Positions 1 to 31,109 of a stretch of DNA of 31,109 nt are shown here, piece by piece (the stretch's first letter is position 1; each line of letters opens with the position of its first letter). A model generated the notes under the pieces. It was given only the letters and a program-made list of their open reading frames with translations, was not told where the DNA came from and did no database searches. The position numbers and the translations under genes are program-made. The stretch spans positions 1 to 31,109 of the IMG/VR virus record IMGVR_UViG_3300021437_000065; one strand, written 5' to 3'. Origin of the DNA: a virus.

Positions 1-133
1 GTTCAAATTTATCAGACAACTTCGCCACATCCCATAAAGATTTGATTCGTTCTGTGGGAATCTTATCAAGCATTCCATCATAAGCATGAACGCACAATCC
101 TCTTGGGGTTTGGAATAAACAGACTCGAATCAT
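1..133 (-). CDS. Small paralogous family protein, cluster A member 1 (partial)
   Basis: The ATG is at 133-131 and the frame stays open to the window edge, so only the first 44 residues are visible. It reads MIRVCLFQTPRGLCVHAYDG at the start and ends inside SLWDVAKLSDKFE. The next gene upstream (174-404) carries a matching N-terminal half and SLWDIAKLSDQFE at the same place, so the two are tandem duplicates. Function is unknown. Its C-terminal signature lies outside the window. Confidence 0.75.
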   Translation of the reverse strand, partial: MIRVCLFQTPRGLCVHAYDGMLDKIPTERIKSLWDVAKLSDKFE

Positions 134-173
134 ACGGTTTTAACCCCGTTTACACAATACAGAAATACGTATT

Positions 174-404
174 TCATAGCTGATGACCAATTTTCTCAAA
201 GCGCAAGAATTGATATTCATCATCAAGAATTATACAGATTCTTGCATGGTTGTTGTCAGTTTCTGGTTCAAATTGATCAGACAGCTTTGCGATGTCCCAC
301 AAAGATTTGACGTACTCTGTTAGTAGCTGTTTGTATTCTACACCATCATAGAAATAAACCTGCAAACCTATCTTTTGCGGATAATACAGACAAACTCTGG
401 TCAT
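174..404 (-). CDS. Small paralogous family protein, cluster A member 2
   Basis: 76 residues. It has a beta-rich start (MTRVCLYYPQ), a predicted helix around SLWDIAKLSD, and the family ending ILDDEYQFLRF followed by a short tail. The ATG overlaps the stop of the upstream gene by 4 nt. An AAGG ribosome-binding site lies in the upstream gene's last codons. It is the closest relative of the partial gene at 1-133. Function unknown. Confidence 0.8.
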   Translation of the reverse strand: MTRVCLYYPQKIGLQVYFYDGVEYKQLLTEYVKSLWDIAKLSDQFEPETDNNHARICIILDDEYQFLRFEKIGHQL

Positions 405-658
405 ACATCAAACCTTACGAAATTGTGGTCTTCATCAGTCGTCACATAGACCGCTCTACCATCAACCCCATCCAAATTTGTGAAAGTATCATCAATTCCA
501 GATACCAAGCCCATTGTTGCGTAATCAATCAGCTTTGCTTCTGTCACTGAATCGAGAACTGCGTGAATCCATCCGCCATATGTATTTGGGCTTTTGTTGA
601 AATAAATCGAATTCGTCCCATCAGGGTGAATCCAAACGTCATAATAAAGCGTTTTCAT
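401..658 (-). CDS. Small paralogous family protein, cluster A member 3
   Basis: 85 residues, one of the longer members. The N-terminal part is MKTLYYDVWIHPDGTNSIYF. The middle motif is YATMGLVSG and the end is TTDEDHNFVRFDV, so both family signatures are present. It overlaps genes on both sides by 4 nt. The extra length lies in a Gly/Asn-rich loop before the helix and in a longer segment before the last strand. No catalytic motif is visible. Confidence 0.8.
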   Translation of the reverse strand: MKTLYYDVWIHPDGTNSIYFNKSPNTYGGWIHAVLDSVTEAKLIDYATMGLVSGIDDTFTNLDGVDGRAVYVTTDEDHNFVRFDV

Positions 659-888
659 TGTGCAATAGTCCTAATAAAGGCGAATTCGTCTGTATCCTTA
701 TTATGGTCTAATTCCAGCCTGAGACTAGCGTAGAAACCATAGCCAGCCGGAGAATAGTGACCTGCAACCTTACCAAGAGTCAACCATTCTTCAAGAATTT
801 TGTTATCATACGGAATAGGATCATGGGTGCCAAATTTATAAAGACACAACCCTTCTGGTTTCTCAACGATAAGCCAACGTTTAGTCAT
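655..888 (-). CDS. Small paralogous family protein, cluster A member 4
   Basis: 77 residues. It pairs with the next upstream gene (885-1112). Both have an LTLGKVAG or FEFGKVAG helix, a conserved Tyr/Phe-Ser-x-Arg-Leu strand (YASLRLELDHN here, FPSVRLNLEYN there) and a DTDEFAF or DTDQYEF end. A GGAG ribosome-binding site 8 nt before the ATG lies in the last codons of the upstream gene. The last residues (FAFIRTIAQ) depart slightly from the usual FVRFL. Confidence 0.8.
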   Translation of the reverse strand: MTKRWLIVEKPEGLCLYKFGTHDPIPYDNKILEEWLTLGKVAGHYSPAGYGFYASLRLELDHNKDTDEFAFIRTIAQ

Positions 889-1112
889 CTGCGAAACTCC
901 AAAAATTCGTATTGATCTGTATCATGATTATACTCTAGATTCAACCGAACAGAAGGAAACCATCCGATTAATGCATCGTTGTGGAATCCAGCGACTTTTC
1001 CAAATTCGAACCAAGTTTTAAGAATGTATGGATCAATGTCTTTAGTGCCACACTCCCCGATTTTATGTAGAGTTAATTCGCCTTGTCTATCGACTATTGT
1101 GTATCGTTTCAA
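885..1112 (-). CDS. Small paralogous family protein, cluster A member 5 (TTG start)
   Basis: 75 residues. The start is a TTG at 1112, inside the stop region of the upstream gene (TGTTGA), with GAGG 5 nt before it. Translation is therefore likely coupled. The sequence MKRYTIVDRQGELTLHKIGE resembles the N-terminus of member 4, and the end is EFLEFRR. Codons for that end also supply the GGAG site for member 4. Confidence 0.78.
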   Translation of the reverse strand: MKRYTIVDRQGELTLHKIGECGTKDIDPYILKTWFEFGKVAGFHNDALIGWFPSVRLNLEYNHDTDQYEFLEFRR

Positions 1113-1315
1113 CAGAACCTCACAAAGTTGCCAGATTTATCAAGTTCAACATAGCAATAAGAGTACAGTTTTGCGATTGAAGCATCGCCGCTAATGGTGG
1201 CGACTCTATATAGATCAATTAACTTTTCTCGTAATGCAGAATCTACAATTGGTTTACCAATCACAGATTCAGTAACTGCGAAAATGTTATTGATAAACAG
1301 AACTTCGTAAATCAT
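1109..1315 (-). CDS. Small paralogous family protein, cluster A member 6
   Basis: 68 residues from the ATG at 1315, which gives the family-like start MIYEVLFINN. A longer frame from a TTG at 1330 is possible but adds five residues with no family match. The helix motif is RVATISGD and the end is ELDKSGNFVRFC. The ribosome-binding site is weak, so translation may depend on coupling with the broken gene upstream. Confidence 0.75.
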   Translation of the reverse strand: MIYEVLFINNIFAVTESVIGKPIVDSALREKLIDLYRVATISGDASIAKLYSYCYVELDKSGNFVRFC

Positions 1316-1320
1316 GGTAT

Positions 1321-1516
1321 CTATGCCCAAGTAAACATAACAAAGTTGAAATCTTCATCAACGATCAAATCGATGTGTGACCGTTTCTCAAGTTTACCTG
1401 AAATTCTAAGAAACGACATAATATCCCATAGTTTATCATTCATTTTTGGGCGAAAGTCCCCATGCTCTCCAATAAACTTCCCCACTATTGATATTACATA
1501 TGATGATATGTTTCAT
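1321..1516 (-). pseudogene. Frameshifted copy of the small-protein family (member 7)
   Basis: The ATG at 1516 opens MKHIIICNINSGEVYWRAWG, which closely matches the next gene upstream (MKHIVICIPKRDKVYWRHWG). The frame ends at a TGA at 1436-1438 after 26 residues. A second frame starts at the ATG at 1443 and continues the same family sequence for 40 residues (MNDKLWDIMSFLRISGKLEK, then a DEDFNFVMF end) to the stop at 1321. Relative to its neighbour the reading frame shifts at an A/T-rich run near 1440. The two halves overlap as ATGAATGA, so re-initiation could still make the C-terminal half. Probably a decaying recent duplicate. Confidence 0.75.
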
Positions 1517-1722
1517 AAATCATTTTTTGACAGTATCTGAACAAAGTTGAAATCTTCATCAACCATCAAATCGACCCATGATTGTTTCTCAAGTTTACCA
1601 GAAATTTTAAGAACTGATAAGATATCCCAAAGTTTATCGTTCATTTCATTGGCGGCGGTGTTGCCCCAATGCCTCCAATAAACTTTGTCACGCTTGGGAA
1701 TGCAAATGACTATGTGCTTCAT
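1513..1722 (-). CDS. Small paralogous family protein, cluster A member 8
   Basis: 69 residues, and the intact partner of the frameshifted copy downstream. The N-terminus is MKHIVICIPKRDKVYWRHWG, the helix motif is LSVLKISGKLEK and the end is VDEDFNFVQI plus a six-residue tail. GAGG lies 5 nt before the ATG, inside the FVRFL codons of the preceding gene. This is the clearest case of the family's C-terminal motif acting as a ribosome-binding site for the next gene. Confidence 0.82.
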   Translation of the reverse strand: MKHIVICIPKRDKVYWRHWGNTAANEMNDKLWDILSVLKISGKLEKQSWVDLMVDEDFNFVQILSKNDL

Positions 1723-1937
1723 AAGAACCTCACGAATTCAAGATCATCGGTCACTTCAACAAAGCAATATTCATCCAGCACAGAAGCCTTGAGAACGCCA
1801 GAAACCTTTGCAAAATCCCAAAAGTCTTTCAGAGCGACAGAAATGAATGCTGATTGACCCCACGTTCCATTAGCGCGTTGTTCCATTTGGTAAACTTGTT
1901 CATACTTGAGAACCCTATTAAGTTGAAACGTTCTCAT
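1719..1937 (-). CDS. Small paralogous family protein, cluster A member 9
   Basis: 72 residues. Textbook member: the helix LKDFWDFAKVSGVLK is followed by the end EVTDDLEFVRFL. The N-terminal half (MRTFQLNRVLKYEQVYQMEQ) is divergent, as in most members. GGA lies 6 nt before the ATG. It overlaps both neighbours by 4 nt. Confidence 0.82.
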   Translation of the reverse strand: MRTFQLNRVLKYEQVYQMEQRANGTWGQSAFISVALKDFWDFAKVSGVLKASVLDEYCFVEVTDDLEFVRFL

Positions 1938-2119
1938 AGTAATTCCAAAAAGTTACCAGAATCATCAACCTCATAGGTGACATAATAAACAATTTGGTTG
2001 TGTCGTTTAATTTTATCAGCCACCCTAGCAAAGTCAGCTATCTCCTGTAGTTCTACCGTTACCACATGTGAGTCTTCTGAAACCTTCAAGTTTTTATCTA
2101 ACCAAATGTAATGTGCCAT
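1934..2119 (-). CDS. Small paralogous family protein, cluster A member 10
   Basis: 61 residues, among the shortest complete members. After MAHYIWLDKN the helix motif is LQEIADFARVADKIK, where Ala-Asp replaces Ser-Gly. The end is EVDDSGNFLELL. Its ATG lies just after the stop of the promoter-proximal gene upstream, without a clear ribosome-binding site. Confidence 0.78.
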   Translation of the reverse strand: MAHYIWLDKNLKVSEDSHVVTVELQEIADFARVADKIKRHNQIVYYVTYEVDDSGNFLELL

Positions 2120-2122
2120 GAT

Positions 2123-2335
2123 CTATTTGAACTTCACAAATTTTGAATCTTCGACGATAACCTCTACATAGGATAGTCTATCGTCAATGTAAGTACATTT
2201 TCCAGATACCACGCCCATAGCGTACCAGCCAATTTCTTCTTCGGTTGCCTTTATTGAAACGGCACGTTGACGTTCATCCCAACCGTGCGTGAAGTACGTA
2301 TTGTCTTTTGAATTGTGGGAAACAGTGATTTTCAT
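2123..2335 (-). CDS. Small paralogous family protein, cluster A member 11 (probably leaderless)
   Basis: 70 residues with the helix YAMGVVSGK and the end VEDSKFVKFK. The ATG (2335) begins six nucleotides after the TATAAT of the promoter at 2342-2370. Transcription would then start at or next to the A of the ATG, with no room for a ribosome-binding site. It is the first gene of a promoter that splits cluster A into two transcription segments. Confidence 0.8.
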   Translation of the reverse strand: MKITVSHNSKDNTYFTHGWDERQRAVSIKATEEEIGWYAMGVVSGKCTYIDDRLSYVEVIVEDSKFVKFK

Positions 2336-2341
2336 GAAGCA

Positions 2342-2370
2342 ATTATAACCCAGTTTTCAATAAAAGTAAA
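2342..2370 (-). promoter_or_regulatory. Promoter inside cluster A (TTTACT / TATAAT)
   Basis: Reading the minus strand, TTTACT is at 2370-2365, the spacer is exactly 17 nt, and a perfect TATAAT is at 2347-2342. The 13-nt block TTTACTTTTATTG matches five other promoters in the window exactly and one more over its first 12 bases. The -35 directly abuts the stop codon of the upstream family gene at 2371. Confidence 0.8.
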
Positions 2371-2604
2371 CTAGAGAAATTCAACGAACTCAAGATCGTC
2401 TGTTGTGATAACAAGACAACATTCAAACCCAGAGTATTTCGCAATTTTTCCAGAAATCCTTGCCAGTGCCCAAATTTCAAGCATAGATTCGGATGCTGGT
2501 TTGGACGAAGCCGAAATGGCAACCCAGTCCCAGTATTCATCGGCTTCACGTTGGAACACACTTTGCGACTTGTCGAAATACCCGACGAGTCGAAATCTTC
2601 TCAT
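2371..2604 (-). CDS. Small paralogous family protein, cluster A member 12
   Basis: 77 residues. The helix is LEIWALARISGKIAK and the end is TTDDLEFVEFL. Acidic and aromatic residues are rich in the first half (EADEYWDWV). GGAG is 5 nt before the ATG, in the FVEFL codons of the preceding gene. The stop codon touches the -35 box of the promoter at 2342-2370. Confidence 0.82.
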   Translation of the reverse strand: MRRFRLVGYFDKSQSVFQREADEYWDWVAISASSKPASESMLEIWALARISGKIAKYSGFECCLVITTDDLEFVEFL

Positions 2605-2810
2605 AGGAACTCCACAAATTTGTTTTCGTTGTCAAGTGAGACTCCCACAGAATAGCGCCCAGTTCCTCTGTTCGTATAACCAAGATTTGCAATTTTAGCC
2701 ACAGTGAGTATATTTTGAAGTTCTTCGGTCATTTCATTTCTACGAACGACAGAGAACTCTCTCCAATAAGTGTATCCATCGGCTTCTTGAATGATGATGC
2801 AGTTTTTCAT
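2601..2810 (-). CDS. Small paralogous family protein, cluster A member 13
   Basis: 69 residues. The start MKNCIIIQEADGYTYWREFS resembles the MKHIVICI-type members 7 and 8, including the YWR and an NEM before the helix. The helix is LTVAKIANLG and the end is LDNENKFVEFL. This N-terminal likeness suggests one subgroup that spread within the array. Confidence 0.8.
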   Translation of the reverse strand: MKNCIIIQEADGYTYWREFSVVRRNEMTEELQNILTVAKIANLGYTNRGTGRYSVGVSLDNENKFVEFL

Positions 2811-3010
2811 TTCGTTAACCAGTCTATGAACTTGATGAAATCCATATTAGGAGTCACATCACAAAAGACGTTTCCAAATTCATTTATGTTTCCTGAGATT
2901 TTCGCAAGTTCATAAATGTCTCTCAATTTATGATTAACATCAATCGCCTTGAGTGTGTTATAGCCAATGGCACGCAATTCGCCTCTGTTTTCAGATAAAA
3001 CGATAATCAT
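2807..3010 (-). CDS. Small paralogous family protein, cluster A member 14
   Basis: 67 residues. The helix is LRDIYELAKISGNINE and the end is TPNMDFIKF followed by IDWLTK. The ATG overlaps the upstream stop by 4 nt, and the ribosome-binding site is weak. It has no residues that suggest an enzyme, metal site or membrane segment. Confidence 0.8.
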   Translation of the reverse strand: MIIVLSENRGELRAIGYNTLKAIDVNHKLRDIYELAKISGNINEFGNVFCDVTPNMDFIKFIDWLTK

Positions 3011-3240
3011 TTGACAAACTTGATGAAGTTCCCATTTTCGTCAGCAACAAATCTAACATGTGGGAGCGTCATATTAATTTCAGATGTGGGGTAGAAGAAT
3101 TCAGTCAACTTTCCAATGGCGTACAAATCAACGTACGATTTTTCAAGAACGCTTTTTGCACGAATATTGTTTGCGTCCGATATTTGATGTAAGGACAAGC
3201 CAGTATCCCGGTCAACGATCATGAAATGAATTTCAGTCAT
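3007..3240 (-). CDS. Small paralogous family protein, cluster A member 15
   Basis: 77 residues. The first half (FMIVDRDTGLSLHQI) resembles the IVDRQGELTLHKI of member 5. The middle motif is LYAIGKLTEF, lacking the usual Ser-Gly. The end is VADENGNFIKFVK. It overlaps the upstream gene by 8 nt. Confidence 0.8.
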   Translation of the reverse strand: MTEIHFMIVDRDTGLSLHQISDANNIRAKSVLEKSYVDLYAIGKLTEFFYPTSEINMTLPHVRFVADENGNFIKFVK

Positions 3241-3433
3241 AGTAGAATTTCACAAAGTCATAGTTTTCATCAATAACCGCGAATACGATATCAAAAGACA
3301 TTTTACCAGCAATCACCCCGATTCTGAAAATGTCTTGGATCTTTACTGGGGCGTCGTATTCAAAAGATGATATACCGGGATATCGGTAATAAATTGCTCC
3401 ACCCTTATCGTAAATGAAAATTGAGGTGTTCAT
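3233..3433 (-). CDS. Small paralogous family protein, cluster A member 16
   Basis: 66 residues and the first member after the nucleotidyltransferase-like gene, which it overlaps by 4 nt. The helix is IQDIFRIGVIAGKMS and the end is VIDENYDFVKFYYD. Coupling to that gene means the promoter at 3982-4009 should drive both it and the following members. Confidence 0.8.
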   Translation of the reverse strand: MNTSIFIYDKGGAIYYRYPGISSFEYDAPVKIQDIFRIGVIAGKMSFDIVFAVIDENYDFVKFYYD

Positions 3434-3975
3434 ACATACTCTTTGGCAATTCTCTTGAAGTCAGACAAGTTCTTTTGGCTAAGAGGAAACCCGGTCAGAT
3501 CAACCTTCCCGGTCTTTATCATCGAGACAATATCTCCAATATCGTGATTCTTCAGCCTCTGTAATTTCAACGCGACTAACCCGCTCACGCTGGCGATTCT
3601 TACCCCTTTGACAACCATAGAAGTTGCGAAAACCTTATCAACGAGAGCGGGCGAAATGTTGACGCTTTTGGGGGTTATTACCTCGACCTCAACGTGAGTC
3701 TTGTTGTGTTGGAACGCGCCTGCTCGAGTACGCTCGAACCCGTTAACCGCATCGGGGATATCAGATTCCAGCTTAAAGAGAATGTCGATATCCATTGTTG
3801 CTCGAGGAACCCCATGGTAGCTGATCGCGTTTCCGCCAATCAGTACGCCTGATTTACAAACGCCAAGCCAATCAGTCGCTGCTGCGATAACTTCTGGAAT
3901 GGCAATCGACTCAACGAGGGTTCTTGTCCCATCGTTGTTTGCATACATCTTTGAAAAGTCTCTAAATGAAATCAT
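3430..3975 (-). CDS. Nucleotidyltransferase-fold protein (minimal NTase type)
   Basis: 181 residues. IGGNAISYHG (46-55) followed by RATMDIDILF (58-67) is the glycine-rich turn plus Asp-x-Asp (D62, D64) of nucleotidyltransferase-fold proteins, as in AbiEii-like and related antitoxin/toxin NTases. A VEVEVI strand may supply the third acidic position. A likely activity is NMP transfer to an unknown substrate; this is inferred from the motif only. It heads the cluster A operon, and its ATG is 6 nt after a TAAAAT -10 box, so its mRNA is probably leaderless. There is no toxin or antitoxin partner next to it unless the small proteins fill that role. Confidence 0.7.
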   Translation of the reverse strand: MISFRDFSKMYANNDGTRTLVESIAIPEVIAAATDWLGVCKSGVLIGGNAISYHGVPRATMDIDILFKLESDIPDAVNGFERTRAGAFQHNKTHVEVEVITPKSVNISPALVDKVFATSMVVKGVRIASVSGLVALKLQRLKNHDIGDIVSMIKTGKVDLTGFPLSQKNLSDFKRIAKEYV

Positions 3976-3981
3976 ACGGCT

Positions 3982-4009
3982 ATTTTACCCGAATCTCAAT
4001 AAAAGTAAA
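3982..4009 (-). promoter_or_regulatory. Promoter for the NTase gene and cluster A
   Basis: On the minus strand TTTACTTTTATTG begins at 4009, and TAAAAT lies at 3987-3982 with a 16-nt spacer from TTTACT. The -35 sits in the T-rich tail of the terminator hairpin at 4009-4024, so a terminator and a promoter share bases. The -10 is 6 nt before the NTase ATG. Confidence 0.75.
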
Positions 4010-4024
4010 GGGGCCGAAGCCCCT
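4001..4024 (-). terminator. Rho-independent terminator with UUCG loop
   Basis: On the minus strand AGGGGC, loop TTCG and GCCCCT form a perfect 6-bp stem, followed by TTACTTTTATT. It lies immediately after the secreted nuclease gene and ends the helicase operon. Its tail is also the -35 region of the next promoter. Confidence 0.8.
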
Positions 4025-4027
4025 GTG

Positions 4028-4669
4028 TTAAAAATTACCTGCGTTCTCCAGTAGCCTCCCCACATCCACTGGACTCATCGTTTGTATCTTGGCCAGCGCG
4101 TTGTTATCTGCATAGTAATAGTCCATCCCGTCTGTGCGGTACACAATCTTCCAGTAACCGTTTGGAATCGGGATACCATTCAACCGCTCTGCGTGCGAGT
4201 AAATGGCGATAGTCAGAACCCAGATATTCTGAGTCACAGTCAACTTCCTTACCTTGTCCTCAAGCAACCTCCAGGCTATCTCGTTCAGCTTGGGGTTCTG
4301 AGGCGTCATGTTACTCAACAAGAAGGTCGAGAACATTTCCTCATCGGACGAGGCGTCATCAGCCGGAGCCATATGGCCTCGGTCGTAGCCTGAACGCAGA
4401 TAATCAGACAGCTTTGGGCCTGCCTTACCAAGGCGGTCGTCAGGGCGAAACGCATCCTTACGCTTTACTGAGCCAACCTTACCTGAAATGAGCTTCTCGG
4501 ACACTGCGATAACGGCCTTGTTATTGGTATCATACATTGACACGTAAAAGCCAGAACAAAGCTCGACCGTATCTGGAACGCTCAACGGTTTCCCGTTCGG
4601 ATACAGGTCTGGACAGGCGGCGAACGCGACCCCGTAGAGCGCGAGCATGATAGCAAATAATTTTTTCAT
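4028..4669 (-). CDS. Secreted DNA/RNA non-specific endonuclease (NUC1 type)
   Basis: 213 residues. Residues 1-18 form a signal peptide (MKK, hydrophobic core, AFA-type cleavage site). DRGHMAPA at 96-103 is the catalytic motif of the Serratia nuclease family, with H99 as general base. MTPQNPKLNEIAW supplies the Mg-binding Asn (about N129). The family cuts DNA and RNA with little sequence preference. The signal peptide places it in the periplasm or outside, which is unusual for a gene at the end of a replication operon. It may destroy DNA entering from competing phages or degrade DNA at lysis; both are inference. AAGGAAG precedes the ATG. The terminator lies just downstream. Confidence 0.85.
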   Translation of the reverse strand: MKKLFAIMLALYGVAFAACPDLYPNGKPLSVPDTVELCSGFYVSMYDTNNKAVIAVSEKLISGKVGSVKRKDAFRPDDRLGKAGPKLSDYLRSGYDRGHMAPADDASSDEEMFSTFLLSNMTPQNPKLNEIAWRLLEDKVRKLTVTQNIWVLTIAIYSHAERLNGIPIPNGYWKIVYRTDGMDYYYADNNALAKIQTMSPVDVGRLLENAGNF

Positions 4670-4863
4670 ATCTTCCTTAAAACTGGTAAGGCGTAACCAA
4701 ATTGGTCTTCCTTGTTCCAGGTGTGTGTTTCAACCAACGAGCCAAGTTTCCAAAAGGGTACTGACTCAACCTTCATCCGGTCACTCTTCTCATAAAAGTA
4801 GAACCGTCCCCGGGAGGTCTGCGCCTCCTTCAGTGGAACCTTGAAAAGTTCTCGAACTTCCAT
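4666..4863 (-). CDS. Hypothetical protein (65 aa)
   Basis: 65 residues, charged, with aromatic pairs (RFYFYEKSD, FWKLGSLVETHTW). I do not recognise it. The ATG overlaps the stop of the helicase gene by 1 nt and its own stop overlaps the nuclease ATG by 4 nt, so it is translated within that operon. It has no signal peptide or membrane segment. Confidence 0.65.
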   Translation of the reverse strand: MEVRELFKVPLKEAQTSRGRFYFYEKSDRMKVESVPFWKLGSLVETHTWNKEDQFGYALPVLRKI

Positions 4864-6272
4864 CAGAACTTAAACCCCGAAGTGTCAATGGGCTTTGCTC
4901 GGATGGTAGCAATATCAGGCGCAGCGTCCTGGTTCGGCTTACCCCTTGGTGCATAGGTCTTGTTGACTGCCTCCTGAAGCAGCGTCTGATCGCCATCATC
5001 AACCGAGAAGAAGGTCATCTTTGGACGATCAAGCCCCAATAGGAACCGCTTGTCCTGCCCAGGGTCAGAGTAACGGTTCTTCAGCTGCTTCACCATAATT
5101 GTACCCTGCTCGTCCAGTTCCTCAGTACGAATCAAGGCAAACAACATATCCAAAGTCATCACCAGACCCATCGAGTCGGCAATCGAGGTCATATCCACAT
5201 CAGATGAAGAAAACCCAGACCGATTCAACTGAACTGCCGTTAGTACTGGAACGTCATACTCAACCGCCAAACCGCGTAACTCCTCAGCCACTGCCTTTAG
5301 GTATGAGTACGAGTTAACCGAACCGCCCATCTTGATTCGACTTGAAGCACAAATACCAAGGTAATCAATCAAAATCAACTCTGGCTCAAACTTCTGCTTC
5401 AGCTTCAGTTCTTCCAGTAGAGCTCTAAAGTGACCTGCGTGCGCTGACCCGGTTGGATACTCCTTGATGAACAGCCGACCATGAGTCTTTGCCTGAATAT
5501 TGGATACCTTTGTGGAGAACTCATCCTTACTCATTTCACCGAGCTTGTTGATATCCACCCGCATCAGGTTTGCGTCGATACGCTCAGCGATACGCTCCTC
5601 AGCCATTTCTAGGGTAATATACAACACGTCGCGACCCTGAGCAACGGTGGCAGCAGCAGTATCGCACAGGAAAATCGACTTACCCCCGCCTGACTCAGCA
5701 GCCACTGCGATGAGCGACTTGTTGGCCATACCGCCCTGAGAGATCTTATTCATCATCTTGGTTCTGAATGGGATCTTCTTTTCCTGCTTGTTATAGAACT
5801 CCCACCGAGCCTCAGCATCACCCATATACGAGTGCCCAACCGCAGTGTCAAAGGATACCGATAACGCCTCTGTCATCAGCCCGGGAATCGCATCCTGAGT
5901 CAAGTTGGCATCATTACCCTCGATGATTGAAATTGACTTCAACACCGCATTGTACACTGACTTCTGCTTGCAGAACTTCTCAGTATTCTCAGTCAACCAA
6001 TCAACATTCACCGCCTCTGCTGGTAACGCCTCAACCAACCCACACGAGGTCTCAAACGCCCCCTCAGTCAGATCAGCCCGGTTACTCAGCTGAACCTTCA
6101 GAATATCCTTACTCACAGGAGCAGAATACTTCCCAAAGAAACTGACAATCTCATCCAGAATCACCTTCTCATGCTTATCCTGAAAGTACGCAGCATCCAG
6201 AAACGGTATCACATTACGAGCGTATGCCTCATTATTCAACAACCCTGCGAGAATCTGTTCTTCGATACGCAC
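4863..6272 (-). CDS. 41: Replicative DNA helicase, T4 gp41 (DnaB-like)
   Basis: 469 residues against about 475 in T4 gp41. It is the hexameric 5'-3' helicase that unwinds the fork ahead of the leading-strand polymerase and works with primase. The N-terminal domain is at about 1-140. The RecA-type core has Walker A AAESGGGKS (191-199), LEMAEERIAERIDAN as in gp41, and Walker B LILIDYLGI (299-307), followed by AVQLNRSG. The start is a GTG at 6272 with GGAGG 7 nt upstream. The stop of the preceding gene overlaps this start. No intein interrupts it, unlike UvsX just upstream. Confidence 0.95.
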   Translation of the reverse strand: MRIEEQILAGLLNNEAYARNVIPFLDAAYFQDKHEKVILDEIVSFFGKYSAPVSKDILKVQLSNRADLTEGAFETSCGLVEALPAEAVNVDWLTENTEKFCKQKSVYNAVLKSISIIEGNDANLTQDAIPGLMTEALSVSFDTAVGHSYMGDAEARWEFYNKQEKKIPFRTKMMNKISQGGMANKSLIAVAAESGGGKSIFLCDTAAATVAQGRDVLYITLEMAEERIAERIDANLMRVDINKLGEMSKDEFSTKVSNIQAKTHGRLFIKEYPTGSAHAGHFRALLEELKLKQKFEPELILIDYLGICASSRIKMGGSVNSYSYLKAVAEELRGLAVEYDVPVLTAVQLNRSGFSSSDVDMTSIADSMGLVMTLDMLFALIRTEELDEQGTIMVKQLKNRYSDPGQDKRFLLGLDRPKMTFFSVDDGDQTLLQEAVNKTYAPRGKPNQDAAPDIATIRAKPIDTSGFKF

Positions 6273-6548
6273 TCAAACGCCTCCCGAGTAAACGACCGTC
6301 TCCTCGGCCAGCGCCTTCTTCAACATCGCGTGTAGCACCACCCCGATCTCCTGTTGGAAAACCTCAACCATTGCAGGCTTTGCTTCTGATACCACATCAT
6401 ACTCAAAACTCAAAACGGGAACGTTCTCATTCTCAAACCAGGTTCGACCAAAGCAGAACTCAATACCCTTAAAAGCACCCTCAGTAATCATGATTGAATG
6501 ACGACCCTCATCATAAGGCCGAACCACCAGCGTATCCATATTGATCAT
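6273..6548 (-). CDS. Hypothetical protein in the gp40 position
   Basis: 91 residues from the ATG at 6548, chosen because GGAG lies 6 nt before it; a longer frame starts at a TTG that is part of that site. It sits between uvsX and gene 41, where T4 has gene 40 (114 residues). I see no diagnostic gp40 sequence, so position is the only argument. The protein has alternating beta-like stretches and a helical end (EVFQQEIGVVLHAMLKKAL). Confidence 0.6.
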   Translation of the reverse strand: MINMDTLVVRPYDEGRHSIMITEGAFKGIEFCFGRTWFENENVPVLSFEYDVVSEAKPAMVEVFQQEIGVVLHAMLKKALAEETVVYSGGV

Positions 6549-6567
6549 TATTATCTCCAAAAAGGAT

Positions 6568-6596
6568 ATTCTACCCCGAAGGGTAGATTTCTCAAA
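6568..6596 (-). promoter_or_regulatory. Promoter for the helicase operon (TTTGAG / TAGAAT)
   Basis: On the minus strand TTTGAG (6596-6591), a 17-nt spacer and TAGAAT (6573-6568). The -35 directly follows the stop of the UvsX C-terminal gene. The spacer contains most of a stable hairpin (6570-6587). It belongs to the second -35 class in this window (TTTTGC/TTTTGT/TTTGAG) rather than the TTTACT class. Confidence 0.55.
6570..6587 (-). terminator. UUCG-capped hairpin between uvsX and the gp40-position gene
   Basis: On the minus strand TCTACCC, loop TTCG and GGGTAGA form a perfect 7-bp stem. A TTTTT run follows 7-8 nt later, so it could terminate weakly or protect mRNA 3' ends. It overlaps the predicted -10 and spacer of the promoter at 6568-6596. 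Which role dominates cannot be decided from sequence. Confidence 0.5.
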
Positions 6597-7181
6597 TTAA
6601 TCTTCCAGCTCATCCATAGTAGCGTCGATATCCTCATCGGTTAGGATAGCGCCGTTTGAAATCTTGTACTTTGCTTCAACCCATTTGGCAAAATAATCAC
6701 ACTTCAAGATACTGTCCCAGAACTCGCGATTGTCAGTATCTGCCATTCGATACTTCTTCTCATCGACTTCCCCGGTGATTTTATCAACCTTCTGATACCA
6801 ACCATTTGATGGTTTGATCACGTTACCAGACTCGAGGGCCATATCCATAAGGCCAGACCATCGGCTGATACCGCCTTTGTGGGTGACTGTGATTGGGATT
6901 TTAGATTTCTCTCGAGTTGTTCTGGACTTCTCAATATTGATAACAAAGTTATACCCAACAACCTCTGTTCCGTCCTTCTCCTGTTGCCGTCCGATAATCC
7001 AAATATCATCTGATGAATAGTAGATTCCCGTGTTATGAGAAACTACGCCATTCTCCAACAGATAATGCGAACAATCGGCGACGCTGATATCATAGACTTT
7101 CTTCTTCCCCACTGGGGTTATTCTTTTTACGCGCAGCCCACCACAATCGCCTAGCTTCTGCCATTTTTCTACGTTGTTCAT
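6597..7181 (-). CDS. uvsX: UvsX recombinase, C-terminal half with C-intein (split-intein gene)
   Basis: 194 residues from the ATG at 7181. Residues 1-50 are an intein C-half ending KKKVYDISVADCSHY, then LLENGVVSHN, with the splice-site Asn as residue 50 (codon 7034-7032). The +1 extein residue is Thr. Residues 51-194 are the C-terminal part of UvsX. TGIYYSSDDIWIIGRQQ continues T4 UvsX after its Gly-Gly-Gly L2-loop motif, and INIEKSRTTREKSK and SGLMDMALE are further T4-like blocks. A longer frame begins with GTG at 7226. The first 92 nt overlap, in another frame, the end of the endonuclease gene. Trans-splicing with the 7784-8689 product should rebuild a UvsX of about 354 residues. Confidence 0.88.
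   Translation of the reverse strand: MNNVEKWQKLGDCGGLRVKRITPVGKKKVYDISVADCSHYLLENGVVSHNTGIYYSSDDIWIIGRQQEKDGTEVVGYNFVINIEKSRTTREKSKIPITVTHKGGISRWSGLMDMALESGNVIKPSNGWYQKVDKITGEVDEKKYRMADTDNREFWDSILKCDYFAKWVEAKYKISNGAILTDEDIDATMDELED
7032..7181 (-). other. C-terminal split-intein segment
   Basis: This codes for about 50 residues, of which the last 36 or so match the usual C-intein pattern: a VYDISV block, His-Tyr, then GVVSHN before Thr. The penultimate His and terminal Asn are the residues that cyclise during splicing. No endonuclease domain is fused to it. Most of it is double-coding with the GIY-YIG gene. Confidence 0.85.
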
Positions 7182-7746
7182 CAGTTTTTGGTCTTCCACG
7201 TTGTTTATCTCCGATTTTCTTACCACTAATTAATTTCGTTTCTTCGGTATGTTTCCTACCGAAGAAACCGTTTTGCTCACCGCTTCTTCCCCTCTTCTTC
7301 CTCTCTTCTTCGCTAAACGATACTCCCTTAGAAACTCCGACCCATTCCCCCGACAGAACTTTCGGGTGCGCTCTGGGCAACCTACAAACTTTACCAGTCC
7401 CAACATGTTTATACGTAGCATATTCTGGGTCGCTATAATTAGAAATCGTTGCGATAGCTTTGTTGAAGAATTCAGGTGAAGCAACCACGTCGTTCGAAAT
7501 ATGGGTATCTCGTTCTGCTAGTATCGCCTCGTTGAACGTGTCAAACGTCCCTAGAATCTGAACCGCGTAATCAGAACAATATTTCATTATATTCTGATAT
7601 TCTTTATCAGTTGAAGACCCAACGTAGGGCCTTCCGGACTTGTCAAAGATCCTACCTTCGACGACTTCGCAGTTAGATTTACTCCCTATGTATTTGTTTG
7701 GGAAGGTTTCTCTGTTTATTTTTATCAAATATACTATGTGTTTCAT
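7090..7746 (-). CDS. GIY-YIG homing endonuclease inside the split uvsX locus
   Basis: 218 residues. The N-terminal GIY-YIG nuclease motif reads IVYLIKINRETFPNKYIGS, and AERDTHISND followed by FFNKA supplies the conserved Glu and Asn of this fold. The C-terminal DNA-binding part has NUMOD3-type repeats (NGFFGRKHTEETKLISGKKI and a KTDEQRRKMAEARR copy). Such enzymes cut intron- or intein-less alleles and spread their own locus by homing. Here it lies between the two uvsX halves, so uvsX lacking the break is the probable target. The ATG follows a perfect hairpin that could hide its ribosome-binding site. Confidence 0.88.
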   Translation of the reverse strand: MKHIVYLIKINRETFPNKYIGSKSNCEVVEGRIFDKSGRPYVGSSTDKEYQNIMKYCSDYAVQILGTFDTFNEAILAERDTHISNDVVASPEFFNKAIATISNYSDPEYATYKHVGTGKVCRLPRAHPKVLSGEWVGVSKGVSFSEEERKKRGRSGEQNGFFGRKHTEETKLISGKKIGDKQRGRPKTDEQRRKMAEARRLWWAARKKNNPSGEEESL

Positions 7747-7773
7747 ACCTGTACCTAAGTTATCGGTACAGGT
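7747..7773 (-). promoter_or_regulatory. Hairpin covering the endonuclease start region
   Basis: A perfect 9-bp inverted repeat (ACCTGTACC / GGTACAGGT, 9-nt loop) ends directly at the ATG of the GIY-YIG gene. The only AGG-type ribosome-binding bases before the ATG are in or beside the right arm. In early transcripts reading through from uvsX the hairpin should repress endonuclease translation. Confidence 0.6.
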
Positions 7774-7780
7774 ATTTATT
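7773..7780 (-). promoter_or_regulatory. Late-promoter-like octamer before the endonuclease gene
   Basis: The minus strand reads AATAAATA, 7 of 8 matches to the T4 late promoter TATAAATA. A start about six bases downstream would fall within the left arm of the hairpin, giving an mRNA that cannot form it. This resembles the known control of the T4 I-TevI gene. The single mismatch keeps the call weak. Confidence 0.35.
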
Positions 7781-7783
7781 AAA

Positions 7784-8059
7784 TCACAACTTCAAGACCT
7801 CGTCGTCTACAATTAGATCTTCAGCGTCAACCCAACCGTCATGAGTCAAGAACGGATGTTGTCCAGAAACGGTAACAACATATCCGTCCTCAAATTCGAT
7901 CTCGAGGCATTCGGGTTCACCAAACTCCAACGTCTCTGGCGTCCAAGTATGCGTGACCAGTTTCTCCCCCTCTAGCGTACAGACGATATCGCCAACAACG
8001 ATTTCCTCAATAGATTTTAGGCCAGAAATCGTTTGAATCTGAGTTTTCTCCAACAGACA
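7784..8059 (-). other. N-terminal split-intein segment
   Basis: It starts with the Cys codon at 8059-8057. CLLEKTQIQTISGLKSIEEI, then VVGDIV, is a typical intein block A. The GQHPFLTHDGW stretch contributes the block B-type His. The segment ends with DAEDLIVDDEVLKL and a stop, where a contiguous mini-intein would continue into its C-half. The 91-residue size is in the range of known split N-inteins. Confidence 0.88.
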
Positions 8060-8689
8060 ACCGCCGCTTACGATAGATCGGCTGTAAGTTTCTTGACTTT
8101 GATAGACGTGATTTACTACAATCAAAGGAATATCTTTGAGTTTTAGGTGAGGCGTCACCATACGGAAGATTGATTTCAAAGATTTTGCGCGGCTAAGATC
8201 CGCCACAGACTTTCCATCAACTGCATCGTCAACCTCTTTCTTTGATGCGAGGTTTCCAATCGAGTCAATGACGATAATCAGGCGGTCTTTTCGAGTGATA
8301 CCGCCAATCTGCTTCATAATATCGAATTTCAGCTGTTCGATATCAGTGATTGGGGTATGGACAACGCGATTCATATCAACTCCAAACGAATCAAAGTACG
8401 TTTGTGGAGTACCGAATTCACTGTCGTAAAACAAACAGACGCTATCCTTATATTTCGCCTGATACGCTTGGATCGCTAACAGCGCGAAGCTAGTCTTGAA
8501 GTGCTTTGATGGCCCAGCCAACACAGTCAACCCAGAAGTAAATCCTCCATCCAGTTTTCCTGAGAACGCGATATTAATCGCTGGAATCTCTGTTGTCACG
8601 TATTCTAGTTCTTCAAAGAACTTTGACTCGTTTAGAATCGCGGTCTCTTTGATTGTTGTGTTTGCTTTCAGTTTATCAAGTAAGCTCAT
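7784..8689 (-). CDS. uvsX: UvsX recombinase, N-terminal half with N-intein (split-intein gene)
   Basis: 301 residues from the ATG at 8689, with AAGGAAAC before it; the frame is open further upstream but has no better start. Residues 1-210 are the RecA-like core of UvsX: Walker A GPSKHFKTS (59-67), CLFYDSEFG, Walker B IIVIDSIGNLASKK (138-151), SRAKSLKSIFRMVTP and VVNHVYQSQETYS, ending SGG. Residue 211 is Cys and opens a 91-residue N-intein, after which the gene stops. UvsX coats single-stranded DNA with UvsY for strand exchange and recombination-dependent replication. Without splicing, this half lacks the C-terminal part of the core, so activity should depend on joining to the 6597-7181 product. 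Confidence 0.92.
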   Translation of the reverse strand: MSLLDKLKANTTIKETAILNESKFFEELEYVTTEIPAINIAFSGKLDGGFTSGLTVLAGPSKHFKTSFALLAIQAYQAKYKDSVCLFYDSEFGTPQTYFDSFGVDMNRVVHTPITDIEQLKFDIMKQIGGITRKDRLIIVIDSIGNLASKKEVDDAVDGKSVADLSRAKSLKSIFRMVTPHLKLKDIPLIVVNHVYQSQETYSRSIVSGGCLLEKTQIQTISGLKSIEEIVVGDIVCTLEGEKLVTHTWTPETLEFGEPECLEIEFEDGYVVTVSGQHPFLTHDGWVDAEDLIVDDEVLKL

Positions 8690-9578
8690 AGTTTCCTTTG
8701 GTTGCGTTATTACTCCGACCAAACAAGTTGGCCTTCTTCTTTTCAGACAGGATCATTCCTCGAACCCATCCTTCCCCTGGGCATTCTGGCGCCCTGGTGT
8801 TAATCGTTCCGTTGTTATAGAACTTCCAATTCTTCACCTTCGCTGAACCTTTCTTTCCGGCCTCGGCAGCGTGCTTCTTAACCAATTCAGGATTAGCTTC
8901 GCGGTATTCTTTTGTCATACAGCCGCCAATGCCGTTCTTTTCAAGCTGAATCTTAGCTGCTTTGGACGCCCACTCGCTACGGTACTGTTGATTCTCTGGG
9001 GCGAAAATCCCATGCAGACGCTCTTTGGTTTTCTTCCCAGAGGCTGAACTAATTTCTCGGTCTGGTGGAGGAATAAGACCAAGTTTGTGATTCAATTTTG
9101 ACTGGGACGAAATATCATAGTTTGGTGAGAATATCCCAGACTTATTTTTCTTGGCCTGAGCCCCACCTATCTTACCGCCAATAGAACACATTTCGGAAAA
9201 GTCCGGTATCTCGTTACCGCCCGCCATTACGTTCATAAGAGGACCTCCTTCAAAGAAACGGCCGTACTCGGCAATCAAATCTCGCTCAATCTGATACGCA
9301 TCAGATTCAGACAAATTACCTTCCATAATGTGGACAAATGGAGGTTCGCCGTTCAGGGATTTCAATTTACCGCTCACCCTCAGAGAAGCAGCGCCTACGA
9401 TATGTTCCCACCCGCGAAGCCCCTTGCCTTTCCCGATGTAGAATATCTGACCACTTGGTTCGGCAAGCGCGTACACGTAATACGGGGTCTGCGGGTCAAA
9501 CGATTTTACAGTATCTTTGAATGATTTATATTCACCAACCAGCATATCACCATCAATGAATTCGAGTAGTTTCTTCAT
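8676..9578 (-). CDS. GIY-YIG family homing endonuclease between polymerase and uvsX
   Basis: 300 residues. YYVYALAEPSGQIFYIGKGK (about 33-52) is the GIY-YIG motif, followed by an RGWEHI segment and IERDLIAEYGRFFEGGPLMN with the catalytic Glu and Asn. The C-terminal half has SASGKKTKERL-type repeats and NNGTINTRAPECPGEGW, a DNA-binding motif frequent in phage homing nucleases. It is free-standing, reads into the start of uvsX (14-nt overlap), and has its own promoter with a -10 only 6 nt before the ATG. A flanking gene (43B or uvsX) in related phages is the likely target; this is inferred. Confidence 0.85.
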   Translation of the reverse strand: MKKLLEFIDGDMLVGEYKSFKDTVKSFDPQTPYYVYALAEPSGQIFYIGKGKGLRGWEHIVGAASLRVSGKLKSLNGEPPFVHIMEGNLSESDAYQIERDLIAEYGRFFEGGPLMNVMAGGNEIPDFSEMCSIGGKIGGAQAKKNKSGIFSPNYDISSQSKLNHKLGLIPPPDREISSASGKKTKERLHGIFAPENQQYRSEWASKAAKIQLEKNGIGGCMTKEYREANPELVKKHAAEAGKKGSAKVKNWKFYNNGTINTRAPECPGEGWVRGMILSEKKKANLFGRSNNATKGNYELT

Positions 9579-9584
9579 ACGTTA

Positions 9585-9613
9585 ATTATAAATCAGATTC
9601 TCAAATTGCAAAA
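9585..9613 (-). promoter_or_regulatory. Promoter for the endonuclease and uvsX N-half
   Basis: On the minus strand TTTTGC (9613-9608), a 17-nt spacer and TATAAT (9590-9585). The -35 abuts the polymerase stop codon. TATAAT is followed by only TAACGT before the ATG, so the transcript is probably leaderless. Confidence 0.65.
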
Positions 9614-10943
9614 TTAAAAGAACTCATCCAGTGACGAGGTCTCAATTGCGTTCCAATTGATTGCGTCCAGAATAACGCTCATCGCAGCAAGGAAAGTCTT
9701 TTCAAACTGCAACTCATAATCCACGTTTCCAATAACCCCAAACTCAGCGGGCAACTCCCCCTCGACTGGGAATGCAATGATATTCTCGCGAATCTTATTT
9801 GGAGTCTTCAAATAAATGAACTTGACCTTTGACCCCTCGGTGATCAGCCGATACTTGCCCGTCAACCCCAGCTTCTTCAGGTAGTGGTTATACAACAGCG
9901 CTGCCCTCACGTGTACTGGACATCCCTTCTTGTATATAGTAGTTGCGTCAGAGTACTCGTCCAGGTTATTGGCGCCTCTTGGGAATGCAACCTGATCATA
10001 GGGGAGTCGCATGAACTCATCGCGTACCTGGGCAATATACGCCTGAGTTTTCTGCTCGTCTCCATCGAAAATAATATCCAGCGCACTCTTCAGTTTATCT
10101 CGGACAAATCGCGGGGTTGAGCTTCGCACCATCTCTAGTCCCTTGACCTTGAACTTTGGTTGGGAATACGTTACGCCCTCACTTGAGTGGACCTTCAGCA
10201 CGTAGCGTTTCTTGCCAGCCCAGATAGCTGCGCTACAGGAGGTTTCCAGTTTGAAGGAAAGCCGATTCTCATACGAGTTCATCTTGGTGCAGCACTGCTC
10301 GCAAAACTTGTTGACGATCGGGGTGAGTTTGTCAATAGCAAGTTTCTCAATCGTTTTGATTGCTTTGTCATCAGAAACGTTGAATTTCTTGAATGCAACA
10401 TCCAAAGTGTAATACAGCGAATCCGTATCAATGTAGACGAGATACTTCTCGTTTCTGGTTCCGAACAACGCATTCAGTTCAGCGTCGATCTTGTCCTCAA
10501 TAGTTCTCAGTACGTACTGTCCAGTCAGAGTGATGCTGGCAGCGTGATCGTGTTTGAAGAACCGGAAATGCTCGTTCGCAGTCGCACCATATCATTTGTG
10601 TTCAGATTGAGTCGTTAATTCAATCCCGGTATTTCACCAGCTACATGTTACCACGCAGATCAGACTATATCACACACCACTTGGGTGTCTCCCCGTTTCC
10701 ACCCACTTGGGTGTACGCCGTTCGGCTAGTCGTTGAACCTTCCTATTTCTAGGCTTGGCTGCTGATTGTCCCATAGGGAGTTTCCAGCAATTAAAGGAGT
10801 TTTCTAGATGCGTCGCCGCACCAAGCCCCATATTAGTCTAGGGAATTGAGCAACACTTTTATCGCTTGTTGTTCGGCGTCAAGCGCAGAGATTTTACTCT
10901 CGATTGCCTTCGCTTTGAGTTTTAATTCTTCAGTTCGTTTCAT
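9614..10943 (-). CDS. 43B: DNA polymerase gp43, C-terminal polypeptide (spliced gene)
   Basis: Two exons, 10943-10840 and 10592-9614, give 360 residues after removal of the intron at 10593-10839. The ATG at 10943 has an AAAGGG site before it. Exon 1 ends in motif B, with K29, N33 and, across the splice, Y36-G37 (KVLLNSLYG). Exon 2 has SITLTGQ and motif C YIDTDS (catalytic D90 and D92). Motif B Lys to motif C Asp is 61 residues, the same spacing as I recall for RB69 polymerase. The tail SSLDEFF resembles the clamp-binding peptide of T4-type polymerases. It should assemble with the N-terminal polypeptide to form the replicative polymerase. The first 25 residues are strongly charged and helical. 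Confidence 0.9.
10593..10839 (-). ncRNA. Group I self-splicing intron in the polymerase motif B
   Basis: 247 nt. The reading frame is closed here on the minus strand but joins perfectly if 10839-10593 is removed: AATTCCCT plus ATATGGTGCG gives Asn-Ser-Leu-Tyr-Gly. The 5' exon ends in T and the intron ends in G, as group I introns require. Core elements visible are GGTTCAACGACTAG (P7-type 5' strand), GATATAGTCTGATCT (P7-type 3' strand), and an AATTGCTGGAAACTCC to AATCAGCAGCCAAGC P4/P6 region. There is no ORF inside. Subgroup IA is suggested by extra paired sequence between the P7 strands, but the fold was not computed. Confidence 0.88.
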
Positions 10944-10962
10944 ATGCCCTTTCGTTACGCCA

Positions 10963-10991
10963 ATTATAGTTTGCAATGAATAATAACAAAA
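10963..10991 (-). promoter_or_regulatory. Promoter between the two polymerase genes
   Basis: On the minus strand TTTTGT (10991-10986), a 17-nt spacer and TATAAT (10968-10963). The -35 touches the stop codon of the N-terminal polymerase gene. The 19-nt leader carries an AAAGGG ribosome-binding site. A separate promoter supports 43B being an independent gene rather than the product of a sequencing frameshift. Confidence 0.65.
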
Positions 10992-12449
10992 TTATTCGAT
11001 CGAAGCGAGTTCTTGATGAATCTCTTCCAACTCCTGCTCAAGCCGCAACATTTCGGTTTTGGCCTTCTTTCGCATTGCCATATACTCTTCAACTAACCGA
11101 GGCAATACCCCGCGCACGTCGCGTCGATAGACCGCCCCGATAGGGGTTACGATATTACCCCCGGTATCAATTGAATTTCCAGCAAGGAAATCGTCAATCG
11201 TCGCCCCACAATTACCAACCCAAGTTTCAGGGCTGATATTATTGGTCATGATAATACTAGGGTATAGACTGGTTGCATCAAGCGAAACAACGTTCTTATA
11301 CCAACCTGGAACTGGCTCCTTCACATAAGCCCCGTCTAAAAACTGAGCCCGTTCCCTATCCTGCTGCGGGAGAACCACATTGTTCTTGATACAGTCATTT
11401 GTGATGATAGCGTCCCAAACCTTCACAGGCGATGACACGTCCTCGTAGTTGACGTTGGCCTTATACGCGACTGTCAATACCAACTCAATCAACCGCAGCT
11501 TATCGTCCAGCTGCTTGATCAGGAGCGCATCAACGCAGTTATAATCGGTAAACAAATTCCAATCAGTACGGTGAAACTCATTCCACGATTTGAATTGACT
11601 GTGATCAAGTTTCGTGTGACCCAACTCAACCATCGCAATATGCTGGAGTGAGTATGATTCCTGTTTGGTGAGGATATACTTCTTGTAGAGATCAATGTAG
11701 TCAAGAACAGATACGCCAAGAATCTCAACGGCGAACTCGCGCTTACCCTTGAATTCTCTTTCTCGACAAGAAACGCGACCCCAAGGCGATAATCGCTTGA
11801 TCGCGTCTTCCCCTAGAATAGAAGTAATTCTATTAATCAGATAGGGTAAGTCAAACTGCGCCACGTTCCAGCCCGTTATGATATCAACGCGCTTTTGTTC
11901 CCAGAAGTTGATAAACTGCTTAAGCAATTCCTTCTCGGAAGAACAATCCATGTAGCTGGTTTTGGCTTTCCCAGTATATCCATTGACGCCGAAGGTGAAT
12001 GCCTGTTCGGTAATCATATTGACCAAGGTGATCAGCAGTACCTTGGCCTTGGCTGTTCCAGGGTCTGGAAACTCAGTATTACCATCAGCGTCTTCAACCA
12101 CCTCAGTCTCAATGTCAACGCTCCAGCTGCTCAGGTAGGAGTAATCCCAAGCGGTCGAGCCGTACTCATTCATAAACTGAAGGGAGTAGTTCAGCTGACC
12201 GAAAATCGGAAAACCGTCAACTCCATCATACTTCTTAACGAACTCTCGACAGTCAACAATCGAACCCGGCTGGATAGGGTATGCATCATCGCCGTAGAGG
12301 GTTTTAAATGGTGACTGGATGCCCTTTTGTTGACCCTTACCGTATAGGGTCGGTTTCCACTGAACTTTTCGGTTGTTCGGAATACCGTCAATAACCTCGC
12401 GAACCAGAACAGTGCTGCCCTGGATTGCCACATTTGTATAAAATTTCAT
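10992..12449 (-). CDS. 43A: DNA polymerase gp43, N-terminal polypeptide
   Basis: 485 residues covering the N-terminal domain, the 3'-5' proofreading exonuclease and the first half of the palm. Exonuclease motifs are WSVDIETE (D112, E114), TGWNVAQFD (D200) and DYNCVDA (D307). Polymerase motif A is SLDATSLYPSII (D391). The protein then runs into a charged helix (EEYMAMRKKAKTEMLRLEQE and on) and stops in the fingers before motif B. T4 gp43 has about 898 residues; the two polypeptides here sum to 845. The ATG overlaps the stop of the DexA-like gene by 4 nt. Split gp43 genes are known in some T4-related Aeromonas phages. Confidence 0.92.
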   Translation of the reverse strand: MKFYTNVAIQGSTVLVREVIDGIPNNRKVQWKPTLYGKGQQKGIQSPFKTLYGDDAYPIQPGSIVDCREFVKKYDGVDGFPIFGQLNYSLQFMNEYGSTAWDYSYLSSWSVDIETEVVEDADGNTEFPDPGTAKAKVLLITLVNMITEQAFTFGVNGYTGKAKTSYMDCSSEKELLKQFINFWEQKRVDIITGWNVAQFDLPYLINRITSILGEDAIKRLSPWGRVSCREREFKGKREFAVEILGVSVLDYIDLYKKYILTKQESYSLQHIAMVELGHTKLDHSQFKSWNEFHRTDWNLFTDYNCVDALLIKQLDDKLRLIELVLTVAYKANVNYEDVSSPVKVWDAIITNDCIKNNVVLPQQDRERAQFLDGAYVKEPVPGWYKNVVSLDATSLYPSIIMTNNISPETWVGNCGATIDDFLAGNSIDTGGNIVTPIGAVYRRDVRGVLPRLVEEYMAMRKKAKTEMLRLEQELEEIHQELASIE

Positions 12450-13030
12450 CGAGTTCCTCGGAGCATCATCAAAGCATCGTACGCGCAGTCATGAACTGGG
12501 TCGTGTTTGATAACGGTATATTGATCAAAATCAGGGATATCCACGTAGCCTGCCTTGCTGTTTGGATAAAGCAGGTCAATTGCAGTGCGCACATCCCGAT
12601 AACAATTGTAAGGTACAATGGGCGATTTGCCTACTGAACGAAATAATGATTCAAAGCAGGGTTGGTCCAACGACCCGCGAACCCAAACGGGTAGAGTCTT
12701 CCAGTTTGGGAATTTCTGATACCAGTCACAAAGGGAATCAAGCCCCTCAATAACTGTCATATCGTTATCGCCAGGGAGTAGGCTAGTCCGCTTCTGAACG
12801 TCGCCTTGTTTCTTCCACCAGTTCAACGTATCAGCGTCGACCGTTCGGCCCATGCTGCGCTGTTCTTTTGCATCGAACTTTGCAAACGCCGCCCCATCTA
12901 ATAACTGCTGATACGCAGTCAGGTTATCTGTCGACAAGTCATCTGGGTCAACGTAAACGAACGCTGCTGATAACACAACAGAGGTACTCTCAACCCCAAG
13001 GGTTTCCAAGTCCAACACAAAGAATGCCAT
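12446..13030 (-). CDS. dexA: DexA-like 3'-5' exonuclease (DEDD family)
   Basis: 194 residues against 227 for T4 DexA. FVLDLETLG (D7, E9) is the first acidic motif, VRGSLDQPCFESLF carries the second Asp, and KHDPVHDCAYDALMM is the His-x4-Asp motif of the DEDDh type. These enzymes remove nucleotides from 3' ends with two metal ions. In T4, DexA contributes to host DNA breakdown and DNA processing. GAGGG lies upstream of the ATG, and the gene overlaps the polymerase start by 4 nt. The match is to the superfamily and T4 context; the exact substrate is inferred. Confidence 0.75.
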   Translation of the reverse strand: MAFFVLDLETLGVESTSVVLSAAFVYVDPDDLSTDNLTAYQQLLDGAAFAKFDAKEQRSMGRTVDADTLNWWKKQGDVQKRTSLLPGDNDMTVIEGLDSLCDWYQKFPNWKTLPVWVRGSLDQPCFESLFRSVGKSPIVPYNCYRDVRTAIDLLYPNSKAGYVDIPDFDQYTVIKHDPVHDCAYDALMMLRGTR

Positions 13031-13051
13031 AATAAAGCCCTCAAAAGATCA

Positions 13052-13080
13052 ATTCTACCCTTGATCTGAGAATTGCAAAA
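13052..13080 (-). promoter_or_regulatory. Promoter for dexA-like and polymerase genes
   Basis: On the minus strand TTTTGC (13080-13075), a 17-nt spacer and TAGAAT (13057-13052). The -35 directly follows the stop codon of the 59-residue gene upstream. It has the same TTTTGC block as the promoter at 9585-9613. Confidence 0.6.
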
Positions 13081-13260
13081 TTATTCGCTCACAGAGTCAA
13101 CCCATTTTCTAGCAAGCTCATCGCTCAGGAAGAACCGGACAAAGTACTCGTCGTTCTTCCCAAACGCCATAATCATAATGTTTGAATTGTTGGTAATTGA
13201 GGCTCGGAAAATCCAGCCATTCTTCTTTACCAACGGAAACACAGCAAGTCTTGAGATCAT
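13081..13260 (-). CDS. Hypothetical protein (59 aa)
   Basis: 59 residues starting MISRLAVFPLVKKNGWIFRA and containing NDEYFVRFFLSDELARKWVD. I do not recognise it. The frame is fully open between the terminator hairpin and the promoter, and fills the gap exactly. No ribosome-binding site precedes the ATG, so the start is uncertain. The F-V-R-F-F stretch recalls the paralogous family's end, but the rest does not align. Confidence 0.5.
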   Translation of the reverse strand: MISRLAVFPLVKKNGWIFRASITNNSNIMIMAFGKNDEYFVRFFLSDELARKWVDSVSE

Positions 13261-13261
13261 A

Positions 13262-13282
13262 CGAAAAGGGCCGAAGCCCTTT
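13262..13282 (-). terminator. Terminator-like hairpin after hsp20
   Basis: On the minus strand AAAGGGC, loop TTCG and GCCCTTT form a perfect 7-bp stem followed by TCGT, with four Ts in a row at the stem base. It ends the gp44-gp62-regA-hsp20 gene group. The U-tract is short, so termination may be partial. Confidence 0.65.
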
Positions 13283-13284
13283 GT

Positions 13285-13752
13285 TTAGAAGTTTGAATCT
13301 TCATTCAACAGATGAGGGTGACTCTCTGCTGTGGGATTCTTGATGTCAATTTTACGAGGCTTCTGGTTCTCTGGAATCAACCGTTCCAACTCAACCTTCA
13401 GCAACCCATTGATCATTGATGCGCCCAACACAGTAACGCCTGTGTTCAGAACAAAGTCGCGAACCCACGGCTTGTTGGTGAGGCCTCGGTACAGGTACTC
13501 GCCCATCTTATCAGTTGCATTGCCTGCACACTTGACATGAAGAACGTCTTTGTCCAAGGTAATCTCAAACGAACCGATATCGTAACCTGCTGCGGCGATC
13601 TCGATTGCGTACTTGTTTTCCCCGATATTCCTCACATTATATGGAGGAAAGGTTGCAGCGGTTTTCTGGAGCGAGCCCAGAATATCTGCCACAGGAGTCA
13701 TAAAGTGCTCAGCAAGAGCTTTGTTGAATTGTGGATTTACAAAGTATGTCAT
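13285..13752 (-). CDS. Small heat-shock protein (Hsp20/alpha-crystallin)
   Basis: 155 residues from the ATG at 13752; a longer frame from TTG is less likely. PPYNVRNIGENKYAIEIAAA opens the alpha-crystallin domain. GYDIGSFEITLDKDVLHV, GLTNKPWVRDFVL and NGLLKVELERLIPENQKPRK follow in the usual order, the last being the family's conserved C-terminal strand and tail. It is an ATP-independent holdase that keeps unfolding proteins soluble. Hsp20 genes occur in several T4-like phages, notably cyanophages. It is the last gene before the hairpin at 13262-13282. Confidence 0.88.
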   Translation of the reverse strand: MTYFVNPQFNKALAEHFMTPVADILGSLQKTAATFPPYNVRNIGENKYAIEIAAAGYDIGSFEITLDKDVLHVKCAGNATDKMGEYLYRGLTNKPWVRDFVLNTGVTVLGASMINGLLKVELERLIPENQKPRKIDIKNPTAESHPHLLNEDSNF

Positions 13753-13817
13753 GTTTCTTTCTTTCGACAAGAGTTGAGCGACCCGAAATCGGCATCGCTA
13801 TCCAGGCTTCCCTGAAT

Positions 13818-14249
13818 TCATTGAATGCGTCTATCTGACCGCATTGAGTATTTTTGTACAAGGTTCCACTCGCGCTTTTCGCGAAACGGCACAATCTTGA
13901 TTGCACTGATTGGAGCCTTCAGAATAGCATATTCCTCAGTCTTGGTGACCTTACACAGAGTCCATTGTTCCAACAACGAGGCAATCAAGTTCCTTCTGGA
14001 AACGTCATCATGAGACAGATCGCTTGGGCGACCGTCCAACGCAAACAGCTCTTTGAAGTGAACCAGATAGTACCGCCCCCGCTTGTGGAGGATATGCGCC
14101 GTTTGATATAGGGTATTATCGCGCTTGCTTGCGATACCCATTCGAGTGAGAGTCTCTTTGATTTTTAGAAAATCGTCAGGTTCTTTCAGTTCAATTTCAA
14201 GGATCGACTCGATCGACCAGTTGTAGTAGTTTTTATCATTATCAATCAT
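13818..14249 (-). CDS. regA: RegA translational repressor
   Basis: 143 residues against 122 in T4. From about residue 18 it follows T4 RegA closely: EIELKEPDDFLKIKETLTRM, GRYYLVHFKELFALDGRPSD, DVSRRNLIASLLEQW and EWNLVQKYS. RegA binds AU-rich start regions of early mRNAs and blocks ribosome entry, and can repress its own message. The N-terminal extension of about 16 residues (MIDNDKNYYNWSIESI) and the longer C-terminus are additions relative to T4. Its ATG overlaps the gp62 stop by 4 nt, the same order as T4 (44-62-regA-43), except that hsp20 and dexA-like genes separate it from the polymerase. Confidence 0.93.
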   Translation of the reverse strand: MIDNDKNYYNWSIESILEIELKEPDDFLKIKETLTRMGIASKRDNTLYQTAHILHKRGRYYLVHFKELFALDGRPSDLSHDDVSRRNLIASLLEQWTLCKVTKTEEYAILKAPISAIKIVPFREKREWNLVQKYSMRSDRRIQ

Positions 14250-14617
14250 CGTCCACCAATATTCGTTTTATCCCTTAAAAGCCCAATGGCTTCTGTATTT
14301 AATAGGGAACGAATCTCGATGGCGCGTTGGGTATTGACGTTGTATGTTTTGCTGATCAGTTGAATGAGCTCATCCTCAACGGGTTTGGCCCACTTGGCAA
14401 ACCGCTTCTTTTTTGGGTTGATTGCCAACCGATAAAAGTCATACTGAAGGCGCTCAGGCAGACAATGTAGCTTGGTCATTTCATTAGCCAACATAATCAC
14501 ATCATAGTGATACGAGGCAGACCTGTTGGTCATGAAGGGGTTGTATGCAGATTCAGCCTCAGCCCAATTATCCACCTTGGACGTCATCAACTCATTTATC
14601 AGGTCGAACGGGGACAT
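14246..14617 (-). CDS. 62: Clamp-loader small subunit gp62 (short form)
   Basis: 123 residues; T4 gp62 has 187. SPFDLINELM at the start, YNPFMTNRSASYHYDVIMLA and EMTKLHCLPERLQYDFY, then KKRFAKWAKP match the gp62 pattern. gp62 joins four gp44 subunits to load the clamp on DNA. The missing third is at the C-terminus, where a stop overlaps the regA ATG. Position between gp44 and regA supports the call. A membrane protein gene lies between it and gp44, unlike in T4. Confidence 0.82.
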   Translation of the reverse strand: MSPFDLINELMTSKVDNWAEAESAYNPFMTNRSASYHYDVIMLANEMTKLHCLPERLQYDFYRLAINPKKKRFAKWAKPVEDELIQLISKTYNVNTQRAIEIRSLLNTEAIGLLRDKTNIGGR

Positions 14618-14880
14618 GGAGACACCACCAGAAGTTGTTTGGGTTTCATTGAATTCTGCATCTCAACCAACCCTGACGCCACATCTTTGCTGCGGTGCAG
14701 GTACGTGTCGGTTGCCAGATCAAAAAAGAAAACCTGTTTGTCTCGTTCCTCATAGTACACGTTTACCACCTTGTGTGAGGTGACCTCGCCAAACCGACCT
14801 CGATAGCCCAGTTTGACGCCCTGATAGAACGCAGCGCAGATACCGATAAGGGCTGCGATGATAATGAAGATTATTTCCAT
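14599..14880 (-). CDS. Membrane-anchored hypothetical protein between gp44 and gp62
   Basis: 93 residues. One N-terminal hydrophobic helix (IIFIIIAALIGICAAFYQGV) is followed by a charged soluble part with a beta-like NVYYEERDKQVFFFDL segment. It overlaps gene 44 by 10 nt and gene 62 by 19 nt, so it is built into the clamp-loader operon. I do not recognise it. Membrane tethering of a replication factor is possible but purely inferential. Confidence 0.7.
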   Translation of the reverse strand: MEIIFIIIAALIGICAAFYQGVKLGYRGRFGEVTSHKVVNVYYEERDKQVFFFDLATDTYLHRSKDVASGLVEMQNSMKPKQLLVVSPCPRST

Positions 14881-15812
14881 TTTGCCCCGATCATAAGCTC
14901 AACAAAGCAAGCAGCCATGAGAATCTGCGTATCAGCCACCATTGAGGTCTTGTACGTATAGTCGCCAAGGGTCACAATAACGCTGGGAATACAGCTTGGT
15001 TCCATCAGGTCAGCTGCTCGGTCGTAAAACGTACGAAAGATTTCTACCGGGGGAATATCGGTATTTGTGCCAACCCATTTTCGCATTTCTCCAAAGTTTT
15101 TGTCTTTGATGAAGGTCACTAACTCGTCAAACTTTGTCTCGGTCTGATTGACCAGAATACCACTATCAATCGAGCCTGACGTGGAGTACCGCTGAAGCTC
15201 GTTCAGAGTACGCCGGAAGTCAGGGTAGAACTTCTTCACCAGTTCAGCAACCGAGGCCTTGTCGAAGGCGATCTTTTCCTCGTTCAGGATACCGATAACC
15301 CGCTTGAAGAACTGGGTCTGCAACTTACCTGCCTCTACCTTATCTGACTTGAACTCGATTTTCGTACAACGACTATGAATTGCATCAATAATCTTGTTGG
15401 GGAAATTGCAGGTAAAGATGAACCGGGTATTCTTGAACTCTTCAATAACGCCTCGCAGCGACTGTTGAGTGGCCGTCGTGGAACCGTCAAACTCATCAAG
15501 AACAACAATTTTGTTCCCGCCACTCAGGGAGATTGATGAGGAAAACTGCACAACCCGAGTGCGAATGGTGTCGATATTACCCTCAAGCGAGGCGTTGATA
15601 AACATCAAGTCAGCCTCAGTCTCATTAGCCACAATACGCGCCAAGGTTGACTTGCCTGTACCGGCAGACCCAACCAACAACAGATGTGGCAGCTGACCGT
15701 TGTCGATTGCCTCACGTATCATCTTTTTGGTTGATTCAGGTAGAATCGCATCAGCCAATTTGGCAGGCCGATACTTTTCAGCCCAGACTAACCCATTCAA
15801 ATCATCACTCAT
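14871..15812 (-). CDS. 44: Clamp-loader large subunit gp44 (AAA+ ATPase)
   Basis: 313 residues, near the 319 of T4 gp44. Walker A is GSAGTGKST (48-56), Walker B VVLDEFD (103-109), sensor 1 region FIFTCNFPNK, and the SRC arginine-finger motif is at 147-149. WAEKYRP near the N-terminus is typical of clamp loaders. It forms a tetramer that opens the gp45 ring with ATP and places it at primer ends together with gp62. GGAG precedes the ATG. Confidence 0.95.
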   Translation of the reverse strand: MSDDLNGLVWAEKYRPAKLADAILPESTKKMIREAIDNGQLPHLLLVGSAGTGKSTLARIVANETEADLMFINASLEGNIDTIRTRVVQFSSSISLSGGNKIVVLDEFDGSTTATQQSLRGVIEEFKNTRFIFTCNFPNKIIDAIHSRCTKIEFKSDKVEAGKLQTQFFKRVIGILNEEKIAFDKASVAELVKKFYPDFRRTLNELQRYSTSGSIDSGILVNQTETKFDELVTFIKDKNFGEMRKWVGTNTDIPPVEIFRTFYDRAADLMEPSCIPSVIVTLGDYTYKTSMVADTQILMAACFVELMIGAKWK

Positions 15813-15847
15813 ATTTTCTCCATCGTAAAGGGTAATTGTAACCTTGG

Positions 15848-15979
15848 TTATTGCTTTGGCAAAATAATCTCTTTTGGGGGCTCAGGTTTCCTGAAGATAG
15901 CATCGTAGTTGCTTCTGTACTTCTCAGACACAGTTTTGGTCTGGATTGAATCACCGGTGATTGGGTTTGTTGTTGCCAT
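15848..15979 (-). CDS. Hypothetical protein (43 aa)
   Basis: 43 residues: MATTNPITGDSIQTKTVSEK, then YRSNYDAIFRKPEPP. It resembles a short conserved protein seen in many T4-like and other phages (NP-x-TGD, then SEKYR-x-NYD-x-IF); I recall the pattern but not a function. The stop of the upstream gene overlaps the start region. The ribosome-binding site is poor, so coupling is likely. Confidence 0.65.
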   Translation of the reverse strand: MATTNPITGDSIQTKTVSEKYRSNYDAIFRKPEPPKEIILPKQ

Positions 15980-15980
15980 T

Positions 15981-16154
15981 TTATTTTAAGAGTTGTTCAA
16001 GACATTGTTTGAGCTTTTCTGCATCGCCCTTGGATAGACAAATAATCTCTTGGTCATTCAGGACAATCGACAAATAACCGTCATAATCTTGACAGTCTTC
16101 GACAACCAAGGTTTCATCACTTTCTGTGACGAATGAGCATGCGCGTTTGATCAT
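15981..16154 (-). CDS. Hypothetical protein (57 aa)
   Basis: 57 residues. LVVEDCQDYDGYLSIVLND and then EIICLSKGDAEKLKQCLEQL predict a beta-meander followed by a helix. It has GAGG 6 nt before the ATG. It lies between cluster B and the clamp-loader genes. It lacks the paralogous family's FAKISG helix and FVRF end, so I do not count it as a member. Confidence 0.65.
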   Translation of the reverse strand: MIKRACSFVTESDETLVVEDCQDYDGYLSIVLNDQEIICLSKGDAEKLKQCLEQLLK

Positions 16155-16163
16155 ATTAAGCCT

Positions 16164-16391
16164 CTAAACAAATGATATGAAATTGTCGGCATCGTCGAAT
16201 TCCGCATCATAGAACGCAGACGCAGTTTGCTTATAGTTTCGGTCAATGACTCCAGATATCTTGGCTGCGTCGTGTAATTGTACCATTATCGTTGTTCTAT
16301 CATGATCCATCACACCAATAGAATCTAATCCGAAAACTTCAAACGATAATTCACCATTATCGTCAAACACGTAACATCTATAAGTTTTCAT
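16164..16391 (-). CDS. Small paralogous family protein, cluster B member 13
   Basis: 75 residues. It is a clear tandem duplicate of the next gene upstream: MKTYRCYVFDD against MRTYRCYILDG, and HDAAKISGVIDRNYK against HDLAKITGVIERNYK. The end is FDDADNFISFV. It is the last member of cluster B before the replication genes. Confidence 0.8.
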   Translation of the reverse strand: MKTYRCYVFDDNGELSFEVFGLDSIGVMDHDRTTIMVQLHDAAKISGVIDRNYKQTASAFYDAEFDDADNFISFV

Positions 16392-16618
16392 AAGAATTGA
16401 ATGAAATTTGAATTGTAGTCAAGGGTTACATCGTAGTAATCACATTTAGTTAGTTTGTAGTTACGTTCTATGACGCCAGTTATTTTTGCTAAGTCATGCA
16501 ATTTTATCACAGAATTCCTAGTAATTATGTCTACCATAACGCTTTGGTACTCAATGCAATGGACTTCATAGCGCGGTTCCTCAACGCCATCAAGTATGTA
16601 ACAACGATATGTTCTCAT
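16388..16618 (-). CDS. Small paralogous family protein, cluster B member 12
   Basis: 76 residues. Partner of the gene above (16164-16391), with the end LDYNSNFIQFL. No ribosome-binding site lies before its ATG, which overlaps the previous stop by 4 nt, so it should be translated by coupling. Confidence 0.8.
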   Translation of the reverse strand: MRTYRCYILDGVEEPRYEVHCIEYQSVMVDIITRNSVIKLHDLAKITGVIERNYKLTKCDYYDVTLDYNSNFIQFL

Positions 16619-16830
16619 AAAACGAAACTGTGAAATGATAAGTCGTCATTTAGATTTACTTCGAAGTACCGTTGTTTAATCCCAATTTTGATTGCACCAG
16701 AAACCAAGGCCGCAGGAAATAAGTCAATGACCAATTGTTCAACTTCGCGTATGACTGCATAGTTAGCGGAGCGTTTCCTGATTTCAATGACGCGAAATAT
16801 ACCGCTTTCCCAACACCGATAAGTTTTCAT
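16615..16830 (-). CDS. Small paralogous family protein, cluster B member 11
   Basis: 71 residues. It belongs to the FHSFVL subgroup, with the end FEVNLNDDLSFHSFVL shared with members 4 and 5 of this cluster. The middle is LFPAALVSGAIKI. The N-terminus MKTYRCWESG resembles the MKTYRCY genes next to it, so it may be a mosaic of two subgroups. Confidence 0.8.
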   Translation of the reverse strand: MKTYRCWESGIFRVIEIRKRSANYAVIREVEQLVIDLFPAALVSGAIKIGIKQRYFEVNLNDDLSFHSFVL

Positions 16831-17051
16831 AAGAATTGAATAAAATTTAAATCGTCATCAAGCTCAACTTTGAACTTATGGAAAATTCTCCCAGTTGACA
16901 TTTTACCAGAGACTTTTGCAAAATCAGCCAATCCAACCACCGCCTGATATTCTCTCGCAGTATTCTTGAAGTAGCCCATCGCGGTGGAAGAAACTGATAT
17001 TTTATCGGGATAATCGCCCTCTGCGTAATCGTCATAGTAATAATAAATCAT
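16827..17051 (-). CDS. Small paralogous family protein, cluster B member 10
   Basis: 74 residues. The start MIYYYYDDYAEGDYPDKI is tyrosine- and aspartate-rich. The helix is VVGLADFAKVSGKMS and the end is ELDDDLNFIQFL, close to the family consensus. A 3-nt gap separates it from the upstream gene. Confidence 0.82.
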   Translation of the reverse strand: MIYYYYDDYAEGDYPDKISVSSTAMGYFKNTAREYQAVVGLADFAKVSGKMSTGRIFHKFKVELDDDLNFIQFL

Positions 17052-17054
17052 ACA

Positions 17055-17240
17055 TCAAAACGTCACAAAATTATGTTCATCATCAAGAACCACATAGAGA
17101 TATTCACGCTTGAGTTTACCAGAGACTTTTGCAAAATCCCACAATGACTGCGCAATCTCATCTGAGATTAATTTGTCTATTCCACCAGACCTATGATGGA
17201 TCAAGCCGTGTTTATCAACTCTTATGAAATAGAGAATCAT
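17055..17240 (-). CDS. Small paralogous family protein, cluster B member 9
   Basis: 61 residues. The helix is AQSLWDFAKVSGKLKR and the end VLDDEHNFVTF. The SLWDFAK stretch is like the SLWDIAK of cluster A member 2, which links the two arrays. GGAG from the preceding gene's FVEFE codons lies before the ATG. Confidence 0.82.
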   Translation of the reverse strand: MILYFIRVDKHGLIHHRSGGIDKLISDEIAQSLWDFAKVSGKLKREYLYVVLDDEHNFVTF

Positions 17241-17461
17241 TCAAACTCCACAAAGTTCATTTCATCGTCCAAGACAAAATTAACGAAATCTCCATATTTG
17301 TATCTCCGTGTGCGACCCGAAATTTTAGCAAATTCAAAGATGTCATTTGCTTTCTCATCAGTCATCCTAGGGGTTAGTCTAGGGATTAGTCCGTACCCAC
17401 CTCGTCTACCATGTATGAGTGTACCTCTTTCAGAATCGGTCTGGATGTAGTAATTGATCAT
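17237..17461 (-). CDS. Small paralogous family protein, cluster B member 8
   Basis: 74 residues from the ATG at 17461, which gives a 4-nt ATGA overlap with the upstream gene; a TTG at 17473 is the alternative. The start is MINYYIQTDSERGTLIHGRR, the helix ANDIFEFAKISGRTRR and the end VLDDEMNFVEFE. Confidence 0.82.
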   Translation of the reverse strand: MINYYIQTDSERGTLIHGRRGGYGLIPRLTPRMTDEKANDIFEFAKISGRTRRYKYGDFVNFVLDDEMNFVEFE

Positions 17462-17733
17462 GCGTTTGTCCAACCTCGATCCTTGAAGAACTTAGAATCA
17501 ATAGAGAAACGGGAGAATTTCAAATCGTCGTCCAGTACGATGACAAAACCTTCTCGAAACGTATCGCCAGTTTTTACCCTACCAGATAATTTTGCAAAAT
17601 CTAAAAACTTCTTAACGCTCTCAAAAATGTGAGAACCAGCAAGATGTGTCTTCACCTCTTCGTTGTATTCATCACAGAACACCCTAACATCTTCTGAACC
17701 GTCTTGATAAACGACATAGGCATAATGTTTCAT
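17458..17733 (-). CDS. Small paralogous family protein, cluster B member 7 (longest)
   Basis: 91 residues, the longest member. The helix is VKKFLDFAKLSGRVKT and the family end is VLDDDLKFSRFSID. An extra 13-residue tail (SKFFKDRGWTNA) continues past the normal stop position. The tail may be a read-through into what was once the next gene's leader. Confidence 0.8.
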   Translation of the reverse strand: MKHYAYVVYQDGSEDVRVFCDEYNEEVKTHLAGSHIFESVKKFLDFAKLSGRVKTGDTFREGFVIVLDDDLKFSRFSIDSKFFKDRGWTNA

Positions 17734-17927
17734 ACAAATCTCACAAATTCCAAGGCATCGTTCATTTCAACAATTGTGTGTTCGTTAACGTCGCAGATTC
17801 TGATACTCCCAGAAATTCTGGCAAAATTCAATATCTCAATTGCGCGATCATCTGAAATTCTATTGATTCCATAATCGCCATGGAGCAGTTCTCCACTGAA
17901 ATAACGAATAATGAAGTAACGGATCAT
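17730..17927 (-). CDS. Small paralogous family protein, cluster B member 6 (probably leaderless)
   Basis: 65 residues from the ATG at 17927. MIRYFIIRYFSGELLHGDYG is followed by the helix AIEILNFARISGSIR and the end EMNDALEFVRFV. The ATG is 5 nt after a TGGTATAAT extended -10, so the message probably starts at the initiation codon. Confidence 0.8.
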   Translation of the reverse strand: MIRYFIIRYFSGELLHGDYGINRISDDRAIEILNFARISGSIRICDVNEHTIVEMNDALEFVRFV

Positions 17928-17932
17928 AATCA

Positions 17933-17961
17933 ATTATACCACAAAACTATGGAAAGTCAAA
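17933..17961 (-). promoter_or_regulatory. Promoter inside cluster B (TTTGAC / extended -10)
   Basis: On the minus strand TTTGAC (17961-17956), a 17-nt spacer and TATAAT (17938-17933), preceded by TGG, an extended -10. It lies within the last codons of the upstream family gene. It resembles a host sigma70 promoter more than the TTTACT group does. Confidence 0.7.
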
Positions 17962-18164
17962 TCATCGTTCAAGTTGACTTCAAAGTAAATTTCAACATTA
18001 CCCCAAACTTCAGCCGCACCAGCAATTTTCGCCATTGGTAGTAGACTGGCGACGAATTCTCTAACTTCTAGACTGACTATGCGACCATGAACGTGACCGC
18101 TATTGAGCAAAACCACATTATAATTATGCCCATCGGTGCTACCATAATAACGGCAGGTTTTCAT
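17934..18164 (-). CDS. Small paralogous family protein, cluster B member 5
   Basis: 76 residues. Recent duplicate of the next gene upstream (18161-18382): SLLPMAKIAG and NLNDDLTFHSFV are identical in both and the DNA there is nearly the same. The last codons contain the -35 and spacer of the promoter at 17933-17961. Confidence 0.82.
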   Translation of the reverse strand: MKTCRYYGSTDGHNYNVVLLNSGHVHGRIVSLEVREFVASLLPMAKIAGAAEVWGNVEIYFEVNLNDDLTFHSFVV

Positions 18165-18382
18165 AAAACGAAACTATGGAAAGTCAAATCATCGTTCAAG
18201 TTAACGTCGAATCGAGTCGAACCATCACCCCAAATGTCAGTCACACCGGCAATTTTCGCCATCGGTAGTAGACTGGCTATGTATTCGTCGCCAAGGGTTG
18301 TTGTTGCAAATTCGAAGTAACGGTACGCGAACACTTTGTAATTCTGCCCATCAGCGTCGCCCCAATAGAGAAACTTTTTCAT
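18161..18382 (-). CDS. Small paralogous family protein, cluster B member 4
   Basis: 73 residues. It starts MKKFLYWGDADGQNYKVFAY; the helix region is SLLPMAKIAGVTDIWG and the end NLNDDLTFHSFVL. Its DNA near the end has the same TTTGAC-like bases as its duplicate but no TATAAT, so no promoter is predicted. Confidence 0.82.
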   Translation of the reverse strand: MKKFLYWGDADGQNYKVFAYRYFEFATTTLGDEYIASLLPMAKIAGVTDIWGDGSTRFDVNLNDDLTFHSFVL

Positions 18383-18606
18383 AAGAATTCGACAAATTTC
18401 AGATCATCGTCTAACCTGACTTCAAAATGTTCGCTTTGTGACCAAACCACAAGTTTTCCAGAAATCTTTGCGAATTCAATCAGCCCAATAACAGCAGCGA
18501 ATTCTTTTGAATCTTTACTATGAAAGGTTGCGTTCGTATCTGAAAATTTGAAAGAACAAACCGACTCGCCTCCATTCAACATCGCAACGTATCTATAATT
18601 TCTCAT
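18379..18606 (-). CDS. Small paralogous family protein, cluster B member 3
   Basis: 75 residues. The helix is AVIGLIEFAKISGKLV and the end RLDDDLKFVEFL. AVIGLIEFAKISGK is close to AVVGLADFAKVSGK of member 10, so these two share a recent origin although six genes lie between them. AGG from the preceding gene is the ribosome-binding site. Confidence 0.82.
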   Translation of the reverse strand: MRNYRYVAMLNGGESVCSFKFSDTNATFHSKDSKEFAAVIGLIEFAKISGKLVVWSQSEHFEVRLDDDLKFVEFL

Positions 18607-18767
18607 TTGATGAACCTAATAAAGTTTAAATCATCATCAAGTTCAACGCAGCAATCATCCTCATCCGCATTTCCAGAAATTCTTGCAAGCGCCAACAGGC
18701 TGTAAGCAAGTTCCGCGTCAAGCGAAGATATGATCCCACTGCAGCCTTCAACGATACTGTAAATCAT
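18603..18767 (-). CDS. Small paralogous family protein, cluster B member 2 (shortest)
   Basis: 54 residues, the smallest complete member: MIYSIVEGCSGIISSLDAEL, then LLALARISGNADEDD and CCVELDDDLNFIRFIK. It retains both signatures with almost nothing else, so it defines the minimal unit of the family. It overlaps each neighbour by 4 nt. Confidence 0.75.
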   Translation of the reverse strand: MIYSIVEGCSGIISSLDAELAYSLLALARISGNADEDDCCVELDDDLNFIRFIK

Positions 18768-18961
18768 ACTAGGAAACAATTAAAAGTAAAATCATCATCT
18801 AACTTGACGTCGACATACCTTGGCGTCGCGCCTTGTATTTTACCACTTATTAGGGCCAGATTCCAAATGTCTTGAATTATTTTATCTGGGACTCGACTAT
18901 AATGGCAAGAATTGTGTCCGACGATTTTGCCATTATAATCTTCATAAATGAACACGATCAT
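18764..18961 (-). CDS. Small paralogous family protein, cluster B member 1
   Basis: 65 residues. The start is MIVFIYEDYNGKIVGH, the helix IQDIWNLALISGKIQG and the end KLDDDFTFNCFLV. It is the first family gene of this cluster; the gene before it codes for a membrane protein and overlaps it by 4 nt. Confidence 0.82.
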   Translation of the reverse strand: MIVFIYEDYNGKIVGHNSCHYSRVPDKIIQDIWNLALISGKIQGATPRYVDVKLDDDFTFNCFLV

Positions 18962-19107
18962 TTTCCATTAGCAGCAAGAATCAACCCAACGTTTGCCAAA
19001 GCGTATGCAAAGTAAGTCAGAGTCCATGACCATTGCTTTTCCATTGCAAACCCGATTGAAGTGGCAAGATAAAGCAACCCACAAATTGCAACAGTGATGT
19101 TAGTCAT
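18958..19107 (-). CDS. Small membrane protein (49 aa)
   Basis: 49 residues with two hydrophobic stretches (VAICGLLYLATSIGFAM and TYFAYALANVGLILAA), so a two-helix inner-membrane protein with a short EKQWSW turn is likely. It overlaps both neighbours by 4 nt. Function unknown; its place directly before the cluster B array is noted. Confidence 0.7.
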   Translation of the reverse strand: MTNITVAICGLLYLATSIGFAMEKQWSWTLTYFAYALANVGLILAANGK

Positions 19108-19460
19108 AGGGTAGAAGGATCAACAGAAATACCGCGCCAGAACCAAAAGTCTTGATAGATTGCTCTGTAGTATTTCGTGTACGTAACTGCTTCCTCTTTA
19201 TCGTCACTATGAACAAACCAAGCGCCTTCATCAACATCAAAGTAAGCATATCGCGTATCCTGCCCAATGTGTGCGGCATGTACTTCATAGACCCCAGAAT
19301 AAGCAGGTTTCTGATCGGGTTGATACCATTCAGTCAATGGATATTCCTTGTTTGGGTCAAGTTTCGGATTTGATCGTTTGTAGTAAATTTTACCAATAGC
19401 AAGGACAATTACCCAAAAAGCAACAACGATGCTGGCAATAATCAAAATATCATAAACCAT
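19104..19460 (-). CDS. Membrane-anchored hypothetical protein
   Basis: 118 residues. One N-terminal transmembrane helix (ILIIASIVVAFWVIVLAIG) is followed by a soluble domain. YPLTEWYQPDQKPAYSGVYE, YAYFDVDEGAWF and FWFWRGISVDP form a pattern (W-x-P, G-x-YE, YAYFD, WRG) that I recall from small phage and plasmid proteins without known function. It probably faces the cytoplasm or periplasm as a tethered domain. Confidence 0.7.
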   Translation of the reverse strand: MVYDILIIASIVVAFWVIVLAIGKIYYKRSNPKLDPNKEYPLTEWYQPDQKPAYSGVYEVHAAHIGQDTRYAYFDVDEGAWFVHSDDKEEAVTYTKYYRAIYQDFWFWRGISVDPSTL

Positions 19461-19664
19461 TTATTTCTCCAATTGATAAATTTTCTTTAGGTTTCTATCG
19501 CTGAATCCAACGCCGCGCCATTCATCAGCGTCCCACCATACCCAACGAACCAGCGTCTCCAATTCGTCTGTTACCTGATTCAGATGTTGGTATTCGATCC
19601 GTTTGAAGAATTGATTTCTTCCATAGAAGTCAGAGAAGTGCGTTGCGCCGTATGGTGATTTCAT
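19461..19664 (-). CDS. Hypothetical protein (67 aa)
   Basis: 67 residues from the ATG at 19664, chosen over a TTG at 19682 because GGA lies 6 nt before it. LVRWVWWDADEWRGVGFSDR is tryptophan-rich. I do not recognise it. It begins just after the stop of the 124-residue gene. Confidence 0.6.
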   Translation of the reverse strand: MKSPYGATHFSDFYGRNQFFKRIEYQHLNQVTDELETLVRWVWWDADEWRGVGFSDRNLKKIYQLEK

Positions 19665-19678
19665 GATTAATCCTAGTT

Positions 19679-20053
19679 TCAATCGCCAACAAATTCACCA
19701 AGCAATAATTCGCCAGACTTAGTTTCGAGAACAATAAACGCGACTGAATTCTCTAACGCGTCTGGTCGTAGAACGAATTCGCGAACCGATAACAATTCTG
19801 AAGAAGAGATTGTATAGTCGGTGCGCTCATAACTAGGATTCGTTATTCGCGTATTAGCGGTAATGAATGCATCATATTCAGCGTCTGGTTCTGGTTTCAC
19901 TTTGGAAAATCGTTTCCAATTGGCCGGTTTATTCGCATTCGTCATAACAAAATTGTATTCCTCATCATTCTTATGGAATACACTGGCAGCAAATTCTGGA
20001 TGATGTGTGAAATATTCACCAAGAAACTGTTTGCAGTCTTTTGTGGTTTTCAT
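19679..20053 (-). CDS. Hypothetical protein (124 aa)
   Basis: 124 residues from the ATG at 20053, with AGGA 7 nt upstream; a TTG six bases earlier is less likely. Sequence is soluble and mixed (MKTTKDCKQFLGEYF, ELLSVREFVLRPDAL, FIVLETKSGELLLGEFVGD). The last strand pair resembles a beta-barrel edge, but no family is recognised. Confidence 0.62.
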   Translation of the reverse strand: MKTTKDCKQFLGEYFTHHPEFAASVFHKNDEEYNFVMTNANKPANWKRFSKVKPEPDAEYDAFITANTRITNPSYERTDYTISSSELLSVREFVLRPDALENSVAFIVLETKSGELLLGEFVGD

Positions 20054-20066
20054 GATCAATTCCTAG

Positions 20067-20456
20067 TCAATAAACTTGATAGACTTCAACGCTAAATTCT
20101 GCGGCAATTTTACGAGCAACAAGTTGCGCTGCGTCGTTCGTTATTCTACAGAATTCAAAGAAATCTTTACCCGGTTTAACGCCTTGTCTATTTGCTTGCG
20201 CAAGTGTTACTTCTGCGGCAATGGCTTCTGGACTATTTTTATACATCTTGCGGGCAGACTCAATTCTACCATCAGATTCTAATTTAATTGCTGCTTTAAT
20301 TTCAGAACTTGTCAATTTTGTGTGGCGGGTGGCACAAACAGAACCATAGTGTAGTATTTCCCCATCAACATCAACAATGACGGTGGATTTCAAGTTGGAT
20401 TTACCACAGCAATCGCAGGCGTTTACTGCATCATCTGTTCCAAGAATTTTAAACAT
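20067..20456 (-). CDS. Putative zinc-binding protein (Cys/His cluster)
   Basis: 129 residues. ACDCCGKSNLKSTV near the N-terminus and LHYGSVCATRHT 20 residues later give C14, C16, C17, H36, C41 and H45, enough for a treble-clef-like zinc site. A helical part follows (EIKAAIKLESDGRIESARKM). Such modules are common in phage proteins that bind nucleic acid or proteins. It is the first gene after the promoter at 20487-20515, with a 30-nt leader. Confidence 0.65.
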   Translation of the reverse strand: MFKILGTDDAVNACDCCGKSNLKSTVIVDVDGEILHYGSVCATRHTKLTSSEIKAAIKLESDGRIESARKMYKNSPEAIAAEVTLAQANRQGVKPGKDFFEFCRITNDAAQLVARKIAAEFSVEVYQVY

Positions 20457-20486
20457 TTATTTCTGCGTTAAGTTATTGATGGGGTA

Positions 20487-20515
20487 ATTATAACCCAGAT
20501 TTCAATAAAAGTAAA
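20487..20515 (-). promoter_or_regulatory. Promoter (TTTACT / TATAAT)
   Basis: On the minus strand TTTACTTTTATTG starts at 20515, and TATAAT is at 20492-20487 with a 17-nt spacer. It abuts the stop of the 37-residue gene. It is the nearest upstream promoter I can see for the small genes leading into cluster B. Confidence 0.8.
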
Positions 20516-20629
20516 TCAGTTCTTGTAAAGAATTGCAGATTTTGGATAAGAAACGCCAAGCGTAGCTGGTAGCAAGACACGTTCCCCGTTAATCATGTCA
20601 ACTGGTGGGGTAGGTATAAAGCTGTACAA
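20516..20629 (-). CDS. Hypothetical protein (37 aa, TTG start)
   Basis: 37 residues if started at the TTG at 20629, with AGGA 6 nt before it that includes the preceding stop codon. An internal ATG would give 26 residues. The sequence SFIPTPPVDMINGERVLLPA, then GVSYPKSAILYKN, looks like a compact beta protein, and its stop meets the -35 box downstream exactly. The fit to the gap is the main support. Confidence 0.5.
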   Translation of the reverse strand: MYSFIPTPPVDMINGERVLLPATLGVSYPKSAILYKN

Positions 20630-20631
20630 AA

Positions 20632-20823
20632 TTATTCCTCAATCAACTCGTACTGCCAGAAGTTCGGGTTGATCAAATTCCAGCGATTGATCAAAGCATT
20701 AGCAGCCTTCAGCTGAGTGCGCTTTCCATAATTATCAGGATCAGAGAAAACTTCATCCTGTGAGCCGTTGAATTCACTGATACCAGTTGTGCCAGTCTCA
20801 ACATTCGTCCATTTGTACTTCAT
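20632..20823 (-). CDS. Hypothetical protein (63 aa)
   Basis: 63 residues: MKYKWTNVETGTTGISEFNG, then LKAANALINRWNLINPNFWQ. A strong GGAGG lies before the ATG, and it is the first gene after the promoter at 20845-20873. Unrecognised; it has no hydrophobic segment or catalytic motif. Confidence 0.65.
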   Translation of the reverse strand: MKYKWTNVETGTTGISEFNGSQDEVFSDPDNYGKRTQLKAANALINRWNLINPNFWQYELIEE

Positions 20824-20844
20824 AATTACCTCCGAGATAGGGTA

Positions 20845-20873
20845 ATTATAACGCCATAATCAATAAAAGTAAA
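20845..20873 (-). promoter_or_regulatory. Promoter after the PAAR gene (TTTACT / TATAAT)
   Basis: On the minus strand TTTACTTTTATTG starts at 20873, and TATAAT is at 20850-20845 with a 17-nt spacer. It abuts the stop codon of the PAAR gene. It restarts early-type transcription after the late virion genes. Confidence 0.8.
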
Positions 20874-21122
20874 CTAACCAATCATCACATCAGCCGACCC
20901 GGTGATCTTGGCGTTTCGAGCAGAATCAACTGACCCAATAGTCGCTGCAGCAAGTCCGTTGATATACACAGTCTCAGAAACGCCTGAGGCAACCCGATGC
21001 TGCGCGCTATCCAAGTCGCCTAACCGACAAAACGGAACCCCATTCACAAAAACGTCAGCTGACCCAGTGATCATCCGATTCTGTTTGCTGTCAATGTCAT
21101 TGAGCCTGAGCGCCGATTTCAT
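20874..21122 (-). CDS. PAAR-type spike tip protein
   Basis: 82 residues, similar in size to T4 gp5.4 (97). It has three repeats of the PAAR type: ITGSADVFVNGVPFCRLGDL, VASGVSETVYINGLAAATIG and ITGSADVMIG, each with a turn after a D/S-A-x segment. PAAR proteins cap the central spike of contractile tails and sharpen it for membrane piercing. The ATG overlaps the stop of the 886-residue gene by 4 nt, and both should be transcribed from the late promoter at 24264-24271. Confidence 0.8.
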   Translation of the reverse strand: MKSALRLNDIDSKQNRMITGSADVFVNGVPFCRLGDLDSAQHRVASGVSETVYINGLAAATIGSVDSARNAKITGSADVMIG

Positions 21123-23779
21123 ACAATTGCCGATCCGTTTGTGCTACTTATCATCACAACCGCAGGCGAGTCAGCCTGAGTTGGAACAGTCGAATTATAT
21201 ACCGTCGGAACGCTCATGAAGTTGGCTGGGTCAGGAATAGTCGCACTCAGAACGACCTCACAGGCTGCGCCAAACAACGCGGCCATACCGTCGCGGCGGT
21301 TCATATCACCCCCTGTTACCAGACTGGTTGAGCCTGTCAAAGCAACAGTTGAGGTTTGTGTTGTGGAAATTGAACCGATTGATGCGCTTACCGTTGACCC
21401 AGCAATAGCTGCATAATCAACCTCGGTGACTGTAATCGGATTGAGCGAAACTGTAACAGAAGAACCTGTGATGCCAACGGTACTCGAGCTTGACATCGCC
21501 ATCGCGTTATACGAGACAGCGGCCGAGCTTCCAGTTATGCCAATTGACTCGTCAACCCTCGGAGTAATTGTACCAATAGTCAGGGCAGATTGAGAACCGG
21601 TGACGCCAACGAACGCAATAGAGGCAGTTCCGACTGCTCCAACAGAACTGGAAACAGAACTTCCAGATACCCCAACCGAAACGTCGGCGCGGGTTGTAAC
21701 GACCCCCTGAGAACTGGAAACGGTCGATCCGTTGACTTGAGCCGATACAGCCTGCACAGTTGCGACGGCATTTGTCACAACAGCAGAGACGACGCCTGCA
21801 ATTCCAATAGATATTGACTGAGCCGACGATACTGAACCCGCCCCAGTAGTAACTGGAACCCCCGATACCGCCGATTGCAAATCCTGATTGGTTGCAACAG
21901 AGCCAACCGAAACATTCGCAGAAGAACCGACAAGGTTGGCAGATTCGGTTTCAGTTGTGACAATAGAACCCGTTGAGCCAGATACCGATGACCCGCTCAG
22001 GATAACCGATACGGCTGAAGTTGTAGATACAGACCCTGATGAACTGGAAATAGAACTTCCAGACACCCCTGTTGAAGTTGCCTGAGTCGTTGTCAGAACC
22101 CCGGTCTCCGTCGCGACCGTCGAACCCGATATCCCAGAGTAATCGGCCTCTGAAGTTACCAAATCCCCAACAGAACTGGAAACTGAACTTCCGGTCAATC
22201 CAACTGAAACGTCCTGTCGGTAAGCAACAAGTCCAGTATCAAACTGAGCTGCTGACCCGGTAACTGGGACAAATACTGTCGGGGTGACAACGATCTGCCC
22301 GACAGTGACTGCTGTTACTAACGGGGCGCTGGGGGTATAGTTTTCAGCAAAATAGTCAAGCGCATACGAAATATCGCCAAGAGGCTGATACTCGTCTCGA
22401 GTTGCGAAAATCGACCCAATATCGCCTGATACAGCTGACCCGCTTATACCAACCTGCGATTGTTGAGAAGTCCCGACGAAACCAACTTCAGTAGAAACGT
22501 ATGCGCCAGCAATAGCAGTCTGATCGTCCTGATGAGTTGGAATAACCCCAGTATCAAACTGCGCTGAATTTCCAGTCATCGCAGCGGACTGGGATGAAGA
22601 AGTACCAACTGAACCTACTGCCGAACCAACCGAGTTTCCAGCGATAGCAATGAACTCGGTCTCAAATGTGCCGATTGAACCAACTTGAGCAGATGATACA
22701 ACGCCGCTAATAGCAACGGATACATCCTGCGTTGAGGAAACCGCCCCTGTAGAAATTGAGGCTGCGCTGCCAGCGATCTGATACTGGATAGCCGACGACG
22801 CCGAAACAAGTCCAGGCGTAGCTGTTACTTCGTTACCAGACAGAGCCGAATACTCGTTCCTAACAACAGCAACAACCCCAATAGAACTGGTTACAGCGCC
22901 ACCAGAAATTGATTGAGACGCCGATGCCGAAGCGCCAACAGAACCCGAAACAACAGAAACTCCAGACCCAGATATTGAAGTCTGATCGTCCTGATGAGTT
23001 GTTACTGACCCGACCGATACCGATGAACTGGTACCAACTAACGGAGCAGAGCCTGACGAGGTCAACCCAAAGGTGCCAAGCGAGGTCGCTGCAGACGACC
23101 CTGTAATTGCAAACGATGAGGCGGTCGAGGCGGTAACAGAACCAACTGACGTGGCAGCGGCCGATCCGGTTATCGCGTTTGATACAGCCTGAGAACTGAC
23201 AGCCGAGCCAACTTGAACCCCGCTACCAGAACCGCCCAATACAAACGATACAGCCTGAGAACCGACAACTGAGCCACCCGATACAGCTACTGCATTACCA
23301 ATAACAAGTAACGAAACGGACGCAACAGCGGCGATATTACCTTGCGAAACTGGAGCAGAATACCCAGTAACGCTTGAGTATTCGTTCCTGACAGCGGCAA
23401 CCGAACCTACTTGAGTTGCAGAAGCGTTCCCAGACAACAATAACGATACAGCAGCGGTCGCCCCAACAGAACCCTGTGCGAGCGAAGACGAGTTACCAGA
23501 TAGCGACGTTTGATCGTCCTGGTGTGTGGTTACGCTTCCAGCCTGAGCTGATACGGCTGAACCGACCAGCGGTGCAGACCCCGATGAGGTCAGTCCAACT
23601 GAGCCTACTGCCGAACCAACCGATGAACCTGATATGGAAACAGAAACTGCTGCCGAAGCAGCCAAGTTTCCAACTAGAGCAGAAGAACTGCCCCCAGCGA
23701 CATCTATCTGATAATCACTGAGGGTAAAGTCTCCAGAGAAATAGTCGAGCGCATATGTTGACGTTGATACCGTCGCCAT
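21119..23779 (-). CDS. Giant Ser/Val/Gly repeat virion protein (886 aa)
   Basis: 886 residues, mainly Ser, Val, Gly, Thr and Ala. Residues 29-468 are 20 exact 22-residue repeats and 508-815 another 14, each G-x-x-V-x4-G-x-V then nine less fixed residues ending in a hydrophobic position. Each block follows a cap with YALDYF (residues 9-14, and again near 472). The last 71 residues are non-repetitive (IPDPANFMSVPTVYNSTVPT). Similar Ser/Gly/Val repeats occur in tail-associated proteins of marine T4-like phages. A beta-solenoid or fibrous structure on the virion is likely. The downstream PAAR gene and late promoter support a structural role. Receptor binding or decoration is inferred, not shown. 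Confidence 0.8.
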   Translation of the reverse strand: MATVSTSTYALDYFSGDFTLSDYQIDVAGGSSSALVGNLAASAAVSVSISGSSVGSAVGSVGLTSSGSAPLVGSAVSAQAGSVTTHQDDQTSLSGNSSSLAQGSVGATAAVSLLLSGNASATQVGSVAAVRNEYSSVTGYSAPVSQGNIAAVASVSLLVIGNAVAVSGGSVVGSQAVSFVLGGSGSGVQVGSAVSSQAVSNAITGSAAATSVGSVTASTASSFAITGSSAATSLGTFGLTSSGSAPLVGTSSSVSVGSVTTHQDDQTSISGSGVSVVSGSVGASASASQSISGGAVTSSIGVVAVVRNEYSALSGNEVTATPGLVSASSAIQYQIAGSAASISTGAVSSTQDVSVAISGVVSSAQVGSIGTFETEFIAIAGNSVGSAVGSVGTSSSQSAAMTGNSAQFDTGVIPTHQDDQTAIAGAYVSTEVGFVGTSQQSQVGISGSAVSGDIGSIFATRDEYQPLGDISYALDYFAENYTPSAPLVTAVTVGQIVVTPTVFVPVTGSAAQFDTGLVAYRQDVSVGLTGSSVSSSVGDLVTSEADYSGISGSTVATETGVLTTTQATSTGVSGSSISSSSGSVSTTSAVSVILSGSSVSGSTGSIVTTETESANLVGSSANVSVGSVATNQDLQSAVSGVPVTTGAGSVSSAQSISIGIAGVVSAVVTNAVATVQAVSAQVNGSTVSSSQGVVTTRADVSVGVSGSSVSSSVGAVGTASIAFVGVTGSQSALTIGTITPRVDESIGITGSSAAVSYNAMAMSSSSTVGITGSSVTVSLNPITVTEVDYAAIAGSTVSASIGSISTTQTSTVALTGSTSLVTGGDMNRRDGMAALFGAACEVVLSATIPDPANFMSVPTVYNSTVPTQADSPAVVMISSTNGSAIV
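21335..22258 (-). repeat. Second block of 14 coding 66-bp repeats
   Basis: This codes for residues 508-815 of the 886-residue protein as 14 repeats of exactly 22 residues without insertions. Units such as GSSVSSSVGAVGTA and GSTVSSSQGVVTTR show the frame. This block lacks the THQDDQT and RNEY landmarks of block one. Confidence 0.9.
22376..23695 (-). repeat. First block of 20 coding 66-bp repeats with higher-order order
   Basis: This codes for residues 29-468 as 20 perfect-length 22-residue units. Units 2-5 and 10-13 form the same quartet (LTSSGSAPLV, THQDDQTS, a Ser/Ala unit, then VRNEYS), so a set of about eight units was copied. Units 17-20 carry a third, more diverged quartet (THQDDQTA, RDEYQ). 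Confidence 0.9.
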
Positions 23780-23795
23780 AACTCAACCAAAAGTA

Positions 23796-24239
23796 TCAGG
23801 TGAACCGAATCAAACCAGTCGTACCATCGTCAACCGGCATAGTAAGCGTTAACGTACCTGCGGTGATTGTCTGGGGTGTGAACGTGCTTGCGCTGATCGC
23901 GTTCTTACCTGTGGCAGAGCTGTTATACAACAGAACTGTGTCAAAGGTGGTAGAAAGCGTCACGTTTGTGAAAACGATCGAGGCTGACGGGGTTGTGTGA
24001 GCAACCGTACCTGCCAGCGAGGGAGCGATCCATGAGAACGCGACCCCACCAGCAGTGTAGCCTGTACCCGATACTTCACCAGTCGCAGTGTAAGCGGTGG
24101 TGGCCGGGCCGATCGAAGCGGTCGAGGTGTACAAAGCGGCCTTGAACGTATCAACGGCGCGGTAAGCGGCCGAGAATGCGTGCACGCCGTTCAGCACATC
24201 AACCTTGAATTGTGAGCAGATAGCTTGTGTGTTTGCCAA
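23796..24239 (-). CDS. Phage structural protein (TTG start)
   Basis: 147 residues. The start codon is TTG at 24239, supported by AGGAG 6 nt before it. DTFKAALYTSTASIGPATTA, ATGEVSGTGYTAGG and SATGKNAISASTFTPQTITA match a common type of small beta-rich phage virion protein whose exact place on the particle is uncertain. It is the first gene behind a perfect late promoter, followed by the giant repeat protein after 16 nt. Confidence 0.75.
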   Translation of the reverse strand: MANTQAICSQFKVDVLNGVHAFSAAYRAVDTFKAALYTSTASIGPATTAYTATGEVSGTGYTAGGVAFSWIAPSLAGTVAHTTPSASIVFTNVTLSTTFDTVLLYNSSATGKNAISASTFTPQTITAGTLTLTMPVDDGTTGLIRFT

Positions 24240-24263
24240 AGTAGTCTCCTAATGAACTACTTG

Positions 24264-24271
24264 TATTTATA
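24264..24271 (-). promoter_or_regulatory. T4-type late promoter TATAAATA
   Basis: The minus strand carries the perfect octamer TATAAATA, 24 nt upstream of the TTG start, with an AGGAG site between. In T4 this octamer is recognised by gp55 sigma with the sliding clamp as activator. It is the only perfect copy I found on the minus strand, and it precedes the only virion genes in the window. Confidence 0.85.
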
Positions 24272-24276
24272 AGCTT

Positions 24277-24453
24277 CTAACTTGCCAATTCAGAGTCGCT
24301 TGCCTCAAGTGGACGGATAACCATACGAGCATCCCGCTTCACCATTTCGCCCTCGTACCAGTACTCCTGCCAGCTCAGGTCAGGCTCGTTCCCAACGCGT
24401 CGCTCCATCAGCGACTCTTCAATTGGACCTCGGATTGTTTCAATAAGCGCCAT
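24277..24453 (-). CDS. Hypothetical protein (58 aa)
   Basis: 58 residues: MALIETIRGPIEESLMERRV, then LSWQEYWYEGEMVKRDARMV. GGAGG precedes the ATG, which follows the NTase stop codon with no gap. Unrecognised, acidic, no membrane segment. It ends just before the late promoter. Confidence 0.65.
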   Translation of the reverse strand: MALIETIRGPIEESLMERRVGNEPDLSWQEYWYEGEMVKRDARMVIRPLEASDSELAS

Positions 24454-25347
24454 TCATCCTCCATACATTTTTACTTTGAAATTTATCACATCCCGGCAGA
24501 ACCGATTGTACGCAAAGTCGGCATCATACCTTGCAGCTTCCTCGTAGTTCTCCCAGGCAAACTCGCGAAACCAACCTGAAGTGATACTGGTACATACCTT
24601 CTCCAGCGCCATCAGATACGCTTCCTTGGGGGTCTTTTCTCCAGGAAATGGAACCAATGACCGCTCGATTGCCAGCACCATCGACTCTTCACGCACCGCG
24701 TCCAACCGATATTCAAACGGGAGCGATTCAAACCGAATCCTCGATGACAACACTTCCCCACTGGAAAACCGGGTGTACGCTGGAACGTCGCAGATTTTCA
24801 CCGACTCGTGAATGGAATCGTGATCATACACATAATTCACCCCATCCCCTGAGAAGAACTTCTCCTTACTCTTGTTGAGGCTCGGATGACTGTAATCGTA
24901 CGTTTCCTCCATACGCTTCAAGTAGAAATCCCAGTGATTCTGAATCGCATTTGTGGTAAACGCTGCGCCCAGTTCGCGACGCATGAACTTGATATCGCCC
25001 ATAGTCTTGAGGAAATGCGGACTATTCTTCAGATAGCGGTGACTCATCTTCAGAACGTACGCAATCTCAAGGGGGTCATGATCCTCAAGTAGATACTCAG
25101 AAGTTGACCCCATCCAGGCAATATCAGCCTCAATCACATTGGATTCAATCCCACAAACCTCAACTGGTTTGTCAAATTTTGCAACCAGTTTCTTCCCATT
25201 TTGTAGCGGGAGCAGGGAACGGGGCTTCAAGCTACGTAGAAAGTCGGTGACCTCATCATATGACCCAACGATATCAATATCAGATATCGCTCGACCAAGC
25301 CTGAACCCGCTTACTGCCAGAGCAGAAGATCCAATGAGTTTAATCAT
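24454..25347 (-). CDS. Nucleotidyltransferase-like protein (297 aa)
   Basis: 297 residues from the ATG at 25347, which overlaps the previous stop by 1 nt; upstream in-frame starts lie in the other gene. IGSSALAVSGFRLGRAISDI followed by DIVGSYDEV gives the Gly-Ser turn and Asp-x-Asp (D23, D25) of the nucleotidyltransferase superfamily. NVIEADIAWMGS may hold the third Asp. The remaining 200 residues are helical (HRYLKNSPHFLKTMGDIKFM, FAWENYEEAARYDADFAY). The substrate is unknown. It is unrelated in detail to the shorter NTase-like protein at 3430-3975. Confidence 0.7.
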   Translation of the reverse strand: MIKLIGSSALAVSGFRLGRAISDIDIVGSYDEVTDFLRSLKPRSLLPLQNGKKLVAKFDKPVEVCGIESNVIEADIAWMGSTSEYLLEDHDPLEIAYVLKMSHRYLKNSPHFLKTMGDIKFMRRELGAAFTTNAIQNHWDFYLKRMEETYDYSHPSLNKSKEKFFSGDGVNYVYDHDSIHESVKICDVPAYTRFSSGEVLSSRIRFESLPFEYRLDAVREESMVLAIERSLVPFPGEKTPKEAYLMALEKVCTSITSGWFREFAWENYEEAARYDADFAYNRFCRDVINFKVKMYGG

Positions 25348-25640
25348 CAGCAGTTCGCAGAAGAGGATTCCCAGCCGCCAGAGGGAGTCCAAGCGCCACC
25401 AGAATCGTAGCTGCCGATACCGTCCCAACGGATGTAGATTTCATTCTCTACGGCGATCGCTTCAATTTCTGCACCAATAGCCTCGATCTGGCGAATTTTG
25501 GTTTCGGCCAGAGCCAGAGCAGCCTTCTGCTTTGCCTGTCGAGTTGCTGCAGCCGCTTCAGCCTCAGACATTGTGATTGCAGACAGTTGCGCGTTCAGCG
25601 CCGAAATCTCAGCCTGCAGTTGTTCTTTCGTTTTACTCAT
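25347..25640 (-). CDS. Coiled-coil hypothetical protein (97 aa)
   Basis: 97 residues. The first 60 form a long Ala/Glu/Lys/Gln-rich helix (MSKTKEQLQAEISALNAQLS and AEAAAATRQAKQKAALALAE), predicted coiled coil. The end is Gly/Ser/Trp-rich (GAWTPSGGWESSSANC). GGAG lies before the ATG. It may be a scaffolding or oligomerising protein; no family is recognised. Confidence 0.65.
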   Translation of the reverse strand: MSKTKEQLQAEISALNAQLSAITMSEAEAAAATRQAKQKAALALAETKIRQIEAIGAEIEAIAVENEIYIRWDGIGSYDSGGAWTPSGGWESSSANC

Positions 25641-25652
25641 GTTAACTCCATT

Positions 25653-25680
25653 AAAAAGACTCGATCATCACCGCTGATCG
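25653..25680 (-). terminator. Weak hairpin with T-run before the coiled-coil gene
   Basis: On the minus strand CGATCA and TGATCG pair around a 7-nt loop, then AGTCTTTTT follows. The stem is only 6 bp and half A/T, so any termination is likely partial. Confidence 0.3.
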
Positions 25681-25688
25681 TATGCGGG

Positions 25689-26159
25689 TTACTGGAAACA
25701 CTCGCGGAAATCTTTTGGTTTCGACGATGCCAAATGGTTACTGACGTCAAGGTAGATATTGCGAATCTTCAAATCAATTTCTCTCAATTCAGAATTTGTC
25801 AGTTTGACCTGATACATATCAAGAACTTCTTTTGGGTAATTCACACAGTTCTCAAGGAAATCTGTGTTCTCAAATGGCTCTTCCCACAAAATCTTGAAGT
25901 ATTGCTCAGCCGGCAACCGCTTGTTTCTTGCGTATTGCAGCCGCTGGATTGTGCCCAACCAAGCGCGAACCTCATTCAACCAACCGCGCCTAGACGTATC
26001 GTTTGGATACAGAACGAGTTTAACGACATGAAGGGCAATCTGATCCTGTAGGTTTACAACCCGACCAATCAACTCCTTTCGCTGAACTGCCATTTCAAGA
26101 AGAGGCGTCTTCAATGCCCAGTCGGCAAGCTCCTCAGACAACTGCTTGAAGGTTTTCAT
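25689..26159 (-). CDS. Hypothetical helical protein (156 aa)
   Basis: 156 residues from the ATG at 26159. This start overlaps the stop of the micro-membrane protein by 4 nt and replaces a longer non-ATG frame. It is mostly helical and charged (MKTFKQLSEELADWALKTPL, QYFKILWEEPFENTDFLENC, LTNSELREIDLKIRNIYLDV). No family is recognised. Confidence 0.65.
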   Translation of the reverse strand: MKTFKQLSEELADWALKTPLLEMAVQRKELIGRVVNLQDQIALHVVKLVLYPNDTSRRGWLNEVRAWLGTIQRLQYARNKRLPAEQYFKILWEEPFENTDFLENCVNYPKEVLDMYQVKLTNSELREIDLKIRNIYLDVSNHLASSKPKDFRECFQ

Positions 26160-26230
26160 TTGTACAGATAAATGAAATAGATAACGGCAGCAGTTCCACA
26201 AACGATAGTTGCAATGTCAATAAAGTCCAT
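26156..26230 (-). CDS. 24-residue single-pass membrane microprotein
   Basis: 24 residues: MDFIDIATIVCGTAAVIYFI then YLYK, a single hydrophobic helix with charged ends. It has an ideal GGAGATTATT ribosome-binding site and lies first behind the promoter at 26261-26289. It couples to the next gene by an ATGA overlap. The same leader layout precedes the DUF932 gene, which argues that the start is real. Confidence 0.65.
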   Translation of the reverse strand: MDFIDIATIVCGTAAVIYFIYLYK

Positions 26231-26260
26231 AATAATCTCCAATCAAGTTACGATAGAGTA

Positions 26261-26289
26261 ATTATAACTCGTTCAGCAATAAAAGTAAA
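26261..26289 (-). promoter_or_regulatory. Promoter (TTTACT / TATAAT)
   Basis: On the minus strand TTTACTTTTATTG starts at 26289, a 17-nt spacer follows, and TATAAT is at 26266-26261. The leader TACTCTATCGTAAC and GGAGATTATTATGG are shared almost unchanged with the promoter at 30012-30040, so the two promoter-leader units are copies. Confidence 0.82.
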
Positions 26290-26583
26290 CTACAGAATTT
26301 CAACAGACCACTTGCGGGCAATATTCAGAGCAGCGTTCTTGTCTTTGATTACCAGGTTGAATCGGTACTCGTCATAGTCAACCTCAACTGGGTCAGCAAC
26401 GAAATTATCAACTGGACCGTATGCAACCCATGGGCTTAGGCCGCGCCAATCGTCGTCGTTTAGCACAAAATCATTGGCGGCTACTGAGCAGTGCCAACCC
26501 ATATAGGCGTCATCAAACTCAAGCGACCCAGTTTCCCGCGAGTAGGCCCAACCATCAAAGTATCGGATTTTGGAAAACTTCAT
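26290..26583 (-). CDS. Hypothetical protein (97 aa)
   Basis: 97 residues from the ATG at 26583, with GGAG 6 nt before it; an earlier ATG at 26595 overlaps that site. Aromatic- and Asp-rich (FSKIRYFDGWAYSRETGSLE, AYMGWHCSVAANDFVLNDDD). It is the last gene of the tRNA-containing unit; its stop touches the -35 of the next promoter. Unrecognised. Confidence 0.62.
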   Translation of the reverse strand: MKFSKIRYFDGWAYSRETGSLEFDDAYMGWHCSVAANDFVLNDDDWRGLSPWVAYGPVDNFVADPVEVDYDEYRFNLVIKDKNAALNIARKWSVEIL

Positions 26584-26603
26584 AATAAACTCCATAAAAA
26601 TTC

Positions 26604-26691
26604 TGGCGGAAGCTCAGGGATTCGAACCCTGGAAACCTTTCGGTTTGACGGTGTTCAAGACCGTTCGTTTAAACCACTCACGCAAACTTCC
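26604..26691 (-). tRNA. tRNA-Ser (anticodon UGA)
   Basis: 88 nt with CCA encoded. The acceptor stem GGAAGTT/AGCTTCC pairs, the anticodon arm is ACGGT-CTTGAAC-ACCGT with anticodon TGA (reads UCA), and the T-arm is CAGGG-TTCGAAT-CCCTG. The 16-nt variable arm (CAAACCGAAAGGTTTC) is normal for serine. Its 5' end touches the CCA of tRNA-Thr, so both come from one precursor. Confidence 0.93.
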
Positions 26692-26774
26692 TGGTGCTGG
26701 CGGTGAGACTCGAACTCACGTAGGTTTCCCGACGGCTTACAAAACCGTTGCAATTGCCGCTATGCGACGCCAGC
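26692..26774 (-). tRNA. tRNA-Thr (anticodon UGU) with long variable loop
   Basis: 83 nt with CCA encoded. The acceptor GCTGGCG/CGCCAGC is perfect. The anticodon arm is ACGGT-TTTGTAA-GCCGT, giving TGT (reads ACA). The T-arm is GTGAG-TTCGAGT-CTCAC. The variable region is 12 nt (CGGGAAACCTAC) where threonine tRNAs normally have about 5, and the D-arm has only three pairs. Identity as Thr rests on the anticodon. Confidence 0.8.
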
Positions 26775-26783
26775 GTCTATCTT

Positions 26784-27392
26784 CTATTTACTTGCGATCA
26801 GAACGATATTGAACCCGCTATAATCCTGACCTGTTGACCAAATCAGACTATCTGGCACATTGGAACCATCATAGATGATGTCCTTGCCACCGTACTGGAG
26901 AACATCGTCGCCATCAAATAGCCGAACCTTCAACCCGTTTCCAGCTGAATCTCTGGCGATCCGCTTCCAAAGTGCCTTACCGGGCTCAAACTGCGTCGCG
27001 TCTGATGCAACAACATAACCAGCATGAATCAATGATTCGTACAGGTAAGCAAACAGCCCATATCCCTGGTACTTTGATTCAATATGCGCTCGGTCGACCT
27101 GTACAGTGTTCTTATAGGGACTCTTGAAGGTCATCTTACTTTTCATGTGAAGCGACCCAACAATGATAAACCTAGTGTCGTCTGTCTCACTAGAAGTCAG
27201 AACTCGGATGACACCATGATCTGCCTTCAGCCGAACAAACAAGAAATCAACACCATCAACGTTCTTTGTCATCAGGATATCGTACATACGCTTGACTGCG
27301 CTATCGGTATGATATCCAGAGTAGTTCGGCGAACCTAGATTGCCGTCCATGAGATAGGGCGACTCTTTGATAAACTGCTTAAATGACTTCAT
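26784..27392 (-). CDS. GNAT-like acetyltransferase (putative)
   Basis: 202 residues from the ATG at 27392, with AGGG before it. The central region has VDRAHIESKYQGYGLFAYLY and then ESLIHAGYVVASDATQFEPG with ALWKRIA. The Q-G-Y-G-L turn after a beta strand, then a helix and a DATQ segment, resembles phage N-acetyltransferases of the GNAT fold. The N-terminus (MKSFKQFIKESPYLMDG) is a common start of such phage proteins. Substrate unknown; fold assignment by pattern only. It is followed by the two tRNA genes. Confidence 0.6.
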   Translation of the reverse strand: MKSFKQFIKESPYLMDGNLGSPNYSGYHTDSAVKRMYDILMTKNVDGVDFLFVRLKADHGVIRVLTSSETDDTRFIIVGSLHMKSKMTFKSPYKNTVQVDRAHIESKYQGYGLFAYLYESLIHAGYVVASDATQFEPGKALWKRIARDSAGNGLKVRLFDGDDVLQYGGKDIIYDGSNVPDSLIWSTGQDYSGFNIVLIASK

Positions 27393-27416
27393 ATGAACCC
27401 TATTTGGCGTCAGGCA

Positions 27417-27445
27417 ATTATAACCCGACGCCAAATAAAAGTAAA
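27417..27445 (-). promoter_or_regulatory. Promoter after the clamp gene (TTTACT / TATAAT)
   Basis: On the minus strand TTTACTTTTATT starts at 27445, a 17-nt spacer follows, and TATAAT is at 27422-27417. The -35 abuts the clamp stop codon. It should drive the acetyltransferase-like gene and the tRNAs. Confidence 0.8.
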
Positions 27446-28105
27446 TCAGAACGACGAGCTCGATTCCAACGCGATAAACACGCTGATCTTACCGTCAACC
27501 GAGCTGAACTGGGAAATCTTCTTTGCTGAGATTTTCACAGCGTAGTCCAAACCGCCCATCAGCTTCAGATTATCAATCTTGATATTGGCAGTGAAGTCTC
27601 GGTCAGAGTCACCCAGCCCAATAACAAAGTTGTTTGAAGTTGGGTTCTTCAGGTCGCCCACCACAACAGACAACTTACCATCAGCGCCCACAACGCTCAA
27701 GTCAACCCCACGAATAACCGAGGCGGTCTTCATGATTGTGGCAATCTGCGTTGCCGTCAGAGTAAACTCAACATCTGCCCCAGGGAACTTGATCTCCTTG
27801 GTTGGGATTGTCAACACAGAAGGGTCAGCCGAGTAGAACTTGATTGCCGATGCGCCCTGGCTGATTTTTGCCAGTTTGTCGGTAATCTCGATAGTTGGGT
27901 CTTCAAACAGACTCAACACGCCGAGGAATTCGTTAAGGTCGTAGATACCAAAATCCAACGGAATCGAATCGGGCAGCGTTGCCGTTGCCATCACGTTCTT
28001 CTGAGCGTTGATCGTTGAGATTTTGTTACCCTCTTTCAAGAGCAAGTTACTGTTGATCGTCGCAAAATTCTTCAGAACTGCGATCGACTCTTTACTGAAT
28101 TTCAT
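27446..28105 (-). CDS. 45: Sliding clamp gp45
   Basis: 219 residues (T4: 228). KESIAVLKNFATINSNLLLK matches the T4 start LSKDTTALLKNFATINS, and IYDLNEFLGVLSLFEDP and SADPSVLTIP also follow T4 closely. The trimer encircles DNA and gives processivity to gp43. In T4 it also activates late transcription through gp55 and gp33, relevant here because a late promoter lies downstream. Unlike in T4, gp45 is separated from gene 44 by about 11.6 kb of other genes. It overlaps the preceding gene by 14 nt. Confidence 0.95.
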   Translation of the reverse strand: MKFSKESIAVLKNFATINSNLLLKEGNKISTINAQKNVMATATLPDSIPLDFGIYDLNEFLGVLSLFEDPTIEITDKLAKISQGASAIKFYSADPSVLTIPTKEIKFPGADVEFTLTATQIATIMKTASVIRGVDLSVVGADGKLSVVVGDLKNPTSNNFVIGLGDSDRDFTANIKIDNLKLMGGLDYAVKISAKKISQFSSVDGKISVFIALESSSSF

Positions 28106-28400
28106 TATTTTCCTTTGTCAAATCAAGATGAATCAAAAACATCAAACAACACGCCGCGTGACTCAAGTGAGGGAGACCGCTCTCACCGTCAGCCGCTTCC
28201 CCCCGCATATGCGCTGAGATATGTCGCAACGCAGCGTCAAGGTATCTCGAATCTGCGTTGTCAACATATTTCCAGTTATCAGGCTGATACTTTGCAGCCC
28301 CAAACGTCAAAACCTCAGCGATAGACTCAAGGGCGACCGGGGGAAGCAGGCCCATGCGGGGTTTGCCTCCATCGAATTTCATCCCAAGAGTCTTGCTCAT
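28092..28400 (-). CDS. dATP/dGTP diphosphohydrolase-like protein
   Basis: 102 residues. GMKFDGGKPRMGLLPPVALE, FGAAKYQPDNWKYV, ALRHISAHMRGEAADGESGL and PHLSHAACCLMFL fit the N-terminal domain family of phage dATP/dGTP diphosphohydrolases (DUF5664 type), a mostly helical MazG/HD-like set. The likely role is trimming dNTP pools. Neighbouring purine-modification genes (such as purZ) are not seen in the window, so a link to base modification is not supported. The start overlaps the stop of the preceding gene. Confidence 0.75.
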   Translation of the reverse strand: MSKTLGMKFDGGKPRMGLLPPVALESIAEVLTFGAAKYQPDNWKYVDNADSRYLDAALRHISAHMRGEAADGESGLPHLSHAACCLMFLIHLDLTKENNEIQ

Positions 28401-28633
28401 TATACCGTCGCCACGTCAGCGGTCATATCAACGTACTTGACGGTCAAACCCTTCTTGGTTGTGGTGACCATCGAGACAACGCCCAGACCGTGGAAACGGT
28501 TGGCCTTGTACTTTGCATCATAGGGGTTTGCAAAGCCGATTTTGCGCACCTGAGCAATAGTCAGGGACTTACCCTTGGCCATAGCGGCGTTGAATTTAGA
28601 CTGGAAAGTGGGTTTACGTTTCGTTGCTGCCAT
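28400..28633 (-). CDS. Hypothetical basic protein (77 aa)
   Basis: 77 residues from the ATG at 28633, with AAGGAAC before it; a longer frame has no such site. The start MAATKRKPTFQSKFNAAMAK is strongly basic, and VRKIGFANPYDAKYKANRFH follows. Nucleic-acid binding is possible from charge alone. Not recognised. Confidence 0.6.
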   Translation of the reverse strand: MAATKRKPTFQSKFNAAMAKGKSLTIAQVRKIGFANPYDAKYKANRFHGLGVVSMVTTTKKGLTVKYVDMTADVATV

Positions 28634-28680
28634 AATAAAGTTCCTTGTGATAGTGGTTAAAATGGATTGTTGTTTTACTA

Positions 28681-29007
28681 TCATCGAACAACAATACCGA
28701 ACTTCTTCAGTTCAGATTCAAACTCAAAATCGAGGGTCGTCGGTTCAACCTCATCGAACTCTTCATCAGATTCAATCCCAATGGGGAGGCGATACGTTCC
28801 CCTGGCAACCTGATTATTCATGATCAACCAGATTGGCCAGCTGACTTTGTATTTCTTATCAATTGATCGAAGGCTTCGGAATTTCTCGTCAACCTCAATC
28901 AACTGCCGGTGAGTAATTATAGCGCCCTCGTATATCTCAGCAAAATAATGTTTCACCAGGGCCATCCAGCGGTTCTGTGCCGGGGTCAATTTATCTGCTG
29001 TGATCAT
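28681..29007 (-). CDS. Hypothetical protein (108 aa)
   Basis: 108 residues. MITADKLTPAQNRWMALVKH and ITHRQLIEVDEKFRSLRSID suggest a helix-turn-helix-like start, and KVSWPIWLIMNNQVARGTYR recalls small phage proteins with winged-helix character. The C-terminal third is very acidic. The ATG overlaps the DUF932 stop by 4 nt. Function unknown. Confidence 0.62.
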   Translation of the reverse strand: MITADKLTPAQNRWMALVKHYFAEIYEGAIITHRQLIEVDEKFRSLRSIDKKYKVSWPIWLIMNNQVARGTYRLPIGIESDEEFDEVEPTTLDFEFESELKKFGIVVR

Positions 29008-29981
29008 GCTGCCACCTCGTATGTGTTCAACAGGTACTCAAACGCCTGATCCTTGCTCTTGGCGCCATAACCCCACAAAGCCGAGTTCAACTTATTGCTG
29101 GCGTTGCGACCCAAGTGATGATCATAGTACTCGGTAAACGCATTGAGCAACCCGTAAGCAGTCTGACCGGCAGAATCTGAACCCATCGCGCCACCCAAAT
29201 ACAGGTTATGGATGTGATTTGCAGTTTTCACCTCAGCGTTGGTTGGGTCAGCTGGGTCGTTTGATACCAGAGCCAGAATATCAGAGTATGAGTCTTTGCT
29301 TGAAACCTTGATTTTGGACATTTCAACCATCTGGCGAGAAAACTTATCCCAGCTTGACTCAAACAGACCCAGTTGAGACTTGATCGAGTTTGGTTTGAAA
29401 GTTGAGTGGTGACTGGCTCGGACAGCAGCCGAGTTATCTCCGCCCATTGCGATACTCAGGGTATTATTACAGACCACGCGGGTACTGGTGAACTTTGCAG
29501 TGGTTGCCATCGAACCATCACATGAGGTTGACAACAGCAAATAACCGCCGATTGCATCATTACCATTCAACACAACCTTGTTATTGGTATCAGCCAGAGC
29601 CCAGAACCGCTTGCCCCCAAACAATGTACCAGCGGTTGAGAGGCTCATCCCAGAATCAGACACCAGAGACCGGAAGAACTCGAGTACCTCCTTTGGTTGT
29701 ACTGCCTTGTAGCGGTCAGACACGACGCTGAGGGGTTCTTGCGTATCAGAACGAAACAGAACCTGCTTACCCTCAAATACTTGCGGGTTTCCAAACATAT
29801 CAACAAACTTTGCCTCGCTAGACTCAATCTGCCAATCCATACCGGCTTCTTTTTGCCAGGTCTCAATCGACGAATCTTTGGTGAGTTCTTGACCAAGGCC
29901 GTGCCAAATATCGCTACGATCACCGGCAAAGGCCATTTCGTGCTTGTTGCTGATTGAATTCAAAGTAAGTTCATGTGCCAT
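29004..29981 (-). CDS. DUF932 family protein
   Basis: 325 residues from the ATG at 29981, with GGAG 6 nt before it. IWHGLGQELTKDSSIETWQK near the start, then QEPLSVVSDRYKAVQPKEVL, FWALADTNNKVV, and TKFTSTRVVCNNTL-type segments define DUF932 (the phage/plasmid-like protein family). These are abundant in phages and plasmids, and their function is not settled. It is first in the operon that ends with the sliding clamp. Confidence 0.85.
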   Translation of the reverse strand: MAHELTLNSISNKHEMAFAGDRSDIWHGLGQELTKDSSIETWQKEAGMDWQIESSEAKFVDMFGNPQVFEGKQVLFRSDTQEPLSVVSDRYKAVQPKEVLEFFRSLVSDSGMSLSTAGTLFGGKRFWALADTNNKVVLNGNDAIGGYLLLSTSCDGSMATTAKFTSTRVVCNNTLSIAMGGDNSAAVRASHHSTFKPNSIKSQLGLFESSWDKFSRQMVEMSKIKVSSKDSYSDILALVSNDPADPTNAEVKTANHIHNLYLGGAMGSDSAGQTAYGLLNAFTEYYDHHLGRNASNKLNSALWGYGAKSKDQAFEYLLNTYEVAA

Positions 29982-30011
29982 AATAATCTCCAAGTGTGTT
30001 ACGATAGAGTA

Positions 30012-30040
30012 ATTATAACGGAGGAAACAATAAAAGTAAA
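30012..30040 (-). promoter_or_regulatory. Promoter for the DUF932-clamp operon (TTTACT / TATAAT)
   Basis: On the minus strand TTTACTTTTATTG starts at 30040, a 17-nt spacer follows, and TATAAT is at 30017-30012. It lies 1 nt after the stop of cluster C. The leader copies that at 26261-26289. Confidence 0.82.
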
Positions 30041-30041
30041 A

Positions 30042-30308
30042 TCAAAAATTCTCAAGAACTTCACCATATTCGGTGAATCTAACAAATTTGTAGTCATCAT
30101 CAAGTTCAAACCGAACATAGATATTATGCCCCTGCTTATATGTACCCTTTGAATCATCTGCACAACAAACAAGCCCAACCAGATGTAAGTCTTTGCAGAT
30201 TTTTATGAGTTCGGTTTGATTTTTGTCAATTTCGGAACTTTTGCGCCGATACCGCCGAAACACCCTAATAGAACTTTCACCACACATTTGCCATGTGATT
30301 ATGTGCAT
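30042..30308 (-). CDS. Small paralogous family protein, cluster C member 4
   Basis: 88 residues from the ATG at 30308; a GTG four codons earlier is the alternative. The start is MHIITWQMCGESSIRVFRRY. The usual FAKISG motif is degraded to LHLVGLVCC. The end is ELDDDYKFVRFTEYGEVLENF with a tail. It contains a basic RRYRRK stretch not seen elsewhere in the family. Confidence 0.75.
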   Translation of the reverse strand: MHIITWQMCGESSIRVFRRYRRKSSEIDKNQTELIKICKDLHLVGLVCCADDSKGTYKQGHNIYVRFELDDDYKFVRFTEYGEVLENF

Positions 30309-30310
30309 TA

Positions 30311-30529
30311 TTATAACCACCTTTCAAATTGTACAAAGTTTTCATTTTCATCAACACTAACGCAAGCAACCATATGGCGGGAATCGTTGAATATAGAGTT
30401 CATAGCATACCCAGATACCTTCGCCATATCAAACCAGTCTTGATGTTTTGGCTCAATGGCGATCAAATTCTTTCCATTGTACACTTCTACCACGTCACCG
30501 CTCGTTTCAGCGTAAATCCACATTTTCAT
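30311..30529 (-). CDS. Small paralogous family protein, cluster C member 3
   Basis: 72 residues. The start is MKMWIYAETSGDVVEVYNGK, the helix HQDWFDMAKVSGYAM and the end SVDENENFVQFERWL. It overlaps the upstream gene by 4 nt. Confidence 0.8.
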   Translation of the reverse strand: MKMWIYAETSGDVVEVYNGKNLIAIEPKHQDWFDMAKVSGYAMNSIFNDSRHMVACVSVDENENFVQFERWL

Positions 30530-30747
30530 AAAACCCGACTATCAAATCTGATGAATTCGCCATCATCGTCAACCATTGCATAGCAACTGATCATAGTTTG
30601 CCAATCTGTATGCGCCATGCCAGAAACTATTGATAGGTTCATAATGTCCTGAATCTTCCTAGTCAACTGGATTTTATCCTCACCAATAAAGGCAGAGCAG
30701 ACCCCACCGTCTAAGTCTGCATAGATGCTAAGTCTGCGTTCAGTCAC
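30526..30747 (-). CDS. Small paralogous family protein, cluster C member 2
   Basis: 73 residues. RRLSIYADLDGGVCSAF resembles the start of cluster C member 3. The helix is IQDIMNLSIVSGMAH and the end is MVDDDGEFIRFDSRVL. It overlaps the upstream gene by 8 nt. Confidence 0.8.
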   Translation of the reverse strand: MTERRLSIYADLDGGVCSAFIGEDKIQLTRKIQDIMNLSIVSGMAHTDWQTMISCYAMVDDDGEFIRFDSRVL

Positions 30748-30955
30748 AAAATCTCACAAAGTTATAGTCTGGATCAATTTCGCACCAGAACGAATTGTTA
30801 AGAAATTTACCAATTTTATGTCCAGATATCAACGCAAGATTATAGATAGGCTCGAACTTCTTGATTTCATAGCCCATGATGCGACCTTCATAGTTGTCCT
30901 GCGGTGACCAAAGAACAAAATAATAGTTTCCATCATAGCGAATTCGGACTTTCAT
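30740..30955 (-). CDS. Small paralogous family protein, cluster C member 1
   Basis: 71 residues. It starts MKVRIRYDGNYYFVLWSPQD; the helix is FEPIYNLALISGHKIG and the end EIDPDYNFVRFCD. YNLALISG is close to WNLALISG of cluster B member 1. It overlaps the partial gene upstream by 4 nt. Confidence 0.8.
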   Translation of the reverse strand: MKVRIRYDGNYYFVLWSPQDNYEGRIMGYEIKKFEPIYNLALISGHKIGKFLNNSFWCEIDPDYNFVRFCD

Positions 30956-31109
30956 TTGATGTGAACTGAGGAATTCGTTTCAATCCAAACCTTGGCCCCG
31001 CAAGATAGAGGATTGTCTGGAGAATAAACAATCTTTGATGGGCCGGCAATCTCAACCTCATGCGCGTAATGATTGGTCTTGTATGTTTTCACCGTCAGAA
31101 CCGGATCAT
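30952..31109 (-). CDS. C-terminal end of an unknown gene (partial)
   Basis: The last 52 codons are visible and the frame runs off the window. It reads DPVLTVKTYKTNHYAHEVEI, then AGPSKIVYSPDNPLSCGAKV and ends SSVHIK. It lacks the family helix and FVRF end, so it is not a family member. The stop overlaps the next ATG by 4 nt. Not recognised. Confidence 0.55.
   Translation of the reverse strand, partial: DPVLTVKTYKTNHYAHEVEIAGPSKIVYSPDNPLSCGAKVWIETNSSVHIK

Follow-up and report, generated by a model that had tools for sequence, protein, structure and literature searches.

T4-like phages are known for a few small anti-defence genes, which they amplify under pressure. In T4, TifA (gp61.4) is an inhibitor of ToxN, and Dmd is an inhibitor of the toxins RnlA and LsoA (PDB 5hy3, 5i8j). 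The T4 region that holds dmd, tifA and adfA has been described as a possible anti-toxin-antitoxin (anti-TA) island, and when T4 is placed under toxIN selection, dmd and tifA are amplified in tandem through short repeats (PMC9391042). Here we describe a virus fragment in which 33 related tiny genes, all on the minus strand, lie in three arrays of 16, 13 and 4 copies (A, B and C in Table 1). Array A is located downstream of gene 41, from which three genes separate it.

The fragment is IMG/VR record IMGVR_UViG_3300021437_000065, and its whole length of 31,109 bases is called the window below. Judged by its replication genes, it is from an uncultured T4-like phage and is placed in the T4 superfamily, since these genes match those of T4-like phages. 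The gene 41 helicase has about 50% identity to T4-like cyanophages, the clamp loader 44 has 47% identity to Stenotrophomonas phage DLP6, and a DUF932 protein has 44% identity to Acidovorax phage ACP17. No close kin were returned, the best helicase match being 53% in a viral collection that possibly lacks very near records. The genes for the clamp loader 44 (14871-15812, -) and the sliding clamp 45 (27446-28105, -) are about 12 kb apart, with array B and other accessory genes between them; in DLP6, HTVC008M and Melnitz-3 the two are neighbours or nearly so.

Several other features of the window are listed in Table 1. The endonuclease, which has a signal-peptide-like N-terminus, sits between gene 41 and array A, and the DUF6036 gene matches AbiEii with an E of only 0.0097, under the AbiEii cut-off. 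The UvsX locus resembles a split intein accompanied by a homing endonuclease: what looks like an intein start (CLLEKTQIQT) closes the N part, an intein end opens the C part, which also bears the T4 UvsX C-terminal domain, and between the two parts is an ORF (7090-7746) carrying a NUMOD3 motif. The ORF with a GIY-YIG-like start is probably a further homing endonuclease. The intron in the DNA polymerase gene (10641-10849) scores 77 bits as Rfam Intron_gpI, and the 886-aa repetitive protein has no PHROGs match.

Table 1. Positions in the window of the small-protein arrays, the promoter-like motifs and other features.
Feature	Position	Strand	Basis or remark
Array A, 16 members, open at contig end	1..3433	-	ORFs, alignment, HMM, leave-out tests
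Array A, stop coordinates of first 8 members	2, 174, 401, 655, 885, 1109, 1321, 1513	-	ORFs
Array A, stop coordinates of last 8 members	1719, 1934, 2123, 2371, 2601, 2807, 3007, 3233	-	ORFs
Member cut by contig end	1..133	-	profile match E 9.6e-6, model positions 1-45
15-codon remnant MKYVFLYCVNGVKTV	130..177	-	sequence
Member with one-base frameshift relative to neighbour 1513-1722	1321..1516	-	both frames translated
Array B, 13 intact members	16164..18961	-	ORFs; array A-trained HMM 13/13
Array B, stop coordinates of first 7 members	16164, 16388, 16615, 16827, 17055, 17237, 17458	-	ORFs
Array B, stop coordinates of last 6 members	17730, 17934, 18161, 18379, 18603, 18764	-	ORFs
Array C, 4 members	30042..30955	-	ORFs; HMMs from array A or B find 4/4
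Array C members	30042-30308, 30311-30529, 30526-30747, 30740-30955	-	ORFs
TTTACTTTTATT copies	2359, 3998, 20504, 20862, 26278, 27434, 30029	-	exact matches
Promoter-like TTTACT-17-TATAAT inside array A	2342..2370	-	motif match
Promoter motif copy ahead of DUF6036 gene and array A	3974..4010	-	motif match
Promoter motif copy ahead of genes leading into array B	20480..20516	-	motif match
DUF6036 nucleotidyltransferase-like gene	3430..3975	-	PF19502 E 5.7e-6
DNA/RNA non-specific endonuclease	4028-4669	-	PF01223 E 2e-34
Replicative helicase gene 41	4863..6272	-	identity about 50% to T4-like phages
UvsX recombinase gene in two ORFs	6597-8722	-	sequence; weak PF14890 match (intein end of C part)
ORF of 300 aa, GIY-YIG-like start	8676-9578	-	upstream of and overlapping UvsX N part
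DNA polymerase gene, two parts	9614-12449	-	group I intron between
Small membrane-protein-like ORF	18958..19107	-	translation judged hydrophobic by eye
PAAR-like protein (82 aa) beside Ser/Gly/Val-rich repetitive protein (886 aa)	20874-23779	-	
Two tRNA genes, Ser (tga) and Thr (tgt)	26604-26774	-	

The initial annotation had counted a family of 33 members in three clusters of 16, 13 and 4, and all three clusters were found at the positions it gave, on the minus strand. The number of genes also stands, with the qualification that 31 are intact, one (1321-1516) is frameshifted and one (1-133) is truncated by the contig end. Since this last copy runs off the contig, array A must be longer than what is seen. 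The members are 54-92 residues long, mostly 60-78, and the family genes take up about 22% of the fragment. Decay is visible in array A, where the frameshifted copy is split into an N part of 26 aa and a C part of 40 aa and has 85% DNA identity to its neighbour 1513-1722 over 107 nt. The 15-codon remnant, which lies between copies 1-133 and 174-404 with an ATGA overlap on each side, resembles a member's first hairpin.

That all these genes form one homologous family was examined with HMMs trained on a single cluster each, which avoids circularity, against a background of 10,313 ORFs from related contigs, 479 ORFs of the window and 990 shuffled members. With the array A model, every one of the 17 B and C members scored better than all background, the weakest having an E of 0.29 and the best background sequence one of 1.7. 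The array B model achieved this for 11 of the 16 A members and all four of C, and the array C model, with only four training sequences, for 19 of 29 in A and B. In leave-out tests, copies 3233, 2123, 401, 3007 and 30042 were clear, and copies 655 and 885 were marginal, with E values of 0.049 and 0.61 where the best background reached 0.95; membership of these two is supported by their position in the chain and by the predicted fold of 885. A profile of the whole family finds exactly 33 matches within the window. A model from one cluster thus recovers members of the others over background, which confirms that the 33 genes are paralogues, as had been proposed.

Two divergent members were modelled with AlphaFold2. 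The model of 18764..18961 (-), built from all 31 rows, has a pLDDT of 93.4 and a pTM of 0.80, and that of 885..1112 (-), built from array A rows only, has a pLDDT of 95.1 and a pTM of 0.82. Both are predicted with the same elements in the same order, strand-strand-helix-strand-strand (ββαββ), so that the predictions support the shared fold suggested beforehand, a compact one. The conserved positions are an A or G and a G near the helix end, in the AKISG stretch, a D-rich turn that is partly conserved, and an F-x-x-F in the last strand. The strongest of them (F in 31 of 31 members, F in 28, G in 28, A or G in 29) are of structural type, and no invariant residue of catalytic type is present in the alignment of the 31 members. 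For this reason an enzymatic role appears unlikely from the alignment. DNA mimicry was rejected as well, the median net charge being only -2.7. With neither an enzyme nor a DNA mimic, the proteins would be left as many versions of one binding scaffold.

The copies are very divergent, with about 20% identity. As the initial annotation had observed, the half before the helix (mean pairwise identity 16%) varies more than the half from the helix onward (26%). It had read this pattern as that expected if the variable part meets different targets, which the data do not show. In every pair and half tested pN is lower than pS, so diversifying selection was not detected, and in the youngest pairs synonymous divergence is also greater in the N half; in the pair 17934/18161, pS is 0.63 in the N half and 0.32 in the C half. 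Because synonymous sites too diverge more there, the variability of the N half is not by itself evidence of selection, and recombination or drift could contribute to it. A mosaic origin of the two halves is not claimed here: C-half identity is higher with a Fisher p of 0.04 in one pair and not significantly so in five others. The proteins themselves are under constraint, since pN is about 0.3-0.5 while most pairs have reached, or almost reached, saturation at synonymous sites.

In the tree, each of the three sister pairs with the best support (16164/16388, 17934/18161 and 655/885) consists of genes that lie next to each other, which speaks for local copying and agrees with what had been seen by eye for these pairs. 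Copies also moved between sites, as members of different clusters are to some extent mixed among one another in the tree (7 label changes vs 13.2 in shuffles).

Within the clusters, 21 of 30 junctions are exact 4-nt (ATGA) overlaps when refined starts are used, which is fewer than the "nearly all" of the initial annotation; at the remaining junctions the genes either overlap by 8 nt or are separated by 2-40 nt. ATGA coupling joins the DUF6036 gene to array A at its first member, and the membrane-protein-like ORF likewise to array B. The possibility that conserved C-terminal codons act as the Shine-Dalgarno of the next gene turned out to be only partly true, with AGG or GAG found at several junctions and missing at many. 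The sequence TTTACTTTTATT has seven exact minus-strand copies, each followed by a short spacer and a TATAAT-like box. When up to two mismatches are allowed there are 14 matches vs 4.6 expected, a number that 0 of 100 shuffles reach. We read this motif as a phage-specific promoter, early or middle, a timing that we infer. The copy at 3974-4010 is preceded by a terminator-like hairpin, and the promoter-like site inside array A lies upstream of member 2123-2335, where the ATGA chain is interrupted. The T4-type late promoter TATAAATA is absent from the arrays; its sole occurrence, at 24264, is outside them, and one is expected by chance. The family genes are marked as accessory by their low GC3 (0.39 vs about 0.55 in core genes), and they use the Arg codons AGA and AGG far more than core genes do.

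Relatives of the family were sought in many ways. Even at E 10, any given family of Pfam, PHROGs or NCBIfam is matched by one of the 31 members at most, and consensus sequences reach a best E of 0.08 against the same collections. Solved structures searched by sequence give a best E of 0.48. PADLOC matches one member to PDC-M62A (E 0.001) and the other 30 to nothing; as no other member has such a match, it is probably due to chance. The initial annotation knew of no named family that fits, and this opinion holds across Pfam, PHROGs, NCBIfam and PADLOC, where the profile search, too, assigns the family to no characterised one. A tblastn of all members concatenated against phages gave a single chance match, and six members searched by tblastn against plasmid records gave none. 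Viral contigs scanned with family peptides or motifs yielded no relative, and the family profile found no match in about 80 related T4-like records, sets from which near kin of the fragment are possibly absent; the window, as positive control, gave 33. A motif scan of genome contigs returned 57 loci that agree with the motif only, and what a fold search of BFVD returned was weak only, all of it phage proteins without a characterised role, at an E of 0.057 for the best and probabilities of up to 0.91. Within the reach of these searches, the protein family is new. The literature covered, which lacks most subscription papers, has no account of a comparable array in a phage.

It is useful to ask how unusual such an expansion is. 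Identical BLAST clustering finds a 16-member small-protein cluster in the window, and no small-protein cluster of at least three in ACP17, Moby or T4. In DLP6 it finds one of size 4 and another of size 3; judged from where they lie and how they read, both give the impression of shadow frames or repeat artefacts. Even without a counter-defence role, a family without detectable relatives that fills about 22% of a 31-kb fragment is unusual, as three related phages and T4 have no comparable small-protein family in the same BLAST test.

As to purpose, host-takeover, anti-defence and decoy roles are all possible, and the strongest pointer is the genomic context. Our preferred reading, held tentatively, is that the arrays are a repertoire of inhibitory binding proteins, probably for counter-defence. 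A small ββαββ domain, probably non-enzymatic and binding, would have multiplied through local duplication within operons behind a phage promoter motif, its copies being made together via coupled translation and diverging into a repertoire. Each copy would most likely bind and block a different host factor, the likeliest targets being defence proteins such as the toxins of toxin-antitoxin systems, as with Dmd and TifA of T4. The position and the operon setting speak for counter-defence without proving it; against it, the sequences have no apparent homology to a known inhibitor, and only array A lies near the T4 anti-TA position. Next in rank, but unlikely, is that the members are modulators of host takeover which bind the transcription, translation or metabolic machinery of the host and not defence proteins. 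It would suit this that the proteins are small and that their operons, which have a common promoter motif, adjoin replication genes, and T4 has many small takeover genes, among them srd and srh, which are postulated to be sigma decoys; however, a fixed set of machines hardly calls for 33 diverging copies, and no member is similar to a known modulator. More doubtful still is a diversified binding repertoire in which a constant C-terminal scaffold carries a fast-varying N-terminal face, supplying dozens of inhibitors against varying host defences and being renewed by duplication and recombination within the coupled operons.

The coupling of the genes can also be taken to mean that related subunits made together pack into a hetero-oligomer via the conserved C-terminal hairpin. 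The 21 ATGA junctions, and a hairpin that is conserved while the N half varies, are what one would see in this case, but the fold alone can explain the conservation, and about 20% identity, three separate arrays and one broken copy make such a complex improbable. The same broken copy, together with the 15-codon remnant and the local duplicates, could be taken as a sign of largely neutral expansion, where low-GC genes prone to recombination are copied and then decay, each copy having little function. This we consider just as improbable, since 31 copies have kept open frames and core residues despite synonymous saturation in most pairs, and capsid size limits useless DNA, of which about 22% of the fragment would then consist.

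When the family is compared with known systems by fold, VIA puts ATP-grasp subdomains first for both models, with a Z of about 5; the C-terminal subdomain (for example PDB 8e1j, 3t9c, 5d8d) has a similar beta-beta-alpha-beta-beta arrangement (Z 5.5, 2.2 angstrom, 54 residues), but the family members lack the remainder of the enzyme. No full ATP-grasp catalytic domain with nucleotide-binding residues was found in these proteins of 54-92 residues, which conserve A or G, G, F, F and partly the D turn, and a Z below 8 may reflect a common arrangement only. Dmd of T4 is alike in being a 60-residue protein encoded directly downstream of gene 41. It differs in being single copy and in lacking the conserved G and the F-x-x-F signature of the family. 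With the invariant AEVN and E-x-D as the sequence criterion for Dmd, hhalign of the 31 members against eight Dmd-type proteins gave a probability of 0.3%. In Foldseek against solved structures, Dmd ranks 3, 16 and 20 with weak scores (E 0.8-2.3, probability at most 0.20), the best of the three being rank 3 with E 0.80 and probability 0.20; it is not among the best 50 VIA matches listed for either model, which excludes nothing. TifA is an 85-residue counter-defence protein of T4 from the same genome region, and hhalign against the single TifA sequence gave a probability of 0.6% over 7 columns. As the profile comparisons fail and the fold likeness to Dmd is weak, the family is not counted with either protein. 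The T4 anti-TA context nevertheless supports the suggestion that its members may work like Dmd and TifA. On the T4 map, dmd and tifA come directly after gene 41, and array A does so only roughly. The T4 copies are recent repeats made by selection, whereas those of the fragment are deeply diverged; that a T4-like phage should amplify small accessory proteins has a precedent, but not at such scale or divergence. If the counter-defence reading is true, these at least 33 copies would be a natural, deeply diverged counterpart of the T4 amplification, a long-term record of an arms race, and would provide a ready pool of candidates for inhibiting bacterial defences as yet unknown.
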